From Natronomonas gomsonensis (GTDB taxonomy: Archaea; Halobacteriota; Halobacteria; Halobacteriales; Haloarculaceae): DNA of 64,000 nucleotides. The translations under genes and the position numbers were made by a program. Under the pieces are notes generated by a model. That model made no database searches and was not told the origin of the DNA. It worked only from the letters and a program-made list of their open reading frames with translations. Shown one piece after another: positions 1-64,000 of this stretch; position 1 is the first letter of the stretch; every line of letters starts with the position of its first letter. Location: the NCBI RefSeq assembly GCF_024300825.1, contig NZ_CP101323.1:310001-374000 (forward strand), in the 5' to 3' direction.

Positions 1-48
1 TCCAAAGCCTGCTGATGCTCGTTGATCTCAAGTTACGGTAGAGAGACA

Positions 49-714
49 CTATCTTCGCCCTTCAATCCCAATTTCAGCATCGAATTGCTCAAAGAACGTC
101 TGCATGAAATCCCACCGAGACGCGCCAAGCTCCTCACCCGGGTCCGTGTACAAGGCATTGAGTCGCGCTTTGGCCCACTCTTTCAGGACCGAGATATCCG
201 GCCTGTCTGAAGACTCTATTTCGGTAACTGACGTATCGTCTATCACAGCGAACCCTTGGCCAGTACGGCCTGACCGTTCACCAACGATGCAGGCGAGTCG
301 AACCAGTCCACGTGCTCCGACAGCGTCCAGCTTGTCCGCGTCGAAGAGTAGCTTCGCTTCGAGCGTTTCTGGTTCCGGCGAAGAGGCTCGGATACTGTGT
401 GCCCGCAGACAGTGCTCGATTGCGTTGAGTTGATCGGTCGGCACTGACTCAGCAGCAAGGAGTTCGGCTGCTTCGTCTGCGGCCCACTCGCCGTGATGCT
501 CGATTGCTCCTGTCCGCTCGCGTGGCCGGCCAATGTCATGTAACCAAGCTGCTGCCGACAGTACATCCCGGTCAACAGTCTCCTCACACTCGCCTGCTAA
601 GCGAATCGCGACATCGTGAACCCGCTTCGCGTGGAAGCGATCATGCGCTGGCAGGGCATCTTCGTAGTACGGTGCGGACAGTTCTCGAGCAAGGGGACCT
701 AATTCGTGTACCAT
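49..714 (-). CDS. HD-superfamily metal-dependent phosphohydrolase
   Basis: Predicted soluble HD-domain phosphohydrolase of 221 aa. The metal ligands appear in the right order: His28 in the N-terminal helix (HDRFHAKRV), the doublet in 'WLHDIGRP' near residue 58, and the distal Asp in 'LFDADKLDAVG' near residue 122. Archaeal HD proteins of this size hydrolyse phosphate esters or nucleotides, but the substrate cannot be read from sequence. It has no operon partner in the window; the next gene leftward lies outside. The ATG follows an AT-rich upstream stretch and fits the usual start of the family. Confidence 0.85.
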   Translation of the reverse strand: MVHELGPLARELSAPYYEDALPAHDRFHAKRVHDVAIRLAGECEETVDRDVLSAAAWLHDIGRPRERTGAIEHHGEWAADEAAELLAAESVPTDQLNAIEHCLRAHSIRASSPEPETLEAKLLFDADKLDAVGARGLVRLACIVGERSGRTGQGFAVIDDTSVTEIESSDRPDISVLKEWAKARLNALYTDPGEELGASRWDFMQTFFEQFDAEIGIEGRR

Positions 715-890
715 TGGAGGGGAGCGGACGTTTTCCCGCAGTCTATGTAGTAGCTATGGAAATTTTTGGTCGAAAACGAGGCGCTGGTGAAATCTTCAGT
801 AGGCGACTGGAATCGAATACAGCAGAACATGGAGAACCTGTCGCTCATGTCGATGGATATCTCGCACACGATGTTGTTCAGCGGGATTGG

Positions 891-1724
891 TCAGATTGGA
901 AGGTGGCGTACGACTGACGGTAAGTGGTTTCGAAGCCTAACAGTTAGTGGGCCACGGCAGTCGTCGATTTGCGTCATCTCTGTGTCAGTAAGGCTGAAAT
1001 CGAAGACATCGAGATTCTGTTCGAGATGGTTTTTACTGCTGGCTTTCGGGATTGCAACAACCCCTTCTTGTTGAATCAACCAGCGGAGCGCGACCTGTGC
1101 AGTGCTTTTGTCGTATCGTCGCCCGATACGTTCTAAGGTTTCCTCTGACAGCACATCCCCTCGAGCCAAGGGGCTGTACGCAGTAAGTGCAAGCCCGTCA
1201 GCTGCGCAGTACTGCTGGAGTTCAGATTGATCCGTATAGGGATGATAGAGGACTTGATTCGCTACGATTGGGAGTTCCGAAATTCGTCGTGCATCTTCGA
1301 GTTGTGACCGCGTAAAGTTGCTGACGCCAATACTCTTGACGACACCCTCGTCGTGGAGTTCGGATAGGGCTTCGAGTGTCTCCTCAAGGGGAATACGAGG
1401 GTGTGGCCAATGGATGAGAACTAAATCGACGTAGTCGACATGGAGGTTGTCGAGGCTCTCGTGAACTGATTCGAGCACGTCCTCATATCGAAGATTCGAC
1501 CGCCACACTTTGGTCGTCAGGAAGATGTTCTCGCGGTCGATGTCGGCTTGAGCGATGCCGTCACCGACCGCTTGTTCGTTGTCGTAGGCCTGTGCCGTGT
1601 CGATATGTCGGTATCCAGCATCTATGGCTGCTTCTACCGTTTTTGAACACTCTGTCCCGGTGTTCTGCCATGTCCCGAGGCCGATTTTCGGAATTCGCAC
1701 ACCAGCAGTTTCGACGTATTCCAT
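891..1724 (-). CDS. aldo/keto reductase
   Basis: NAD(P)H-dependent aldo/keto reductase of 277 aa, a cytosolic TIM barrel that reduces aldehydes or ketones. The catalytic tetrad is visible: Asp and Tyr in 'HIDTAQAYDNE', Lys in 'TTKVW', His in 'LIHWP'. The C-terminal cofactor segment 'VVAIPKASSKNHLEQN' is also present. Length matches the 2,5-diketogluconate-reductase-like branch. It stands alone between the HD gene and the exporter remnant. Substrate unknown. Confidence 0.93.
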   Translation of the reverse strand: MEYVETAGVRIPKIGLGTWQNTGTECSKTVEAAIDAGYRHIDTAQAYDNEQAVGDGIAQADIDRENIFLTTKVWRSNLRYEDVLESVHESLDNLHVDYVDLVLIHWPHPRIPLEETLEALSELHDEGVVKSIGVSNFTRSQLEDARRISELPIVANQVLYHPYTDQSELQQYCAADGLALTAYSPLARGDVLSEETLERIGRRYDKSTAQVALRWLIQQEGVVAIPKASSKNHLEQNLDVFDFSLTDTEMTQIDDCRGPLTVRLRNHLPSVVRHLPI

Positions 1725-1911
1725 CTACGAACAGATGCAACTGATATCAAAAAGTGCGTTTCGTATGGTGAAATCGGTACTTGGGTTTCCCGTATGCGTC
1801 ACAACAACCGAGTTTGTTTCACCAGCGTTCGGCTGAAGTATCCGGCCAATAGACGTGCGTATGTACGGACTTTCGTTCGGGGGTCAAATTAGTTGAGAGA
1901 CAACTGACGGT

Positions 1912-2220
1912 TTAGTGACCGCCCGAGACAGCGTGTAGACCGACAATACCGACGACAATTACGCCGATAAATGAGATTCGGGCGAGGGTAGCTGGTTCAT
2001 CAAAGAGAATAATGCCAAGCGTGGCTGTCCCAACAGCCCCGATACCTGTCCAGACAGCGTATGCTGTACCGATGGGAAGGTCTTTGACGGCTTGAGCTAG
2101 CAGTACCATGCTAATAATAAGGGCGACGACGGTTCCGACTGTTGGCACTGGTTTCGAGAGCCCGTCTGAGTATTCAAGTCCGATTGCCCAGCCGATCTCA
2201 AACAAGCCTGCAAGTGTAAG
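1912..2220 (-). pseudogene. SMR-family (SugE/EmrE-like) small multidrug exporter, 5' end lost to IS insertion
   Basis: Remnant of a small multidrug resistance exporter, a four-helix proton-driven antiporter. Helices 2-4 are intact ('FEIGWAIGLEYSDG', 'PIGTAYAVWTGIGAVGTA', 'FIGVIVVGIVGLHA'). The reading frame runs upstream through 'LTLAGLFEIGW' and then enters the insertion element at 2221. The normal first residues with the catalytic helix 1 are missing, and I do not find them on the other side of the element, so the insertion was accompanied by a deletion or rearrangement. The first internal ATG is at 2205; a product from there would lack the essential N-terminal part. Confidence 0.8.
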
Positions 2221-3600
<1,380 letters not shown>

Positions 3601-3732
3601 CCGCTATGACACCTGCTGAGGATTTCAACAGAGCCATTGAGTCCTATTCGGTGCGTTACCCTCGATTAAGAGGTCGGCCACGGGATTGATGCTCACGATC
3701 CGTGATAGAAATCATACCAATAACTCATAAAC

Positions 3733-3763
3733 ACCTGTCTATACGAAGGAATCGTCGTTAGTC
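3733..3763 (+). promoter_or_regulatory. 31-bp conserved promoter/operator element, copy 1
   Basis: The 31 bp starting ACCTGTCTATA and ending GTTAGTC match the element at 6581-6611 at 25 of 31 positions. Both copies end exactly 21 nt before the start codon of their operon (DUF1450-sulfatase here, metallo-beta-lactamase-permease there). Equal spacing and conservation in otherwise unrelated upstream DNA suggest a shared promoter plus operator. The Bat-type regulator encoded between the operons is the obvious candidate binder. Confidence 0.65.
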
Positions 3764-3784
3764 CGTTCCCGACTGCCTCCCTGC

Positions 3785-4057
3785 ATGCCTCAATCCGAGG
3801 GCAACCCCCACGGCTGTAACACCACGAATCACCGGAATCGGACGAGGAAGACCATCGAATGCTGCCTCGACAACGTGAGCGTCGACGAGCACCTGGAACT
3901 CGCCGCCAGCGATACTGATGTCGAAATGCAGTACTGCCTTCAGCGATGTGGAATCTGCTATGCCACGCCCTTTCTCGTCGTCGACGGTGACGTAATCCAA
4001 GGCGCCGGCCATCGAGAGCTCCTCGACTGCCTAGAGGAGGATGTCGCCAATGAGTGA
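3785..4057 (+). CDS. DUF1450 family (YuzB-like) small cysteine protein
   Basis: Protein of 90 aa with the DUF1450 pattern 'ECCLDNV...EMQYCLQRCGICYATPFLVVDGDVI': clustered cysteines followed by a thioredoxin-like beta strand. Function of the family is not established. It is the first gene of a two-gene operon and overlaps the sulfatase start by 8 nt, which suggests translational coupling. A role linked to sulfur chemistry or to maturation of the sulfatase is an inference from position only. Confidence 0.75.
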   Translation: MPQSEGNPHGCNTTNHRNRTRKTIECCLDNVSVDEHLELAASDTDVEMQYCLQRCGICYATPFLVVDGDVIQGAGHRELLDCLEEDVANE

Positions 4058-5657
4058 TTTGAACGTCCTCTTCGTCTCGATCGACAGTTTGCGGCGGGAT
4101 ATGTTAGGCGCCTACGACACGCCCTTCGACTGGGTTGCAGATTTCGACGTCGCAACGCCGAATCTCGATCGCTTCGCCGACCGTGCGATTACCTTCGAGA
4201 CCCACTACGCGGGAAGCCTCCCGTGTATGCCGGCGCGTCGAGAATGGGACACCGGCATTCAGGAGTTCCTGTGGCGCGGGTGGGGACCACTTGAGGCCTA
4301 CGACACAACGCTTGCCGAGAAGGCTCGAAACGCAGGGGTACTCACGAAGTTGCTCACAGACCACTTCCACCTCTTCCAGCACGGCTCCAGCGGCTACTAC
4401 GAGGATTACCACGGCTTCGAGTTCGTTCGCGGCCACGAGGACGACCTCTGGAAGACCGCTCCGTACGACCCCGACCCCGACTTGCTGCGACAGGTCGGCT
4501 ACGACCTTGACGGTGAGCGCGACGAAACCACCGCCGAGGTGACAGACGCTGCTGCCAACCCCAATCACGTCCTTGACCCGTACGACCTCCAGCACTATCG
4601 GCCACGCTGGAAGTACGTCCGAAACGTCGCGGGATTCGACGACGACGATGAGACGGACTTCTTCGCGGCGAAAGTGTTCTCGCGAGCGGCCGAGTGGCTC
4701 GACGCCAACACCGAGTGGCCACAGTGGCTGCTCCGTGTCGACGAATTCGACGTCCACGAACCCTTCCACTGTCCGGAGCCGTATGCCTCGATGTACACCG
4801 ACGAGGACCCGCGCGACCCCGACCTTCCGGTGTGGCCGTATTATGGCCGCGTCGACCGCGGCCAAGCGAAACTGACCGACCGTGAGCTTGCGTTCGTCCG
4901 CTCGCAGTTCGCCGGGAAGGTCACGATGGTCGACACATGGCTCGGTGAGCTTTTCGACGCGCTCGACCGCAACGACCTCTGGGAGGAGACGGCCGTCGTC
5001 GTCACCGCAGACCACGGATTCCTGTTAGGCGAACACGGCTGGGTCGGGAAGATGAGCCCCGACTTCGATCTCGTTGCGCGGACGCCGCTCTTCGTCTGGC
5101 ATCCGGACAGTCCGCGGCTCGGCGAGACTGTCGAGGCATTGACCTCGGCCGTCGACTTGCACGCGACAGTCCTTGAGATGCTGACCGAAGATGCCGGCGA
5201 TGCACCGCACAGCCGGAGTCTCTTGCCACTTATCGAGGGAGAGACGACACAGCACCGCGAGAAGGCGCTATACGGCTGGTGGCACTCGGATATCAATGTC
5301 ACTGACGGGACGCATACGTACATGGTGCCCATCCAGGAGGACGTCCCGCTGTACAACTACTCGACAACGCAGATGAGTGCCCAGAGTCCGTTCACGCCGA
5401 CGAGCGGGTACGATAATCCCGAAGCAGGAGCGTTCCTCCCGTACACAGACGTTCCGGTGTGGCGACAGCGATATCCCTCCGCCTCGCTCCTTAGTGAGCC
5501 CCGACTGTACGACACCGATGCCGACCCCGCCCAGTCACGGGACCTCATCGATAAAGCGCCGGAAAAACGGTCGGAGCTAGGGACCTTATTGAGGAAGGCA
5601 CTTGACGAGTTGGCCGCGCCTGATGAGGCCTACGAACAGTACGGAGTGTCACAGTGA
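4050..5657 (+). CDS. type I sulfatase (alkaline phosphatase superfamily)
   Basis: Hydrolase of 535 aa that cleaves sulfate esters, predicted cytoplasmic (no signal peptide). Seen: N-terminal metal Asp in 'LFVSIDSLRRDML', the sulfatase signature 'CMPAR' with Cys59 as the residue to be converted to formylglycine, and the second metal site 'TADHGFLLGEHG'. The start at 4050 is preferred over the ATG at 4041 because GAGGAGG then lies at a normal 9-nt distance. It overlaps the DUF1450 gene. With the alkylsulfatase-like gene downstream it suggests use of sulfated compounds. Phosphodiesterase activity is the main alternative. Confidence 0.88.
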   Translation: MSDLNVLFVSIDSLRRDMLGAYDTPFDWVADFDVATPNLDRFADRAITFETHYAGSLPCMPARREWDTGIQEFLWRGWGPLEAYDTTLAEKARNAGVLTKLLTDHFHLFQHGSSGYYEDYHGFEFVRGHEDDLWKTAPYDPDPDLLRQVGYDLDGERDETTAEVTDAAANPNHVLDPYDLQHYRPRWKYVRNVAGFDDDDETDFFAAKVFSRAAEWLDANTEWPQWLLRVDEFDVHEPFHCPEPYASMYTDEDPRDPDLPVWPYYGRVDRGQAKLTDRELAFVRSQFAGKVTMVDTWLGELFDALDRNDLWEETAVVVTADHGFLLGEHGWVGKMSPDFDLVARTPLFVWHPDSPRLGETVEALTSAVDLHATVLEMLTEDAGDAPHSRSLLPLIEGETTQHREKALYGWWHSDINVTDGTHTYMVPIQEDVPLYNYSTTQMSAQSPFTPTSGYDNPEAGAFLPYTDVPVWRQRYPSASLLSEPRLYDTDADPAQSRDLIDKAPEKRSELGTLLRKALDELAAPDEAYEQYGVSQ

Positions 5658-5761
5658 CCCGCGAAGCAGGACATCCGCACTCACCCAAGTGGGTACTGGT
5701 ACCCGAGCACCGATCAATAAGTCGCCCGAGCGTTAATACAGTCGGGGGCTAATCAGAGGAT

Positions 5762-6445
5762 ATGCGGTTCGTCACGATAGTCTTCCGCCATCCAGACGGC
5801 TGGTTCCAGTCACTGGGTGGAGCCTTCGCTCGAGCGGACGACATCACGCGCGTCGCGGTCCACTCCCAGCAGTTAGTCGCCGACGGCCAGGCGATCTACC
5901 TGTACGAACTGGAGGGTGAAGCCGAGACAGTACGGGACGTCCTCGAAGCGACAGACATCGCAACGAGCTACGAAGTCGTCCAGAGCGGTACATCGGCGTT
6001 CGCATACATCCACTTCGAGCCGTCGCCAATCATCAAGCGTCTCCTCGGCGCACCCGAACGGTACGGGCTCGTCATCGACGACCCGATTATCGTACAGGAC
6101 AACGGCCAAGTCGAGGTCACGCTGGTCGGTGAAGAGGAAGACCTCCGAGAGGCGCTCCGATCGACGCCCGACGAACTCTCAGCGACTATCACGCGTGTGG
6201 GCGATCATACGCCCAACCCTAACCAGCTGTTGTTGAACCTGAGTCATCGCCAGCGCGAGGTCCTCAAGACGGCCTACGCTCTCGGCTACTACCGGCAGCC
6301 GCGAGAGGCGACCTACGATGACATTGCCGCAGAGTTGGACTGCTCGCCGACGAACGCGGGCGACATTCTTCGTCGAATCGAGAACCAAATCGTCGGAGAG
6401 CTGCTTGCCAGCCACAACGAGACGAATCCAATCCCCGGAGACTGA
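5762..6445 (+). CDS. Bat-like HTH-10 transcriptional regulator
   Basis: Regulator of 227 aa of the bacterio-opsin-activator type. The C-terminal HTH_10 domain is clear: 'LSHRQREVLKTAYALGYYRQPREATYDDIAAELDCSPTNAGDILRRIENQIV' (residues about 160-212). The N-terminal 150 residues form the sensing module common in haloarchaeal members; no PAS or GAF motif is recognisable. It lies between two operons that share a 31-bp upstream element, so it may be their local regulator. No copy of that element precedes this gene. Confidence 0.88.
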   Translation: MRFVTIVFRHPDGWFQSLGGAFARADDITRVAVHSQQLVADGQAIYLYELEGEAETVRDVLEATDIATSYEVVQSGTSAFAYIHFEPSPIIKRLLGAPERYGLVIDDPIIVQDNGQVEVTLVGEEEDLREALRSTPDELSATITRVGDHTPNPNQLLLNLSHRQREVLKTAYALGYYRQPREATYDDIAAELDCSPTNAGDILRRIENQIVGELLASHNETNPIPGD

Positions 6446-6580
6446 CAATCACTGCGTCCGTCGCCAGCCCAGACTCGCCGCTCTGATACCGCCGCTCCCC
6501 CTGACATCTCGCTTCTACGTCCCGTTTTCGACCCAGTCCGTCACGAGAAAATCCAGTGGACCAGTTACCCCTACTTGAAT

Positions 6581-6611
6581 ACCTGTCTATAGAAAGGGAT
6601 TAGCGTTAGTC
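6581..6611 (+). promoter_or_regulatory. 31-bp conserved promoter/operator element, copy 2
   Basis: Second copy of the element described at 3733-3763, again 21 nt before the ATG (6633). Differences from copy 1 are confined to six positions in the centre; both ends (ACCTGTCTATA and GTTAGTC) are identical. Confidence 0.65.
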
Positions 6612-6632
6612 ACACACACCCACACTCCCGGT

Positions 6633-7886
6633 ATGCCAGCCGCCAACCGCAGTCCATACGATATCGAGATGTTCAGCAGTAACCGTGAGACGAGTACTGT
6701 TGCCGAACGAACGTATCACTGTGCCGGGTTTAGTAGCGTCACGGCCTTTGAGACGAGCGAGGGCCTCGTACTCGTTGATACCGGACTCAAGAGTGAATCC
6801 GATGCGATCGCTACCCAACTTCGCGAACGGACGAATGCACCTGTCCACACCGCGATCTATACGCACGGCCATCTCGATCACGCCTTCGGCCTCGATGCGT
6901 ACCTTCGCGACGACCAGGAACCCCCGCGGGTGATCGCCCATGCGGCGATGCCCGAGCGATTCGATCGGTATCAACGGACTGCGGGACACAACGAAGCCAT
7001 CAACAGTCGGCAATTCGGCGGGACCGCCTCACCTTCGGAGGCGGATGCCGAGGAGAGCCGCTTCGGGTGGCCTGACCATCCGCCAACCACCCTGTATCGT
7101 GACGAACTCAGCATCAACGTTGGCGACATCACGTTTGAACTCCACCACGGCCGCGGCGAGACCGACGATCACACTTGGGTGTACTGTCCCGAGCGGGATG
7201 TCCTCTGTACCGGGGACTTCTTCGTCAACGTGGCGCCAAACGCTGGCAATCCACAGAAAGTCCAGCGTTATCCGTGGGAGTGGGCGGATGTCCTCCGCAC
7301 GATGGCTGGCGTGGGGGCAGCAACGATGTGTCCAGGTCACGGCCCACCGGTTGTCGATGACGCCGCAGCAATCCGTGAACGACTGCTCTCAGGAGCAACG
7401 TACCTCGAGACGATCGTCGACCGAACGCTTGAGGTACTCAACGATGGGTCGCCACCACACGTCGACATCATCCACGAGGTCGAACTCCCCGAGCCCGACT
7501 CGGACGAGCCGTGGCTCGCCGAGGTCTACGATGATGGTGAGTTCATCGTTCGGAACGTTCTCCGCTACTATGGAGGCTGGTGGTCCGGACGACCAAGTGA
7601 GCTCCAGCCCGCAGCAAGGGACGATCGGGCCGCCGAATTCGTCACGCTTATCGGCGGTATTGAGCCACTACTGGACCGCATCGAGGAGCGCCTTGCGAGT
7701 GATGATTACCGGCTCGCCTGCCACCTCGCTGATGTCGCTCTCGAGGCTGCACCGGCTGATGCAGACGTCCAGACAGTCGTCGAGAAGGTATACGGACAGC
7801 GTGCGGCAGCGACCTCCAACCTGATGGCACAGAACATCTACGCGGCTGCCGCCGAGTACGCGGCTGAAGGGAGGCCGTTCCGATGA
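6633..7886 (+). CDS. alkylsulfatase-type metallo-beta-lactamase fold hydrolase
   Basis: Protein of 417 aa with an N-terminal metallo-beta-lactamase domain: 'THGHLDHAFG' (HxHxDH), the distal 'HGRGETDDH', 'LCTGDFF' and 'CPGHGPPV'. The C-terminal half carries the segment 'VRNVLRYYGGWWSGRPSELQPA' typical of the class III alkylsulfatase (SdsA1-like) dimerisation/substrate region. The family cleaves alkyl sulfates to alcohol and sulfate. It overlaps the permease by 4 nt. With the type I sulfatase next door it supports a sulfate-ester catabolic cluster. Confidence 0.85.
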   Translation: MPAANRSPYDIEMFSSNRETSTVAERTYHCAGFSSVTAFETSEGLVLVDTGLKSESDAIATQLRERTNAPVHTAIYTHGHLDHAFGLDAYLRDDQEPPRVIAHAAMPERFDRYQRTAGHNEAINSRQFGGTASPSEADAEESRFGWPDHPPTTLYRDELSINVGDITFELHHGRGETDDHTWVYCPERDVLCTGDFFVNVAPNAGNPQKVQRYPWEWADVLRTMAGVGAATMCPGHGPPVVDDAAAIRERLLSGATYLETIVDRTLEVLNDGSPPHVDIIHEVELPEPDSDEPWLAEVYDDGEFIVRNVLRYYGGWWSGRPSELQPAARDDRAAEFVTLIGGIEPLLDRIEERLASDDYRLACHLADVALEAAPADADVQTVVEKVYGQRAAATSNLMAQNIYAAAAEYAAEGRPFR

Positions 7887-9232
7887 CGGATACCTTCGAT
7901 GCGTTCGGTTTGGATCGCGGCGCGGTGTCAGTGATTGGAGCCACGGGGCTCGTCGTGGGGAACGTTATCGGTATCAGCATTTTCACCCTCCCGGGGCCGC
8001 TGGCTGCCGACGCCGGCCCCGTCGTCATCTTCGGCATCCTGCTCGCGGCGATTCCGCTGGTCTTCGGTATCGGCATCACCTATCAACTCGGCTCTGCGAT
8101 TCCAACGACAGGTGGGAACTACATCTATGCCTCGCGCCTCGTCCACCCGTTTGCGGGATTCCTCTTGCCGTGGCTGATTCTCCCTGGCGTCTGGGCAGGA
8201 TTGCTTTTCATCGGTGTCGGGTTCGCGGAGTACGTCGGCCTCTTCGTGGCCACGCCAGACCTCGTGTTGATCTATCTCCTGCTCACGACGTTCCTCATCT
8301 TGAACATCCTTGGCATCCATCCCGTTGCACGCGTTCAGTTACTGTTCGTTGGTGTGCTAATTGGGAGCATGCTCCTCTTTATCGTTCCCGGCGCCTTCCA
8401 TATCGAACCCAGTAACTACACGCCATTGTTACCGAATGGCGTTGGGCCGTTTGCGCTCGCTGTCGTCTCGCTGTACTTCCCGCTGCGGGGGTTCTCGATG
8501 GTCGCCAACATCGGCGACGAACTCGAGAACCCCTCTCAGGCGATTCCTCGGGTGTTGCTACTCTCGGCACTCATCGCGTTATCGCTGTTTATCGCGCTGG
8601 TCGCTGTTCTGGTCGGCGTCGTCCATTATACGGAACTCGGCGTCGGCGACGGCGCGCTGGTGATGGCTGCCGAGCGGTTCCTACCCGGACCGCTGGCTGG
8701 CCTCCTCGCCGTCGGGGCGGTCGCGGGGGGCTTCACCTCGATTAGCACGACGTATACGGGGTTTTCGAGAGCGTTGATGCGGGCGGCAAATGATGGCATC
8801 TTCCCGACTGTGTTCGCGGCAGTCCACGACCGCTTCAGTACACCGCACATCGCGCTGTTGGCACTAGGCGTGCCGCCACTCCTCCTCGCGCCACTCCAGC
8901 CATCGCCAGTAATCCTCTCGATATTTCTCGCAATCGCCATCCTCACGGTCAACTGCCTCAACGCTGTTGCACTCTGGCGACTCCCGCAGGTGTTTCCAGA
9001 TCGCTACACGAACGCTAGCGTGACGCTTTCACCGCTTAGTATCCGGATCGTTGCGATCGGCGGGGCTGTGAGCTCACTCGTTCTGATTGGCGTGACGAGC
9101 CTCCGGCTGCCGTTGATGGTCGGCGTCATCGCCGCCTACATCGCGGTCGGTTATCTGGTCTTTCGACTCCGTGTCTGGCAACTCGCACAGCACGATACTG
9201 ACCTCCGAGAGGTGATGCGCTCACTAGATTGA
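7883..9232 (+). CDS. APC-superfamily amino acid/amine permease
   Basis: Integral membrane transporter of 449 aa with about 12 predicted helices. It opens with the family hallmark 'VIGATGLVVGNVIGISIFTLPGPLA' (helix 1 with its glycine-rich break); 'PTTGGNYIYASRLVHPFAGF' follows helix 2. It is translationally coupled to the hydrolase by a 4-nt overlap, so it probably imports a substrate or exports a product of that enzyme. The exact solute cannot be inferred. Confidence 0.88.
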   Translation: MTDTFDAFGLDRGAVSVIGATGLVVGNVIGISIFTLPGPLAADAGPVVIFGILLAAIPLVFGIGITYQLGSAIPTTGGNYIYASRLVHPFAGFLLPWLILPGVWAGLLFIGVGFAEYVGLFVATPDLVLIYLLLTTFLILNILGIHPVARVQLLFVGVLIGSMLLFIVPGAFHIEPSNYTPLLPNGVGPFALAVVSLYFPLRGFSMVANIGDELENPSQAIPRVLLLSALIALSLFIALVAVLVGVVHYTELGVGDGALVMAAERFLPGPLAGLLAVGAVAGGFTSISTTYTGFSRALMRAANDGIFPTVFAAVHDRFSTPHIALLALGVPPLLLAPLQPSPVILSIFLAIAILTVNCLNAVALWRLPQVFPDRYTNASVTLSPLSIRIVAIGGAVSSLVLIGVTSLRLPLMVGVIAAYIAVGYLVFRLRVWQLAQHDTDLREVMRSLD

Positions 9233-9366
9233 ACTGATGGCGAGCGAGTTTTGAGCGGGCGCCGATGGGGTTAGCTCTCGGGAAAATTCAAAAACCAGAG
9301 TCACAGACGACTGTCTCGTCAGTTTACACAACAGGGACTAAGACGGTTCTCCGACGAACGATTCGT

Positions 9367-10590
9367 ATGAGTTGGAGCCGCCGCCGCCTCCTCGCTGCGA
9401 CCGGCAGTGTCGCCGCACTGTCGGGGTGTCTGAACCTCTTCGCAGACGACGATCGCGCCCTCTCCGAATCCCCCACCGGAACGTGGCAGCAAGCGGGTCA
9501 CGATGCCCGAAACACGTCCGCATCCGATGTCACCGTCCCCGACCGCGGGACACCGGCTTGGAACGGTGGTGGTGCCACAACAATCCCACCGCTAATCGCT
9601 GGTGAGACAGTGTATGCGGTCGGCGATGCGTTGACCGCGTTGGATGCGAAGACCGGCGACCAGGAGTGGCAAACCGAGCTCGATAGCGAATCCTCGAGGG
9701 TATCGTCCACCCAGCCGGCCATCGCTGGCGAGCACGTCCTGTTTGCCTCAGAGGGTCAGTTACGCTCGTTCGATGTCGAAGATGGCAGTGAACGATGGGC
9801 AGAATCGATTGACTGCGCTCCAATCGGGCCGATAACCGTCGACCCGGACAACGAAATCGGAATCGTCCCCTTCGAACGACCGAAGACGGGCGAAGCCGTC
9901 ATGGAACTCGTGGCATTTGCCGTTTCGTCGGGTGAGACCGAGTGGACGGCGCCACTACTGGCGTCCGTTTTGACCACGCCACCAGCGATATCCGACGGCC
10001 GGGTCTTTGCTGCGGGATACGCACGCGATGAGACGCCGGTTATCCGCTGTTTGGAGGCCGAACGTGGCGAATTCCTGTGGGAACGAGAGCTGGACGACAT
10101 AATGACCCGGCCAGTAGCCACAGAAGACAGGATTCTCGTTGGCGATGGCGGGAGTCTCGCCATCTACGACCCTGCGGGAGGTGAGCGTCTGGCGTCGATG
10201 GAGATCGAGGGCCGCGAAATCCAAGGAATCGCCGTCGACGACGGAACGGCGTTCGTCCTCTCCGACGACGGGCTAGTCGCACTGTCGGTTTCGGACAGTT
10301 CGGAACGCTGGTTTGTCGAAGGCGACCCACATGCAGACGGACTCGCAGTCGGTCGAAACAGTGTCGTCGCTCCACTCACCGGAGATACCTTCGATCTCGA
10401 CACGCCCTGGCCGTGCATCGCGGCCTTCGATCGGAGCGACGGAGCGACTCAGTGGTATTACGCGATCGACGAGGGTTTCGATCCGGCGATCGGTGCGCCA
10501 CCAGTCATTGCCGACGGCGTTGTGTTCGCGATGAGCAACAAGCAGTCCGGGATTACTGCCCTCGGCGATCTGCCGTCCGAAAATGACTAA
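9367..10590 (+). CDS. PQQ-like beta-propeller Tat lipoprotein
   Basis: Secreted lipid-anchored protein of 407 aa. The start at 9367 gives a twin-arginine signal 'SRRRLLAATGSVAALSGC' whose lipobox Cys is residue 19. The rest is a series of PQQ/WD-type blades with 'DAKTGDQEWQTEL', 'DVEDGSERWAESI' and 'SSGETEWTAPL' motifs, a typical eight-bladed propeller. Such haloarchaeal proteins bind partners or ligands at the cell surface; no enzymatic residues are evident. It follows the permease in the same direction. Confidence 0.85.
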   Translation: MSWSRRRLLAATGSVAALSGCLNLFADDDRALSESPTGTWQQAGHDARNTSASDVTVPDRGTPAWNGGGATTIPPLIAGETVYAVGDALTALDAKTGDQEWQTELDSESSRVSSTQPAIAGEHVLFASEGQLRSFDVEDGSERWAESIDCAPIGPITVDPDNEIGIVPFERPKTGEAVMELVAFAVSSGETEWTAPLLASVLTTPPAISDGRVFAAGYARDETPVIRCLEAERGEFLWERELDDIMTRPVATEDRILVGDGGSLAIYDPAGGERLASMEIEGREIQGIAVDDGTAFVLSDDGLVALSVSDSSERWFVEGDPHADGLAVGRNSVVAPLTGDTFDLDTPWPCIAAFDRSDGATQWYYAIDEGFDPAIGAPPVIADGVVFAMSNKQSGITALGDLPSEND

Positions 10591-10825
10591 ATCCGACATC
10601 GCTCGACTCCCTCCGACCAATACAGGTTGTGCTGTTCTCCCCAATCGAGCGTGAGTGAGAGAAAATAAGCACTACAGGCCGCTCGCGGCCGAAGCGCACA
10701 GCGAGCCGCGGGAGTCGAGCGCACCGAGGACCCTCCGTGCCTCGGCTGCCTCTGCAATCGCGTCTCTGAACACCACCTTGCTGCCCTCCGAAGCCATTTA
10801 TCTCTCAGTGCCGTTCGTTCAACGA

Positions 10826-11596
10826 ATGACGACCCCACCGACGACCCAATCCGCTCCACACATTCACACGGCGCCCCGAACGGATGTCTCACAGAACCAG
10901 GGCAAATTCAGGATTCACTTCAACTTCCCCGGCCGCGCCGTTCCGGACCACGACGATCACGGTTACGGCCCGCTGGCGACTGTCGTTGAGTCGTTCATGG
11001 ACCCCGGAACACTGATTCGAATGCACCAACACCGGAATGAGGAAATCATCTCGTGGGTCCCTGAGGGCGTCATGCGACACGACGACCGACAGGGGAATGA
11101 ACTGGTCACAGACTCCGAGCATCTGATGGTGATGAACGCCGGCAGCGGCTTCTGGCACGCCGAAGAGACGTATGCGGAGGACCCACCACTCCGGATGCTC
11201 CAGATATTCGTTCGACCACAGACGCTCGATTTACAGCCGAAAATTCAACACGAGCCGATTCCCGAGTCGACGCCCGATGCGTGGCGTCACCTCTTCGGCC
11301 CAGAAGGAGGGGACGCTCCGTTGTTCGTTCGCAACGACGTCGACTTCTATGACTGCCGGCTTGCCGCCGGGGCGACTGTGTCGGTACCCACCCACCCCGA
11401 TTGGGACACCTACCTCTACGTCTTTGAGGGGGCGGTCGATGTCGAAGACGCCCAACTCGGATACACTGAGAGTGCGCTGATACAGGGCAACGGCGATGAC
11501 GACACCTCCATGACTGCCAGCGAGGACTCGCTTCTCGTCGCGTTCTGTATCAACCCCGAGGCACCGATAACCCGCCAAGGGACGATTGGCCGCTAG
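10826..11596 (+). CDS. pirin-family bicupin
   Basis: Pirin-like protein of 256 aa with two cupin domains. The N-terminal cupin carries the metal-binding set 'MHQHRNEEIISWV' and a later His in 'GFWHAEETY'; the C-terminal cupin ('PTHPDWDTYLYVFEGAV') is non-catalytic, as is usual. The ATG at 10826 is taken because the family pattern 'RFNFPGRAVPDHDDHGYGPL' begins some 35 residues later. Pirins are iron proteins with quercetinase or redox-sensor roles; specific role unknown. Confidence 0.85.
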   Translation: MTTPPTTQSAPHIHTAPRTDVSQNQGKFRIHFNFPGRAVPDHDDHGYGPLATVVESFMDPGTLIRMHQHRNEEIISWVPEGVMRHDDRQGNELVTDSEHLMVMNAGSGFWHAEETYAEDPPLRMLQIFVRPQTLDLQPKIQHEPIPESTPDAWRHLFGPEGGDAPLFVRNDVDFYDCRLAAGATVSVPTHPDWDTYLYVFEGAVDVEDAQLGYTESALIQGNGDDDTSMTASEDSLLVAFCINPEAPITRQGTIGR

Positions 11597-11828
11597 CAGC
11601 CACACTCGAAGGACTAGTCACGCCAACCGAAAACGAGGAATTGCGTCTCTCGGGCTTGCCACTACCGCAGGGTCTCAGCCCAGGTACTGATGCATGCAAT
11701 CTCCGCTGAGATGGCTCGGAAGCCGTCTTTCGATTGTCTCCCACAAACCGGACGCGTCTGTTTTAGAAGACCACCTTATGTTTCAGAGTTTGAAACCCGG
11801 CAGGGCGATATAACAACAGTGGGGTTGA

Positions 11829-11948
11829 ATGAGTCGTATGGACTGGGCATTCAGACTCCGAAAAGATGTGCCACCGTGGGTACTGAAACTCGTACTTCTG
11901 GTCTCAATCCTGGTGGTTGCTGGTCTCCAGTATTTCGATATAGTATGA
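11829..11948 (+). CDS. small single-pass membrane protein
   Basis: A 39-residue frame reading MSRMDWAFRLRKDVPPW, then a strongly hydrophobic helix (about residues 18-33) and a short tail. Charged N-terminus followed by one membrane span is typical of haloarchaeal microproteins. It sits directly before the truncated Tat-signal frame at 11965. No family is recognised; evidence is composition and length only. Confidence 0.4.
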   Translation: MSRMDWAFRLRKDVPPWVLKLVLLVSILVVAGLQYFDIV

Positions 11949-11964
11949 AATCCCCCTGTCTAAT

Positions 11965-12177
11965 ATGAACCGTCGGACGTTTCTGTCGACAGTAGTTGGC
12001 GGCGTGAACATCGCAGACCGCTACCTCAGCGGAGAGAGTCGTTCCAGAGAACACGAGAACGACGATGACTCGGCTGGGGATGGGGGCGAGCCCCACAAGA
12101 CAGCCAAGCCGATGCTACCCAGCAAGAGACGCTTGGAACGTATGCATCTTGAAACCGTAGAGCCACGCCCGGCCTGA
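11965..12177 (+). CDS. short hypothetical frame with RR-type N-terminus, possibly a gene remnant
   Basis: A 70-residue frame starting 'MNRRTFLSTVVGGV', like the beginning of a haloarchaeal Tat substrate, but it lacks a long hydrophobic core and continues as low-complexity polar sequence ('HENDDDSAGDGGEPHK'). The region 11.6-12.2 kb shows no other convincing frame, so this may be the decayed start of a secreted protein. Confidence 0.3.
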   Translation: MNRRTFLSTVVGGVNIADRYLSGESRSREHENDDDSAGDGGEPHKTAKPMLPSKRRLERMHLETVEPRPA

Positions 12178-12225
12178 ACGTGGTGGAAGTCCCGCGTCTT
12201 CAGGCGCCGAGGGAGGTCAAGTCAG

Positions 12226-12474
12226 CTACCGGCGTGAATTCCCTTCGACGTAATACTCCTCTTCAGAGAGATGGCCGTACGGCATCGGGATGTCGTCGGG
12301 CCACTCAGCCATCCCATCACCGCCATCTTGATGCCCGGCTATTCGACCAGCCGCTTCCAGCGTGTCGTTATAGCGATCGATGGTTTCGTCGTCGAGCAGC
12401 GTCCGCGCAGCGTATTCGCTGATTTCCTCCTCGCTATAGAGGGTGAGGATGAGATCCGTGGTATCGTTGTCCAT
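12226..12474 (-). CDS. small acidic haloarchaeal protein, unknown
   Basis: Acidic 82-residue protein with no recognised domain. The N-terminal part 'TDLILTLYSEEEISEYAARTLLDDETIDRYNDTLEAAG' looks helical; the C-terminal part is Pro/Tyr-rich ('DDIPMPYGHLSEEEYYV'). Coding is supported by acidic composition and third-position GC. The facing strand is open too but gives basic, arginine-rich nonsense. Confidence 0.55.
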   Translation of the reverse strand: MDNDTTDLILTLYSEEEISEYAARTLLDDETIDRYNDTLEAAGRIAGHQDGGDGMAEWPDDIPMPYGHLSEEEYYVEGNSRR

Positions 12475-12575
12475 GCATGCTACAGAGTACTGGGTACGTA
12501 TAGGTGTTGCGCGGTAGCGCTCATAACGATCTCACGGAACTGCCGATACCAGCCGAGCACTCACACGGCGTCGGC

Positions 12576-13016
12576 TCAGGCGGCCGGAAGCGCCCACTGC
12601 CACGCCGATCTGAGGGCGACGACACCGAACGGGCCGGCGAACCCGGCGGCGACCGCCGCGATGGTGGGGGCGGAGTAGGCGAGGCCCGCCACGACGGCGA
12701 TGCCACAGGCTCCGACTGCGGCCGCCACCCCGGTCACGCGTCGGTCGAGTGGGCCGAACGCCGTCGTCTCGAAGGCCCCTGCACAGGCGCTACAGGCGCC
12801 TGCGAGCAACCCTCGCTCCTGCGCTTCCTCGAACGCCTCGGTGACCGGATGCTCCGGGTTCGCCGCCAATTCGCCCGGCCATTCGGTGGCGGAGCCATCG
12901 AAGAACACTTCGACCTCCTTGCCGCCCTCGTCGAGGTCCAAGGCGTACTCGAGGGCGTTTGCGGTCTGTCCGACTTCGTCGGTGCTCGTGTTGAGCAGTA
13001 CTGCGAATCTGTCCAT
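12576..13016 (-). CDS. DsrE-like protein with C-terminal membrane segment
   Basis: Protein of 146 aa. Residues 1-85 follow the DsrE/DsrF-like pattern ('FAVLLNTSTDEVGQTANALEYALDLDEGGKEVEVFFDG' and later 'CSACAGAFE'), used in sulfur relay and peroxiredoxin-like roles. Residues about 90-140 form two hydrophobic helices rich in Ala and Gly, not usual for DsrE proteins. The start at 13016 is chosen because upstream residues do not fit the fold. A TATA-like TTATATAAC lies at about 13059-13067. Confidence 0.65.
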   Translation of the reverse strand: MDRFAVLLNTSTDEVGQTANALEYALDLDEGGKEVEVFFDGSATEWPGELAANPEHPVTEAFEEAQERGLLAGACSACAGAFETTAFGPLDRRVTGVAAAVGACGIAVVAGLAYSAPTIAAVAAGFAGPFGVVALRSAWQWALPAA

Positions 13017-13238
13017 CGTCGTGCCTCCAGTAGAGTATCGGCTCATTTCGTGATATGTGTTATATAACCACACGGTGACGGCGTTACGAGAGACACACGA
13101 TACGGCAGTCGCTGACGCCACCCGCAGCTCGCGCCCATCCGCGACGGTCGGTGTTACAGTACGGTAACCGGGTTACCGGAACGTAGGCGAGCGCTTATTG
13201 GTTACTATACGTAACTCACACACGAGTGGTGACTCAAA

Positions 13239-13418
13239 ATGGAAACGGAAACCGACTGTTCGTCGGGCGACTGTCCGACCGTCGGCGTCGATGCCGTGTC
13301 ACTTGACCGCTTCGCCGCAATCGATACCGGCGGTCCCGAGCTATTGATATACGACCGAAACGGCGAGGACGCCTGGATACAGTCGGACGTGTACTTCGGC
13401 CATGAGACGTGTATTTGA
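13239..13418 (+). CDS. small haloarchaeal protein of 59 aa, unknown
   Basis: Starts at the ATG in TCAAAATGGAAAC and ends with TGA at 13416-13418. The sequence has a Cys pair near the N-terminus ('TDCSSGDCPTVG') and a compact core ('AIDTGGPELLIYDRNGEDAWIQSDVYF') resembling a widespread short haloarchaeal family. Function unknown; metal or redox binding by the cysteines is only a guess. It lies 108 nt upstream of the HxlR regulator, in the same direction. Confidence 0.6.
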   Translation: METETDCSSGDCPTVGVDAVSLDRFAAIDTGGPELLIYDRNGEDAWIQSDVYFGHETCI

Positions 13419-13526
13419 GCATCAGCGCGGAGTCCACGTGTCGTCGACAGCCCTCACAGATAGATAACCTAAAGAAACTAAGTATTGTAACGTAACTATA
13501 AGCATGTCCGATACGAACGTCACCCC

Positions 13527-13880
13527 ATGAACGACCAACGTAAAGAGGTCTGGTGCGCCGGCGAGGAGTGGTGTCCGATTACAACGACGTCGTCGTTGAT
13601 CGGCAAGAAGTGGCATCCAGTCATTATCCATCGTCTTCTCGAAAACGGGCCACTCGGATTCAATGCCCTGAAAGAGGAGGTCGACGGAATCTCGAGTAAG
13701 GTGTTGTCCGATACGCTCGACGACCTCGAAGGAAACGACCTCATCAACCGTGAAATCGTCAGCGAGAAGCCGTTTCGCGTCGAGTACTCCCTGACGGAGT
13801 TCGGCCAGTCCCTGAAACCGGTTATTTACGAAATGCGTGATTGGGGGTTGGAGTATCTCCGGCCACCGGAGGAGGCGTAG
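13527..13880 (+). CDS. HxlR/DUF24-family winged-helix regulator
   Basis: Transcription factor of 117 aa. The HxlR pattern is complete: 'CPITTTSSLIGKKWHPVIIHRLL', 'FNALKEEVDGISSKVLSDTLDDLEGNDLINREI' and the wing 'FRVEYSLTEFGQSLKPVI'. The N-terminal Cys near residue 13 is the usual redox-sensing position of the family. Its 3' end overlaps the convergent gene at 13826 by 55 nt. Regulatory target unknown; the DsrE-like gene nearby is a candidate by position. Confidence 0.9.
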   Translation: MNDQRKEVWCAGEEWCPITTTSSLIGKKWHPVIIHRLLENGPLGFNALKEEVDGISSKVLSDTLDDLEGNDLINREIVSEKPFRVEYSLTEFGQSLKPVIYEMRDWGLEYLRPPEEA

Positions 13881-14668
13881 TCCTCAAGCACCGACGTCAC
13901 GTAGTCCCGGCCGCCACGGTGCCAGTACAGGCCGACCACCCGGAGCGATTTCTCGACACGATATGGGACGAGTCCGTGCTTCTCACAGAACACCTCCCAA
14001 AACGTTTGAACCATCGCGCGGTCCTCGCGGTTCCCGATGTCGACATCGAGGTCGCCGAGGGCTTCCGTCACGGCGAACAGCGTATGGTCGACCGGCAGCG
14101 GGACCCACCCCATCCCCGCAAGCGACGCAACGCGGTCGTGCATCAGTCGCACCCAGAGCGGCGTACTGACGGCATCCGCGATACCTGGCAAATCAGCCTG
14201 CCGAACCACTCGCGCTGCATGGGGTGCGACGTGGGCAGCGTGGCGCAGTAACTCCTGGGGATCCCCATCGAAGCGTTCGTACAGCGTGCCAGCAGACGTG
14301 AACCACCAGTGAGCGTCGTAGGCGTCCATAATATCGAGCCGATCGAAGAACGCCTCGAGTTCCTGTTTACCCTCGGTCGTAACCAACCGGTGGGGGTCGT
14401 ACACCCACTGATGCTGTTGCCAGAGGGTCTTACAGACGCGCCAGAATCCAACGCGCCCGATCTGCGGTTTTGGCCGCCCGGATGGATGGGCGTGAAACGG
14501 GACGAGCGACAGCGTCAGAAACCGGGCGGCCTCAGTGGCCGTGAGATCCAACTCGTCGACGACCGTATACTCCGGAAGCGAATGGTCCGCGAAGAAGTCC
14601 GTTTTAGCTTGTTCTGCTTGCTGGAGCCGCAAGACGAGCGCCAGTAGTTCCGGCTCGTCTTGAATCAT
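13826..14668 (-). CDS. conserved-looking haloarchaeal protein, unknown function
   Basis: Soluble protein of about 280 aa with no domain I can name. Seen: a helical N-terminal region, several Trp/His-rich stretches ('WWFTSAGTLYERF', 'HAAHVAPHAARVV'), and a C-terminal 'GLYWHRGGRDYVTSVLEDY'. The start at 14668 is the first ATG outside the IS6 element. The frame stays open into the element, so an original longer N-terminus may have been cut off by the insertion. Confidence 0.55.
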   Translation of the reverse strand: MIQDEPELLALVLRLQQAEQAKTDFFADHSLPEYTVVDELDLTATEAARFLTLSLVPFHAHPSGRPKPQIGRVGFWRVCKTLWQQHQWVYDPHRLVTTEGKQELEAFFDRLDIMDAYDAHWWFTSAGTLYERFDGDPQELLRHAAHVAPHAARVVRQADLPGIADAVSTPLWVRLMHDRVASLAGMGWVPLPVDHTLFAVTEALGDLDVDIGNREDRAMVQTFWEVFCEKHGLVPYRVEKSLRVVGLYWHRGGRDYVTSVLEDYASSGGRRYSNPQSRIS

Positions 14669-14719
14669 CGGTACTGTCCGCTCGAACCGAACCCCCGTAA
14701 TGGTTTGGCGCCACCGCGC

Positions 14720-15413
14720 GGTAGTGTTCAGATAAGCTGATTGCATGCGAAGGCGAAGGTTTGAAGCCAATTGTCGGTGGTGTCTGCTTCGGCGTTGCTG
14801 AAACAGTTTGAGAAGCTGGTAGTTCGCCGTTTTACCTCACAAAAGACACGTTCGACACTATTTCGATTTCCATGTTTTTCGTATCTGAAACCGAGGCTAT
14901 GTCGTTGACAGGCGTCTTTCAGCGGTGCAGCGCCATCGACGAGAAACACAGCGGTTTCAACGTCGTGTTTCTCGCGGAGTTCGGCAAAGAACGCGTGGGC
15001 GAGAACGTTTGTTCTAGTCGGTTCAATCTTTGTGTGGAGTAATTCGTTTGTTTCGGGATCGACAGCGGCGTACAGCCAGTAGCGTTCATCATTGAGTTGG
15101 ATACGGTTTCGTCGACCGCAACGTGATCCGGATTCTGATCAGATTCAGGCTGTAGATTAGCTTTGTGAACCCAGTTGTGAACGGTGGATCGAGCCCGTTC
15201 GACACCGAATATCTCAAGAATTGAAACGGTATTCGAAAGTGATAGGAAAGCCAAATGGAGTTGAATACCGAGCTTCATCAGTAATTTCGTGTCGCTTCTC
15301 GTTCCACAAAACCTAACTCAATCTCGTCTAAACAGCCGTTGAGGCGGGCGTTTTTGGACATAGACACTCAAAAAACGCACCGCCTCACTCTTCATCCTTA
15401 TCTGAACACTGCC
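14720..15413 (-). mobile_element. IS6-family insertion sequence, inactive
   Basis: About 0.69 kb bounded by inverted repeats: AGTGTTCAGATAAG at 14723-14736 and its complement at 15397-15410, extendable by two bases (GGT/GGC). The terminal motif and the DDE transposase fragments fit haloarchaeal IS6 elements. No matching 8-bp target duplication flanks it, so it may have moved by replicon fusion or later recombination. It interrupts or abuts the 5' end of the gene at 13826. Confidence 0.8.
14728..15278 (-). pseudogene. IS6-type DDE transposase, frameshifted
   Basis: The N-terminal part reads correctly to 'DHVAVDETV' (first catalytic Asp), then a frameshift near 15110 turns it into nonsense. 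The proper frame resumes before 'VFLVDGAAPLKDACQRHSLGFRYEKHGNRNSVERVF', which carries the second Asp and the Glu region, and ends normally in 'AFACNQLI'. One small indel separates the halves, so the enzyme is not produced intact unless recoded. Confidence 0.85.
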
Positions 15414-15462
15414 TCGCGATACGGCCGAACCCTTAACTGCGTGTCGTCGGTAAGAGGTAGCA

Positions 15463-16269
15463 ATGGCTACGGAGTCGGCTGACGAGCCCGAAATCTCGGT
15501 GACGTTGCCGCCACCGCTCGAACGGTGGCTCGAAGACCGAGCCGACACCCTCGATGTCGACCGGGAGGAACTCGTCGTCCAGTTGCTCAGCGCCTACCGG
15601 ACGACAGCCGACCTTGACGGCGAGGAGGCCCCCGCCATCGAGTCGCCCGAACTCGACGCCGAGTTCCTCGAAGACATCGAACGCCGAATCGAGACGGTCG
15701 ATGAGGCGGAACTCGAGCGACTGGAGCGCCGCGTCGGCTCGCTGGAGTCCGAACTCGACGAGCACGTCGACGACATCAGAAACCGGGTGCTCCAACTCCG
15801 CGATGGGTTACAGGACCGCGCGGAGGAAGACCACGACCACACCGAAATCGACCAACTGAACCAACGGGTGAACGGTCTCGCCGATGACATCGACGGACTC
15901 GGCACCGACGTGGCGAACCTCTCGGATAGCGTCGAGGCAGTCGACGAGCAACTCGCAGACGTGACGGCGAAACTCAACCGACTGGCACGCATCATCGTGG
16001 CGCTCCGAAAGCAAAGCGACGATGTCGACACCAAACGGGAGCAGCACCTCGAGGACCTCAAACGGCGGGCCGGTCGGGAGGAAATCCGGTCGGCGAAGTG
16101 TGCCGGCTGTTCGAGTTCCGTCGACATCGCGCTGCTGACCGAACCCGCCTGCCCGAACTGTGGTATCGAGTTTGGCAACCTGACGCCGTCGACCTCCATC
16201 TTCGGAAGTTCGAAACTGACCGCTGAGGATCCGCCAGCAATCGAAAGCGGGGAGGACACCGATGGGTGA
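15463..16269 (+). CDS. coiled-coil protein with C-terminal zinc ribbon
   Basis: Protein of 268 aa. Residues 8-45 ('ISVTLPPPLERWLEDRADTLDVDREELVVQLLSAY') look like a ribbon-helix-helix or helical dimerisation unit. About 55-200 is a long acidic coiled coil; about 212-238 is a zinc ribbon with 'CAGCSSS...CPNCG'. This layout suggests a DNA- or chromatin-associated structural protein. It overlaps the next gene by 8 nt, forming a coupled pair. Confidence 0.7.
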   Translation: MATESADEPEISVTLPPPLERWLEDRADTLDVDREELVVQLLSAYRTTADLDGEEAPAIESPELDAEFLEDIERRIETVDEAELERLERRVGSLESELDEHVDDIRNRVLQLRDGLQDRAEEDHDHTEIDQLNQRVNGLADDIDGLGTDVANLSDSVEAVDEQLADVTAKLNRLARIIVALRKQSDDVDTKREQHLEDLKRRAGREEIRSAKCAGCSSSVDIALLTEPACPNCGIEFGNLTPSTSIFGSSKLTAEDPPAIESGEDTDG

Positions 16270-16705
16270 CGACGACGGCCGCGATGGGGTCCGCGACGAG
16301 GAACGCGACGACGACCCCTTCGCGGAACTGGACGGCGATTTCGACGGCGACTCTGTCGACATGGACTCCGATGAACTGTTCGACGAGATGGACGTCGGCG
16401 ACGTCGACGAGGAGGCCCTCTGGGATGCCCTCGAAGACGGTGAAGCGTCCGGCGCCGTCGCTCAGGCGGATTCGGTCGCGGCAACCGACGACGCCGTCGA
16501 GCGCGAGGGCGAGACGGCCGTCGTTCCCAAGAGCCGATACTGCCAGTCGTGTGAATACTTCTCGGCGCCGCCGGAGGTGTCCTGCTCTCACGACGGCACC
16601 GAAATCGTCGAACACGTCGACATGGAGTCCTTCCGGGTTCGGAACTGTCCGATTGTCGCCCAGCGGCGCGGGCCGACCGACCAGATACTGACCGATGACG
16701 AGTGA
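16262..16705 (+). CDS. acidic zinc-binding protein paired with the coiled-coil protein
   Basis: Protein of 147 aa: a very acidic first 85 residues (Asp/Glu repeats), then a cysteine cluster 'YCQSCEYFSAPPEVSCSHDGTEI...VRNCPI' that should bind one zinc ion. Start overlaps the end of the preceding gene, so they are co-translated and probably act together. Function unknown. Confidence 0.7.
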   Translation: MGDDDGRDGVRDEERDDDPFAELDGDFDGDSVDMDSDELFDEMDVGDVDEEALWDALEDGEASGAVAQADSVAATDDAVEREGETAVVPKSRYCQSCEYFSAPPEVSCSHDGTEIVEHVDMESFRVRNCPIVAQRRGPTDQILTDDE

Positions 16706-16744
16706 ATCCACACGGTTTTGCCGCTCCGACCGCTAGCGACGGCC

Positions 16745-17068
16745 ATGCAGTTCTGCGACGAGTGCGGGTCGATGATGCACTCAGAGGACGGCGAGATGGT
16801 GTGTTCGTCCTGTGGGGCGAAACAGTCGAAAGACGAAGAGCGCGCCGCGGAGTTCGTCACCACGGAGACCCAATCCGAGACCGAACTCATCGAGACGGAG
16901 GAGGGAGCGAACTTCGAAGGAAAACCGACCGCCGACGACGTGACCTGCGAGAAGTGCGGTCACGGAAAGGCGTGGTACACCATCAAACAGACCGGCGCCG
17001 CCGACGAACCGCCGACGCGGTTTTTCAAATGTCAGGACTGCGGGTACCGCTGGCGGGAGTACAACTGA
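16745..17068 (+). CDS. tfs: transcription factor S (TFIIS/RPB9-like)
   Basis: Transcript-cleavage factor of archaeal RNA polymerase, 107 aa. The N-terminal zinc ribbon 'MQFCDECGSMMHSEDGEMVCSSCG' and the C-terminal TFIIS ribbon 'CEKCGHGKAWYTIKQTGAADEPPTRFFKCQDCGYRWREYN' are complete. The acidic DE tip is altered: the usual 'RSADEP' reads 'TGAADEP', retaining Asp-Glu. Start chosen at 16745 because the ribbon begins there. Housekeeping gene. Confidence 0.95.
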   Translation: MQFCDECGSMMHSEDGEMVCSSCGAKQSKDEERAAEFVTTETQSETELIETEEGANFEGKPTADDVTCEKCGHGKAWYTIKQTGAADEPPTRFFKCQDCGYRWREYN

Positions 17069-17140
17069 CTGCTCGGCGGGCCGTTCGCATAGTCTGTCGC
17101 CACGGTAACATTTTAACGCCAGTCGGTGGTCGTAGTGGTT

Positions 17141-17842
17141 ATGCCAGCGAAAGCGACGGACTCCCCCATCGAATACGAGGAAATCGACCGCTGGATGGGC
17201 GGCGTCGGATGGATTGCCCATCCCGAGGAGACGATGCAGCGAGCCAGCCACGCCCTGTTGACGGACGACGGCGTGTGGCTGGTCGACCCCATCGACGCCC
17301 CGGGAATCGACAGTCTCATCGAGGAGTTCGGCGACGTCGCCGGTGTCCTCGTCCTCTCGAGTCACCACACCCGCGATGCCGACGCGGTCGCCGAGCGCCA
17401 CGGCGTCCCGGTGACGCTGCCGGCACCGATGACCGACGTAGCCGGTGTCCTCGACGCGCCCACTGACCGGCTCGACGTGGGCGGGACGCTCGGCGAGTAC
17501 GAACTCATTGAAGTCGCCCGGAGCGGCAGCGCATGGCAGGAGTACGCCCTCTACGACGGCGAGACGCTCGTGGCGTCGGAATCCGTCGGCGCCGCCGACT
17601 ACATGCGCGTCGGCGACGAGCGCCTCGGCGTCATGTTGCTCCGTCGGCTGACGCCACCCCGTGAAGCGTTCTCCAGCCTCCAACCGAATCGGGTGCTCTC
17701 GGGCCACGGTCCCGGCGTCTTCGAGGATGCCGACGACGCCCTGGCGGATGCCCTCGAAAACGCCCGTCGTCGATTCCCGAAGGCGCTGGCCGCCAACGGT
17801 CTCGCGCAGGCCCGAACCATCGCTGCCGCGTTGCGCACCTGA
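17141..17842 (+). CDS. degenerate metallo-beta-lactamase-like protein
   Basis: Protein of 233 aa with an MBL-type beta layout: 'HALLTDDGVWLVDPIDAPG', 'VLVLSSHHTRDADAVAERHG' in place of HxHxDH, and 'VLSGHGPGVF' near the end. The first motif keeps His-His and Asp but not the canonical spacing, so metal binding is uncertain. Common beside haloarchaeal housekeeping genes; substrate unknown. Confidence 0.75.
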   Translation: MPAKATDSPIEYEEIDRWMGGVGWIAHPEETMQRASHALLTDDGVWLVDPIDAPGIDSLIEEFGDVAGVLVLSSHHTRDADAVAERHGVPVTLPAPMTDVAGVLDAPTDRLDVGGTLGEYELIEVARSGSAWQEYALYDGETLVASESVGAADYMRVGDERLGVMLLRRLTPPREAFSSLQPNRVLSGHGPGVFEDADDALADALENARRRFPKALAANGLAQARTIAAALRT

Positions 17843-17904
17843 GACGGCTCGCGTTCCGTCCGGAAATCGCGCCCTTGAAACGCTCGCCGGACGACTGCCA
17901 CACA

Positions 17905-18924
17905 ATGAGCGACGACAGCGAGGCGTACGAACCGCCGGAGCGCGAGGAGTTCGACCACGACCCCGTCGAGCACGCATGCGTCACCGCGGGGATGTCCGTC
18001 GCCGACCTGGCCGACGAATACGGCAAGGCGGGCATCGGTGCCGCGAACCTCGGAGAAGCCATCGACGTGACCGGCGAGATATTCGCAAGCGAGGAGACGA
18101 CCACCTTCTTCGGCCTCGCGGGGGCGATGGTTCCCGCCGGGATGCGAGCCATCGTCGCCGACCTCATTCGAGAGGGCCACATCGACGCTCTCGTGACGAC
18201 TGGTGCGAACCTCACCCACGATTCCATCGAGGCCATCGGCGGCAAACACCACCACGGTCGGGAGGAACACCCCGACCTCGAAGAGCGGGACTTCGACGAG
18301 CAGTTGCGCCACGAGGAAGTCGACCGCATCTACAACGTGTATCTCCCACAGGAGCACTTCGCGCTGTTCGAGAACCACCTTCGAGAGGAGGTGTTCGAGG
18401 CCGTCGGCGAGGAGGTCGTCTCCATCGCCGAGTTCACTCGGCAACTCGGCCGGGCCAACAGCGAGGTCAACGACCGCGAGGGCATAGACGAGGACGCCGG
18501 CATCGCCGCCGCGGCATACGAGAACGACGTGCCCGTCTACGTCCCGGCGATTCAGGACTCCGTCCTCGGGTTGCAGGCGTGGCTCCGCTCGCAGGTGTCG
18601 GGCTTCTCGCTGGACGCTCTGAAGGACATGTCGCCGCTGAACGACCTCGCCTACGAGGCGGAGTCGACCGCGGCCATCGTCGTCGGCGGTGGCGTCCCGA
18701 AGAACTACGTCCTCCAGACGATGCTCGTGACGCCGGAGGCCTACGATTACGCGGTCCAGTTGACGATGGACCCGCCGCAAACCGGCGGTCTCTCTGGGGC
18801 GACACTAGACGAGGCGCGGTCGTGGGGGAAACTGAAGGAAGACGCACGGAACGTCTCGGTGTACGCCGACGCCACCATCACGCTCCCGCTCGTGGTCGCG
18901 GGGGCGCTCGACCGAAGCGAGTAG
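17905..18924 (+). CDS. dys: deoxyhypusine synthase
   Basis: Transfers the aminobutyl group of spermidine or a related polyamine to a lysine of translation factor aIF5A. 339 aa, full length. Seen: 'FFGLAGAMVPAGMRAIVADLIREGHIDALVTTGANLTHD' (NAD-binding part), 'YVPAIQDSVLGLQAW' and 'AIVVGGGVPKNYVLQTML' near the active-site lysine. Start at 17905 gives the family's usual N-terminus. Housekeeping gene, supports a cellular chromosome here. Confidence 0.95.
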   Translation: MSDDSEAYEPPEREEFDHDPVEHACVTAGMSVADLADEYGKAGIGAANLGEAIDVTGEIFASEETTTFFGLAGAMVPAGMRAIVADLIREGHIDALVTTGANLTHDSIEAIGGKHHHGREEHPDLEERDFDEQLRHEEVDRIYNVYLPQEHFALFENHLREEVFEAVGEEVVSIAEFTRQLGRANSEVNDREGIDEDAGIAAAAYENDVPVYVPAIQDSVLGLQAWLRSQVSGFSLDALKDMSPLNDLAYEAESTAAIVVGGGVPKNYVLQTMLVTPEAYDYAVQLTMDPPQTGGLSGATLDEARSWGKLKEDARNVSVYADATITLPLVVAGALDRSE

Positions 18925-18971
18925 CCGAAACATCCGTCGGATTTTTGCCCGACGGCGAAGAGACGCCTGCC

Positions 18972-19421
18972 ATGGGGGCGTATCAGGTGTTCGTCTGGCT
19001 GTTCGCGTGGGGATTCGTCGGCGCGTCAATCGTCGTCGCATCGACATCCGGTGACCCGACGACCGTGTCCGACAGCCTGGTTCAGTTCGTCGGACTGTTC
19101 TATCTCGATACGGTTTCGACGCTCCGGGAGTTCACCGAACTGACCGCAATCGCTCCCCGGTGGACGGATGCGGGGTACGCAGTCGTCTCCGTCGTTCCAC
19201 TCGGGCTTCACGTGTTCCTCGCGACTGCCGCGGCCGCCTATCCCGACGAAGAGCCGCTTGGGGCCGGGGACGCGGTGTTCGGTCTCGGCACGATAGTCGG
19301 CTTCTGTGCGGTGCTCGGTGCGCTCCTTTTCGGCCTCGGTGCACAGTTGCTCGCGGGGTCGATTATCGCCGTCGGCATCGGCGTCGCGATGTTCGGCATC
19401 GAAGTCGCGTTCGGTTCTTGA
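18972..19421 (+). CDS. four-helix membrane protein, unknown
   Basis: Protein of 149 aa with about four hydrophobic helices (near residues 5-24, 72-92, 103-122 and 126-146). No charged catalytic residues or known motif. Follows deoxyhypusine synthase by 47 nt in the same direction; no functional link is implied by sequence. Confidence 0.65.
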   Translation: MGAYQVFVWLFAWGFVGASIVVASTSGDPTTVSDSLVQFVGLFYLDTVSTLREFTELTAIAPRWTDAGYAVVSVVPLGLHVFLATAAAAYPDEEPLGAGDAVFGLGTIVGFCAVLGALLFGLGAQLLAGSIIAVGIGVAMFGIEVAFGS

Positions 19422-19453
19422 CCGGTCGCTTCTCCCGGCGCCGAACCGCCCTC

Positions 19454-19600
19454 TCAAAGGGTGTGTGTGTTCGTACTCCCACACTCCGGACACTGGGTGA
19501 GCGTCCCGAGCGGTGGATGTTCGACGCGACTCCACGCGTCGGACCCCGGGGGTGCCTCGAAGCCACACTCCAGACAGCGTTGTACGGTACCGAGGGACAT
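19454..19600 (-). CDS. small two-CxxC zinc protein
   Basis: 48-residue protein read from the ATG at 19600 on the minus strand. Two knuckles, 'RCLECGFEAP' and 'QCPECGSTNTH', are separated by about 26 residues, as in the common haloarchaeal one-ribbon microproteins that bind zinc and probably nucleic acid or protein. The start is fixed by the lack of any other in-frame start nearby. Confidence 0.7.
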   Translation of the reverse strand: MSLGTVQRCLECGFEAPPGSDAWSRVEHPPLGTLTQCPECGSTNTHTL

Positions 19601-19800
19601 GGTACTCATTCGCGTCGGAGCCTACTTAACAGATATTCCAGCAGGCTGTCACGTCGTCGGGGCGAGCGCATCGGCCCAAAACGATACGGGGAACGGCATC
19701 GATTCGTGCGTGCCACCATCGAAACCCTCGCCGCTGGAAGCGAGGCGGATTTCGAGAGAACCGCCACGCCTTTGCCGCCCCAAATCGTCGGCAGATTCAC

Positions 19801-20190
19801 ATGAGCGACGCACAAGAGTTGTTCGAGGAACTGCAGGCACAACTGGAAGACACTGGACAGACACTCGGTGACCTGCTCCAGCAGGCCGTCGAGGACCCCT
19901 CCTCGGCACCCGACATCGCCGTCGAACTGCTGGAGGAGGCCGCAAACACCGGCCAGTCCGTCGGCGAACTGCTGCAGGACGCCGTCGAATCCAGCGACGA
20001 AATCGCCGGAGAGTTCACCGACGGGAACTTCCTCGTCGACTTCGGCGAGGACACGCTGTCGATGGACTTCGACGACGACCTCCTGCTCGTAGACCCATCC
20101 GACGAGGAGTTCGCCGAACTCCTCCGGCAGTTCGACGTTTTCGGCGTCGGCGAGCAGTTCGGCTTCATCCCCCCGGCCGACGAGGAGTAA
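19801..20190 (+). CDS. acidic helical protein, unknown
   Basis: Protein of 129 aa, strongly acidic. Two approximate helical repeats, 'AQLEDTGQTLGDLLQQAVEDPSSAPDIAVELLEEA' and 'ANTGQSVGELLQDAVESS', are followed by a beta-rich tail ending 'GFIPPADEE'. No family recognised. Last gene with typical chromosomal composition before the junction. Confidence 0.6.
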   Translation: MSDAQELFEELQAQLEDTGQTLGDLLQQAVEDPSSAPDIAVELLEEAANTGQSVGELLQDAVESSDEIAGEFTDGNFLVDFGEDTLSMDFDDDLLLVDPSDEEFAELLRQFDVFGVGEQFGFIPPADEE

Positions 20191-20511
20191 CGACGGAACG
20201 CACTTGCCGTTCGACGTTTTATCCGTGAGTGGCCGATGACGAGCCAGCGGGCCGAGTTGGTGTAGGCAGCCGACAGTGACGAGCCCTATGAGTGCCGAGG
20301 CCTCTTCTCCTACATAGGAGATTTGCACCCGTCTACTAGAATTTAACGGAAGCTACGTGGGGAACTGGACATTTGAAAGCCGATTTTGTCGTCAAAGAAA
20401 GGTGAGAAATAGGGGTGCAATTTCAGTTACTGTGGAGATTTCGGCGACAATCGCCTTAGAGCCAAGTCACATCCAGAGGTCTGCTGTAGTCCTCGTAGGG
20501 CTTCGACATTT
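20191..20511. other. junction between haloarchaeal chromosome and low-GC element
   Basis: No gene seen. To about 20290 the DNA keeps chromosomal composition, including a TTTTATCC that could be a TATA box and a GGCCGAGTTGGTGTAGGC stretch that looks like a tRNA D-arm but cannot be folded into a full tRNA. From about 20300 composition changes to that of the right part, and the first AGGCCT of the dense series lies at 20298-20303. No obvious direct repeat of attachment-site type is found inside the window; its partner would lie beyond the right edge. Confidence 0.5.
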
Positions 20512-20937
20512 TCATAGTATCTTTTCGAGGTCTCTGCTTTCTTCGAGTTCTCGGAGTTCTCTTTCCAGACTACGCTTTTCTTCGAGAAGATCCTGCTTGT
20601 CTTGCCAGACGGATTGCTTTGCTCTCCATTTCTCCTGGTACAGTGATTCCAGTCTATGCCGTACTTGTGTTTCGTTGCCTCCTGCTCCTCTCTGTACTGA
20701 TTCTAACCGGTTTTTCTGTCGGAAGATCTCGTCTTCGATGGACTCCACTTTCTCTTCGTGGATTTGTTCTCTTTCATCGAGTTGGTGGTAGATCTGCTGT
20801 AATTGTTGTTCGAGACGTTCTTCCTCGTTGAGGAGGCTTTGTTCTAGGAATCCGTCGACGTCGTTCCAAGAGGCGTTGTCGTAGAGTGTGTAGTCTGCAG
20901 GTTCCTGAATCACGTAATCGATGGGAGAAGAGGACAT
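20512..20937 (-). CDS. coiled-coil protein
   Basis: Protein of 141 aa, Glu/Gln/Arg-rich and almost wholly helical from residue 30 onward, with heptad-like leucines (a long coiled coil broken once near 'RGAGGNETQ'). First gene of the low-GC element, facing left and divergent from the main + strand module. Unknown role; similar coiled-coil proteins recur in this element. Confidence 0.6.
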   Translation of the reverse strand: MSSSPIDYVIQEPADYTLYDNASWNDVDGFLEQSLLNEEERLEQQLQQIYHQLDEREQIHEEKVESIEDEIFRQKNRLESVQRGAGGNETQVRHRLESLYQEKWRAKQSVWQDKQDLLEEKRSLERELRELEESRDLEKIL

Positions 20938-20990
20938 TGAAACTGTATGTGGAGATAGGAATTAAGAAACTTGGCTAAACGTGCTGTCCT

Positions 20991-21003
20991 TTTTAAAGTA
21001 CTG
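20991..21003 (+). promoter_or_regulatory. TATA-type promoter core
   Basis: TTTTTAAAGTACT about 32 nt before the GTG at 21035; first of a series of near-identical cores (others at 21795, 27875, 30645, 32131, 34254) preceding genes of this module. Confidence 0.45.
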
Positions 21004-21034
21004 AGTGGGTTATCTATAACCGAGGCAAGTCCTC

Positions 21035-21169
21035 GTGATACTCCGTCAAAATCCTATACTATACAGGCCCTGCCAACGCTGCGATGAAGATGTATACCTC
21101 TCGATTGGAGATCTGCTTTCCTGCAATCAGCGTGTGCTGTGCTCGGTCTGTAAAGAGCTCAAACCGTGA
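21035..21169 (+). CDS. small four-cysteine zinc protein
   Basis: 44-residue frame from GTG at 21035: 'RPCQRCDEDVYLSIGDLL' then 'CNQRVLCSVCKELKP'. Two CxxC pairs spaced like a zinc ribbon make this a credible microprotein. It is followed 6 nt later by the membrane protein gene; the end of this gene (GTGA) may serve in its ribosome binding. Confidence 0.55.
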   Translation: MILRQNPILYRPCQRCDEDVYLSIGDLLSCNQRVLCSVCKELKP

Positions 21170-21175
21170 GATCAG

Positions 21176-21781
21176 TTGAGCAAGATCCTCTATACACTAT
21201 TGAAAGCGTTTCTGAAGACCGGTAGACTCGCTGTTTTCAAAGGCCTTGCCAGGATCAGAACACTGTTCTCTTCGAACCTGGGGTTGCTGGGTTGGCTTGT
21301 GCTGGCCTCAATACTGTTTTTTGATCATCAAACTGCTATCGAGACTGCGGTGGAAACCGGGTCGGTGAGGCCTATCGTGGTCTCTTACGGTACCAGTCTT
21401 GGGAACAGTATCGACACGTTCATCGGTGCTTTGCGGCAGGTTCCGCAGTCATCGGGTATGGAGTACGCGGGTTTGCTGTGGGATGGTGTTAGTTCGGCGG
21501 CTTCTGTTCTATGGTAGTTTAAGGCGTTTTATCATGTCAGTGCTTGGCTTACTGGTGACAACGTTCCTCCGTTCTATTTGCTGGGGATCGCGGGCTTGGT
21601 TTATTTCCTTCTCGTGTTTGCGGTGACGGGTTGGATCCCGGACACTGGGACGTTGGAGGCCTTGTCGAATGTTCCAGAGTTGTTTGATCTGGGCAGGGTG
21701 AATCCTTTGAGTGATCCGGGGAATGCGACGAATGTGACGAACTCGACCGGTGTTGACGCGGTCAATTCGACTGTTAAGTGA
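21176..21781 (+). CDS. membrane protein frame interrupted by one in-frame TAG
   Basis: The frame opens at TTG 21176 and encodes a 113-residue membrane protein with a helix near 35-50. TAG at 21515-21517 follows 'SSAASVLW'. The same frame then continues without a start codon or ribosome-binding site as 'FKAFYHVSAWLTGDNVPPFYLLGIAGLVYFLLVFAVTGW' and on to TGA at 21781, adding a second strong helix and an N-glycosylation-rich tail. Either a single protein of about 201 residues with a nonsense mutation or recoded stop, or two coupled frames. TAG is used as a normal stop by other genes here. Confidence 0.5.
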
Positions 21782-21794
21782 AAAAATACCTGTT

Positions 21795-21810
21795 CCTTTA
21801 TAAGTAGTTA
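21795..21810 (+). promoter_or_regulatory. TATA-type promoter core
   Basis: CCTTTATAAGTAGTTA ends 18 nt before the GTG at 21829 and shares TATAAGTAGT with the other cores of this module. It probably drives the 21829-28.1 kb operon. Confidence 0.5.
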
Positions 21811-21828
21811 TCAATATATTTACCGGTA

Positions 21829-22026
21829 GTGGGAAGCACCGGTGAGACAGATCTCGGCATAGAAGAACTGGACGAAGAACAGTTCTCCGAGAAAGACGTC
21901 CGAGAGAAAACCAACGGCCAGAAAGTAGTAACCGTCTCCGCCGGCTGCGATATCGAAGCGGGAGAAGAAGCCGTAGTCATCCGCTCATCCCTGTTCAACG
22001 AACTACGCGAGGTACTCGATATATGA
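21829..22026 (+). CDS. small acidic protein, unknown
   Basis: 65-residue acidic protein from GTG at 21829. The C-terminal half 'QKVVTVSAGCDIEAGEEAVVIRSSLFNEL' has the beta-turn-beta look of small AbrB-like or translation-coupled regulatory proteins, but no family is certain. Its stop overlaps the ATG of the next gene (ATGA arrangement), so the two are coupled. Confidence 0.5.
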   Translation: MGSTGETDLGIEELDEEQFSEKDVREKTNGQKVVTVSAGCDIEAGEEAVVIRSSLFNELREVLDI

Positions 22027-23738
22027 AGTCAAAGAAGACTCTGCTGGCAGTACTTTCACTCATTCTCTTTGTAGCATCGACAGCAGCAACTCACAATGGA
22101 GCTACCGAGATAGAACCTCTCAACAAGACAGTTCTCGACACTAACTCCTCGATCAACGATTCCAATATCTCACAAAACTCGTTCCCATTCGGATTAGAAA
22201 CAGAGAGTGATACTCTTACTTCCAACGTTTCCCTTGACTTCCCGCCACAGAACTACACTGGTGAAGTCGTCCTCGAGAACAACTACAGTCACAGCTACAC
22301 GGTAGACCTTCAGAGATCCGTGGACTGGAGCCTCAACAAGGACGAGATAAATGAGACCGTCAATGTAGGGACTTCAGGCAGGTTCACAGACCAGTCTATA
22401 ACACTTCGAGGAAATACAGATACGGACATCTCAACGGAGATCTCCGGAAACGTCTCACAGTACCTCGACGTCACTGAGGAGACCACGGTCTTCCCTGGTG
22501 TAGACAGCAGGATCGTTCTCTCCTACCAAGTACCTCGAACTACTGAATACGGGAACTACACAGGAGTACTGAACCTGACCGATGAATACGGGAACCACGA
22601 GGAAGTCCCTCTCAACTTCCAGTTCAAGGACAACATCACCCCTGAGATAGAGTCGGTGGACGCTCCGAGTTTCGACGCTGGATTCCCCAACGAGTTTACT
22701 GTACAGGCCTCAGACAACATCGGTGTAGAGGCAGTTAACGCTCAAATTCTGGAGACAGTAGTGGACAACGGGACTGAGGAAAACCGGTCTGTAGAACAAC
22801 TGGACTTCGCCCATCAGAATAACACTGATCGTTGGACGGCAACACCGCCGGGTGAAGAAAACGGGACGTACTACGTCGACGGCACGGTCGTCGACGAAGC
22901 TGGAAACACAGCCAATTTCTCGTCTGAATACACGGTAAGGCCTCTGGACGCCGTCAATATGGACTCTGGTTCTATCGAGTTGAATAATTATCGTGTGGAG
23001 ACAGAGATTTCCGAAAAGTTCGGTGAGATCAATCGCTCCACAAGAATGAACGTTGAACTTGAGTCGTTCAGCCAGCCACTGCAGAGTCCTAACGAGACAT
23101 GGACTCTGGCTGTACTCACTGATTCCGGGAAGCAGTTCCTCCGGGAGGAAGGATCTACGGTCACGGTGAACGGGCCGACAGATCTTGACTTATTCGTGTA
23201 CAGTAACGTGGCGGAGAGATTCAACGGTGAGCTGAGCTTCGATCCTGAAGGTGAGCATGTCCCGGTGGAGAACAAGACGTTCAGTGGCAGCTACCTTGAC
23301 TGTCCTGTCCCGGAGGAGAAGACAGTAGGTGTGTTTAACAAGACGATCAAGTTTACTCCGACGAATAGCGATAACTGCGGCGATGCTGCGTTGAATGTCT
23401 CGTACCAGATCTTGATGGAGAACGTGGACAGTATGGACGAGATCGGGGATAGCATGGGCCTCTACTTCCCCAGAGAAGTAGAGGAAGATATCGATCAGAC
23501 TTGGAAGCAGAGACTCGATGATAAGCAAGAGCAGCTCGAAGAAGCCCGGCAGAACGCCTCATCTGAAGATTTCTGGGGCGATGTTGCTAAGGGCCTACTG
23601 GCCCTGACAGTACTGGCTTTGGTTTGGGAGAAGAGAGAAGCTGACTCTTGGCACCACGTTCATCTCAAGGATACAAAATCGTTTAGAGAAAAAATGCGGC
23701 TTTCCGATGATGACGATAAGGAAGGCGGCGTACTATGA
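22023..23738 (+). CDS. large secreted, membrane-anchored surface protein
   Basis: Protein of 571 aa. Sec signal peptide at residues 1-21 ('KKTLLAVLSLILFVASTAA'); many N-x-S/T sequons, as on S-layer-type glycoproteins; beta-rich Ig-like segments, e.g. 'VQASDNIGVEAVNAQI' and 'YYVDGTVVDEAGNTANFS' at about 225-300. A short C-terminal membrane helix 'LLALTVLALVWEK' near 525-540 precedes a charged cytoplasmic tail of about 30 residues. It heads the operon containing the ATPase, so it is a likely external component of that apparatus. Confidence 0.65.
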   Translation: MKSKKTLLAVLSLILFVASTAATHNGATEIEPLNKTVLDTNSSINDSNISQNSFPFGLETESDTLTSNVSLDFPPQNYTGEVVLENNYSHSYTVDLQRSVDWSLNKDEINETVNVGTSGRFTDQSITLRGNTDTDISTEISGNVSQYLDVTEETTVFPGVDSRIVLSYQVPRTTEYGNYTGVLNLTDEYGNHEEVPLNFQFKDNITPEIESVDAPSFDAGFPNEFTVQASDNIGVEAVNAQILETVVDNGTEENRSVEQLDFAHQNNTDRWTATPPGEENGTYYVDGTVVDEAGNTANFSSEYTVRPLDAVNMDSGSIELNNYRVETEISEKFGEINRSTRMNVELESFSQPLQSPNETWTLAVLTDSGKQFLREEGSTVTVNGPTDLDLFVYSNVAERFNGELSFDPEGEHVPVENKTFSGSYLDCPVPEEKTVGVFNKTIKFTPTNSDNCGDAALNVSYQILMENVDSMDEIGDSMGLYFPREVEEDIDQTWKQRLDDKQEQLEEARQNASSEDFWGDVAKGLLALTVLALVWEKREADSWHHVHLKDTKSFREKMRLSDDDDKEGGVL

Positions 23739-23758
23739 TTTGAGGTATAATCTATACT

Positions 23759-24328
23759 ATGGCGAAAGAAGGCTTTGTAGTCGATAAATTCCATGGCGAG
23801 TACTTCGGAGGTCTCGTCAAATTCAAAGACTCGGAGGATTATCCGAGTCGTGTAAACCCCGTAGTAAAACTGCTAAACACACATCCCACAGATCTGTTGA
23901 AGAGGTCGAAAAAGAAGGAGTTTCCGTACGCCTTGGATCCAGAGAAAAACATCCGGAGGATCGAAGGGAAGGGTGATTTCCCGATTATCATCTTGGAGCC
24001 GACCGGCGACATCCCGGATCTCACCAAAGAAGAATACGAGAGTACGATCGGTTACCAGGAAAATGATTCAGAGAAAGAGGAAGCTGAGAAATGGCGTGAG
24101 AAGTACGAGGATAAGGAGAAAGAGTTAGAGTCCGTTAGGAAAGAGAAGGACCGGCTTCTCAAGGAAAAGAAAAGAAGGGAAGAGCGTGAGCAGGCCTCGA
24201 AGAGCTCCGGTTCAAGCGGCGTGACCTGTTCGAACTGCGACGAGACAAATCCTCAAAGCGCTTGGGAGGACAACAACGGATACTGCCCAAGCTGCGATGA
24301 TGTAACTCTCGATGAGGTCAAGGGGTGA
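23759..24328 (+). CDS. coiled-coil protein with C-terminal zinc ribbon
   Basis: Protein of 189 aa. The N-terminal 95 residues form a compact basic/acidic domain of unknown type ('VDKFHGEYFGGLVKFKD...YALDPEKNIRRIEG'). About 105-150 is a highly charged coiled coil; about 160-180 is a zinc ribbon 'CSNCDETNPQSAW...YCPSCDD'. No signal peptide, so it acts inside the cell, possibly as an adaptor to the ATPase encoded downstream. Confidence 0.55.
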   Translation: MAKEGFVVDKFHGEYFGGLVKFKDSEDYPSRVNPVVKLLNTHPTDLLKRSKKKEFPYALDPEKNIRRIEGKGDFPIIILEPTGDIPDLTKEEYESTIGYQENDSEKEEAEKWREKYEDKEKELESVRKEKDRLLKEKKRREEREQASKSSGSSGVTCSNCDETNPQSAWEDNNGYCPSCDDVTLDEVKG

Positions 24329-24334
24329 TGTTCA

Positions 24335-25282
24335 GTGGCTAACTTGATCAACGACGATGCTTTTGACAAGTTGGAGCAGGAGATGGTGCAGAACCAGGAG
24401 CTGAGCCGTGCTGTTGAAAGCCTGAAAGATGATATTGAGGGCGAGATCGACCAGGACAAAACCATCGGTCAGTACAACCTGGAAAGAGAACTGGATAGTA
24501 GGGAGAGAACGATTGATTCTGCATTAAGCAGTGCCCTCGCAAAGGCGAATAACGTCAAAGGCAATTCTGAGGATCTCCAGGACCGAACTGAGGAAGATGA
24601 TTTTGAGCGGAATATGCGGCGGGATGCTGTCGATAGTGATGATATGGAAGAGGCCTTAGATATCATCGAGGAGTACGAGCAGTTGGTGGCCCGGCTTACT
24701 CTTGTCCTGAAGATCTACCGTGATGACCGTCAGCTGCTTCGTGGCGGAATTGATATTCAGCAGCAGCGGGCGAACGAGTCTGAGGTCATGGATATGTTGA
24801 AGAACATGACCGAGGCCCAGCAGGAGCAGTTCAAAAGCATGGCTAATGAGATGAGTGATGAGCTCAGTCAGAGGCTTGAGAGAATGATTGATGATAAGAT
24901 GGAGGCCTCCGAGCAGCAGAAGGAGTTGATGGAGCAGATGCAGGAGACTGCACAGGAGTTGAAAGAAGCTCGTGAAACTCCGGTAGAAGTAGTTCATCAA
25001 GGACAGTCAGAGGAAAACACCGGGGATCAGGACAGCACTCAATCTTCTTCGGATAGTTCCGAAACCGAGTCCAGTAAGAATGGTACAGGTAGCAGCAGCG
25101 AAGAAGAGGATCATCCTGATCTCACCGAGATTCAGACCGAGCTCTACAATCTGGTTCAGGACAATCCGGACGAGGATGTGGAATGGTACGCAGATCAAAT
25201 GGATCAAGAGCCGCGGCTGCTGAAGATGTGGAAGTCCAAAATCCAGAAGGTAGAGGGTTACGAGGACTTCAGTCTCGAATAA
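24335..25282 (+). CDS. long acidic coiled-coil protein
   Basis: Protein of 315 aa from GTG 24335 (GGGGTGAT 5 nt upstream). Residues 1-215 are nearly all helix with Gln/Glu/Met-rich heptads ('MLKNMTEAQQEQFKSMANEM'); 225-265 is a Ser/Glu/Asp-rich linker; the last 45 residues ('EIQTELYNLVQDNPDEDVEWYADQM') look like a small helical domain. Cytoplasmic by absence of a signal. Possibly a scaffold for the membrane complex. Confidence 0.55.
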   Translation: MANLINDDAFDKLEQEMVQNQELSRAVESLKDDIEGEIDQDKTIGQYNLERELDSRERTIDSALSSALAKANNVKGNSEDLQDRTEEDDFERNMRRDAVDSDDMEEALDIIEEYEQLVARLTLVLKIYRDDRQLLRGGIDIQQQRANESEVMDMLKNMTEAQQEQFKSMANEMSDELSQRLERMIDDKMEASEQQKELMEQMQETAQELKEARETPVEVVHQGQSEENTGDQDSTQSSSDSSETESSKNGTGSSSEEEDHPDLTEIQTELYNLVQDNPDEDVEWYADQMDQEPRLLKMWKSKIQKVEGYEDFSLE

Positions 25283-25304
25283 ACTATTGGAGGTGAAGAA
25301 TCAG

Positions 25305-25697
25305 ATTTCACTAGAGATAAGAAAATTCCGGGATAATAAGAAAAATGAGGATGTTACCGTCGAGGATGTCTCGAAGAGTAGTTTCAACAGTATAGAGGAG
25401 ATCGCCTATACCGACGGGAGTTACCGTAGGCATCGTTACAAGGTGTACGGATATCCTCCGGGGTCGAAACCTGTTCAGGGCCGGTACAAGGGCTTTTCCA
25501 CGAGGTACTCAGGGTCTTTTGAGGAAGCTCCTGTCGATGCTTTCGGAAGGGAAGATGGTGAAATAGTGGTTAATAAGGAGGAACTGGTTCACCAGCTGGT
25601 CCAGGAGTATGGTGAGGGCCAGTTCTATGTCTACAAATTCGGCGGCAATCCTGAGCAGGAAACCCTGTTCAAGGGTTTTGTAGAGGTGGTATCATGA
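25305..25697 (+). CDS. unknown small protein, probable ATT start
   Basis: About 130 aa. A perfect GGAGGTGA at 25289-25296 is followed after 8 nt by ATT (25305); the only upstream alternative, TTG at 25287, lies before the ribosome-binding site. The protein is beta-rich and Tyr/Gly-rich ('YTDGSYRRHRYKVYGYPPGSKPVQGRYKGF') with a helical C-terminal part ('EELVHQLVQEYGEGQFYVYKF'). No domain recognised. Overlaps the next gene by 4 nt. Confidence 0.5.
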   Translation: MSLEIRKFRDNKKNEDVTVEDVSKSSFNSIEEIAYTDGSYRRHRYKVYGYPPGSKPVQGRYKGFSTRYSGSFEEAPVDAFGREDGEIVVNKEELVHQLVQEYGEGQFYVYKFGGNPEQETLFKGFVEVVS

Positions 25698-25873
25698 TAG
25701 AGTTCGCTGAACATCACTTGCTGATCGCACTTGCAGCAATGATCGTCATCCAGGCCCTGACCGTAGTGAACGGTAGAAAGTTTGGAGGCGTCATCATGGG
25801 TTTCATCGTGGGTACGTTGATCGGTGCGTCAACCTTCTGGATCGTCCTGATATTCTTACCTCAGGTGATTTAA
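25694..25873 (+). CDS. small two-helix membrane protein
   Basis: 59 aa from ATG 25694, with GAGGTGGT just upstream. Two hydrophobic helices separated by 'TVVNGRKFGG'. Overlaps the preceding gene and is followed within 5 nt by the next; GGTGAT at its 3' end serves that gene. Unknown; fits a small subunit of a membrane complex. Confidence 0.6.
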   Translation: MIEFAEHHLLIALAAMIVIQALTVVNGRKFGGVIMGFIVGTLIGASTFWIVLIFLPQVI

Positions 25874-25877
25874 CACA

Positions 25878-26525
25878 GTGAGATGGACCGATGTCAGAAA
25901 CTATGGAGTAGTAGTGATTCTTCTAATCATCGGTAACTCGTTTTTAGAGATTATTCCTTGGGTTCCGCACTTTGCAGGCCTCATGGCGTTGCTCGTCGGA
26001 ACATTCGTTTACTACAAGATGGGCGGTTCTGGATGGGATTTCACGCTGGACAATGTGGGATCGGCTTCGGGAGACTCTGAGTTGGAGGTGCAGGTGGAAC
26101 CCGAAGAAGCACCACGAAAATTGAATCAGAAGGTCAGAGATCATCCTGCACGGAAGGAAATCACGATTGACCGGACCAATAGGGACAGCAGTGAATACAG
26201 CGATGTAGCCCGCGAAGTCACGATCAACGGCAAAGAGAAACTATTCTGGGGTGTTATCGCAAGGCCTCGAGACTCTAAATACAGCGAGAAGATGCGGTAC
26301 ATCTACAATCTGACCGACGACCGGATTTACAAGTACGATGGCGATATCCCGAGTGTCGAGGGACGGCTTGACCCGTTCTACGGCTACACATGGCTCACAA
26401 AGCGAGGAGTTAACGCCAAACGGGATTCTGCAAGCGGCGGAAGGAACCAGATCATCTTGGACCAACGTGACTCCGATAAATCATCAAGGCCTAGAAACGG
26501 GTCTGGAGGTGAGAGTCAGCAGTGA
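25878..26525 (+). CDS. membrane-anchored cytoplasmic-domain protein
   Basis: Protein of 215 aa from GTG 25878 (GGTGAT 8 nt upstream). Two N-terminal helices (about 8-24 and 31-48) are followed by a soluble, positively charged domain ('REVTINGKEKLFWGVIARPRD...YIYNLTDDRIYKYDG') and a Ser/Gly-rich tail. It overlaps the ATPase start by 4 nt, so it is a strong candidate membrane partner of that ATPase. Confidence 0.6.
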   Translation: MRWTDVRNYGVVVILLIIGNSFLEIIPWVPHFAGLMALLVGTFVYYKMGGSGWDFTLDNVGSASGDSELEVQVEPEEAPRKLNQKVRDHPARKEITIDRTNRDSSEYSDVAREVTINGKEKLFWGVIARPRDSKYSEKMRYIYNLTDDRIYKYDGDIPSVEGRLDPFYGYTWLTKRGVNAKRDSASGGRNQIILDQRDSDKSSRPRNGSGGESQQ

Positions 26526-27865
26526 GTGTTCTCGGTCCGTTATGGGATATCGGGGATGACTACCATCGTAACCGTTTGAAAGAGGTTGAAGAAGAAACTG
26601 AAGTCGACTACAGCAACGGGATCCCGGTTGCTCGGAACGTTGAGACGGGAGAGCTCATCCGCATCAAGTTCAACGATACTACGAGAATAGCTGCCTTCGG
26701 TGCTTCAGGTTCTGGGAAAACGGTAGGTGCGAAAGCGATCCTCTCCCGGATCTACGACCACGGCTGGAACGTGATGCACTTCTCGGATGTGAAGCACGAT
26801 TTCCAAGATATCTCCTATAAGGGAGGCGTCAGTAAGGAGTTGATCAGGAAGACAGCAGGTCTTGTTCCTGGAGAAGAACCTCACAGTGTTCCACGGAAGA
26901 TCTTCCAGCCGTGGTTTTTGGCCGACGAATATCCAAAAGGCAAGCCCAGTTACGTAGAGCAGTTCACACTCGGGTTTGAGGATATCGAGGAATCTGATTT
27001 CAAGTCTCTCGTCGATCCTACATCTGAAGCTCAGAAACAGACATTGAATAACTTGATTTCAGGCCTTGATTTGGAGGACGAGACGTTCTCCACTATCAAG
27101 TCGGAACTGGATCACTTGGAGATTGAGTATTCTGGAGGTGACGCATTGAAAGGTGCTCTAAAACGGAGCATTGAATCACTTCAGAATGATAACATCCTCA
27201 GCTCCAGGCTCAGGAAAGATCCGTTCCGGTATGTTAGTTCTTGGAGGTGCCATACCTGTGATGAGTATGTTTTCCCGGACAAGAAGGGCGGCCATGAAGG
27301 ACACAATTTAGAGGAGAGACGGGCTGTTCTTTCCCTAGGGTTGGAGAATTACGATAGGTATACGCCTGATGAGAAGGAGAAATTCCAGTTCTATGTTGCC
27401 TCGATGATGGATAACTTCATACAGGCCTTGCGCCAGGACCGGATTCAAGGACCTTACGTGGTTTTCTGTGATGAGTACCATGAGGTGGTTCCTCGTGATG
27501 AAGAGTCACCGGTTAAGGATAAGTTCCAGAGGATCCTCGATGTCTCCGGAAGACAGAACGATATTGCGACTTTGATTTCTACGCAGAGGCCTTCGCAGGT
27601 TCCAATGCCTGGAAAGAAGTCGCGGTTCGACTTTATCGGAGATTTGGATCATATCTTCATCTCCGAAAATCTGAACGCAGAGGAGTGGAGCGAGGCATTG
27701 AATGCCTTCAACTTTTACAATCCGTCGCACCAGCAGAAATGGAAGGACAAGATCTCGTCGATGGATACCCACCAGTTCCTATATGTGAACCCGAACAAGC
27801 ACGACAGCGTGGAGGACTGCCCTGTAGTGGAGTTTCTAAGTCCTCTTTGGAGCCACACTGGATGA
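26522..27865 (+). CDS. HerA/FtsK-superfamily (VirB4/TraG-like) ATPase
   Basis: Motor ATPase of 447 aa. Walker A 'GASGSGKT' near residues 59-66, an Asp/His region 'FSDVKHDFQD', Walker B 'YVVFCDEYHEVV' near 310, and the 'ISTQRPSQVP' sensor segment near 350, typical of HerA/FtsK pumps. An inserted cysteine-histidine motif 'CHTCDEY...GHEGH' near 240 may bind zinc. Such ATPases move DNA or protein through membranes, in conjugation and in packaging of several archaeal viruses. GTG start with GGAGGTGA upstream. It is the clearest mechanistic anchor of the module. Confidence 0.85.
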   Translation: MSVLGPLWDIGDDYHRNRLKEVEEETEVDYSNGIPVARNVETGELIRIKFNDTTRIAAFGASGSGKTVGAKAILSRIYDHGWNVMHFSDVKHDFQDISYKGGVSKELIRKTAGLVPGEEPHSVPRKIFQPWFLADEYPKGKPSYVEQFTLGFEDIEESDFKSLVDPTSEAQKQTLNNLISGLDLEDETFSTIKSELDHLEIEYSGGDALKGALKRSIESLQNDNILSSRLRKDPFRYVSSWRCHTCDEYVFPDKKGGHEGHNLEERRAVLSLGLENYDRYTPDEKEKFQFYVASMMDNFIQALRQDRIQGPYVVFCDEYHEVVPRDEESPVKDKFQRILDVSGRQNDIATLISTQRPSQVPMPGKKSRFDFIGDLDHIFISENLNAEEWSEALNAFNFYNPSHQQKWKDKISSMDTHQFLYVNPNKHDSVEDCPVVEFLSPLWSHTG

Positions 27866-27874
27866 GGCCTCTTG

Positions 27875-27890
27875 TTTTTTAAGTAGTAAC
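27875..27890 (+). promoter_or_regulatory. TATA-type promoter core
   Basis: TTTTTTAAGTAGTAAC right after the ATPase gene and about 32 nt before the zinc-ribbon ATG; same TTAAGTAGT core as at 21795 and 30645. The T-run may also end the upstream transcript. Confidence 0.5.
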
Positions 27891-27922
27891 TTTCAATTCG
27901 TGGATAGGAGGCTCGTTTTTCC

Positions 27923-28075
27923 ATGGCACAGAAATACAGAGTAAAAGCTGGGTGTGAGGAATGCGGTAATATCTGGAAGACCCAGGCGAAGAGTGATCGT
28001 TCAACGCCTAACGAGTGTCCTGAATGCGGCAGTACGAAAACCTACAGTATCGATAGTTGGCCGGTGAATACGTAA
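27923..28075 (+). CDS. small zinc-ribbon protein
   Basis: 50 aa from ATG 27923. 'KAGCEECGNIWKTQAKSDRSTPNECPECGSTKTYSI' is a textbook zinc ribbon. AGGAGG lies 11 nt upstream. Small ribbons of this type bind nucleic acid or polymerase; role here unknown. Confidence 0.7.
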   Translation: MAQKYRVKAGCEECGNIWKTQAKSDRSTPNECPECGSTKTYSIDSWPVNT

Positions 28076-28076
28076 C

Positions 28077-28367
28077 GTGCTTGATGCCTTGGTAGAGTGG
28101 GCGTTCTGGAATGCGAATATCGTTGTGATCGCAGCGTATCTGGCAGCAATAGGTTTAAGCTGGAAGCGTATTCCGGCGACTGTACCTTTCCTGCCAGGTC
28201 TGTACGTTACAGGAGCGATGTTTCTGGGTGCTTCGCTGTTTTACTTTTTCGCAGTTCCGGACCCAAGCACACCGGTAGAACGGCTGCTTCGGCAGATCGG
28301 GGATGCAGTATTTTTCGGTATTGCAGTACTCGGTGTCAGAGAAGCGGTGAAGATTAAAAGAGGGTGA
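28077..28367 (+). CDS. small three-helix membrane protein
   Basis: 96 aa from GTG 28077, one base after the preceding stop, with GGTGAATA upstream. Three hydrophobic helices (about 10-27, 34-55, 70-88) and a basic C-terminus 'REAVKIKRG'. Unknown; co-transcribed with the zinc ribbon and the pilin-like gene. Confidence 0.6.
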   Translation: MLDALVEWAFWNANIVVIAAYLAAIGLSWKRIPATVPFLPGLYVTGAMFLGASLFYFFAVPDPSTPVERLLRQIGDAVFFGIAVLGVREAVKIKRG

Positions 28368-28373
28368 TACAAG

Positions 28374-28673
28374 ATTAGGACGACACGAAAAGGATACTCA
28401 GGACTTCAAATCTTAGGGGTAGTAGCAGTACTTGTTGCAGGAGCTTTTGCTGTTTCTAATTTCGTAGATCCCGGCCAGTTGAACGTCGTAGATACGGATG
28501 ATGGTTGCTGGCGTCCAGCTCCACCGCTTGATAACAATACTTTCAGCTCAGAAAATGAGTTGAGAGATTACGCTTCACAGAACGATATCGACATTCCCGG
28601 GAATATCTCGTTCAAAACCATCAATGACACTCTGTACCAGGAGTGCAACAGGATAGGTGGTAGCAGTGGGTAA
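28374..28673 (+). CDS. type IV pilin-like protein with apparent ATT start
   Basis: 99 aa. The N-terminus reads RTTRKG, then YSGLQILGVVAVLVAGAFAV: a short basic leader, a KG cleavage site and a hydrophobic helix, the class III signal peptide of archaeal pilins and archaellins. The remainder is a small extracellular domain with two Cys residues. The frame contains no ATG, GTG or TTG between an in-frame TGA and the helix; the only candidate is ATT at 28374, 5 nt after GGTGAT. It overlaps the next gene by 8 nt. Confidence 0.6.
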   Translation: MRTTRKGYSGLQILGVVAVLVAGAFAVSNFVDPGQLNVVDTDDGCWRPAPPLDNNTFSSENELRDYASQNDIDIPGNISFKTINDTLYQECNRIGGSSG

Positions 28674-30618
28674 GAAGCTGAAGGCCTCGATTGTAGCAGT
28701 ATTCTTCTTATCTTTGGTTGCTTCGAGTGCTGCTTCTGTGGACTCTGTTGATACTATTACTTTTGAAGAGGGCAGTCAGAAACTGCATATCGGCTATACT
28801 TCCAGTTTTACAACTGATAAGATCAACGTGTACCTTGGTGAGGACGATATCGAGTCTGAAACAGGTGCCGTAGCAGAGGACCCGATCTCATTCAGTGTCT
28901 CTAATCAGGAGACCTACGCAAAGTACCCGACTCAGGATACAGGTCTTGAATCGATCACTGGTTGGGACGCAGTAAAGACTACTGTAGGTTCGAAACAGGA
29001 AGTCTGGGATTGGGTTACGACGAACTGTGCTGATGTGGATGATGCCGGAGAGACCACGATTGACGGGTATGGTACGACTGGTGCTGATGCTGTAGCAAAC
29101 AAGTGGTTCAATTACTATTCTTACAGCTACAGTTATGATCTGTACTGCTGGCAGAGAAACGACTACTATGGGAATGTGGCTGATATCGGTTCTCCTGATG
29201 AGATCTTCCGGACAGAGTGGAGGCTGCAGTCCGGAGACAAGAATCCGCAGACGGCTGTGATCACGAACGGTGTTGGCGGTGCAGGAAGAACTTCTAACCT
29301 TGGTAGACACGCAACAATCCGCTGGGATGGAAGCCTGAAAACCGGTGAGAATCCTCCTCCGGTCGATGATGAACTAGCTCTCCATAGCAATAACTACGAA
29401 AATGGTTGGAGAGTGATAAGTGAGGATAGATATGATGAATATACAGACTGGGTTCAATTAAAGGCCTATGAGAAACTTGAGACATGGGCCTCAAGTGATG
29501 TGCAAGATTTCACTGAAGACAATATAGAGAACGAAATGAATAATAAGGCTGAGCAGGCTGCTTCGGAGTTCACTGAGTCACCGTTATCTGATTCAGAGGT
29601 CCTGGACTCGAGCTTCCAAGACGGTGTATTCAAAGTGGATATGGCCCGTACCAATCAGTACCCGGAATTTGATATAGAGATAGATGCTGGTCAGCAGGCC
29701 TATGCCTCCGTGTACAGGCCTGTTGGGAAACCTGAGATTGTCGGTACTTCTGGTGCTGAGTTCGGTGAACTCGGTCAGGGGACATTCTCCGTCCAGGTTA
29801 AGAATGCTGGACAGGATGAAGGCAGTTTCTCGGCCCGTATCGATTCCTGTGGTGACTATTTCAGCGGGAACAGTTTACAGAATACTAAGGAGGTCTCTCC
29901 GGGTGAGACTGCGTCGTTTGATTTCCGGGTTTCGTTTACTTCGACGAGCTTGACTCAGAGCGAGTTCTCTGACCAATGCAGGGTAGTTGTGGAGGATACT
30001 GGTAGTGGTGAAGAGGTATCGGCCAGTGTCTCTGTCACGGCGACTCAGGAGGACGAGTGTACACAGGGAGATGAGACGAAGCGTGAGGAAGAAGTCAACG
30101 GTGAAATGGTGGATACCATCTACAGCTGTACTAACGGCCTGAAGCTTGAACAAGACGAGGTCTGTGATGTAGATGAGGAAGCACGGTACATTGACGACGA
30201 TGTTCAGTGGGAATGTCGTGATAAGGATTCTCCTCCAGGAACCGGCGGCGGTGGCTGGACTGTTCCAGGCCTTGGATGGCAGGTAGATAATCCGTTCGGA
30301 GGCCTACAATCTATTTGGAGCGGGAACGCTGGTGCATTGACGTATGCACAGCTCCTGCTGTCCTTCATAGGGTTTCTCGGAGGATTTGCTCTTGGAGGGG
30401 TGTTCATCGGTAAGTACGTTGACGGGCTTACAACCGAGTTTATCCCAGTCGGTGATTCGGCTGTAAGACTTGGGTTAGGCCTGATAATCGGCGGACTAGT
30501 GTTCGTGACCGTGTACCAGTTTGTGACGGATCCTCTTGGCTTCCTGCTCACCGTGTTAGGCCTGATTGGGATCGGTTATCTGTACATCAATGGGAGTACT
30601 CCGGATATCACCTTGTAG
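28666..30618 (+). CDS. large secreted protein with C-terminal multi-helix membrane domain
   Basis: 650 aa from GTG 28666 (GGTGGT upstream). Signal peptide about 1-23; extracellular part rich in Tyr, Asp and Cys with paired cysteines ('NCADVDDAG', 'YCWQRND', 'IDSCGDYF', 'CTQGDE') likely in disulfides. The beta-domain near 370-465 ('VQVKNAGQDEGSFSARI') is CARDB-like. A Gly-rich linker then leads to three or four membrane helices (about 560-645). This layout suits a surface receptor or the membrane base of a pilus-like structure. Confidence 0.65.
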   Translation: MGKKLKASIVAVFFLSLVASSAASVDSVDTITFEEGSQKLHIGYTSSFTTDKINVYLGEDDIESETGAVAEDPISFSVSNQETYAKYPTQDTGLESITGWDAVKTTVGSKQEVWDWVTTNCADVDDAGETTIDGYGTTGADAVANKWFNYYSYSYSYDLYCWQRNDYYGNVADIGSPDEIFRTEWRLQSGDKNPQTAVITNGVGGAGRTSNLGRHATIRWDGSLKTGENPPPVDDELALHSNNYENGWRVISEDRYDEYTDWVQLKAYEKLETWASSDVQDFTEDNIENEMNNKAEQAASEFTESPLSDSEVLDSSFQDGVFKVDMARTNQYPEFDIEIDAGQQAYASVYRPVGKPEIVGTSGAEFGELGQGTFSVQVKNAGQDEGSFSARIDSCGDYFSGNSLQNTKEVSPGETASFDFRVSFTSTSLTQSEFSDQCRVVVEDTGSGEEVSASVSVTATQEDECTQGDETKREEEVNGEMVDTIYSCTNGLKLEQDEVCDVDEEARYIDDDVQWECRDKDSPPGTGGGGWTVPGLGWQVDNPFGGLQSIWSGNAGALTYAQLLLSFIGFLGGFALGGVFIGKYVDGLTTEFIPVGDSAVRLGLGLIIGGLVFVTVYQFVTDPLGFLLTVLGLIGIGYLYINGSTPDITL

Positions 30619-30644
30619 CAGGAACTCCGGTTTCTTTGCCCTTG

Positions 30645-30659
30645 TTTTAAAAGTAGTAG
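30645..30659 (+). promoter_or_regulatory. TATA-type promoter core
   Basis: TTTTAAAAGTAGTAG, 20 nt before the ATG at 30680. Same core as the other module promoters. Confidence 0.5.
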
Positions 30660-30679
30660 TTGTTATACCGTTTATAGAA

Positions 30680-30934
30680 ATGTATCCTTTTTTCCAAAAC
30701 CGGTTAAAGGCAGGCGGGGACCAATACAGGGCCTTGCTTGGAGAGGGTTTTGACCTTCGCTATTCGGATCTGCCCAGGAATGGTAGAAAGAACACACTTG
30801 GTGTTCGATGGCTTGGAGCCGGCCAGTTGAGAACAGGTGTGAATAATATACGCCTGGCAGCGGCGACTCCGATAGCATTTCTAAATTCTTTGGGTCGAAG
30901 TCCTATGCTTCAGCAGGTTCAGTCCCTTGCTTGA
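30680..30934 (+). CDS. small basic protein, unknown
   Basis: 84 aa, MYPFFQNRLKAGGDQYRALL..., basic and Gly/Leu-rich, without cysteines or a clear membrane span. It differs from the acidic norm of the element, which suggests nucleic acid or membrane binding, or that the frame is not translated. Promoter core directly upstream supports transcription. Confidence 0.4.
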   Translation: MYPFFQNRLKAGGDQYRALLGEGFDLRYSDLPRNGRKNTLGVRWLGAGQLRTGVNNIRLAAATPIAFLNSLGRSPMLQQVQSLA

Positions 30935-30963
30935 CCCAATCTCATGGAGGTGACAAATTAAAT

Positions 30964-32001
30964 ATGGATGCAAAAACAGGAGTAGCACTTAGTCTCGCAG
31001 TAGCAGTGATCGTGGCTGTAGGAGCCGGTACCAACGGCTTCGGAATGCTGAACGTAACCGGTGGTGACAACGGTGGAGATGATACTCAACCAGCTCCCTC
31101 TGGCGACACAGTCTCAGTCAACGACTGGGGTGTAGATGGTGAAGTAACCCTTCCACTTGATGTATCGTCAGCAGAAGTGTACAAGTTCGAACCTGGTGTA
31201 GATGTCCCGGATGTTGGTGATTACGACGACTTCTCGATCAGTGATGCAACAAGCGGTCTTCAGGCCGGAGTTGACTATGAAGTCGTGGAGATCAGCAACG
31301 GAGACACAGCGACTTTAAGCGAGGTACAGCACAATGATCAGCCGTACCAGTTCGTCCTAGTGGACAACAGCGATCCAAGAGAGTACCACTACAGTTTCTG
31401 GCAGGAATCAATGCCTGAGGAAGTAGGAACGGCATTTGCCGAAGCTGGAAAGACGATCAACCTGGACGACAACGCCAACTTTGATCAGTGGGCAACGTAT
31501 GGAACAGACTCTGCTGGTTACAAACTTTCTGACAGTAAGTACTTCAGCGCTGGAAGCGATCTAACCATTGAGAGCAACGGTTCTAAGACAGTGACACTGG
31601 AGAGATCTGTCGAAGTAACACAGGGAGTTGCCTACCTCGGAGACGTCGAAGTCACGGGCTTCAACGATGGTGAAGGAATTTCCGAAGTCGATATCTCAGT
31701 GATGGTCGATGGAAAAGAAGTCTACAGTGACAGTCTGAAGGACGGTTCCACAGGACCTCTATCAGATGAGACCTCAGTCAGAAACGCTCTCACGAACAGT
31801 GACGCAGATCTAAGCATGGATCCACAGATGGCAAGTGATACTGTGGAGATCCAGGTCGAAGTTACTGGAGAGTTCGACACTGACGAGAATGTCGACGGCG
31901 ACGGCCAGATCGGGCCTGGTGAGTCGATCATCAGCCTGAACGCTTACGACATCTTCGACAACGCAGTCGGAGATGGATCTGCAGTCTCTTTCCAGGGGTA
32001 A
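30964..32001 (+). CDS. candidate major structural (pilin/capsid-like) surface protein
   Basis: 345 aa from ATG 30964, preceded by a strong GGAGGTGA. N-terminal hydrophobic helix 'VALSLAVAVIVAVGAG' (about 6-21) and then a very acidic, beta-rich, cysteine-free ectodomain. Codon choice is more uniform and C-ending than in neighbours. The gene is isolated, has an excellent ribosome-binding site and is followed by a long T-rich terminator, features expected of a highly expressed structural protein. No family recognised. Confidence 0.55.
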   Translation: MDAKTGVALSLAVAVIVAVGAGTNGFGMLNVTGGDNGGDDTQPAPSGDTVSVNDWGVDGEVTLPLDVSSAEVYKFEPGVDVPDVGDYDDFSISDATSGLQAGVDYEVVEISNGDTATLSEVQHNDQPYQFVLVDNSDPREYHYSFWQESMPEEVGTAFAEAGKTINLDDNANFDQWATYGTDSAGYKLSDSKYFSAGSDLTIESNGSKTVTLERSVEVTQGVAYLGDVEVTGFNDGEGISEVDISVMVDGKEVYSDSLKDGSTGPLSDETSVRNALTNSDADLSMDPQMASDTVEIQVEVTGEFDTDENVDGDGQIGPGESIISLNAYDIFDNAVGDGSAVSFQG

Positions 32002-32044
32002 CTCTGGATGAGCTGTAGGTTTATTGGCCCAAGTAAAAGGCCTC

Positions 32045-32078
32045 ACTTCCCCCCTTTTCCCTTTTCTTTTTAATTACT
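32045..32078 (+). terminator. pyrimidine/T-rich terminator
   Basis: CCCCCCTTTTCCCTTTTC followed by TTTTTAATTACT, just beyond the gene at 30964-32001. T-rich runs without a hairpin are the usual archaeal termination signal. Confidence 0.55.
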
Positions 32079-32130
32079 ATATGAGTTCACTTGTGTTCAT
32101 ATCTATCTCCGATTTGTCTAATACCTGATG

Positions 32131-32143
32131 TTTTATAACTAGT
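32131..32143 (+). promoter_or_regulatory. TATA-type promoter core
   Basis: TTTTATAACTAGT, 24 nt before the GTG at 32168. Confidence 0.45.
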
Positions 32144-32167
32144 TCTGAATAATTTCTCCTTGTAGCA

Positions 32168-33853
32168 GTGAGTCTTCCTGACTTAAAATATGTAGCTGTA
32201 GCATTGTTCGCACTACTGGGTTTAGGCCTGATTTCGTTCTCTCAGTTTTCTCTCTCCACTGTTTCTGGTCAAAGTACTGTAGATCTGACCTCGAATAGTG
32301 ACTGGACGGGATACAGTAGTTTCTATGAAAGTGCTGAGATCTATGGATATTCTATTTCTATGGAGAATATGGGGAACTACGGTGGAAACACAGCCAATGT
32401 AGCAAAGTTGAATTTTGATGGAGAGAGCATAATGTTAGATGCGGGAGAGAACTATATAGAGGACGGTATTAAGATATCAAATGTTCGTGGCACCGGACAA
32501 TGGATGTCTGGTAGTTGTGAATGTTACTTGGCCATCAGCTACAGCTTGGGTATCGATGTTCCTGATGACCGGTTTTCTATCGAGATGAGTGAGGTGCAGG
32601 TCAGTGATACAGGTCCTGGACAGAGAAGTGTTGAGTACAACGTTTCGGTCCAGAATGATTGGCACCGGTTGAATGTTGGGCGTCTCTATGCTGATGTCGC
32701 CGGCGAGGAGATCGTTTTGATGGAGGATGCGTTGTTGCCGAGCGGGACTACCGAGTTCACAGTTACAGATTCCATCAGTGACTACAACAGTTCCAAATAC
32801 ATTGTTGAGGAATCGATGGAGAAACAGACTAAAGTCGTTATCGAGGATCCGTCTATACCGGACGGAGAGAAAAGAATCTACGGTGATAAAGGAAGTAAGT
32901 CACCTGATTTCAACTTGGAGGATATCGAGACAGAACCGGTTTCCTTCAATGTGGATTACCAGTTCTGCGGTGAAGCTGCTACCTATAGAGATGGGGAGTG
33001 TGTTCTCGACGAGGATCTTCATTTACGGGGTGATACCTGCTTCCTGCCGGAGAACTATACGATTGTTACGGAGACCTTCAGTCCTGGAACCTACGACAGA
33101 AGCGATGTAGCACCTGACCCTTCTTACTTTTGCAGTAGGCATCCAGCCATCGTAACAAATGACGGAGTGCAGAGTGACAGGATCTTAGGACCTTACAAAT
33201 CTCTTGTCGATAGTGAAGACTTCACTGTTCCGCAGGGTCAGACCTACACCCTGTTCTGGGTAGTCAATGCGAATGAGGTAGAGGTGAACAGGGTCTGTGA
33301 GGAAGGGTCTCTGAATAAGACGACCGGTAATTGTGTCGTGAAGCCGGGCGTGGTCCACAAATGCTCCGAGGGTCAGTGGAGTGCTGAACAGGGCAGCTGT
33401 GTAGTAAACCCTGATACGAAGAATATCTGTGAGAAAGGCCGGTATAACAAGGAACTCGGTGTCTGCGTATTCAACCCTCCTAATCAGGCCTCGTGTGATA
33501 GAGGGGAGTATGATCCAGATCAAGAGAGCTGTGTCTATACACCAGAGACGGAAGCTGAGTGTGATAGAGGAGAGTTCCAGTCTGATACTGGGACTTGTGT
33601 CTATGAGCCTCCTGTAAAGCCGGAGTGTCCGATCGGTTCCACACTGGGAGACGATGGTGTCTGCTATAGTCAGGCCTCTGTACAGCAGGTTTGTCCTGAC
33701 GGGGTTAACGGCAGTATTCAGGGCGGTCGTTGCGTGACTGACGCTGTTACTGTTGCGCGGGATAATCCGTTGTCCAGCTTCCGAGTCTTCGTATTCGACG
33801 CTCAAAACTGGTTTGAGGAAAATATAGTCAAATCGTTGCCTTGGATAGGGTAG
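32168..33853 (+). CDS. secreted protein with tandem cysteine repeats
   Basis: 561 aa from GTG 32168. Signal-anchor at about 8-28; beta-rich middle; residues about 375-530 hold roughly seven repeats of about 25 residues of the form C-x(2)-G-x(n)-G-x-CVxxP ('CEKGRYNKELGVCVFNP', 'CDRGEYDPDQESCVYTP', 'CDRGEFQSDTGTCVYEP'), like extracellular disulfide modules. The last 25 residues form an amphipathic tail. Repeats suggest a stalk or ligand-binding region exposed outside the cell. Confidence 0.6.
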   Translation: MSLPDLKYVAVALFALLGLGLISFSQFSLSTVSGQSTVDLTSNSDWTGYSSFYESAEIYGYSISMENMGNYGGNTANVAKLNFDGESIMLDAGENYIEDGIKISNVRGTGQWMSGSCECYLAISYSLGIDVPDDRFSIEMSEVQVSDTGPGQRSVEYNVSVQNDWHRLNVGRLYADVAGEEIVLMEDALLPSGTTEFTVTDSISDYNSSKYIVEESMEKQTKVVIEDPSIPDGEKRIYGDKGSKSPDFNLEDIETEPVSFNVDYQFCGEAATYRDGECVLDEDLHLRGDTCFLPENYTIVTETFSPGTYDRSDVAPDPSYFCSRHPAIVTNDGVQSDRILGPYKSLVDSEDFTVPQGQTYTLFWVVNANEVEVNRVCEEGSLNKTTGNCVVKPGVVHKCSEGQWSAEQGSCVVNPDTKNICEKGRYNKELGVCVFNPPNQASCDRGEYDPDQESCVYTPETEAECDRGEFQSDTGTCVYEPPVKPECPIGSTLGDDGVCYSQASVQQVCPDGVNGSIQGGRCVTDAVTVARDNPLSSFRVFVFDAQNWFEENIVKSLPWIG

Positions 33854-33864
33854 GTGATCCGAGA

Positions 33865-34245
33865 ATTTATAGAGCAGTTGCTGTGGCAACCACGGTCTTT
33901 CTCTTAATGAGCCTGTGGATGATCTCCTCGCCTGATTTTAGTGGTGATGCTGTTATTGAGAAAGAGAACCTGACTTTTCATCTTGAACAAGGTTACAGGT
34001 TGACCGGTGAAGGTGGAGAGGCTCTCAAGGCCTACGGCGCTACCTATCCTGAGAATGGTTCGCATCAGGTCCGTTTAGCTACTAAGTGGACTCGAACTGG
34101 TATTTACTATACCTGTCTCCACGAAATGCAGCATGTAGAATTAAGTTCTGAGAACCTGTCTTACAGCGAGGAGCACTCTAAGATCGGGATTTTCCCAAGG
34201 TATGACTCTAGATGTAATTTCTTGCTGTGGCAGAGTCCTCTATAA
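33865..34245 (+). CDS. small secreted or membrane-anchored protein, probable ATT start
   Basis: About 126 aa from ATT 33865, 6 nt after GGTGAT; a TTG at 33841 would start before the ribosome-binding site. N-terminal hydrophobic helix 'AVAVATTVFLLMSLWMI' then a small ectodomain with two Cys ('YYTCLHEM', 'SRCNFLL'). Unknown. Coupled to the cysteine-repeat protein upstream. Confidence 0.45.
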   Translation: MYRAVAVATTVFLLMSLWMISSPDFSGDAVIEKENLTFHLEQGYRLTGEGGEALKAYGATYPENGSHQVRLATKWTRTGIYYTCLHEMQHVELSSENLSYSEEHSKIGIFPRYDSRCNFLLWQSPL

Positions 34246-34253
34246 TCCCAGTG

Positions 34254-34266
34254 TTTTATAACTTAT
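34254..34266 (+). promoter_or_regulatory. TATA-type promoter core
   Basis: TTTTATAACTTAT, 18 nt before the ATG at 34285; nearly identical to the core at 32131. Confidence 0.45.
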
Positions 34267-34284
34267 TTTATCCCGTTTTTAAGT

Positions 34285-37200
34285 ATGGGTTCTCACCGAA
34301 AGATCTCCTACCTAATAGCGATGGCTGTACTTTTTTGTCTGTCAATATCTTCTGCAGCTGCTGAAGATCTTACCGTCTCAGACGGCCAGACTACAACTCT
34401 TTGTGGCAATGTTACAGACTCCAACGGAGATCTCTACGAGAACGCGGTGATCAATGGTACGGTCGAAGTCTGCGAATATGACGGTAGCTCGGGGGGAAAG
34501 CTCAATCTCACTGTACAGAACACCATCAAAGTACACGGCACAATCAACGCAACAGGAGCAGGATACCAAGGCGGTGAGAATAATACAATATCAAGATCAG
34601 GATATGCCAGTTATAAGGATTATCAACCAGGAAACTCCGGGTCAGGTCAGGGCTCTGGTGGAGCTGGCGGAGCTGAATACGGAGACCCAAACGCTGCCAA
34701 CGGTGGAGGCGCAGGTTTTGGAGGAGAAGGGGTTAAAGGAGGAGACCCTGCTGATGGAGACGGTTCTGGAGGGCCAGCCGGTTCAACCTACGGTACAAAA
34801 ACTCTTGATGACCTATACTTAGGATCTGGAGGAGGATCTGGAGGAGTTGCCATAGAGTCAGGAGAGTTCTACGGGACTGCGGTTTCAGGATCAGGAGGAG
34901 ATGGAGGAGGAGCAGTCTATCTAAATGGCTACAATCTCAGTGTATCAGGTCAAATAGCTGCTAACGGCGAAAAAGGCCGTAGAGGAAGGATACACAACGA
35001 ATCCTCATATGGGGTGACTGTATATGCTGGAGGCGGAGGTGGAGGTTCCGGAGGAAGTATTAAAATTCATGGATACGACGTTAACCTCCGCTCTGGCTCT
35101 GTTATTAATGCTTCCGGCGACTATGGCGGAAAAACCACCTGGGGCCAAAAAAATACAGAATATGGCTGTTGTAAAGGTACGGGAGGAGGAGGACGTATCT
35201 CAACAAGTTATGGCCAATATGAGGCCTCTGGAACACTTGATGTGGAGGGCGGAAATCTCGGAACAACCTATGAAACAGCCGGATATCCGGGGAACCATAC
35301 GATCACAGATGCACGTTTAGAATGGACGATAAATGACTCGAAGAAACTAGTTTTAGAATTTGATGACTGGGGCGAGAAAGACATTGCATCCCATGCAGCG
35401 GTGGACTTTGGTGATGTTTCTGAGTTCACTAATAGTACTCTTGTAGTGGAGAATGTTACGACGCCGTTTGAATGGCAACCAAATATAGTGGATCAGAAAG
35501 GCCTGAAAACAGATAAAGACTGGAACATCAGTGTTGGTACTGAACTTGATCCGTCTAATTCCGGTCTTAAACACATTGTCCACAGCAGGTCTAATACAAG
35601 CACTCAGGTTCTTCGTTCGACAGCAAGAGTCGATATTCGGGGTAGCCGTATCAATTATTCAGTTAAAGCCACACCTCCGTCTGGTAACTTCACATCCTAC
35701 CTTGGTGAGGATAATGTGTCTACTCAGCAGGGCGAGAAGGGTACAGTAGATCTTGAATGGGACTGGGGTATAGATGAGATAGAAACTACAAATACGCTTG
35801 AGTTCCAGAGCTACTCGGTATTCGGGTTAGCGAACAGATATGCCTTGAGGTTTGAAAACACGGGGGAAAGGGATTTTGTAGTCCCTTCAGGTTCTTTAGA
35901 GCAGAGTTTGAAGCCTGTCCCGCCTGAAAATGCGGAGTACTGTTATGACTGCGAGGATAACACATTCAATCTTTCAAGCGGTGAAGAAAGCTCGGAAATT
36001 CACGTTAGAACGTACAGAGACAGGTTTAACAGAAGTATTGGAGAGTGGTATGCTACTCAAGATTCGGTGGCAGGGGACACAGTCTCGATCACTCTCAAAG
36101 AAGTGAACTTCTCCTACAACGGCAGTGAGACTCTCACCGATTTAGACTGGAAGGGATACTCATATGTTCTCTCAAATATCCTCACATTTGGTTCGATCCC
36201 TCAAAACCTAGGTCTGACAAATGACGAAGTAAACCTAATCAGAGGTGAGGGTTCAGAAGGATCCGGACTAGAGGATTCTTGTTCGGAGATCAATCCAGAC
36301 AAAACGTACACTGCAGGAAATTCGTACCAGGTGGAAGACGTTGTTACCTGTAGCGGCAACCTCGTCACAGGGGAAAGGACAGGGATTGAGTTAACGGATT
36401 CTACCGGAGCACCCAGTGTAGGAGAAGCGCTTGATTACTCGATGACGGTGAAGGCCGAGAACCTGTTGAATAGAAGCATTAATGTCTCTGTGAACAATTC
36501 TATGTTCCTCCCAGAACACTCGGAACTCCAGTCTTCAGAGACCTCTAGTATCGATTTAGCTGCTTCAGGAGAACAGGGAGATACCTATGAGAACAGCAGT
36601 GTCCAGTATCGACAAGAGACGGTTCACAGGACTGGTGCTGATTGTCCAAGTGCTTGGAATAAAAGTGGGTCGGTGTGCAGTGTAAGACTGGATGAGGACA
36701 ATACTACAGAGTACAAGTACAGGCATTATGTCGAGGTCGAAAACGACAACGTACGTTCTCTTCCGATCAAGGGACAGGTGGATACCTCCAAGTTTACGGA
36801 CTACAACAATCGAGAGAACGTTACCTGGAACATCAACGGGACACAGGACAACGTCAGATATGATCCTGCCCAAGGAAACTGGACCGTGGAAACCGATTTT
36901 GGCAACAGCAGCCTTCATCAGGGAACATGGTACTTTGAAACCAGTTACGGCGTAGAGGACAGTACTGAGGGCTACCTAGGCGGTAGTCGTCCATCAGGTG
37001 AAAATGAGACGAATTATTCTGTCCAGTTCACGAGTCAGGAGTACTACACCGTTGCCCCCGGATCAAGCTCAAGAATCTACTTCACGGTCTGGAACTACGA
37101 GAAGGATGAGAACACAATTTCCATAGAGACACGGGATACGCAGGCCTGCAGCTACTTTTCCTTGCAGAGTAATTTTGTAGGAGATGAGTTCAGCAAAAAC

Positions 37201-37662
37201 ACATCTCTCAACATACCTGGGACCAGGCAAGATCTTGGAGCTGGCGGTGCCGATGTTATATTAATGGCTAAAGTTAATCTTCCTAATAGGACGGAGCTTC
37301 AAAACCAAGGCCTTGGTGACACCTTCACTTGCCGGTTCGATACAGGTGCAGGGATCGGTGAGGCCCAGCCTCTTAACTTGACAGTAAACGCTGTAGATAC
37401 CACGCCGCGTTGGGTGAAAGGAGTTCGGCAACTGCTTCCGGAACTGCCTGATACTGAGTTAGTAACTCAACAGGAGATCTGCCTGCCACAGGGAGGAGAA
37501 AATACTTCCCGCCTGCAGCAGGTGCAGAGGTATTTGGAAGAAGGGCAGTGCAGCGGCCAACTGTACACTATTCCAAGGCCTACAGGTGAGGCCTCGGCCT
37601 TGATCTTTGGAGCTTTCGTATTCGCAGCAGGTATCAGAAGCTACCGTGGAAGGGTGATCTAA
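34285..37662 (+). CDS. giant glycine-rich adhesin-like surface protein
   Basis: 1125 aa. Signal peptide 1-27. Residues about 90-350 form a glycine-rich beta-helix-like region with repeats such as 'GSGGDGGGAVYLNGYNLSVSGQIAANG' and 'GGGGSGGSIKIHGYDVNLRSG', known from bacterial and archaeal adhesins. Then several beta-sandwich stretches with many N-glycosylation sequons, a Cys pair 'CYDCEDN', and a C-terminal membrane helix 'ALIFGAFVFAAGI'. Most likely displayed on the cell or particle surface for attachment. Confidence 0.65.
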   Translation: MGSHRKISYLIAMAVLFCLSISSAAAEDLTVSDGQTTTLCGNVTDSNGDLYENAVINGTVEVCEYDGSSGGKLNLTVQNTIKVHGTINATGAGYQGGENNTISRSGYASYKDYQPGNSGSGQGSGGAGGAEYGDPNAANGGGAGFGGEGVKGGDPADGDGSGGPAGSTYGTKTLDDLYLGSGGGSGGVAIESGEFYGTAVSGSGGDGGGAVYLNGYNLSVSGQIAANGEKGRRGRIHNESSYGVTVYAGGGGGGSGGSIKIHGYDVNLRSGSVINASGDYGGKTTWGQKNTEYGCCKGTGGGGRISTSYGQYEASGTLDVEGGNLGTTYETAGYPGNHTITDARLEWTINDSKKLVLEFDDWGEKDIASHAAVDFGDVSEFTNSTLVVENVTTPFEWQPNIVDQKGLKTDKDWNISVGTELDPSNSGLKHIVHSRSNTSTQVLRSTARVDIRGSRINYSVKATPPSGNFTSYLGEDNVSTQQGEKGTVDLEWDWGIDEIETTNTLEFQSYSVFGLANRYALRFENTGERDFVVPSGSLEQSLKPVPPENAEYCYDCEDNTFNLSSGEESSEIHVRTYRDRFNRSIGEWYATQDSVAGDTVSITLKEVNFSYNGSETLTDLDWKGYSYVLSNILTFGSIPQNLGLTNDEVNLIRGEGSEGSGLEDSCSEINPDKTYTAGNSYQVEDVVTCSGNLVTGERTGIELTDSTGAPSVGEALDYSMTVKAENLLNRSINVSVNNSMFLPEHSELQSSETSSIDLAASGEQGDTYENSSVQYRQETVHRTGADCPSAWNKSGSVCSVRLDEDNTTEYKYRHYVEVENDNVRSLPIKGQVDTSKFTDYNNRENVTWNINGTQDNVRYDPAQGNWTVETDFGNSSLHQGTWYFETSYGVEDSTEGYLGGSRPSGENETNYSVQFTSQEYYTVAPGSSSRIYFTVWNYEKDENTISIETRDTQACSYFSLQSNFVGDEFSKNTSLNIPGTRQDLGAGGADVILMAKVNLPNRTELQNQGLGDTFTCRFDTGAGIGEAQPLNLTVNAVDTTPRWVKGVRQLLPELPDTELVTQQEICLPQGGENTSRLQQVQRYLEEGQCSGQLYTIPRPTGEASALIFGAFVFAAGIRSYRGRVI

Positions 37663-37666
37663 ACAA

Positions 37667-38530
37667 GTGGGAGCAGTTACAAGCATACTCGTACCGGGAA
37701 ATAACAGCGAACTGGATTTCGTCAATATTTTCGGAATCCTGGGAGTCCTGATTTTCTCCAGTATCATGTTCGCCGTATACGGTACTCAAAGCGGCAACAT
37801 CGATCTCGTGGTTCTCGGGGTCATCTTCGCCTTGATGGGTGTCGCCGGCGTCCTGTTCGTCGAGTTCGGCGCAGGATCATTCTTTACAAGCAGTTCTACG
37901 ATCGCCGAGGCATCGTTTTCAATGTGGGTGGGTATGCTCGCCTTCAATATCCAGACCTTGGTTGCTGGGATCCGTTTGAACGCTTTTGCTCCGCCGACTC
38001 AGGGCTATGCGTTTTCAGCGTTGTCCAGCCAGCAACCCAGCGTGAAGGGGATTGTGAACGGTGTCTGGGCACCTGGCGGTGAGAACTTGGCGTTGCTTGG
38101 GTCCGCTGCTGCACTCGTCATGATTATCTACCAGAAGACGGAGAACATCTTTCTCTCTATCGTGGCGGGCACTACGCCATTTGCCGTGTTATTCGCGTCT
38201 CTGCACGGTGAGACAACTCCATCGTTCTGGGTTTTCGCTGCCTCTGTAATGTTCGTGATGGGAGTATACCTGTTCGGAACAGATCTCGGTGCCGAGCTGC
38301 CGTTAGCCCAGTACATTCCGGTCACATTTGGATTGTTCTACGGCGTGCATAGAGGGATCAATATCTCGAACTTTGGAGGCCTTGGCAACTGGTATACTAC
38401 GATCCTGCAGGCTCCAGAGCCGTTGATCTACGTCTCTTACCTAGTGATCATCTTGGACGCGGTGATGGCCTTGTTCGCCGTGTTATACGTGGCTGACAAA
38501 GTGTACACTGTTAGGGATATCTTGGGCTAA
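37667..38530 (+). CDS. polytopic membrane protein (about eight helices)
   Basis: 287 aa from GTG 37667 with GGGTGAT 8 nt upstream. Hydrophobic helices cover nearly the whole length after residue 20; the loop 'APPTQGYAFSALSSQQPSVKGIVNGVWAPGG' is conserved-looking and outward or pore-facing. Topology resembles VirB6/TrbL-type channel proteins, but no sequence motif proves it. Last gene of the + strand module. Confidence 0.6.
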   Translation: MGAVTSILVPGNNSELDFVNIFGILGVLIFSSIMFAVYGTQSGNIDLVVLGVIFALMGVAGVLFVEFGAGSFFTSSSTIAEASFSMWVGMLAFNIQTLVAGIRLNAFAPPTQGYAFSALSSQQPSVKGIVNGVWAPGGENLALLGSAAALVMIIYQKTENIFLSIVAGTTPFAVLFASLHGETTPSFWVFAASVMFVMGVYLFGTDLGAELPLAQYIPVTFGLFYGVHRGINISNFGGLGNWYTTILQAPEPLIYVSYLVIILDAVMALFAVLYVADKVYTVRDILG

Positions 38531-38552
38531 AGAAGAAAGGAGGAGAGGGAGG

Positions 38553-39182
38553 TTACTCCTGTACCGGTTTGATGATGTTTTCTCGGATGTCGGAGAGGTT
38601 GTCTTTGAATGTTTTCTCATTCATCCCTGTCACCTGTGCCAGTTCATCATGGGTGACTGTCTGTTTTCTACCAGTGTCTTCGACTGCGGCTTTGAGACAG
38701 GCTCCGGCGACCGCTGCTTTGCTTCGAGACATTCCGGGCCTGCTTTCAACGACTATGCAGTAGGCCTCTGCCGCCTTCAAGACTCGTTCACCTGGGTCAA
38801 AATGCAGCTGCGAAGAGATGTACTGTAGATAGTCCTTGCTACGGATTACCGGTACGTCGACATCCGGCATCTTCCGCAGTTTCTTCACGTTCTCCCGTAT
38901 CCTGCGCTTCATGTTGTCAGGGCTGGAATCGAAATAGTGATCCTCCTTTCTCAGATAATCCAAGATCATCTTCTGAGTCCGAGGCTGACCCTCGATTCTT
39001 GAAGCTACGTGGACGGCTGCCGGCGGAAGATGCTGGTCATTCGGCTTGAAATGGTCTCCGTACTCTTCCAGGAGTTCTATCGCCTGTTCCAGGATGTCTT
39101 CACTCAAGTCAAGGCCCAAACAGATATCTTGGATTTTTTCGGGCCATCCTTCTACTCTGTCGTCGCCTGTTTCAACGTCCAA
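38553..39182 (-). CDS. TFB-like cyclin-fold protein lacking a zinc ribbon
   Basis: 209 aa. Two cyclin-type helical repeats are suggested by 'LPPAAVHVASRIEGQPRTQKMILDYL' (about 52-78) and 'MSRSKAAVAGACLKAAVEDTGRKQTVTHDELAQVTGMNEKTFKDNLSDI' (about 150-200), matching the core of archaeal transcription factor B. The N-terminal zinc ribbon and B-finger are absent. It may recruit or block polymerase at the element's promoters. It overlaps the upstream small membrane protein gene, forming a four-gene minus-strand operon. Confidence 0.65.
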   Translation of the reverse strand: MDVETGDDRVEGWPEKIQDICLGLDLSEDILEQAIELLEEYGDHFKPNDQHLPPAAVHVASRIEGQPRTQKMILDYLRKEDHYFDSSPDNMKRRIRENVKKLRKMPDVDVPVIRSKDYLQYISSQLHFDPGERVLKAAEAYCIVVESRPGMSRSKAAVAGACLKAAVEDTGRKQTVTHDELAQVTGMNEKTFKDNLSDIRENIIKPVQE

Positions 39183-39435
39183 GATCTGGCTTCACCTCTT
39201 CGAACTCTTCACGTATCTCGATTTGAGAACCCTCCAGATACCGCCTGAAGTATTTGACCTGGAGGTGAAGTGCTACAGAAAGAGGAACCGTCAACACAAG
39301 GAACTGAGCCCTGAGCAAAAGACCAGGATAGAAAAAGTCCGGATAGACTGTGTAGGCGAGAAGAGAGATGAAAAGGTTGGAGATTATGAAGGCCTGAGCA
39401 GTGCCTTTGAGTAAGGAGTAGATCTGTTGCTTCAC
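39172..39435 (-). CDS. small two-helix membrane protein
   Basis: 87 aa with two hydrophobic helices (about 12-30 and 40-58) and an acidic cytoplasmic tail 'EIREEFEEVKPDLGR'. Overlaps both neighbours by a few bases (ATGA-type coupling with the 542-aa gene). Unknown role. Confidence 0.55.
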   Translation of the reverse strand: MKQQIYSLLKGTAQAFIISNLFISLLAYTVYPDFFYPGLLLRAQFLVLTVPLSVALHLQVKYFRRYLEGSQIEIREEFEEVKPDLGR

Positions 39436-41060
39436 TCGTTACCACACTCCCTGTCTATGACCTTCTTGATGGTTTTCCCGTTCCTGTACCAGTGGCTTGG
39501 AATTGTACCTGAGACGAAGGCGTTGTGCTGTTCTTGGCTGTCGTCCTTTCTCGTCTCTATTTTATGCGTGACTGCTTCCTGACTCTCGTATACAGATTCT
39601 CCACCTGCTGGACACTCTGTACAGATTATTTTGTGCTTCCTGTCGTAATACAGGTTGCAGAACTTGAACGGGCCGAATACCTTGAAACGGTCTTCTTCCT
39701 CTTCTTTCTCGATTCTCTCTAATCGGTTCCCGTCCTTCGCCTTGTGATTTGAGAGCTGGTTCCACACTGCCTGGTACTCTTCATCCTCAGCCGAGGCTCT
39801 GGATCCGAATAGTATCTTGGTGGCTTCAGGGACGGATATCGGTCCATGCTCCTTCCGGTACTCCTGGAACACCTTGAGGACCTCTGCCTCGACGCTGAGA
39901 TCCTCGTCCTTTCTCAGTTCTTCGAGGCTGTACCGTCCGTCGTTGTCACTCAGATCCGGTCTATCGTTGTCTGTACTATCGCCTTCTGACTCGGGAACCT
40001 CTCCTGCTTCGGTGGGTTCCGGCTGTGGAGCTTCTGGCTTTTCTGAAACTTTTGTTTGAGGAGTCTCATCTTCCTCGACCTCCGTGGCTGTCTCTGATTC
40101 AGCTTCACTGCTTTCCGAGGAGTCCTGGTCTTCTGATTCTGGGAAACGGTATTTTCTGCTGCGGCCGTCTTTCTCTTTCTCTAGTTCATCCCTGAAATCC
40201 TGCATCACGTTCTGGACAGCTGTGTAGGCGTCCGTGCCTGACTTCGCTTTGTATCCGAACAATTTCCCACAGATCCCGGAGGTACCGATCGGCTGGTTTT
40301 CTCTGATGACCTGCTTTATTTCGTCGGCCCTCTGTTCCGTGCTCAAGTTTCTGAAAGCGGAGACAGAACGGAACAGGCCTTCAGCTGCTTCGTCTTCCTC
40401 CTGGTCTATGGTATCGCTTTCAGTAGTGTCCTCTTCGTCTTCACTCTCGTCGACGTCGTCTTCTTGCTCTGCTTGTTTTTCTGAGGCCTCTTCTTCTCTT
40501 GTCTCACCGTGTGATTCGGTGAACTGCTGGTTCAAATTCTCGACCTCATCTTCGACGTCGTCAACGTACTCTTCCAGTTCCCGCACTTGGTCACGTATCT
40601 CTCCGAGGTGCCGGGAAACATCCTTCGGCAGTTCCTCTAATGATTCTTCCAGTTCCCAGATCCTATCCATGACTTCTCCAAGCTGGCTATCCTCACCTCC
40701 TCCGAGTTCATCCTCGACCCGGTCAACTCTCTTATCCAAGGCCTCCAGATGATCCTCTACAGTACCGAGGTTCTCATCCAATTGTTTAAGCCAGCCGAGT
40801 AAATCCTTGTCTGCTTCAGGTAAGACCTCCTGCGTCCCCTGGTCCTCTACCGATCGGGAAAGTACGTCTGTGTCGAAATCCTGCCGGCGGGCCAAGAGCT
40901 CGAGGTTCGCAATAACTGTCTCCAGGTCCTCTTCCTCCTCGACCTGGATATCGGCCTCAAGAGCTTGTGGTACATTGATTTTGATAGAAGGTTGTTCAGC
41001 CGTGTCCTCGTTGTTGACGGCCTGCTTAACTCGTGAATGATCGTCTTCGTCGTCTGCCAA
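39432..41060 (-). CDS. large acidic coiled-coil protein with tandem winged-helix-like repeats
   Basis: 542 aa. Residues 35-200 are acidic coiled coil; two related domains follow, near 235-310 ('ADEIKQVIRENQPIGTSGICGKLFGYKA...YTAVQNVMQDFRDEL') and 385-460 ('AEVLKVFQEYRKEHGPISVPEATKILFGSRA...YQAVWNQLSNHKA'). Their shared 'KxLFGxxA...Y.AVxN' pattern is a winged-helix-like fold. The C-terminus carries a CxxC...H zinc-type segment ('IICTECPAGGE'). Likely a DNA-binding or partition-type protein. Confidence 0.55.
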   Translation of the reverse strand: MADDEDDHSRVKQAVNNEDTAEQPSIKINVPQALEADIQVEEEEDLETVIANLELLARRQDFDTDVLSRSVEDQGTQEVLPEADKDLLGWLKQLDENLGTVEDHLEALDKRVDRVEDELGGGEDSQLGEVMDRIWELEESLEELPKDVSRHLGEIRDQVRELEEYVDDVEDEVENLNQQFTESHGETREEEASEKQAEQEDDVDESEDEEDTTESDTIDQEEDEAAEGLFRSVSAFRNLSTEQRADEIKQVIRENQPIGTSGICGKLFGYKAKSGTDAYTAVQNVMQDFRDELEKEKDGRSRKYRFPESEDQDSSESSEAESETATEVEEDETPQTKVSEKPEAPQPEPTEAGEVPESEGDSTDNDRPDLSDNDGRYSLEELRKDEDLSVEAEVLKVFQEYRKEHGPISVPEATKILFGSRASAEDEEYQAVWNQLSNHKAKDGNRLERIEKEEEEDRFKVFGPFKFCNLYYDRKHKIICTECPAGGESVYESQEAVTHKIETRKDDSQEQHNAFVSGTIPSHWYRNGKTIKKVIDRECGNE

Positions 41061-41111
41061 AAATATCTACACCTTTCTGCGTGTTCCCTGCAATTTGTTG
41101 GAGGAGGTTCT

Positions 41112-41426
41112 TCACTCGGTATTTTCGAGGTCTACCGGTGGAGGGTTTTCTCCAAGTTTCCATTCCCATGCTGGACGTGAGCTTTGGCTGGGTACTGTTT
41201 CTGTCTCCACCCAGTCTTTTTCCACCAAGGTCTCACGTACATCCCCAAGGGTTCGATGCAGAGATCCCTGTGAGGCGTAGGGGTTTCCGAGTTCTTCTAT
41301 GATATAATCTCTTAGAGAGTCCGTGGTCAGAGATCCTTCCTCTTTCAAGGCCTTGACTACCTTCTCTGCGAGTTCCTGTCTATGGCCTCCGAGGTCAGAA
41401 GGGCTCTGAAATGAGTTGTTTGACAT
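41112..41426 (-). CDS. winged-helix DNA-binding protein
   Basis: 104 aa. 'ELAEKVVKALKEEGSLTTDSLRDYIIEELGNPYASQGSLHRTLGDVRETLVEKDWVETETV' has the spacing of a winged helix, related in pattern to the repeats of the next gene. First gene of the minus-strand operon, divergent from the recombinase; a candidate repressor of the 225-bp AT-rich region between them. Confidence 0.6.
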   Translation of the reverse strand: MSNNSFQSPSDLGGHRQELAEKVVKALKEEGSLTTDSLRDYIIEELGNPYASQGSLHRTLGDVRETLVEKDWVETETVPSQSSRPAWEWKLGENPPPVDLENTE

Positions 41427-41651
41427 GGTATTAGAAGGTATAATTGTTCTTATATATGTTTTCCATAGAAGTCTTTAGTTTCAATAGAACACTATAGAAA
41501 GTAGGAAAAATAATTCCAAGATTCTCAACTCTCAAAACACAGCTACAGAGAAAAACAGAAAAGCAGGTTAGAAAATGGAGTGTTTTACAGATAACATAGA
41601 GTTAAACAAAATAGATAAAAGGACCACATCACCCCTACACTACGTGACCCA
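41427..41651. promoter_or_regulatory. AT-rich divergent promoter region between regulator and recombinase operons
   Basis: 225 nt without a gene, far more AT-rich than its surroundings. TATA-like CTTATATATG at about 41450 faces the regulator; GTTAAACAAAATAGATAAAA just before the recombinase faces right. It also holds near-repeats TTTCAATAGAACACTATAGA. It is the best place in the element for an operator or a replication origin, but nothing proves either. Confidence 0.45.
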
Positions 41652-42803
41652 ATGGGACGAAAGAAAAACAAAGACGTTGAAGACCTCAAAGACAACTTCA
41701 TAAACTGGATAACCACAAGAAAAACCGGGAACTCCATAGACACAGCAAAAACCTACTGGAACCAAGTCAAAGACCTCCCGCACTCCAACCTGATAGAGGA
41801 CTCCCAGATCCTAATACAGTCCAGGATCAACGAAAACATCGATAATACCCACCAGCAAAGTTCTGCCCGCCAATTCCTGGAGTACCTCTTCGAGAACGAA
41901 AAGGAGAGAATCAGCAATGGAGACTACTCCATCCCGTACCTACTGGAGCACTTCGATGAAGAAACAGTGAAGCACAAGCTGATGTCAGCTAAAGAAGCAC
42001 AGGAAGTAGACAGTCTTGTAGAAACAGATGACGTCGAACCTGAGGATATATACGATGTCTGCTCAAGCCTTCTCAGAACCAAGAAAAACAACATCAAGGT
42101 CAACATCGAGATCGACCAGTCACAGAAAGGCGACGACAAAGGCCCCAACATCAACTACCACTTCATACCCAAGAAAGAACTCGTACAGCTCCTGCAAGCT
42201 GCCAAGCCGAAAAGAGCGAAGTTCTGGTCTCTACTCTACTTCCTCGGCTGCAGGTACGGAGAACTGAAACGACTAGAATACAGCCAGATCAACTTCGACT
42301 ACGGGGAACACGGAAAACTGGAGATCCCTGCCGAGAAGACGAAAAGTAAGGCCAAGAGGCAAATCGAGTTCGAGAACCCTGTGACTCCTCGCCTATTGAA
42401 GGATGTGTTCGGGAAGACTGAGGACAGTAAGGGATACGTCGGTACGTGGGAGGACCAGAACAGCATCGAGTGGGAGGACGTGTGCTTCCCTGAAGTGAAG
42501 AACAGTAGTGAGAACTACCAATTGGGGAAAGAGAAGGACGGAACCCTGTACGGCCTCGCCATGAAGGAAACCGGTTTACAGCAGCCCAGAACAATTCACT
42601 CTTTCAGGCATACCCGGATCACTGACCTGATCAAAGGAGAAGAAAAGGACTGGGAAGTGGTTCAGGATCGGGCAGGTCACTCAGACCCATCCACGACAAA
42701 ATACTACCAAGAAGCTACGTTCGTAAGGCCTCCACAGTCCATCGAGCAGTACTGTGACCAGAACGATATTGACCTCATGGAGGTGATAGAGAGTGAAAGC
42801 TGA
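41652..42803 (+). CDS. tyrosine recombinase / integrase
   Basis: 383 aa. N-terminal SAM-like core-binding domain (about 10-110); catalytic domain with Arg in 'LGCRYGELKRLEY' (about 200), 'HSFRHTRITDLIKG' supplying H-x-x-R (about 317), 'DRAGHSDPSTTKYY' giving the final His and the Tyr nucleophile (about 345). It is intact and closest in look to haloarchaeal plasmid and virus integrases. Following genes overlap it, so they belong to one operon. Confidence 0.9.
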   Translation: MGRKKNKDVEDLKDNFINWITTRKTGNSIDTAKTYWNQVKDLPHSNLIEDSQILIQSRINENIDNTHQQSSARQFLEYLFENEKERISNGDYSIPYLLEHFDEETVKHKLMSAKEAQEVDSLVETDDVEPEDIYDVCSSLLRTKKNNIKVNIEIDQSQKGDDKGPNINYHFIPKKELVQLLQAAKPKRAKFWSLLYFLGCRYGELKRLEYSQINFDYGEHGKLEIPAEKTKSKAKRQIEFENPVTPRLLKDVFGKTEDSKGYVGTWEDQNSIEWEDVCFPEVKNSSENYQLGKEKDGTLYGLAMKETGLQQPRTIHSFRHTRITDLIKGEEKDWEVVQDRAGHSDPSTTKYYQEATFVRPPQSIEQYCDQNDIDLMEVIESES

Positions 42804-43428
42804 TGTAGAACTGAGCATCGATTGGGAAAAGGATGTAGTGGAAATAGATGAAAAGACGGTTCGCTGGTTGTCTTCGATATTTGAGCGCGTGGAGTCTCCT
42901 CAGGACTACCCCTTCCGAGAAGTCAACATCACTGAGCACATCTTAGAGAAGCAGGAAGGAGGGCGTTATCACGGCTGGCTTGTCGTAACAGGCGTTCTGT
43001 CCAGTCTTGAGAAACTCGATGACGAAAGCAAGGTAGCTATAGAGAAAAATATCGGGGGAGGGAGGAAGAGGCCTGACGCTATTATCAGAAGCCGTTCTGC
43101 AATCGTTGAAGCAGGCGGTGTATCAGCAAACTCCCTTGAAGAAAGAGGAAAGCAGATCGTCTTTGCATTTCTCCAAGATAGAGACCACTTCTCGAATCTA
43201 TTAGACTGGAAAATCATCAACGTCCCTAAGGACTTCTTCCCTGGCGATAATGAGTTGACTGAAGATAAGATAGATAAGGAAAAGCTGGGGGAATTAGAGG
43301 TTCTGAAACCTGAGACAGTGAATTTAGAGATATCTAACTCAGAGCTTGGGTACTACCTGCCGGGCGTGACCGGAGAAAAATACTCAGCAAACTTCTCTAC
43401 TTTAGGATCTTACCAAGAGGTGGTTTGA
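42793..43428 (+). CDS. unknown protein with RPD...VEAGG segment
   Basis: 211 aa from GTG 42793, inside the recombinase 3' end, with GGAGGTGAT 5 nt before. The segment 'RKRPDAIIRSRSAIVEAGGVSANSLEERGKQIV' (about 94-125) resembles the core of PD-(D/E)xK-like or related nuclease folds, but the expected Lys is missing. It overlaps the next gene. Likely a partner in recombination or maintenance; uncertain. Confidence 0.5.
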   Translation: MKADVELSIDWEKDVVEIDEKTVRWLSSIFERVESPQDYPFREVNITEHILEKQEGGRYHGWLVVTGVLSSLEKLDDESKVAIEKNIGGGRKRPDAIIRSRSAIVEAGGVSANSLEERGKQIVFAFLQDRDHFSNLLDWKIINVPKDFFPGDNELTEDKIDKEKLGELEVLKPETVNLEISNSELGYYLPGVTGEKYSANFSTLGSYQEVV

Positions 43429-43988
43429 TGGGGATAATCCATGCTATGGGTTTGGACTATCACGAGGTGCTTGATATCGAAGAGATAGAAATCAAGGAGA
43501 CTTGGGTAAAAAAGAGCGAGAAAGCCCTTCCAAACAGAACGAAAGTAGAACATGGAAAAAGCGATGTCTATGACTCTGAAGAAGATCTCTATACGTCTCT
43601 GGAAAATAACGCTGAGCTGTATCAGAGGTATAGAAAGGCAGACAATCTCCAGATGGAATTAAAAGGTGGTAGGAACCATGCCCAGCTTATGCTTCAAATA
43701 CATAGCTATCTCTACGGAGAATACAGGCCTGACTTAGTAGAGAAAAAGAACATGGATCTCCTCGATTATGAGAATAAGGTTGTAGGTGAGGCGGGGAAAA
43801 TTTCTGCTGGAGGTACTGCAGGTGCGAGGTTCGCTCGGTTTCTTGGATTCAACGTCTATGACAAGCAGCCTGAGAAGTGGAAAATGGTTCACAACCCATA
43901 CGGCACAGATCATTTCAAGGTCTACAGACCCACGGATGAACTTCTAACGGCGCTTGCTAACCGCCCTAGTGCTCCTTATGACGGCTGA
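43428..43988 (+). CDS. unknown protein downstream of the recombinase
   Basis: About 186 aa from ATG 43428, with GAGGTGG just before. Contains 'ENKVVGEAGKISAGGTAGARFARFLGF' whose EAGxxSA motif echoes 'VEAGGVSAN' of the preceding protein. Otherwise unrecognised; soluble, mixed charge. Coupled to the preceding gene. Confidence 0.5.
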   Translation: MGIIHAMGLDYHEVLDIEEIEIKETWVKKSEKALPNRTKVEHGKSDVYDSEEDLYTSLENNAELYQRYRKADNLQMELKGGRNHAQLMLQIHSYLYGEYRPDLVEKKNMDLLDYENKVVGEAGKISAGGTAGARFARFLGFNVYDKQPEKWKMVHNPYGTDHFKVYRPTDELLTALANRPSAPYDG

Positions 43989-44502
43989 ACTGAGGTTTTC
44001 TTGCTCCCGATCGGTTATCCTCTCTCTTTTTCTTTTGATGGTTGTTGAGGATCGCAGTTGTGGAAACATATATAAACAAATAATTCCAATTTACTGGTAA
44101 CAGGATCACAAGACCTCCCGAGGCACTCTGTCAAACAGATTGCTGATGACGCTGGAGGCATAGTCCTGGAAGGCCTTGTCGAGTCTTTCTACCCAGTCTA
44201 TAGCTGTGGAGGAAAACCATTCCCTCCCCCTCTTTGGATCTCAGTTACACAGCATGAGGCCTGGTAGAGGCTCTGTGCAAGGTATTCTTTTCTGGCCTCT
44301 CTCAGGTCCGGAGTTGTACAGCTGCAGTTTCAAGGGTAACCTGGAAGGTGCCGCAGCTGGCCACTCCATTCCTAATCACCTAATCCCTCTGTTTGATCCC
44401 AGAGGCCTTTCCAAGGACTTGAGACACAGGCTTGGGAGGCAGAGCCCTAAAGTAGCGAAAATCCGTGGCTGTAAGCAGGATCACATCCTGCCTGTCCCTC
44501 CT
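43989..44502 (+). other. non-coding stretch with promoter, possible RNA gene
   Basis: No credible protein gene. A strong TATA box CATATATAAA lies at 44067-44076; transcription should begin near 44100. The following 400 nt are C/T-rich, without protein-like composition, and contain many short inverted repeats. A transcribed RNA is the simplest reading; it is not recognisable as RNase P RNA, SRP RNA or rRNA. Confidence 0.4.
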
Positions 44503-44507
44503 TTGCC

Positions 44508-44653
44508 CCCCAGTTGTTCACAGGAAAATAGCTCACACGGGCATGTTAAGCCCTAGTACTGCCGAGAACCGGCGTGTGATGACACGTTGATCTCTAATCG
44601 GGATCAAGTGTGGGCAGACACCACGTAGTACACCTCCCTGAAGGACTGCGGGG
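44508..44653 (+). ncRNA. structured RNA candidate with three-way junction
   Basis: Complementary segments nest perfectly. The closing stem CCCCAGT (44508-44514) pairs with ACTGCGGGG (44645-44653, two bases bulged). CACAC/GTGTG (44534-44538 with 44574-44578) encloses two adjacent hairpins, GGGC...GCCC (44539-44553) and GCCG...CGGC (44561-44573). A second long hairpin ACAC-TTGATC...GATCAA-GTGT spans 44582-44611. Ends lie 12 nt before the first tRNA-like gene. The GTTAAGCCC and AGTACTG words recall 5S rRNA, but the overall fold does not match. Confidence 0.5.
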
Positions 44654-44665
44654 CCTACTATTCAA

Positions 44666-44797
44666 GCCACCTTAGCTCAGCCTGGTTAGAGCGGGAGGCC
44701 TATTCGGACGAAGCCGTAAGTAGTTGCACAGGACGCGAGTTCTGTGGTGAACACGGCGGACACCTCCATGTCCCGAGTTCAAATCTCGGAGGCGGCG
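44666..44797 (+). tRNA. intron-containing tRNA or tRNA-like gene, isotype unresolved
   Basis: Acceptor GCCACCT (44666-44672) pairs with AGGCGGC (44790-44796) except A4-C69. TA at positions 8-9, D-arm GCTC-AGCCTGGTTA-GAGC, anticodon stem GGAGG/CCTCC, variable loop ATGTC, T-arm CCGAG-TTCAAAT-CTCGG are all in order. Between the anticodon stem halves are 64 nt, so about 57 nt of intron, containing the hairpin CACAGGAC...GTTCTGTG. Acceptor and D-arm look like haloarchaeal tRNA-Phe, but U33 and the anticodon cannot be fixed. Confidence 0.6.
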
Positions 44798-44804
44798 TTT
44801 CATC

Positions 44805-44884
44805 AGCCGGATAACTGGTCTTAGACCCTCAGGAAACGATGGTCCAAGGCCTGACATAGCCGTCACCTGGCCTATAGTCCGGCT
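44805..44884 (+). ncRNA. tRNA-sized structured segment, low confidence
   Basis: An 80-nt stretch closed by a perfect 7-bp stem AGCCGGA (44805-44811) and TCCGGCT (44878-44884), with TA following the 5' strand and inner stems GGTC/GACC and TCAGG/CCTGA. Size and closing stem are tRNA-like but no T-arm is present. It may be a linker RNA, a decayed tRNA, or chance. Confidence 0.25.
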
Positions 44885-44900
44885 GTGCCATATTGTTTCA

Positions 44901-45034
44901 GCGGTAGGTAGCTCAGTCTGCTCAGAGCGTCTGGTGTGAGAAACAGGAGCGGAAAACCCTGTCCGGCGACGGAAACGGTTCCACACTCTGGAGAAACACT
45001 AGGATCGACGAGGGTTGGATTCCCTCCCACCGCA
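44901..45034 (+). tRNA. second intron-containing tRNA or tRNA-like gene with swapped 19-56 pair
   Basis: Acceptor GCGGTAG pairs with CCACCGC (45027-45033) except A6-C67; D-arm GCTC-AGTCTGCTCA-GAGC; T-arm GAGGG-TTGGATT-CCCTC. G19 is C and C56 is G, so the elbow pair is inverted but still complementary. One extra base lies between acceptor and D-stem. The anticodon arm is split by an insertion of about 60 nt flanked by the repeat GAGAAAC (44938-44944 and 44991-44997); possible stems TCTGG/CTAGG or CTGGT/ACTAG leave the anticodon (GAG is one reading) unresolved. Confidence 0.5.
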
Positions 45035-45063
45035 TACCCTATGAGGTGTACGACGTAGAATCT

Positions 45064-45279
45064 ATGCCGCCGAACACGAACGCAGCTCTTGTCGGATATG
45101 CGATGGTCGGGATTGAGGCAGCAGGCCTGACCCGGCTTGTCCATGGGTTTTCCCTGGGGAAATTGGGATATCTCTTAGGTATAATCTGCGTTACAGCTTC
45201 GTTCATTGGCTGGTTCTACTGGATGCACCTCTACGGACTCTACGACGACGTTCCAGAAGGTGAAACCGTAATTGACTGA
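45064..45279 (+). CDS. small two-helix membrane protein
   Basis: 71 aa from ATG 45064 (a GTG at 45046 is the alternative). Two hydrophobic helices (about 8-26 and 36-54) and an acidic tail 'YDDVPEGETVID'. GGTGAA near its end serves the next gene, which overlaps it. Unknown function. Confidence 0.5.
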   Translation: MPPNTNAALVGYAMVGIEAAGLTRLVHGFSLGKLGYLLGIICVTASFIGWFYWMHLYGLYDDVPEGETVID

Positions 45280-46027
45280 CGACTTACCCGACTTGGACCG
45301 TGAGGAGTTGCTTCGCCGGCTCCCAGAACTACAGAAAATCGAGGACGAAAAACTGAGAGAACAGGTCATCAATATATTTTTGGAACATTGCCCGTCGTAT
45401 TTCTGGCAGTGTCCGGCCTCTTCCTCCGGCAAACATCATCCGCCGGATACCCGAGGCAGACACGGACTTTGGCTCCACAGCGTTCGAGCGTTCCATGCTT
45501 TCGAGGATTTGGCCCGTACTGATGTAGAGATGGGACTGATCAACGAGAAGGAATTGGACTATGGCCGTGCTGGAATCCTTCTCCACGACATCTTCAAGCA
45601 AGGTCACGAACCGCGTGACGAACAACATACTCGGGAGAACCATGATAGGATTGCTGCCCGATATCTTGGTCGGAAGACTGACCTGCCGGACAAAGTACTT
45701 GGATTGATAGACAGCCACAACGGGGCTTGGTATGAGGGAAAGAATCCGGAGAACGAGTTAGAACGCCTGCACCACCGGGCGGACTACATAGTGTCACGAA
45801 AAAGATGTCACTACGAGATCCCGGATCCGTGTGAGGAACTGCAGGAAGTCATCCAGGGGCGGAAGACCGACGAAGAAGAGGAGATATTGGAAAGGCTTGC
45901 TTCACTTCAGGAAGCGTCGAAGGCTATTGATTTCGTCGAAGAGTTCACTCTTCCCGGTCGAGGAAAGGTTCCGTCATACAGCCTATCTAAGATTGTAGAC
46001 TACATCGCCAACGGAGGGGAACAGTAA
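45272..46027 (+). CDS. HD-domain hydrolase
   Basis: 251 aa from TTG 45272 (GGTGAA 7 nt upstream). Metal-site residues: His in 'GLWLHSVRAFHAF', 'LLHDIFKQG' supplying HD, 'HTRENHDRIAARYLG', and the late Asp in 'LHHRADYIVSRKR'. The layout (H...HD...H...D with extra His) resembles HD proteins acting on nucleotides or as RNA phosphohydrolases rather than the chromosomal HD gene at 49-714. Heads a co-directional series of soluble proteins. Confidence 0.8.
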   Translation: MTDDLPDLDREELLRRLPELQKIEDEKLREQVINIFLEHCPSYFWQCPASSSGKHHPPDTRGRHGLWLHSVRAFHAFEDLARTDVEMGLINEKELDYGRAGILLHDIFKQGHEPRDEQHTRENHDRIAARYLGRKTDLPDKVLGLIDSHNGAWYEGKNPENELERLHHRADYIVSRKRCHYEIPDPCEELQEVIQGRKTDEEEEILERLASLQEASKAIDFVEEFTLPGRGKVPSYSLSKIVDYIANGGEQ

Positions 46028-46878
46028 TCGAAATCAGAGATACAAGCCTCGAGGCCTACAACCAGCTGAAAAGGGACGAGAAGATCTCGGAGCGTTATGA
46101 CTTCGCCTACAAGAAGATGCTCGAGTTCTACCGAGAGAAAGGATACTGGCCTACTGCGAAAGAAATGGATATCTATGTTCGTATAGAGAAAGAGTACGGC
46201 CCGGCGATCTACAACGGCGGTAACTACCTGAAGCCTCGTTACAGCGAACTACTTCCTCGCTCAGACAAAGGCCCAGATCTTGTGGAGTACGAAGAGAAGA
46301 GGGAGCAAAAATACTGTAAAAAGGCTGTGCATGGCGATGTGGACGATATCCCGGAAGACAAATTCGATGACATGGATGGAAATAAAATGCCTCAAGCGCA
46401 CTCTGTGAAGCCCTTAGAAGAAAACGCTGAACAGGAGGTTGAAGAGCTAGGTTCGGATGATGAGGAGAACGAGTCTGATGATTCTGTGATAGTCCCTGAA
46501 GAGGAGTTAGAAGGCTCCGATGAAGTAGAAGAGGAGGAAGATGAGGAAGAGGACCAGGAGTTAGATACTGGTGACGTGATCTTCGGCGGTGAAGACGACG
46601 TCGACGAAGAAGAATCCACCAGTCATGACGACGAGGAGGACTCCGGTGAGGAAGACGGCGGACAGGATTCGATATCGATAGACGGCACTGAGTACACGGA
46701 GAAAGAGGATGGTCTCTGGGTCAGTGAGGACGGCGAGGACTATGTTTTCCCACCAGGCAAGGATGAAGATGATTACGACCTCGACGAGTACGGAGACGAT
46801 TCAGAACCAGATAAGACAGCTGGGCAAGATGGCAGCGAGGAAAAGGAACAAAAAGAGGCCTCACTCAACCAATACTGA
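46027..46878 (+). CDS. acidic protein with N-terminal helical domain, probable ATC start
   Basis: About 283 aa. The frame between an in-frame TAA (45988) and the first ATG (46117) contains no ATG, GTG or TTG, yet reads as coding ('EIRDTSLEAYNQLKRDEKISERYDFAYKKM'); ATC 46027 lies 6 nt after GGAGGGGA. Residues 1-85 look like a small helix-turn-helix-type domain ('YREKGYWPTAKEMDIYVRIEKEYGP'); the rest is an extremely acidic, disordered tail. DNA mimicry or histone-like interaction is conceivable. Confidence 0.55.
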   Translation: MEIRDTSLEAYNQLKRDEKISERYDFAYKKMLEFYREKGYWPTAKEMDIYVRIEKEYGPAIYNGGNYLKPRYSELLPRSDKGPDLVEYEEKREQKYCKKAVHGDVDDIPEDKFDDMDGNKMPQAHSVKPLEENAEQEVEELGSDDEENESDDSVIVPEEELEGSDEVEEEEDEEEDQELDTGDVIFGGEDDVDEEESTSHDDEEDSGEEDGGQDSISIDGTEYTEKEDGLWVSEDGEDYVFPPGKDEDDYDLDEYGDDSEPDKTAGQDGSEEKEQKEASLNQY

Positions 46879-46891
46879 AGGTGAACACATA

Positions 46892-46969
46892 ATTTCATTC
46901 CACGTAGAACATCCAGATCGACTGGGAAACGCTAAAATCTGTACAGAAGAAGGTAAAGGTGCGTTCTGA
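46892..46969 (+). CDS. possible 25-residue microprotein with ATT start
   Basis: GGTGAA right after the preceding stop is followed after 6 nt by ATT, then 24 sense codons (SFHVEHPDRLGNAKICTEEG...) and TGA at 46967-46969; the next gene starts 3 nt later. Its position and ribosome-binding site match those of the other ATT-start genes, but the length makes it uncertain. Confidence 0.3.
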   Translation: MSFHVEHPDRLGNAKICTEEGKGAF

Positions 46970-46971
46970 CT

Positions 46972-47526
46972 TTGGAACAGGTTCTCGACGACTTCTACAT
47001 AGGAGAATCACAGAGTGCGAAGAAGCCGCAAGGAACGTTTCAGGTCTCGGGTATCCTCGATCTGTCGCAAGAGTATAGTGGACAACGACTGCATGAAACC
47101 CGTTACACGTACAGACCTCTGGACCAAGAGAGACTGGAATCCGTGAGGACTGGAGTAAGGGAAGCACTCGACATACTTGGAACAGATACAAAGGCCTTGG
47201 TCGTAGCTGAGGACGTGGAGGATGCTCTTCTCGTAGTGGCCGGAGCCTTGGCGATCCACTGTAACACCTCAGTCAGTGACGCAAAATACTTCCTAAAACA
47301 GCGATCTTCTATCTCAGAGGTAGAGACAGAGCTTCTTCGGAAAGTGGAGCAGGCCTGCCAACTCGTACTGGGCGAGTGCGTTCACTGCGGAAACCTGGTG
47401 CCGCCACATAGAAAGGCCTTCTACGGCGACAAGGTTTGTCATTCGGTCTGCGGTGCATGGTGCGCTGAAGCATCTGAAGAACCGGGAGAGTTCGAGCTGT
47501 GCAGAGGCAGCCAACTAAAGAGGTGA
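46972..47526 (+). CDS. dual-specificity-phosphatase-like pseudoenzyme with zinc finger
   Basis: 184 aa from TTG 46972. Residues 1-115 follow the dual-specificity phosphatase order: 'VLDDFYIGESQSAKK', 'VSGILDLSQEYSGQ', 'RYTYRPLDQERLES', then 'ALVVAEDVEDALLVVAGALA' where active enzymes have hVHCxxGxxRS. The catalytic Cys and Arg are absent, so it should be catalytically dead. The C-terminal 70 residues carry a zinc motif 'CVHCGNLVPPHR...CHSVCGAWC'. It may bind phosphoproteins or nucleotides. Confidence 0.5.
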   Translation: MEQVLDDFYIGESQSAKKPQGTFQVSGILDLSQEYSGQRLHETRYTYRPLDQERLESVRTGVREALDILGTDTKALVVAEDVEDALLVVAGALAIHCNTSVSDAKYFLKQRSSISEVETELLRKVEQACQLVLGECVHCGNLVPPHRKAFYGDKVCHSVCGAWCAEASEEPGEFELCRGSQLKR

Positions 47527-47533
47527 TATCGAA

Positions 47534-48298
47534 GTGAAAGATGTCCTGGTCCAAGAAAGCCGCGAGGATATCAAGGGCAAGTTGGCACCGAATTTTGACG
47601 GCCGGTTCTGCTACTTCAGAGGTCTCGACGGAAAACCTGAGAGGACGAAGCCTGGTAAGAAGATCTTGTATTCTACTGGTCAACGAGTCATAGCAGAATC
47701 TACTATCATCGAGGTTGAAGAGGACTATCTCCGTTTTGACCCGTTGACTCCGGTTTCCAGGCCGAACCCGGCAAGTCCAAAGGCGAAAGGCCTCAGATAC
47801 GTCGACGCTGGCGACTGCGGGAAATACGATATCAAGATCATGGGTATCGAGCACAGCTACAGGAATACTCACAAACTGGTCCGTGGCATCCTCGAAAAAA
47901 GGCCTCAGGCCAGGAACGACCGAGATCTTCTCAAACACATCATCTGGACCAAGGCCCAAGACTTGGATCTCAATGACTCCAGTGAGTTCCAGGAACGAAT
48001 CGAACCGGGGTATATCCACAATGTTGCCAATCAGATCCAGCTGCAGAACTGTGCCTACCCACCTACCGACCCAGAAACCTTGAGGTCGATGTTCAAGCAT
48101 TCGAGTAAAGTTAACCGGCACTTCCAAGACTTCGAGGATTACGTGACTTCGGCAGTACAGTTCTACGACAGAGAAGATATGGGTGGTGTGGCGAAGAAGA
48201 TCAACTCTGCTTTTTCCTTTTCCAGCTCCAGTTCTTTCTCGGATTCAGCAGGTATCGATATGGAGGAAGTGAAAGAGAAAATAAGGCAAACGGTCTGA
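47534..48298 (+). CDS. unknown protein with possible PUA/ASCH-like N-terminal domain
   Basis: 254 aa from GTG 47534, GAGGTGAT 6 nt upstream. Residues 20-85 ('FCYFRGLDGKPERTKPGKKILYSTGQRVIAESTIIEVEEDYLRFDPL') have the beta pattern of PUA/ASCH/EVE-type modified-nucleic-acid binders. The middle is helical ('YRNTHKLVRGILEKRPQARNDRDLLKHII'); the end is Ser/Phe-rich. Co-directional with the pseudo-phosphatase, 8 nt apart. Confidence 0.45.
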   Translation: MKDVLVQESREDIKGKLAPNFDGRFCYFRGLDGKPERTKPGKKILYSTGQRVIAESTIIEVEEDYLRFDPLTPVSRPNPASPKAKGLRYVDAGDCGKYDIKIMGIEHSYRNTHKLVRGILEKRPQARNDRDLLKHIIWTKAQDLDLNDSSEFQERIEPGYIHNVANQIQLQNCAYPPTDPETLRSMFKHSSKVNRHFQDFEDYVTSAVQFYDREDMGGVAKKINSAFSFSSSSSFSDSAGIDMEEVKEKIRQTV

Positions 48299-48424
48299 CC
48301 GGATTTCTGCCTTACTTACCCTACCCCTTTCTTGACGGAGACCCTGTTCGATGCACCAAACCAGGTCACGCGGATCGGAAGACGCAGAATAGTTAGTTTT
48401 CCAGTCACAATTTCAACTATCTAG

Positions 48425-48757
48425 ATGCCCGGTAGCTATGATTTCGATAGAACTGTAGAGTTCAATCCAAGGAAGGAGGAGTACCGCACCAGCATTCACC
48501 AAGAAGGAGAGGAGAAGGTGAGCATGGCCGTCATCGAAACCGTGGCCACAGTCAAAGAAGTAGATCCACTGGAGCTGGAAAAGCTGGATCAAAGTGTTGA
48601 CCCAGAATCCTTGGAAGCCATATTCGAGGATCGAGATGCAACAGGACGTAGAGAAGGCCTCGTCCGGTTCCATTTCGAAGGCTTCCAAGTGGATGTAGAC
48701 TACAACAAGGGAGAGATCCGTCTTCAACCAGGCAGTGAAGTTACTGGCTCCTCGTAG
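48425..48757 (+). CDS. stand-alone HalOD1-like domain protein
   Basis: 110 aa. 'VSMAVIETVATVKEVDPLELEKLDQSVDPESLEAIFEDRDATGRREGLVRFHFEGFQVDVD' matches the haloarchaeal HalOD1 output-domain pattern (paired 'VDP' and 'IDPESLE.IF' motifs). Such domains end signalling proteins or stand alone; ligand unknown. Points to a haloarchaeal gene pool for the element. Its 3' end overlaps the convergent zinc gene. Confidence 0.75.
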   Translation: MPGSYDFDRTVEFNPRKEEYRTSIHQEGEEKVSMAVIETVATVKEVDPLELEKLDQSVDPESLEAIFEDRDATGRREGLVRFHFEGFQVDVDYNKGEIRLQPGSEVTGSS

Positions 48758-49035
48758 TCCTTGGTTCCGCACCAACGGCAGTTATCTAGTTCGCAGTCTT
48801 CCATGATCAGGGCGTCACAGTTGTCGCAGTGATCTGCTTCCTCGTCGAGCCTGTCATGGTTCTCCGGGATATCTTCATCTGGAATGACTGTGGTGACTGT
48901 ATTGTCTTCGGAGACGAGGAAAACTGCTCCTATGTCTTGGTTCCAGAGGCCTCGGTTGTATCCGCCGGAGAGGTTCACACGGACACTGTTATCGATGTGT
49001 TCCTGGTTCAGATCTTTAGAAGGTTGGATACGCAT
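48724..49035 (-). CDS. small zinc-ribbon protein
   Basis: 103 aa. N-terminal beta-rich part ('VRVNLSGGYNRGLWNQDIGAVFLVSEDNTVTTVI') then a C-terminal ribbon 'HCDNCDALIMEDCELDNCRWCG'. Convergent with the HalOD1 gene and overlapping it by 34 nt. Unknown role. Confidence 0.6.
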   Translation of the reverse strand: MRIQPSKDLNQEHIDNSVRVNLSGGYNRGLWNQDIGAVFLVSEDNTVTTVIPDEDIPENHDRLDEEADHCDNCDALIMEDCELDNCRWCGTKDYEEPVTSLPG

Positions 49036-49391
49036 CGTCCAGCGCAGCTTGACATGCTCCGTGATTCTGTAGTCTGTGCCGTTCTTAGTGACGTATTCGA
49101 TCGGTTATCAAGCCTTACTTTATATTGTATATTTATCAGAACTTGTTTTTATGTTTTAGCACTAAAACGGCAAGGAAGCTCCACCGTTCACGGTGGAGAG
49201 GATGTCACTCAAGACGGAGACTTCCAGAACTGGTTGAACAACACTCAAGGCGACGCAGAATGCAGCCTATTGAAGACAGAGTACGAGAATACATGTTCTA
49301 ATTCTCCACAGGATGCTCCCAGCGTAAAAGACGAAGCACAGTCAGAGTCTTGTGATTGGCCACAGACAGTTCCAAGTTGTGCAAGTGTTAA
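49036..49391. other. intergenic with insertion-element end and a gene remnant
   Basis: No intact gene. At 49153-49168 is the palindrome GTTTTAGCACTAAAAC, followed by the hairpin CTCCACCG-TTCA-CGGTGGAG (49179-49198) and GAGGATGTCAC, the arrangement of IS200/IS605-type right ends. Downstream a plus frame without start runs to TAA at 49393-49395 ('DFQNWLNNTQGDAECSLL...SCDWPQTVPSC'), looking like the C-terminal remnant of a secreted Cys-containing protein. Confidence 0.45.
49179..49198 (+). repeat. hairpin of probable IS200/IS605 right-end remnant
   Basis: Perfect 8-bp stem with a 4-base loop, followed by GGATGTCAC. No tnpA or tnpB is adjacent, so only an end would remain. Confidence 0.4.
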
Positions 49392-50414
49392 TTAAATCCT
49401 AGATTCAGAAACTCTTAGCCACGAAGTAGTCCCCAATTCACTAATATCATAGTCTCCTCCTTGAGCAGTTACTACCTTATTATTTAGTTCCAGATTTGAG
49501 TACCCATGTCTCACGTCATTATTTTCTAGAAATGTAAGAGCATTATCAGCAGCCTGTGCCTCATTGAAAGACCATGCGCCATTCTTTAGTCCTTCCTCAA
49601 AGTCCACTGAAGACATCCCAATTTCTGGTTGATAGGAGCTCGTACCTGTTGACGGCATCAAAGCATACCCCGGTCTTTTCATAATACTCAAACTGTCCTG
49701 AACATCTAACTCTTCAAGACCTCTTTGCGTTACCTCAGGAAGTTCATACCTATTATCATTGGTTTCCTCAAGTACTCTGAACATGAGATCTCTCTCCCGA
49801 GATGTCGAAGTCGTATCTCCTCCTAGAACTACAACGTGCCTATCATCTCCAACAGCATGAAAACCATCTTCTCCAGCGTATACCTCAAAATCCCCTCTCT
49901 CATGCTGCATTGTATACCCTGAATCCTCTAACTGCTGTACAATATCCTCCTCAGAAACATTATTCGGTAACTGATCTACTTTGAATCTTGAAAGCCAAGG
50001 ATCAGCAGCATGCTGAATATAAGTCTCAGGAATATCTGTATGATAAAAATCGAAGACTTCATATCTTTCATCAGCACCTATATCATCCGCCAAAGTAGTA
50101 TCGTGAATTTCAGAAACCTTTGATGGACTATAGGCTACAGCCTGCAGATATTCTCCCTGGTCATCAGGGAATATCATCCATTCTGTGGCCATATCGACAG
50201 GATTGGCATGTTCGGATTCGGGTAGACTGTAGTCAGGTTCGGGCTCGGCAGTCTCTTCTGGAGTAGTATCCACATCAGAGTTGTTTTCCTCATCAGGCTC
50301 ATCTGAACCGTCAGAGCCATTTCCTCCAGCACATCCTGCAAGGCCTGTTGCTAGAGCTGCTGCACCTGTTTGAAGCAAGTATCTGCGTGGGACTTGGCTG
50401 CTATCTGAAGTCAT
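49392..50414 (-). CDS. Tat-exported lipoprotein, unknown
   Basis: 340 aa. Twin-arginine lipoprotein signal: 'RRYLLQTGAAALATGLAGC' with the lipobox Cys near residue 28, then an acidic Ser/Asp/Glu linker typical of haloarchaeal surface lipoproteins. The globular part (about 75-335) contains a repeated small alpha/beta unit ('ERYEVFDFYHTDIPETYIQ', 'SGYTMQHERGDFEVYAGED') with no recognised family. Its AT-richness exceeds that of its neighbours. Confidence 0.7.
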   Translation of the reverse strand: MTSDSSQVPRRYLLQTGAAALATGLAGCAGGNGSDGSDEPDEENNSDVDTTPEETAEPEPDYSLPESEHANPVDMATEWMIFPDDQGEYLQAVAYSPSKVSEIHDTTLADDIGADERYEVFDFYHTDIPETYIQHAADPWLSRFKVDQLPNNVSEEDIVQQLEDSGYTMQHERGDFEVYAGEDGFHAVGDDRHVVVLGGDTTSTSRERDLMFRVLEETNDNRYELPEVTQRGLEELDVQDSLSIMKRPGYALMPSTGTSSYQPEIGMSSVDFEEGLKNGAWSFNEAQAADNALTFLENNDVRHGYSNLELNNKVVTAQGGDYDISELGTTSWLRVSESRI

Positions 50415-50514
50415 TTACCCGGTATTTGTTGAGCAGTGGCACAAAAAAGAGTTGGAGTGGGTTTTGGCAGAGTTTTTCTGACACCGGGTTTGACTGTCTG
50501 AAGCAGATACAAAC

Positions 50515-50820
50515 ATGATAGTGCTGCACGCTTCTTTCCCGATCCAAGGGGAGAAACTGGACGAGGCGTTGGAGTTGGCGGACAACCTCGTCGACGAGTC
50601 GAACCAAGAACCGGGCATGATCGACTATCGGGCAACACAGGATATCCAGGACGAAACCGTGATTCGCTTCTTCGAGCAGTACGAGGACGGTGAGGCCTTC
50701 GAATCACACACTCAGACAGATCACTTCCAGGAGTTCGAGGAAGAATTGGGAGATCTCTTGGCTGGTGAACCTGAGATCCTCCGGTTCGATGTAGCTGAGG
50801 CCTCGGAACTGGAACTGTAG
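50515..50820 (+). CDS. antibiotic biosynthesis monooxygenase (ABM) domain protein
   Basis: 101 aa ferredoxin-like ABM fold: 'VLHASFPIQGEKLDEALELADNLVDESNQEPGMIDYRATQDIQDETVIRFFEQYEDGEAFESHTQTDHFQEFEEEL' fits the YgiN/quinol-monooxygenase type. Small soluble enzyme or heme/quinone-binding protein. Probably cargo acquired from a haloarchaeon. Confidence 0.85.
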   Translation: MIVLHASFPIQGEKLDEALELADNLVDESNQEPGMIDYRATQDIQDETVIRFFEQYEDGEAFESHTQTDHFQEFEEELGDLLAGEPEILRFDVAEASELEL

Positions 50821-50869
50821 AACAGTCTATTGCGAACTATTTTACCGACTTAATTGGTAACTATGTTGC

Positions 50870-51145
50870 ATGGGAGACGATTCGGGCTCAGAGAATAGTT
50901 CTAGCAGTGATTCCAGCGGGAAGGACTCTGCAGAGCTTTCTGGCGAGAAAAATCCGCGAGCAAACGCTGCACAGAAGGACAGCAGTAGTTCTCAGGAGGT
51001 AAAGAAGAGCGGAAGTAAGGAGTCTTCTGGCGACTCAGCACCCAGTGCAGACGGAGAAAGCATTCCACGCAGTGTCCGTCAATCGAGCAGTTCTGACGGG
51101 TCAAATAGTTCTGACAGCGATTCCGGTTCTGACAGCTCTGAGTAG
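50870..51145 (+). CDS. serine-rich low-complexity protein
   Basis: 91 aa, about half Ser plus Asp, Glu, Gly and Lys, with no hydrophobic core. Intrinsically disordered; the halophile-like acidic-serine composition suggests a flexible linker or a translated repeat region. Directly upstream of the rhomboid fusion gene. Confidence 0.4.
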   Translation: MGDDSGSENSSSSDSSGKDSAELSGEKNPRANAAQKDSSSSQEVKKSGSKESSGDSAPSADGESIPRSVRQSSSSDGSNSSDSDSGSDSSE

Positions 51146-51157
51146 GCTACGGTATTC

Positions 51158-52468
51158 ATGGCTTTGCTTCCCAGCGACATCATCTTCTACGTCGTTCTGA
51201 TTGCTCCGGGGTTCGTGGCCGTGATGACTGCCGTGAGTCTGGCAGCTATTGAAGACGAGATCTCTCAGCCGGTTCTACTGATTTGGAGCCTGGTATCCAG
51301 CGTCATCATTGACTCTCTGTTTCTCGAAGCCTATCAGGTTCTTGAAGGCCCGATTGAGTCATTTGATGTACTTCGCACCCTCTTCTTCACACCTTCTTTC
51401 CGGGCTGACCTGATCTTGTTGATCCTGTTTTTCTCGGTCGTCGTGGGCATCGTGTACGCTGTGGGGATTTTGGCAGATCTTCCGGGGCGGCTTCGACGCG
51501 GGATCCAGTCAACGGCGCATATCAAGTACAATCCTCGTCAGCCTTGGGAGAACTTCATGAAGGGCGCACGGTCAATCCGCATCAAGACAAGCGATGACGA
51601 GCTGTATACGGGGGATGTTGTCGAATGGAGTCGTGCTGGTAAGCCGAAGGAAGTGAGGGTTGACCACCCCTACAGATACAGCTTGGAGGAAGAAGACTAC
51701 GAATGCGTTGGTGGAGATTCTATGCTGTTCTTGGAGGAAGATATCGACCGGGTGATGCTGCGGGAGGAAGACGACCGGCCTTCTATGATTCAACGTATCA
51801 GTTCGACGCTGGGCCTTTCTCCTGACGAAGGAAGTGGGGGTCTCGGTCTTTCCACATTGAGGGATGGATATGAGCAGTACAGGGAGGCGGATTCGACGAT
51901 TACCTACCTGTTGATGAGCTTGGTGGCGGCAGTCTTTCTAATTGAGATCTTGGTTACTGGTTTCCGAGGTCTTGGGAGTATCCAGGTCTTCGCTACCGGT
52001 GTCTTCGGTGTCTACCCGTGGATCGCATGGCCTCTTTCCCCGGTCCTCCACAAAGGTATCTTGCACTTTGCTGCGAGCCTTGTCGGCCTCCTGGTCGTAG
52101 GTGTTCCTATCGAGACGCACTGGAATTGGAAACGCTACACAGTCTTTCTCGTACTAACAGGGTACGCAACGATATTGGCTGGTGCAGCAGTCCTTGGATG
52201 GTTTTCTGACCAGCAGGTGGCTTTCTACGGGACGAGCGGGATTATCTACGCTCTGGCCGGGTATTCTCTTACGCATCTTCCTCGCAAACATGATGAATTG
52301 AGTTTGGTGGAGAAGTTCGCTGTTTTCATCGGTGTCGTCGCCCTGCTTTCAGTGCTTATCGATCCATTCACCGGGCCGTTCTTTGAACCTCGGTGGATCA
52401 ACGGAGGACATACCTCTGGCTTCCTGATTGGCGCTGTAATTGGTTGGTTTAGCGGGAACTGCTCTTAG
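51158..52468 (+). CDS. rhomboid-family intramembrane protease fused to a DUF6338-like membrane domain
   Basis: 436 aa. N-terminal half: three helices and a cytoplasmic domain resembling DUF6338 ('PGFVAVMTAVSLAA', 'SIRIKTSDDELYTGDVVEWSRAGKPKEVRV'). C-terminal half: six-helix rhomboid with 'FYGTSGIIYALAGY' supplying the catalytic Ser in GxSG and 'GGHTSGFLIGAVIGW' the catalytic His. Likely cuts membrane proteins near the outer face. ATG 51158. Confidence 0.8.
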   Translation: MALLPSDIIFYVVLIAPGFVAVMTAVSLAAIEDEISQPVLLIWSLVSSVIIDSLFLEAYQVLEGPIESFDVLRTLFFTPSFRADLILLILFFSVVVGIVYAVGILADLPGRLRRGIQSTAHIKYNPRQPWENFMKGARSIRIKTSDDELYTGDVVEWSRAGKPKEVRVDHPYRYSLEEEDYECVGGDSMLFLEEDIDRVMLREEDDRPSMIQRISSTLGLSPDEGSGGLGLSTLRDGYEQYREADSTITYLLMSLVAAVFLIEILVTGFRGLGSIQVFATGVFGVYPWIAWPLSPVLHKGILHFAASLVGLLVVGVPIETHWNWKRYTVFLVLTGYATILAGAAVLGWFSDQQVAFYGTSGIIYALAGYSLTHLPRKHDELSLVEKFAVFIGVVALLSVLIDPFTGPFFEPRWINGGHTSGFLIGAVIGWFSGNCS

Positions 52469-55400
52469 AGGAATCGGAGGAGCTTTCGTATCGTGAGGAA
52501 TCCTGTTGCGGCGATTAGGAACAGGGCGAACCCGTGGATAGCATTCCTATTCTGCTGGTAGTAGATCTGCAACCATTCCGGGAGGCTGCGTTCGATGGGG
52601 ACGGGTTTGATGATGGTGAGTGGTCCGTCTCCGTCGATGATTCCGGTCCCGGTGCTTGGCTGGGTCTGGTTTTGTGTTTGGTTGCCGGTGATGTCTTGGT
52701 AGCAGGGGCTTCCGGCCCAGCAGATCTCTTCGACGTCGACTGTGGTAGAAATTGTTTCGGTGATAAAGGCTGCTGTGTTGAGGCCGGTGGATACTCCGAT
52801 GTCGGTGGATATCTGTGTGGAGGCGTTGGCCTGTGAACCAGTGTTTGCTTCTATGTTGATCGGGGTGAGTATTTCTGCGAATTTCTCTGCGTAACTGGAA
52901 ACGGTTTCTGTAACCTGTATTGTGGCAGACTGCTGGTTTGAGGTGTTTGCCTGTGTCTGCACGGTCTCAGCCAGTGTGTAGTTGGTGGATAGGCGGGTGT
53001 GTTCTGTGACCGTGGCTATGGTGTCGTCGACGACGTTGACTGCGGAGTCTACGGCGTGATCTACAAAGGTCTGTGAACGGGCCTCTGTGCCAACACCGAC
53101 TGTAGAGTTGAGGAACTCGCTGGCTGAGACACCGAGGACCTCCATATCTGTGGTGATGTCGAAGGCAGTGGAAGCAGTGTCTGATACCTTGGCTTGGCTC
53201 TGTGTGGAGGAGGTGACGGCGACGGTGTCGTTTTGCTTGTCTTCGGTGTACCCTTGCGAGTCCAAGGTAAGGGAGATCGTGAAGGGCGTGGATAGTTCCT
53301 CGATCACAGAGACAGTATCTGAGACAGTACTGGTTATGTCAAACTGGGTTTCCAGGTAGTCTGTGACGGTTGCTGTGGACGAAAGTGCTTCAGATAGGGA
53401 TACTGCTGCACTGCTGTTCCCGAAGAAATCTCCGTAGCTACTGGTTTCGTCAGAAAGAGCGACTGAGTCGGACAGACTCTCAGTCAACATACCCATAACT
53501 TTTACCGTCTGAGTGTCCGTGACATTCCAGTTCCCAGCTGTATCTTTCGCCCAGATCCTGTAAGCTAAAGTACCGTTGAAAGACTCATTCTTCCAAATAT
53601 AGGTGGAGATCTCCTTTTCACCGCTATTCCAAGACTTAGTGCCGCCAGTCCAGTTCTTCCATTCCCCAGTTTCGTTAGTCGCTAATACTGCTTTATTGAG
53701 TCCTGATTCGTTGTCTCTCCATTCTGCACTGATGTTCAAGGATTCTGTGTGGAAGATCTCACCGCCGGAGGCGTTCGTCTTCAAATTGAACCAGTTCGGT
53801 GGATCTTGGTCAGTGACGTTGAACTTTGTAGAGTTCGTATCAGAGGCCTCTGCTGTGTCCTCGGCGTAGACCGTGGCATTCCAAGTGCCGAGAGAAGAAG
53901 CCTCCCCGGGGATTTTGAAGCTGTAGTAGTACTCAGAGGCTTCTGCTGTGCTATTCGTCATCGAAGCATTATCCACCTCGACACTGCCATCAGGACTCAA
54001 CAAGGAGGTGTTCACCGACCCCAAGTTGCTATCCGGGTCGGAAGCGTTCACAGAGACATTGACCTCGGCCCCTGCCGGAACTGGAGAAGAAGGCCTCACC
54101 ACTGGCTTATCTACTTGAGGCGGCTGATTCAGTATCACAACCTCCTGAGTCGTCGACGAAATGTTGTATGCACCTTGAGAATCCTCTGCTTTGATCTCCA
54201 GTGTGTAGTTGGCCTCCTGCTCCGGAGTGTAGAAATTGTTGAGGCCGTAGTAATCTCCTGAGAGACTGTTTGCCTGCGTCCAGCCCTTCACCACATTTCC
54301 TTCCCGCAGCATCCGAGCTCTAACACTCGCCAAATTCCCATCCGGGTCAGAGACCGAAGCATTCCAATCAAACGACTCTCCCACAGTCCAGTTTACAGGA
54401 TCGGAATTAATTTCCCCGAAAGTAGGAGGGTTATTTTCTACTTCAGCTACGGCTTCAAAACCATCATGCCACATTTCATACCCTCCTGTACGCCATTCAT
54501 AGAAGTTGTAATTCTCTACGTTAACCTGTTCGATATCAACCCCCTGTTTTAAAGGCCGATTATTGAATGTCTCTACGCTCCCTGATCCCATATTCTCCCA
54601 AGTTATGTCTACGTCGTTATTTGTCCAATCGAAATCGTATTCAACTCTGTACCAAGTGTCATAAGATCCATATGCCACTTGTTCAATGCCGTTGTTATCA
54701 TCTATCTGTAACTGAGGGTTAGCGGTTGCAACACCTATCTCAAAATCACCATCGGAGTTAACAAGTCTAACTCCTCCACCGGCACTACTGGATGTTTCTT
54801 GGTAATAGTAAGAAAATGTATCTAATTGCTTTCCCCCATTCGAGATAATATCATAGGCCTGAGTACTACTGCCAAGACCATTATTTGAATAAACAGAGTA
54901 GGTACTTTGAAAGGATCTATCGCTTACTACACTTAGCTCATTAACCGTCCAGCCATCTAGGCTGCCGTCCTCGAATCCTTCACTGTATATTACTTCTGTA
55001 GTTGAACCTCCGCCGCTGCTTTCGTATGTTGTGGTGCCTCCGATGGAGCCGATGACGTACATCTTCAAACCAGCAACGCTGCCTTCTCTCTCTGTCACTA
55101 TTTCTGAGGTCAGTTCAGGGGTTGAGTCTGATGGCAGGGTGACGTTGTAGGCCTTGAATCTGTACCCGGAGATCTCATCTTTGGGGATCAGAAGATCTTC
55201 ACTCAGGTTGCTCTCGAGGACCTGCTGCTCAGCCTCACTGTACCATTTGGAGGCCTCAGAAACCGGTATAGCGTCCAGATCTCCGGATGTGAACTGGTCG
55301 AAGCTGTAGTTATCCGGGTAAGCAGTTAAGACTGTTACTTCGTGACTGTCTTCGTACTGGTTATCCGGGCTGCAAGAAAGACTCTGAACTTCTTCATTGA

Positions 55401-56064
55401 CCTGTGTACCACAGTACTTGAACGGCAGTACATCAGTCTCCTCCCCACTGTACACATCCTCTGTCTCCCAGATAACTTGTTGAGTAGTATTCGTAGTCCC
55501 GTTAACACTCTGGGTAACGTTCTCTACCAACCTGTATTCGATGATCAGATGCTCATAGTGGCTTCTGATATCGATATCCCAGGTAACACCGTTGTCTTCC
55601 AGAGAAGTGGAGAGAACACTGCTCGAACCGTTCTCAGGGTTCAAGTCAACACGCTCCCCACGCAGCTGCCCGCTGTTCCCTTTCTCGCTGCCATACATCC
55701 AGCCCTGTAACTCCTCGACAGGTACATCGCCGCTGTACTGGTAGGCCAAGTTCAAACTTTCACCTGACTGCCCCGGCGGCTGGAAAACAAGGATACCGTC
55801 CTGTCTGCTTCGAGGCTGTCCAGGTGTCCTGACCTCGGTGAGAGAAGACCGTAGCTCATCAGGAACCAGCACCGTGCCATAAGACAAGGACTGGTCCATG
55901 TACTCAGTTGTAAACCTGATACCCTGATCTCTGAAAGACGTATCCACGTCTCCCATTTCAAGGCCTTCAACCTCCAGGCTTTGAGAAGCAGCTGAAGGCA
56001 CGAGAAAGCCGAGGAAGAGTAGTGCTGCAGCTGCAGAAAAAAGTCTCTCACCGATTAGCCTCAT
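52465..56064 (-). CDS. giant multidomain surface protein with lectin-like and Ig-like domains
   Basis: 1199 aa. Signal peptide 1-27; N-terminal beta domain; a LamG/concanavalin-like jelly roll at about 350-540 ('SEGFEDGSLDGWTVNELSV...YYYQETSSSAGGGVRLV'). Two or three Ig-like repeats follow, at about 545-790 ('NNPPTFGEINSDPVNWTVGESFDWNASV', 'NQPPQVDKPVVRPSSPVPAG'), then a long Ser/Thr-rich repeat region of 'TVSDTVSVIEELS' type at about 860-1110 and a C-terminal membrane helix. Resembles host-recognition or adhesion proteins. Convergent with the rhomboid fusion by 4 nt, so a protease-substrate link is possible. Confidence 0.65.
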   Translation of the reverse strand: MRLIGERLFSAAAALLFLGFLVPSAASQSLEVEGLEMGDVDTSFRDQGIRFTTEYMDQSLSYGTVLVPDELRSSLTEVRTPGQPRSRQDGILVFQPPGQSGESLNLAYQYSGDVPVEELQGWMYGSEKGNSGQLRGERVDLNPENGSSSVLSTSLEDNGVTWDIDIRSHYEHLIIEYRLVENVTQSVNGTTNTTQQVIWETEDVYSGEETDVLPFKYCGTQVNEEVQSLSCSPDNQYEDSHEVTVLTAYPDNYSFDQFTSGDLDAIPVSEASKWYSEAEQQVLESNLSEDLLIPKDEISGYRFKAYNVTLPSDSTPELTSEIVTEREGSVAGLKMYVIGSIGGTTTYESSGGGSTTEVIYSEGFEDGSLDGWTVNELSVVSDRSFQSTYSVYSNNGLGSSTQAYDIISNGGKQLDTFSYYYQETSSSAGGGVRLVNSDGDFEIGVATANPQLQIDDNNGIEQVAYGSYDTWYRVEYDFDWTNNDVDITWENMGSGSVETFNNRPLKQGVDIEQVNVENYNFYEWRTGGYEMWHDGFEAVAEVENNPPTFGEINSDPVNWTVGESFDWNASVSDPDGNLASVRARMLREGNVVKGWTQANSLSGDYYGLNNFYTPEQEANYTLEIKAEDSQGAYNISSTTQEVVILNQPPQVDKPVVRPSSPVPAGAEVNVSVNASDPDSNLGSVNTSLLSPDGSVEVDNASMTNSTAEASEYYYSFKIPGEASSLGTWNATVYAEDTAEASDTNSTKFNVTDQDPPNWFNLKTNASGGEIFHTESLNISAEWRDNESGLNKAVLATNETGEWKNWTGGTKSWNSGEKEISTYIWKNESFNGTLAYRIWAKDTAGNWNVTDTQTVKVMGMLTESLSDSVALSDETSSYGDFFGNSSAAVSLSEALSSTATVTDYLETQFDITSTVSDTVSVIEELSTPFTISLTLDSQGYTEDKQNDTVAVTSSTQSQAKVSDTASTAFDITTDMEVLGVSASEFLNSTVGVGTEARSQTFVDHAVDSAVNVVDDTIATVTEHTRLSTNYTLAETVQTQANTSNQQSATIQVTETVSSYAEKFAEILTPINIEANTGSQANASTQISTDIGVSTGLNTAAFITETISTTVDVEEICWAGSPCYQDITGNQTQNQTQPSTGTGIIDGDGPLTIIKPVPIERSLPEWLQIYYQQNRNAIHGFALFLIAATGFLTIRKLLRFL

Positions 56065-56104
56065 ACCACATAATTGTCAAAAAGTAATTAAAAAGCCTTC
56101 AGCA

Positions 56105-57502
56105 TCAGTCAAAGGTGACTGATTCCAAGTTCCGGAGATACCGCGTTTTATTCGGCTCTTCAAACTCCTTCTTTTCGTGAGACAGATAGTAATCGAATAG
56201 CCTGTCGATATCCTCTGTGCTCACGTCAGTTACTCTATCCAGATCCTCGAGTTCCTCGGGCTCGTGGGCATGATTTGAGGAGTGAGAGATCATTCGGTGA
56301 AGATGTTTTCGGAACGAGTTCTGCTTGTTCTTCACGTCCTGATGGTTCTGATCCATCAGCTCGTGTAAGTACAGTAGAGATCTCATCGGGAAATGGCATA
56401 CCGTCCCAAACTCTGAGTCGAATCTGAACCCTCTCTCCTCTAATCTCTGTTTCAGCGTCGGTAGATTCGAGAGCTTCACCTGTGGTGAGAAGATTACGAA
56501 CCCAGCTAACCCGCCATATTCATCGGCATCAGATTCACTCTGGAAAGTATCCAAGTGATTCTTTATTTTGTGGTGCTCCCCGGATAGCTTTGTCTGGCCT
56601 TTCTCCCAGTTCTCAACGAATTTTGCATCCCACACATAGATATTCTCACCATCCTTCCAGCTCAAGGTCAAGGCACCGTCCGGAACTTCTACACCGCTCA
56701 CATCCTCTTCGTACAAGACAGAGGTAAACAGTATGTCCTTCAACACTGCCTGTACGATCCGTTCATAGTCATCATCAGTCAGGTCCTCTTTCTTACGTTC
56801 ATAGAGATCAACCCCGACATCCGCTTTCTGCTCAATAGACCTCTGAGGGAACTTCTCAAGAGCGTTTTCAAGGACTGGCTTGACCACGTCTGATTTGCTC
56901 TCTGAACCCACCAACTCCCCGAAGGTGATATACGGAATGTTATATTTCTCTAATCGCTTCTTGTGACGGATTGAGTTGCCTGTAAGGAAGATAACCACAG
57001 GCTCATTATAGACAAACATGCAGTCAATGACATTCACAGAGACATCCTCGAAAATCAGAGGCATCAGAACATGCTCATCCTCGTATTCCATCTTCAGAAC
57101 AAGGTCAAGATCTGTGTTTATGTAGTGACGAGACTTTGTCCTCCCTCTCGGAACTTCATTCAATATCTTCACCGACTTACGGACGTAGTCCCGGATATTG
57201 CCTTCATCAAATCTTATTCGGTGTACCGGTTCTCCGGTTTTCTGTGACAGATCGATGTGTCTATCGCAGTCTGGGCAGTTCGTATCTCCGGTTCCTTCTT
57301 CCACCTCGAAGCTGGCGTTACAGTCCTTATTGTGGACAAATTGATAATCCGCGTCGTCTGGATCAACGCACTGGTACCTGACAGACTCTTCTAAAGATAC
57401 TTCTCCATCGGTCAATTCGTCGTCTATTAGATCTCTTATCTCCCGTAGCTCTATACGATTCAGTTCCTTCCCAGAGAGCAGCAGGCTATCTAAATTCGTC
57501 AT
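56105..57502 (-). CDS. PD-(D/E)xK-type nuclease protein, part of a two-gene module
   Basis: 465 aa. Cysteine motif 'CNASFEVEEGTGDTNCPDC' near 64-82 (zinc-type). The segment 'VPDGALTLSWKDGENIYVWDAKFVENWEKGQTKL' at about 278-311 has the PD...DxK spacing of restriction-type nucleases, with a preceding Glu region. Overlaps the partner gene's stop by 4 nt, so both are co-translated. Lies in the AGGCCT-free cargo region. Likely the effector of a defence system. Confidence 0.6.
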   Translation of the reverse strand: MTNLDSLLLSGKELNRIELREIRDLIDDELTDGEVSLEESVRYQCVDPDDADYQFVHNKDCNASFEVEEGTGDTNCPDCDRHIDLSQKTGEPVHRIRFDEGNIRDYVRKSVKILNEVPRGRTKSRHYINTDLDLVLKMEYEDEHVLMPLIFEDVSVNVIDCMFVYNEPVVIFLTGNSIRHKKRLEKYNIPYITFGELVGSESKSDVVKPVLENALEKFPQRSIEQKADVGVDLYERKKEDLTDDDYERIVQAVLKDILFTSVLYEEDVSGVEVPDGALTLSWKDGENIYVWDAKFVENWEKGQTKLSGEHHKIKNHLDTFQSESDADEYGGLAGFVIFSPQVKLSNLPTLKQRLEERGFRFDSEFGTVCHFPMRSLLYLHELMDQNHQDVKNKQNSFRKHLHRMISHSSNHAHEPEELEDLDRVTDVSTEDIDRLFDYYLSHEKKEFEEPNKTRYLRNLESVTFD

Positions 57503-58737
57503 CTCTTCTCATAGATAACGGGGATCTCCAGGAGTTCTTCCGCTTGCTCTTCAAAATCACGTCTTTCAGAGTCGCTCAATCCTTGGGCACCATACTTGAC
57601 GATCCAACCGTCATTGTCGGATCCGCTCCCAGCTGGCTCAGGATACAAGTTGTAGGTCTTACCATCATACCGGACATCAAATCTCTCGATGTTCCCTATC
57701 GAGTCTGTGAGGTCGTATCCTTCTTCACGAAGCTGTTCAATAGCCATCGAAATATCTGACTCACCCCGGATCTCAACAGACGGACTTCCATGCAATGGCG
57801 AGCTCTTGTTCTTCAGCCCTCTCAGAGTCATCTCAGAAGGAGAATCTCCCTGAGTACTGTCGAGCTTTGAAACCGCATCATCTACATTACCACTGTCCGT
57901 AGATGGAGGGTCAATATCTATGTCAAAATCTTCATCTGACTTACCCAGTCCGCTCCGCGCTCTTGAAGCGACTTTCCCGGATTCAGCCATAACTTCCAGA
58001 CTGCCATCTCTAGTCCGAAGAGTGACAAATTTCGCAGGTGCTTCTTCCTGATTCTCATCTACTTGTTGCTCGACATCATCACCGATCTCCCTTGATATCG
58101 CCACATAGTGCTCTCCCTTGTGCTCAAAGTCGTGCCAGATGTCAATATCCCTATCTTCGAATTTTTCCATATGGTCTGTAATTTCGTCTGCCTGATCCAC
58201 TATTTTTTCTGCCTTGTCAGTGTTCCCGATAGTGGCCTGCGTACTTGGAGTCTGACCGTGGCAATGGTCTAAGACAATGATATCTTTCAATAGCTCGGGG
58301 TCTATGAAGTGGAGGAGAGCTGCTCTCGCAACTTGGTCAGGGCTTTCAGAAATATCGTCGTACAGATCTTCATAATCAGTGCCGTCAACTAGGCTTTCAC
58401 ACCGGTCAAAACACGATTTTATCGTGCTTGGACTGGTGATACAGTATTTGCTAAAGTAGACGACAGCATACAAGTCATATTTCAGTTTTTCATTCTCATC
58501 CAGAATCTTCTCTAAAGCATCTTCCTTCTTGCTGATCTTTTCATCTATATCCAGATATTCGTAATAGCAGAGTAGAGTCAGTTTCTTCACGCCAGGAGTT
58601 CTCTCAAAATCGTCCTCCAGCTCTGAATCGTAGATAGAGTCCCACTTGTCTTTGATTTTCCCGAATGGGACTATCAGTTCCTTCCAATCGTCCTCTGATA
58701 TCGGAAGACTAGATTTAGATGCGGTTTGTTGACTCAT
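57499..58737 (-). CDS. unknown partner of the nuclease module
   Basis: 412 aa from ATG 58737 (TTG 58773 is the other option; a TATA-like AATTTAATAG just upstream favours a leaderless ATG). N-terminal helical half with a His-rich turn 'IIVLDHCHGQTPS'; C-terminal half contains 'MTLRGLKNKSSPLHGSPSVEIRGESDISMAIEQLREEGYDLTDSIGNIERFDVRYDGKTYNLYP'. No domain recognised. First gene of the pair with the nuclease; could be sensor or specificity subunit. Confidence 0.55.
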   Translation of the reverse strand: MSQQTASKSSLPISEDDWKELIVPFGKIKDKWDSIYDSELEDDFERTPGVKKLTLLCYYEYLDIDEKISKKEDALEKILDENEKLKYDLYAVVYFSKYCITSPSTIKSCFDRCESLVDGTDYEDLYDDISESPDQVARAALLHFIDPELLKDIIVLDHCHGQTPSTQATIGNTDKAEKIVDQADEITDHMEKFEDRDIDIWHDFEHKGEHYVAISREIGDDVEQQVDENQEEAPAKFVTLRTRDGSLEVMAESGKVASRARSGLGKSDEDFDIDIDPPSTDSGNVDDAVSKLDSTQGDSPSEMTLRGLKNKSSPLHGSPSVEIRGESDISMAIEQLREEGYDLTDSIGNIERFDVRYDGKTYNLYPEPAGSGSDNDGWIVKYGAQGLSDSERRDFEEQAEELLEIPVIYEKR

Positions 58738-58899
58738 TACTGCAGAAGATGTAGCCTCCCCTATTAAATTCAAGGTGGCAGTATACCCACCTTCTAATCC
58801 CTGATATCCGACTTAATGACACACAAGAACAACGTCTAGAATAGGAAGTAGGGAAACCAGCAGTTGATTATGTCTTCTGGAGAAAGATGTGTGAGGAAT

Positions 58900-59523
58900 T
58901 TAGTTGTAGCAGACGCTCCACGACTGACGATATCTATACGAATCTTGTAATACTTTGCTCGGAGAGAGCGAGGCTTCTGCGACTTCGACTACGTTATCGT
59001 CGACCTGTGTGTCTCCGGTTTCGTCAGCTACGAACAGGCCGGTTCCTTTGATGCCGTCCACGTAACTGTCTGCGATCCATGTTGCTTCGATCTCGAGGCA
59101 TCCTGTACCGGTTCTCTGTCTATCGTAACTGGCGTCTCCACGAGTCAGATTAGTAGAGCTGGCTTCGATTTCGCCTTTGAGGTATCCCCGGGTGGCGGAC
59201 GCTGAGAAGCTTGAGGCGTTACTGAGGCCGATGTGGCTGATGGTCTGGTCTGAGGCTTGGCCAAGTGAACGGTCGGCAAGATAGTCACGGCCCTCTTCTG
59301 TCACTAGGTTTTCCTTGTGGAATCTGTGGATGAGGTCACCTTCCTCGTTATAGATTTCACCGGTAAGATTTCCGTGCCAGCTAAGTGTATCAGCCTGTCC
59401 AACAGATGGCTTCTCAGAAGTCGGTGTCTGTGGTTCTCCTGTTGCTATCTGTGGTACTGCTGCTATTGAGAGAACGAGGAAGACTGCCAGGTATTGTTTA
59501 GGTAGTTCGATTAGTGATTTCAC
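58900..59523 (-). CDS. secreted protein with tail-fibre-like motif
   Basis: 207 aa. Signal peptide near 1-29. The stretch 'HRFHKENLVTEEGRDYLADRSLGQASDQTISHIGLSNAS' resembles the 'N.VT..G..yla......I.yIgLG' motif common near the start of phage tail-fibre and adsorption proteins, here on a secreted protein. Two Cys near the C-terminus. Function uncertain: surface protein or virion component. Confidence 0.5.
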   Translation of the reverse strand: MKSLIELPKQYLAVFLVLSIAAVPQIATGEPQTPTSEKPSVGQADTLSWHGNLTGEIYNEEGDLIHRFHKENLVTEEGRDYLADRSLGQASDQTISHIGLSNASSFSASATRGYLKGEIEASSTNLTRGDASYDRQRTGTGCLEIEATWIADSYVDGIKGTGLFVADETGDTQVDDNVVEVAEASLSPSKVLQDSYRYRQSWSVCYN

Positions 59524-59592
59524 CTGTAACTGGGGAGGGACTGCGTTTGCTCTGTAAATGAAACCGGCTTTACCATTTATAAAACATTGAGG

Positions 59593-59892
59593 TCAACGGA
59601 ACAGGACATACAAGACACCCGCACCCCACGTAAACAGGAAAGCATAGTGCAACTGGGCCACATTCACGCCCCACTTGTACACCGGCAGCCAGATCATGCC
59701 GAAAAACTTCTTCTCAACCTCAGAACTAACGTTGGTACAGATCTCAATTGACTCAGAGATTCCTTCACCGCCCACATTGTTACGGGAATTGTCTGTTGAA
59801 CAGGAATCTCCGAACTGAGGGCCTGAAGTCATCAAGAAGAGATACCCCGGAAGCAACGCCAGCAACAAGACCAGTTTCAAAAGTTTGCCCAT
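59593..59892 (-). CDS. small membrane protein with two helices
   Basis: 99 aa. N-terminal hydrophobic segment 'LLKLVLLLALLPGYLFLM', an ectodomain with two Cys and a C-terminal helix 'AFLFTWGAGVLYVLF'. Unknown; the Cys pair suggests an extracellular disulfide. Confidence 0.5.
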   Translation of the reverse strand: MGKLLKLVLLLALLPGYLFLMTSGPQFGDSCSTDNSRNNVGGEGISESIEICTNVSSEVEKKFFGMIWLPVYKWGVNVAQLHYAFLFTWGAGVLYVLFR

Positions 59893-60031
59893 CTACCCTG
59901 CTCCACACCTCTCTACCATCGAATTTCTCACAGCTACTTTTAAAACCACAATAGGCTTTCACCGGAAGCCGAGGCAGCAAAGGATGGAGGACCAGCAACG
60001 TCAGCGATCAAAGCGAGGAGAACCCTAGCAG

Positions 60032-60736
60032 TCAGAAAGTGGTGCCCTGATCAGCGTGGTACGTCCCAACGATCTGCGTCGACGCCAAGACCTCGGCATT
60101 CATCGCAATAGCGGAACCGACACGGGTCTTCCGAGTCTCTGCCGGGACACCCAATTCAGAGTCAATAGCGACCAGCTTGAAACGGTAGCCATGACTTCCT
60201 TCTGGCGGGGACGGCCCGCCATATCCGTATTCGAGGAAGTCGTTGTGGCCTTCAGTCGCGTCTCCACTCCAGTTACGGGGGATGGTTCCGATTTCGGGGT
60301 CGATGTCCCATGCGTACCAATGGTCCCAGGTGTGGCCGGCGACCGGCTGTGCATCCGGATCATCCACAACCAGTACAAGGGACTCTGCACCGTCTGGGAC
60401 TCCGGAGATCTCGAGTTCCGGGTTCTCGTCTTCGTTTGCTTTCCCAGTCCAGTCCGGCATCTGCTCGCCGTCCTCGAAGTCGGGGCTGGAAAGCTGTAGT
60501 TCGCCTTGCTGTTCTACGTCGCCGTTGAGGATTGTCGAAGGCATGGAATCAGTCGAGCTGTCGTCGTCGTTCTCTTCAGTGTCTGTGCTGTCTTCTTGAT
60601 CGGTGTCGTCGCCGTCGTTGTCGTTGTTGTTTTCTGGAGTGTCCTCGTTGCTACTGCCGCTGCAACCAGCTAACGCAACCGAAGCGGTTGCTGCAGTAGC
60701 TCCAAGGACTCTGCGTCTATCCCACTTCTCAGTCAT
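60032..60736 (-). CDS. PEBP (YbhB/YbcL-like) Tat lipoprotein
   Basis: Phosphatidylethanolamine-binding-protein fold, about 234 aa. Twin-arginine signal 'DRRRVLGATAATASVALAGC' with lipobox Cys; acidic linker; core motifs 'LVLVVDDPDAQPVAGHTWDHWYAWDI', 'GYGGPSPPEGSHGYRFKLVAID' typical of the family. Start at 60736 gives a normal signal peptide; ATG 60760 would add 8 residues. Likely cargo of haloarchaeal origin; ligand unknown. Confidence 0.85.
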   Translation of the reverse strand: MTEKWDRRRVLGATAATASVALAGCSGSSNEDTPENNNDNDGDDTDQEDSTDTEENDDDSSTDSMPSTILNGDVEQQGELQLSSPDFEDGEQMPDWTGKANEDENPELEISGVPDGAESLVLVVDDPDAQPVAGHTWDHWYAWDIDPEIGTIPRNWSGDATEGHNDFLEYGYGGPSPPEGSHGYRFKLVAIDSELGVPAETRKTRVGSAIAMNAEVLASTQIVGTYHADQGTTF

Positions 60737-60864
60737 GTATCCGTTGTCACCTCTTGACACCAGATGCTACAGTTTATGTGTCTACCTAAATTTTGCATCC
60801 GCATTAAACAGTTGGCTAACGCATCCAACTTATTAGTTATTGAATCTGTCTAGCTTCTCCCTCA

Positions 60865-62058
60865 TTACCGGTCTCCTTCTTCCAAGACGGTCTCACGGTT
60901 CATAGAATATGAGCCAAGTGCCCACTCACCGTCCTCAATATTCGGCGTACCGTCCTCACCGAACTCACGCCACACTTCATCTAGTATCGGTTCAAGATCT
61001 GCGATGACCTCCTCACTTCCTATCTGAAGTGTAGCGTACTCCGTCGTATACCGATCTGTCTCAAATGTCGCCGGAGTATAGCCGAATGCCCGTTGACGGC
61101 TATTCGGCACGTTAAGCTGGACACCCTCGGCGTCAAGGAAGGAAACCCATGCAAAGGCCGTACCAGAGAAACCCATCTCAGAAAGTTTCTCCATCGTACT
61201 CCTTGCTGCTAACACGATATGAGCGTCGAGACCTATACCGATGGATGACTGGATATGACCCTGAATCCACGTCTCCTCACGCTTCTGTATGAAAGCAGAG
61301 GCAGATGCAGATTCGTATAATCCGTCGTTCCTTAGTACGGCGTAGGAGCCCTTTTCATCGACTGTGCCGTTATTTCCGTAAGCAATCGTGTACTTACCCT
61401 TGGTCTCGCCGTACGTCGTAAGATCCTCAAATAGAACGGAGGGGTCGGGGATGCTTCCGGGACTGGTCTTGCTCTTCGACAGTATTCCGTTCGGGATGAT
61501 ATGGAGGACGACTGCAGGGCCTTCGATTAGTTCGCTGGCGTAGCCTTCTCGTGCCCGGATCTGGTCAAGCCGATTCTCACAGAGATCCTCGATCTCCTCG
61601 ATGTGGTCGTGGTCTTTCTGCAGGTCGACGTCGAAAAAGTCCTCAGCCAATCCCTGACTGTTCTGCCGGAGCTCACCGAGGATATCTTTCCTGTGGTGGA
61701 TATTCAGAGTCCAGCCGTACTCCTCCCGGATCTCGTCCTCCATATCCATTTCCTGAACACCGCCGACATCCTGGTTGGTGACAAAGACAAGGAGGTCGTA
61801 GTCCTCTCCCCGGTCCTCCTCAAGATCAGCTACTTTCTCTGCATCGCTGCGGAGCTTACGTCTCCACGTTTCTTGGACGCTGGCGTGGGCGATACCGTTT
61901 CGATCGCCAAGTCTTATTTGTGCGTCCCATCCCCCGTCTGGCCCGGATTCCCCGCTCTGGTGGACGTTGTCGTAATCCTGTTCTCGGAGAAAGGCCATGG
62001 CAAAGTCCTCGAAAGCGTGGCCTCGGATATTTTCTAAGGCAAACTCCAGCTCGTCCAT
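60865..62058 (-). CDS. restriction-endonuclease-like protein A of a divergent pair
   Basis: 397 aa from ATG 62058 (AGGAG 4 nt upstream; GTG 62082 also possible). N-terminal Mrr/NERD-like order: 'GHAFEDFAMAFLREQDYDNVHQSGESGPDGGWDAQIRL...IAHASVQETWRRKLRSDAEKVADLEE', with the Asp of GWDAQ and the Gln of VQETW at nuclease positions; the usual Lys of QxK is missing. Then 'FVTNQDVGGV..MEDEIREEYGWTLNIHHRKDILGEL' and a beta-rich C-terminal domain. Same architecture as the gene at 62179. Confidence 0.65.
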   Translation of the reverse strand: MDELEFALENIRGHAFEDFAMAFLREQDYDNVHQSGESGPDGGWDAQIRLGDRNGIAHASVQETWRRKLRSDAEKVADLEEDRGEDYDLLVFVTNQDVGGVQEMDMEDEIREEYGWTLNIHHRKDILGELRQNSQGLAEDFFDVDLQKDHDHIEEIEDLCENRLDQIRAREGYASELIEGPAVVLHIIPNGILSKSKTSPGSIPDPSVLFEDLTTYGETKGKYTIAYGNNGTVDEKGSYAVLRNDGLYESASASAFIQKREETWIQGHIQSSIGIGLDAHIVLAARSTMEKLSEMGFSGTAFAWVSFLDAEGVQLNVPNSRQRAFGYTPATFETDRYTTEYATLQIGSEEVIADLEPILDEVWREFGEDGTPNIEDGEWALGSYSMNRETVLEEGDR

Positions 62059-62178
62059 ACTACTCCTGATTTTGCTCTCCACGCCTCAAAATGGTTCGCA
62101 ACCCGCCAGTTCTAGGAAGAGGCCGAGAAGTGTTGTCGCTACTTTTGTAAGACCACCTACCCGAAGTAGGGATAATAA

Positions 62179-63330
62179 ATGCCAAATACCAAACTTGAGG
62201 CGAATCTCCGCGGGATTGGAGACGGCGCTAGACTCGAAGAATTAGCTGTTGACCTGTTAGGCCGAGAAGACTATGACGTAGATCCGACCGGTGTTCGGGG
62301 ACAGGACAGTGGTCGAGATGCTCTTCTTGAACGATCTGGGAACCAAGGCGTTTTGCACTGCAGTATTCAATCTAACAGGATCGAAGACAAGATCCGTTCA
62401 GACGCAGAGACAGCAGCTGGCCTTGCCGAAGACTTCGACTTCTTTATTTTTGCCACCACTACTCAGATGGCGGGTGTTACTCGTGACCGGTTGGAAGATG
62501 ACTTGGCCAGCGAGTACGGGTGGCGCGTCCATATCAAAGATTTCGCCCGGTTGAGGAAGGACCTGATGGATATCGAGAATCACGACCTCGCCCAGGAACA
62601 TCTAAACGTCGACCCGAGTAACGCCCTTGACGACCCAGAAAAGGACATTGAAGAACTGCACCAGGATCAAATCAGCAGGCTTCAGGAACGCAGGCCACGC
62701 CACGGAGAGCTAGTTGAGGACCAGCCTATAGTCGCTGTCCACATCATCCCACTTGAGGCGGTTTCGGATCCGCGAGAAATGATCGCTCCCGAGCTACCTG
62801 AACCTCCAGAGTTCCGTTCAAGGTCAGCTGGTGCAGAGGGATTCGGAGATTTTGTAGTTACAGCCCCCTATACTGATCTGTCGGAAGGCCTGTTTTCAGA
62901 ATACGTCTGTCTGGATGGAGATGGATGGGTAGAGGCAGTGACAACGAAACTGGTTATCGAACGTAAAGGCCGAGAAGGGATAGCGTGGTACATCGATAAA
63001 GAGATCGTGGAATTGGTTGACCGCGTCTGTGAGATGTACCAGGATTCAGGGTTCTTCCCTCCGTTCTATGTTTATATCACGTTGGTTGATGCAGGGGATT
63101 ACACTATTGAAAAGCCTGAGGACATCTATGGACCGGACACTACCCGTCCGATCAACGACGACGTGTTTCAGTTGAAACGTGCAGAGATAGAGGATTTTGA
63201 CTCTGATGTCGAGTCGGCCTTGCGTAAACCATTGTGTCAGCTGTGGAACCGGGTAGGATGGCGAATCGGTTCGATACATTATTCGCAGAAAGACGATGGC
63301 AGCTTAGAATGGGATCCTTACGAGCCCTGA
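62179..63330 (+). CDS. restriction-endonuclease-like protein B of a divergent pair
   Basis: 383 aa. Parallels protein A along its length: 'GARLEELAVDLLGREDYDVDPTGVRGQDSGRDALLERSGN...LHCSIQSNRIEDKIRSDAETAAGLAED', 'FFIFATTTQMAGVTRDRLEDDLASEYGWRVHIKDFARLRKDL', 'AVHIIPLEAVSDP'. Sequence identity is low but motif order is the same, so the two are distant paralogues transcribed divergently from a 120-bp gap. AATAATAAATG start, probably leaderless. Confidence 0.65.
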   Translation: MPNTKLEANLRGIGDGARLEELAVDLLGREDYDVDPTGVRGQDSGRDALLERSGNQGVLHCSIQSNRIEDKIRSDAETAAGLAEDFDFFIFATTTQMAGVTRDRLEDDLASEYGWRVHIKDFARLRKDLMDIENHDLAQEHLNVDPSNALDDPEKDIEELHQDQISRLQERRPRHGELVEDQPIVAVHIIPLEAVSDPREMIAPELPEPPEFRSRSAGAEGFGDFVVTAPYTDLSEGLFSEYVCLDGDGWVEAVTTKLVIERKGREGIAWYIDKEIVELVDRVCEMYQDSGFFPPFYVYITLVDAGDYTIEKPEDIYGPDTTRPINDDVFQLKRAEIEDFDSDVESALRKPLCQLWNRVGWRIGSIHYSQKDDGSLEWDPYEP

Positions 63331-63352
63331 CACTGGGTTAGACAGGCTTTCT

Positions 63353-63589
63353 CTACATCCCCTTCATCGCTACTTGTAGCAGGTTCTGTACGGCACGGTA
63401 GATCACGACACCGAGGAAGAACACCAGTCCGTACTCTTTCAGGAATACATCCAAACTGAACTGTAGCCATGGCATCTCCCCAAGAATCCAGAATATACCG
63501 AGGAAACCTCCGAAAGCAGCGAACGTGACAACGGCCTCAAACAGGAGTCGGTAGGTGATAGGATTATCTAGATAGTCGGTCCAAGCCAT
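63353..63589 (-). CDS. small two-helix membrane protein
   Basis: 78 aa, ATG at 63589. Helices at about 15-35 and 48-67 with a short basic C-terminus. A TATA-like TATTTTTAAAAC lies just upstream. Possibly belongs to the defence island as a membrane effector, by position only. Confidence 0.5.
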   Translation of the reverse strand: MAWTDYLDNPITYRLLFEAVVTFAAFGGFLGIFWILGEMPWLQFSLDVFLKEYGLVFFLGVVIYRAVQNLLQVAMKGM

Positions 63590-63637
63590 ATATCGTGTTT
63601 GTCAGATACTATTTTTAAAACACGAGGTCCGGAGGCC

Positions 63638-63919
63638 TCAGTGATTCTCTCTGCACGACTCTTTGAAATCCTCTGGTTCAACCACAGTGTACCTGTCAAG
63701 ACCTTGCCTCCTCCGAAACCCACTGCTTCTGTACACCTGCTCGACAATCCAGGTATCCCTCTTCGGGCTGTAGTCGGTCACCACCACCGTCTTCTGATGG
63801 ATGAACAGGAAGCGTTTATCTTCAGTGTCGTACAGCTGCAATCCTTTACCTCGATGAATCCATTTCTCTACGACTTCCTCAGGGAGACTGCATTCAGATT
63901 TTTCGCTACCTACAGCCAC
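63638..63919 (-). CDS. small soluble protein, unknown
   Basis: 93 aa, mixed charge, beta-rich: 'GLQLYDTEDKRFLFIHQKTVVVTDYSPKRDTWIVEQVY' suggests a small barrel. No family recognised. Located about 50 nt upstream of the small membrane protein, in the same direction. Confidence 0.45.
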   Translation of the reverse strand: MAVGSEKSECSLPEEVVEKWIHRGKGLQLYDTEDKRFLFIHQKTVVVTDYSPKRDTWIVEQVYRSSGFRRRQGLDRYTVVEPEDFKESCRENH

Positions 63920-64000
63920 ATCAAAAGCACCGTCTTCAAACTCTACATCTGTAATAGAGAACTCACCATGTACAACAAATTATGATATACAATTGATAAA

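Follow-up and report, generated by a model that had tools for sequence, protein, structure and literature searches.

The window examined here, a 64,000-nt stretch within the 3.65-Mb genome of the haloarchaeon Natronomonas gomsonensis (G000:C1:310001-374000), carries an uninterrupted run of plus-strand genes from ~21.0 to 38.5 kb, and the question raised by this locus is what kind of machinery these genes encode. A first-pass annotation had put the run forward as a candidate undescribed pilus, transfer, or virion apparatus. Much of what it listed was found again in the co-directional block (Table 1): a motor ATPase, recognizable by its Walker A/B motifs and a match to DUF87 (E = 5.4e-6); a membrane protein whose gene overlaps the ATPase gene from upstream; several proteins of one to three helices; a single-helix ectodomain protein; a product with 20 cysteines; a glycine-rich anchored protein; and a polytopic membrane protein. 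The proposed transfer-type apparatus around a HerA/FtsK-superfamily ATPase is likewise supported, and it sits on a mobile element. It is not undescribed: the central protein is Fusexin 1 (Fsx1), and integrated elements carrying fsx1 were published in 2022 (PMC9259645).

A conserved gene block at the left end of an integrated element

The GC content falls sharply at ~20.3 kb, from ~0.62-0.65 to ~0.50. The element that begins here measures 102.4 kb, running from window position 20287 to ~58.7 kb past the window edge, and the block makes up only its left fifth. A profile search for Fsx1 was positive in 8 of 391 Halobacteria genomes, which together with G140 gave nine elements for comparison (the genome of Haloferax sp. 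Q22 is also present in the sample as G293 and G343). A search with the ATPase led to relatives in Q22 and G140, both of which largely keep the gene order of the window from 20.5 to 41 kb. The order of the block genes is kept in Q22, G140, and G394 and in part in G334. For ten gene pairs compared between the window element and Q22, dN/dS was ~0.03-0.24, and all ten genes tested are under strong purifying selection. Because of these ratios we consider the block genes functional and exclude spurious ORFs, and since gene order is also kept in relatives, the block is not a product of chance. The ORF at 21176-21517 encodes only the initial half of a longer membrane protein, whose frame is interrupted by a stop codon; this stop is either a mutation or a sequencing error, and the gene is intact in Q22, G140, and G394.

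TABLE 1 Features of the window (window coordinates)
Feature	Coordinates	Strand	Evidence or distribution
sR-tMet, a C/D-box guide RNA gene of the host; integration target, regenerated	20231..20302	+	Rfam RF02163, 63.7 bits (cut-off 50)
Left attachment site TATGAGTGCCGAGGCC	20287..20302	+	Identical copy at G000:C1:432722
Conserved end gene, coiled-coil protein, outward-pointing	20512..20937	-	Found in all 8 other elements, near element end in most
44-aa CxxC...CxxC protein	21035..21169	+	Kept in Q22, G140, G394
Polytopic membrane protein, split by in-frame stop 21515-21517	21176..21781	+	Single ORF in Q22, G140, G394
65-aa conserved small protein	21829..22026	+	Kept across elements
Secreted/anchored surface protein with Ig-like segment	22023..23738	+	Big_13 3.9e-5, under curated cut-off; kept in 5 elements
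Coiled-coil protein with C-terminal zinc-ribbon-like CxxC pairs	23759..24328	+	Sequence and element comparison
Coiled-coil protein	24335..25282	+	Kept in 5 elements
136-aa conserved cytoplasmic protein	25287..25697	+	Element comparison
59-aa two-helix membrane protein	25694..25873	+	VirB2/VirB3-like in size alone
Membrane protein with soluble C-terminal domain, overlapping ATPase gene	25878..26525	+	Kept in 5 elements
HerA/FtsK-superfamily ATPase, 447 aa, inserted CxxC...HxxH	26522..27865	+	DUF87 5.4e-6
50-aa zinc-ribbon-like protein	27923..28075	+	Element comparison
96-aa membrane protein, two predicted helices	28077..28367	+	Element comparison, hydropathy
Candidate Fsx1 companion, N-anchored, overlapping fsx1 start	28374..28673	+	Equivalent position in 7 of 8 testable elements
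Fusexin 1 (Fsx1), archaeal HAP2/GCS1 homologue	28657..30618	+	NF053506 862.5 bits; 7p4l_A E=1.1e-70
N-anchored ectodomain protein, likely start 30964	30931..32001	+	86% identity in Q22, 33% in G334
Cysteine-repeat surface protein, 20 Cys	32168..33853	+	Elsewhere in Q22 only
Membrane-anchored HExxH (HEMQH) protein, putative metallopeptidase	33841..34245	+	Motif alone, no Pfam match
Large glycine-rich adhesin-like surface protein	34285..37662	+	C-terminal part kept; AgmC_N 1.4e-7, far under cut-off; relatives in 6 other elements
Polytopic membrane protein, conserved APGGEN / HRGIN / ILxAPEP motifs	37667..38530	+	Sequence comparison
TFIIB-like transcription factor	38553..39182	-	PF00382 5.8e-10
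Small membrane protein	39172..39435	-	Element comparison
Coiled-coil regulator-like protein	39432..41060	-	Element comparison
Internal tyrosine recombinase, distinct from att-adjacent one	41652..42803	+	PF00589 1.1e-15; relatives in Q22, G140, G334
Second large adhesin-like protein, related to 34285-37662	52465..56064	-	Matches same proteins of other elements

Fusexin 1 and a candidate companion

The ORF at 28657-30618 had gone unidentified in the first-pass annotation, which matched the block to neither standard conjugation systems nor known haloviruses. It scored 862.5 bits against the NCBIfam equivalog NF053506 (cut-off, 650; model positions 1 to 610 of 610) and matched the Fsx1 ectodomain structure (PDB 7P4L, chain entry 7p4l_A; E = 1.1e-70, residues 43-552). 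Its hydropathy segments at residues 1-19, 561-579, 598-616, and 622-640 correspond to a signal peptide and C-terminal membrane helices. These matches identify the product as Fsx1, the archaeal homologue of the eukaryotic gamete fusion protein HAP2/GCS1; the structure of Fsx1 has been described, other Fsx1 proteins fuse mammalian cells when expressed, and the fsx1 gene is carried by integrated elements that also encode Xer recombinases, HerA, and VirB4 (Moi et al. 2022, PMC9259645). From the identity of Fsx1 and this published location, we assign the block as the surface/ATPase module of an fsx1 element. The locus has the features by which such elements are recognized, namely, an island of deviant GC content absent from relatives, shared gene order, an Xer-type recombinase, and HerA/VirB4-type ATPases. 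Homology to a characterized system, which had been named as grounds for giving up the original proposal, was found in part, in that the block is clearly homologous to a described class of element. The kind of element is already known, and this copy is newly bounded at both ends; apparently new are the complete ends, the landing site and the integrase linked to it, a candidate companion protein for Fsx1, and an ATPase module tied to fsx1.

The candidate companion (28374-28673) is anchored in the membrane at its N terminus and carries two conserved cysteines, and its stop lies at or near the fsx1 start. It was found directly upstream of fsx1 in seven of the eight testable elements (the window element, Q22, G140, G394, G334, G238, and G255) and was absent from the eighth, G151; G403 falls outside the testable set. 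In the window element, Q22, G140, and G394, its frame lacks an ATG, GTG, or TTG codon upstream of the anchor, and the start is probably a conserved AUU/AUC codon (AUU in the window element). Just before the companion, the same four elements have a GTGA-overlapping mini-ORF that stops after 4 to 5 codons. The first-pass annotation had reported a pilin-like protein with a class III signal, and the companion does begin with a class-III-like RKG in the window element, but the pilin-like reading is weak. Homologues in G238, G255, and G334 lack the motif, and for this reason we rejected a class III pilin reading as a conserved feature. Class II fusogens are the entry fusogens of enveloped viruses, and by analogy the companion recalls the small companions of class II viral fusogens. 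On the other side of fsx1, the stretch up to the next gene (30619-30930) is strongly kept in Q22, G140, and G394 without a convincing ORF and is perhaps a promoter or a noncoding RNA.

Element ends, integration target, and integrase

The 16-bp direct repeat TATGAGTGCCGAGGCC occurs at window position 20287 and at G000:C1:432722, 102,435 bp apart. This attachment site coincides with the 3'-terminal 16 nt of sR-tMet, a C/D-box guide RNA gene (Rfam RF02163), and the full gene is regenerated at the left end of the element. Two genomes of the same genus have an empty site: in G001 the match to the left flank breaks off precisely at 20302, and in G004 position 20302 is joined to the right host flank. 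The 16-mer could also be read as the start of a gene (ATG AGT GCC GAG GCC, for MSAEA), a reading that we rejected; no conserved protein follows, and Rfam gives sR-tMet.

The guide RNA gene is single copy in every fsx1 host. The G394, G151, and G238 elements are bounded by this 16-mer, as is G403 at one end, and G255 is bounded by 13 of its bases; a match to RF02163 was present at the corresponding end in all five and in two genomes with empty sites. Two exact copies of the 16-mer were found in 5 of 8 fsx1-positive genomes versus 11 of 383 fsx1-negative genomes (Fisher P = 3e-6). The sR-tMet site is used by six of the nine fsx1 elements. The exceptions are G334, Q22, and G140, the last of which lies at the 3' half of tRNA-Thr with a 47-bp repeat.

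In the window element, G151, G238, and G394, the att copy at the end opposite sR-tMet has a 351-aa integrase encoded ~0.6 kb away (70-74% identical). In G403 a copy at 74% lies on a separate contig, and in G429 a broken copy lies 664 bp from an att copy. Since orthologous integrases adjoin att copies in several elements, we conclude that this integrase family is tied to the sRNA gene. Remnants in G429 and G328, in which the integrase is broken, probably used the sR-tMet target too. In a limited literature search, sR-tMet was not mentioned as an integration site; if it is unreported, a guide RNA target used across haloarchaeal families would widen the list of archaeal attachment sites.

The ATPase module and the surface proteins

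The 447-aa ATPase module was found in five of the nine fsx1 elements, with ATPase identities to the window copy of 89% in Q22 and 54% in G140. The ATPase profile matched strongly in just 4 of the 391 genomes, all of them fsx1 positive, and G140 is a fifth; within this sample, the family is tied to fsx1, with strong relatives in fsx1 genomes only. Weak matches in G453 and G344 were rejected as unrelated HerA-type proteins with the module genes missing nearby. Most of the module is common to the window element, Q22, G140, and G394, and G334 has the 571-, 189-, 315-, 136-, and 215-aa proteins, the ATPase, the 356-aa ectodomain protein, the polytopic protein, and fsx1. G238, G151, G255, and G403 have fsx1 and the end gene (20512-20937) and, except for G403, the large adhesin; in the sequence read from these four (a 23-kb contig for G403), nothing related to the 447-aa ATPase turned up. 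The ATPase is therefore not obligatory for fsx1 function, and the idea that it is a universal fsx1 partner was discarded, as it was not found with four of the nine fsx1 genes. Within the 41.7-kb G255 element (L044 to L038), no DUF87 ATPase was found; this element, which carries dnd-like defense genes, may represent either a minimal or a decayed fsx1 element.

At residues 243-261 the ATPase has a zinc-finger-like CxxC...HxxH insertion in four elements; the insertion is missing from the G334 ATPase. For the ATPase (5 sequences; pLDDT, 42) and the polytopic protein (pLDDT, 43), AlphaFold gave models of too low confidence to be used. Searches of the PDB with the ectodomain, adhesin, surface, and polytopic proteins returned no meaningful match. 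The ectodomain gene (30931-32001) has a dS of 0.45 relative to Q22, compared with 0.9 to over 2 for neighboring genes, and this low synonymous divergence may reflect high expression or recent exchange. After the ectodomain gene, Q22, G140, G394, and G334 share a membrane-anchored protein (L012:10642-11277), which in Q22 and G140 has a JAMM-like HTHPx(n)SxxD motif. This protein and the HExxH protein of the window (33841-34245) are possibly alternative processing peptidases.

How the element might spread

We think it probable that the block serves the 102.4-kb fsx1-carrying integrated element as its cell-surface and transfer module and that it supports a sequence of adhesion, fusion, DNA movement, and integration. 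The large surface proteins and N-anchored ectodomain proteins would dock the carrier cell (or an envelope) to a recipient, and Fsx1, probably with the small companion encoded upstream, would fuse the two membranes. The ATPase module and the membrane proteins would then move or organize the element DNA, and the dedicated tyrosine recombinase would integrate the element at the 3' end of sR-tMet in the recipient, restoring the RNA. Several points count against this reading: the 447-aa ATPase was not found in four of the nine elements, the scanned element proteins included no relaxase, we know of no observed transfer of any fsx1 element, and three of the nine elements do not use sR-tMet. A wider proposal, which we hold only tentatively and which may well be wrong, is that fsx1 elements spread by merging of envelopes (cell-cell or vesicle-cell), using adhesins, an Fsx1-companion complex, and an ATPase machine of their own, a route without parallel among other prokaryotic mobile elements, and that their integrase family is specialized for sR-tMet, a snoRNA-type guide RNA gene, as a class-wide landing site. 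The natural use of archaeal fusexins bears on the origin of eukaryotic gamete fusion, and the ends, the landing site with its integrase, the candidate Fsx1 partner, and the fsx1-linked ATPase module make the fusexin question experimentally addressable.

The module might instead build membrane particles as pR1SE does, with the ATPase packaging element DNA and Fsx1 acting as the entry fusogen. The architecture agrees with that of pR1SE and apHPV, in which many membrane and surface proteins accompany a VirB4/HerA-type ATPase without a known capsid (PMC10818511). The position of the small membrane protein directly upstream of the fusogen would fit as well, as would the low synonymous divergence of the ectodomain protein, which a highly expressed structural protein might show. 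However, the ATPase, Fsx1, and the polytopic protein had no relatives in viral contigs or plasmids, the ATPase and Fsx1 had none in phages, and ten proteins had no structural family (capsid, portal, or terminase) in PHROGs, the ATPase matching a terminase family there at the motif level only, over 68 aa. The viral-contig, phage, and PHROGs searches also led us to reject a standard provirus. A plasmid- or ICE-like load of type I/II restriction, Orc1/Cdc6, and ArdC is present on fsx1 elements of ~93-104 kb; outside the window, the present element encodes ArdC-like antirestriction, restriction-modification genes, a second integrase, a Cdc6/Orc1 initiator, and HerA/VirB4-superfamily ATPases of 694 and 662 aa. 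On balance, we regard spread by particles as unlikely. A conventional conjugation-like export (T4SS or Ced-like) through a pore or pilus, with Fsx1 in some other role such as stabilizing contact, seems a little less likely again. The element ATPases are weakly similar to CedD, VirB4, and TraC models (best E value, 5.3e-8), the two-helix 59-aa protein and the polytopic proteins are of the right kind, and VirB4 and TraG/TraD have been assigned in such elements (PMC9259645). Nevertheless, every ATPase match is far under its family cut-off (best VirB4/Ced-type scores of 17-32 bits, where the cut-offs start at 567), no relaxase was found among the ~50 element proteins scanned with Pfam, and the polytopic protein had no PDB or family match by sequence, VirB6 and VirB2 included, its structure model being of no use here. 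The earlier statement that relaxase, terminase, tail, and capsid are lacking agrees with our Pfam scans and with the viral-contig, phage, plasmid, and PHROGs searches, in which none was found.

A very improbable alternative is that the island is domesticated or decaying, immobile, with surface proteins that serve the host in aggregation or S-layer interaction. The in-frame stop at 21515-21517 in a conserved membrane gene of this copy and the remnants with a broken integrase in G429 and G328 would agree with this, whereas the intact integrase and att repeats, the purifying selection on ten genes, and the patchy distribution across families speak against it.

Relation to known elements

The fsx1 elements of PMC9259645 share with this one fsx1 itself, a composition-deviant island of over 50 kb, an Xer-type recombinase, HerA/VirB4-type ATPases, and gene order; the part of that report available to us makes no mention of exact ends, the sR-tMet target, the linked integrase, or a defined companion and ATPase module. 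By description, pR1SE and apHPV (PMC10818511) are alike in being haloarchaeal, in combining a membrane/surface module with a VirB4/HerA-type ATPase, in having no capsid, and in their ability to integrate, but they differ in GC content (57.6-64.8%, versus ~49% for the block); the block has a fusogen, and a subtilisin gene was not noted in it. The pT26-2 family of Thermococcales and Methanococcales likewise combines, in its core, membrane proteins and a HerA/VirB4-like ATPase and has been proposed to be a novel DNA transfer system, but it occurs in other hosts and has no fusogen; the 12 proteins of its conserved region match nothing outside the family (PMC6972569). Ced/Ted and VirB4-type T4SS have in common with the block a HerA/VirB4-superfamily ATPase and small and polytopic membrane proteins, whereas the matches of the block to them are far under cut-offs and neither a relaxase nor a recognizable VirB6 or VirB2 was found here.

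A tRNA-Tyr gene is present in the G140 and Q22 elements (L010:3426-3499 and L011:17956-18027) and was not detectable in the corresponding region of the window element. A 300-kb plasmid of Halorubrum sp. PV6 (NZ_CP030065.1:110138-110620) encodes a piece that is 61% identical to the 662-aa ATPase.
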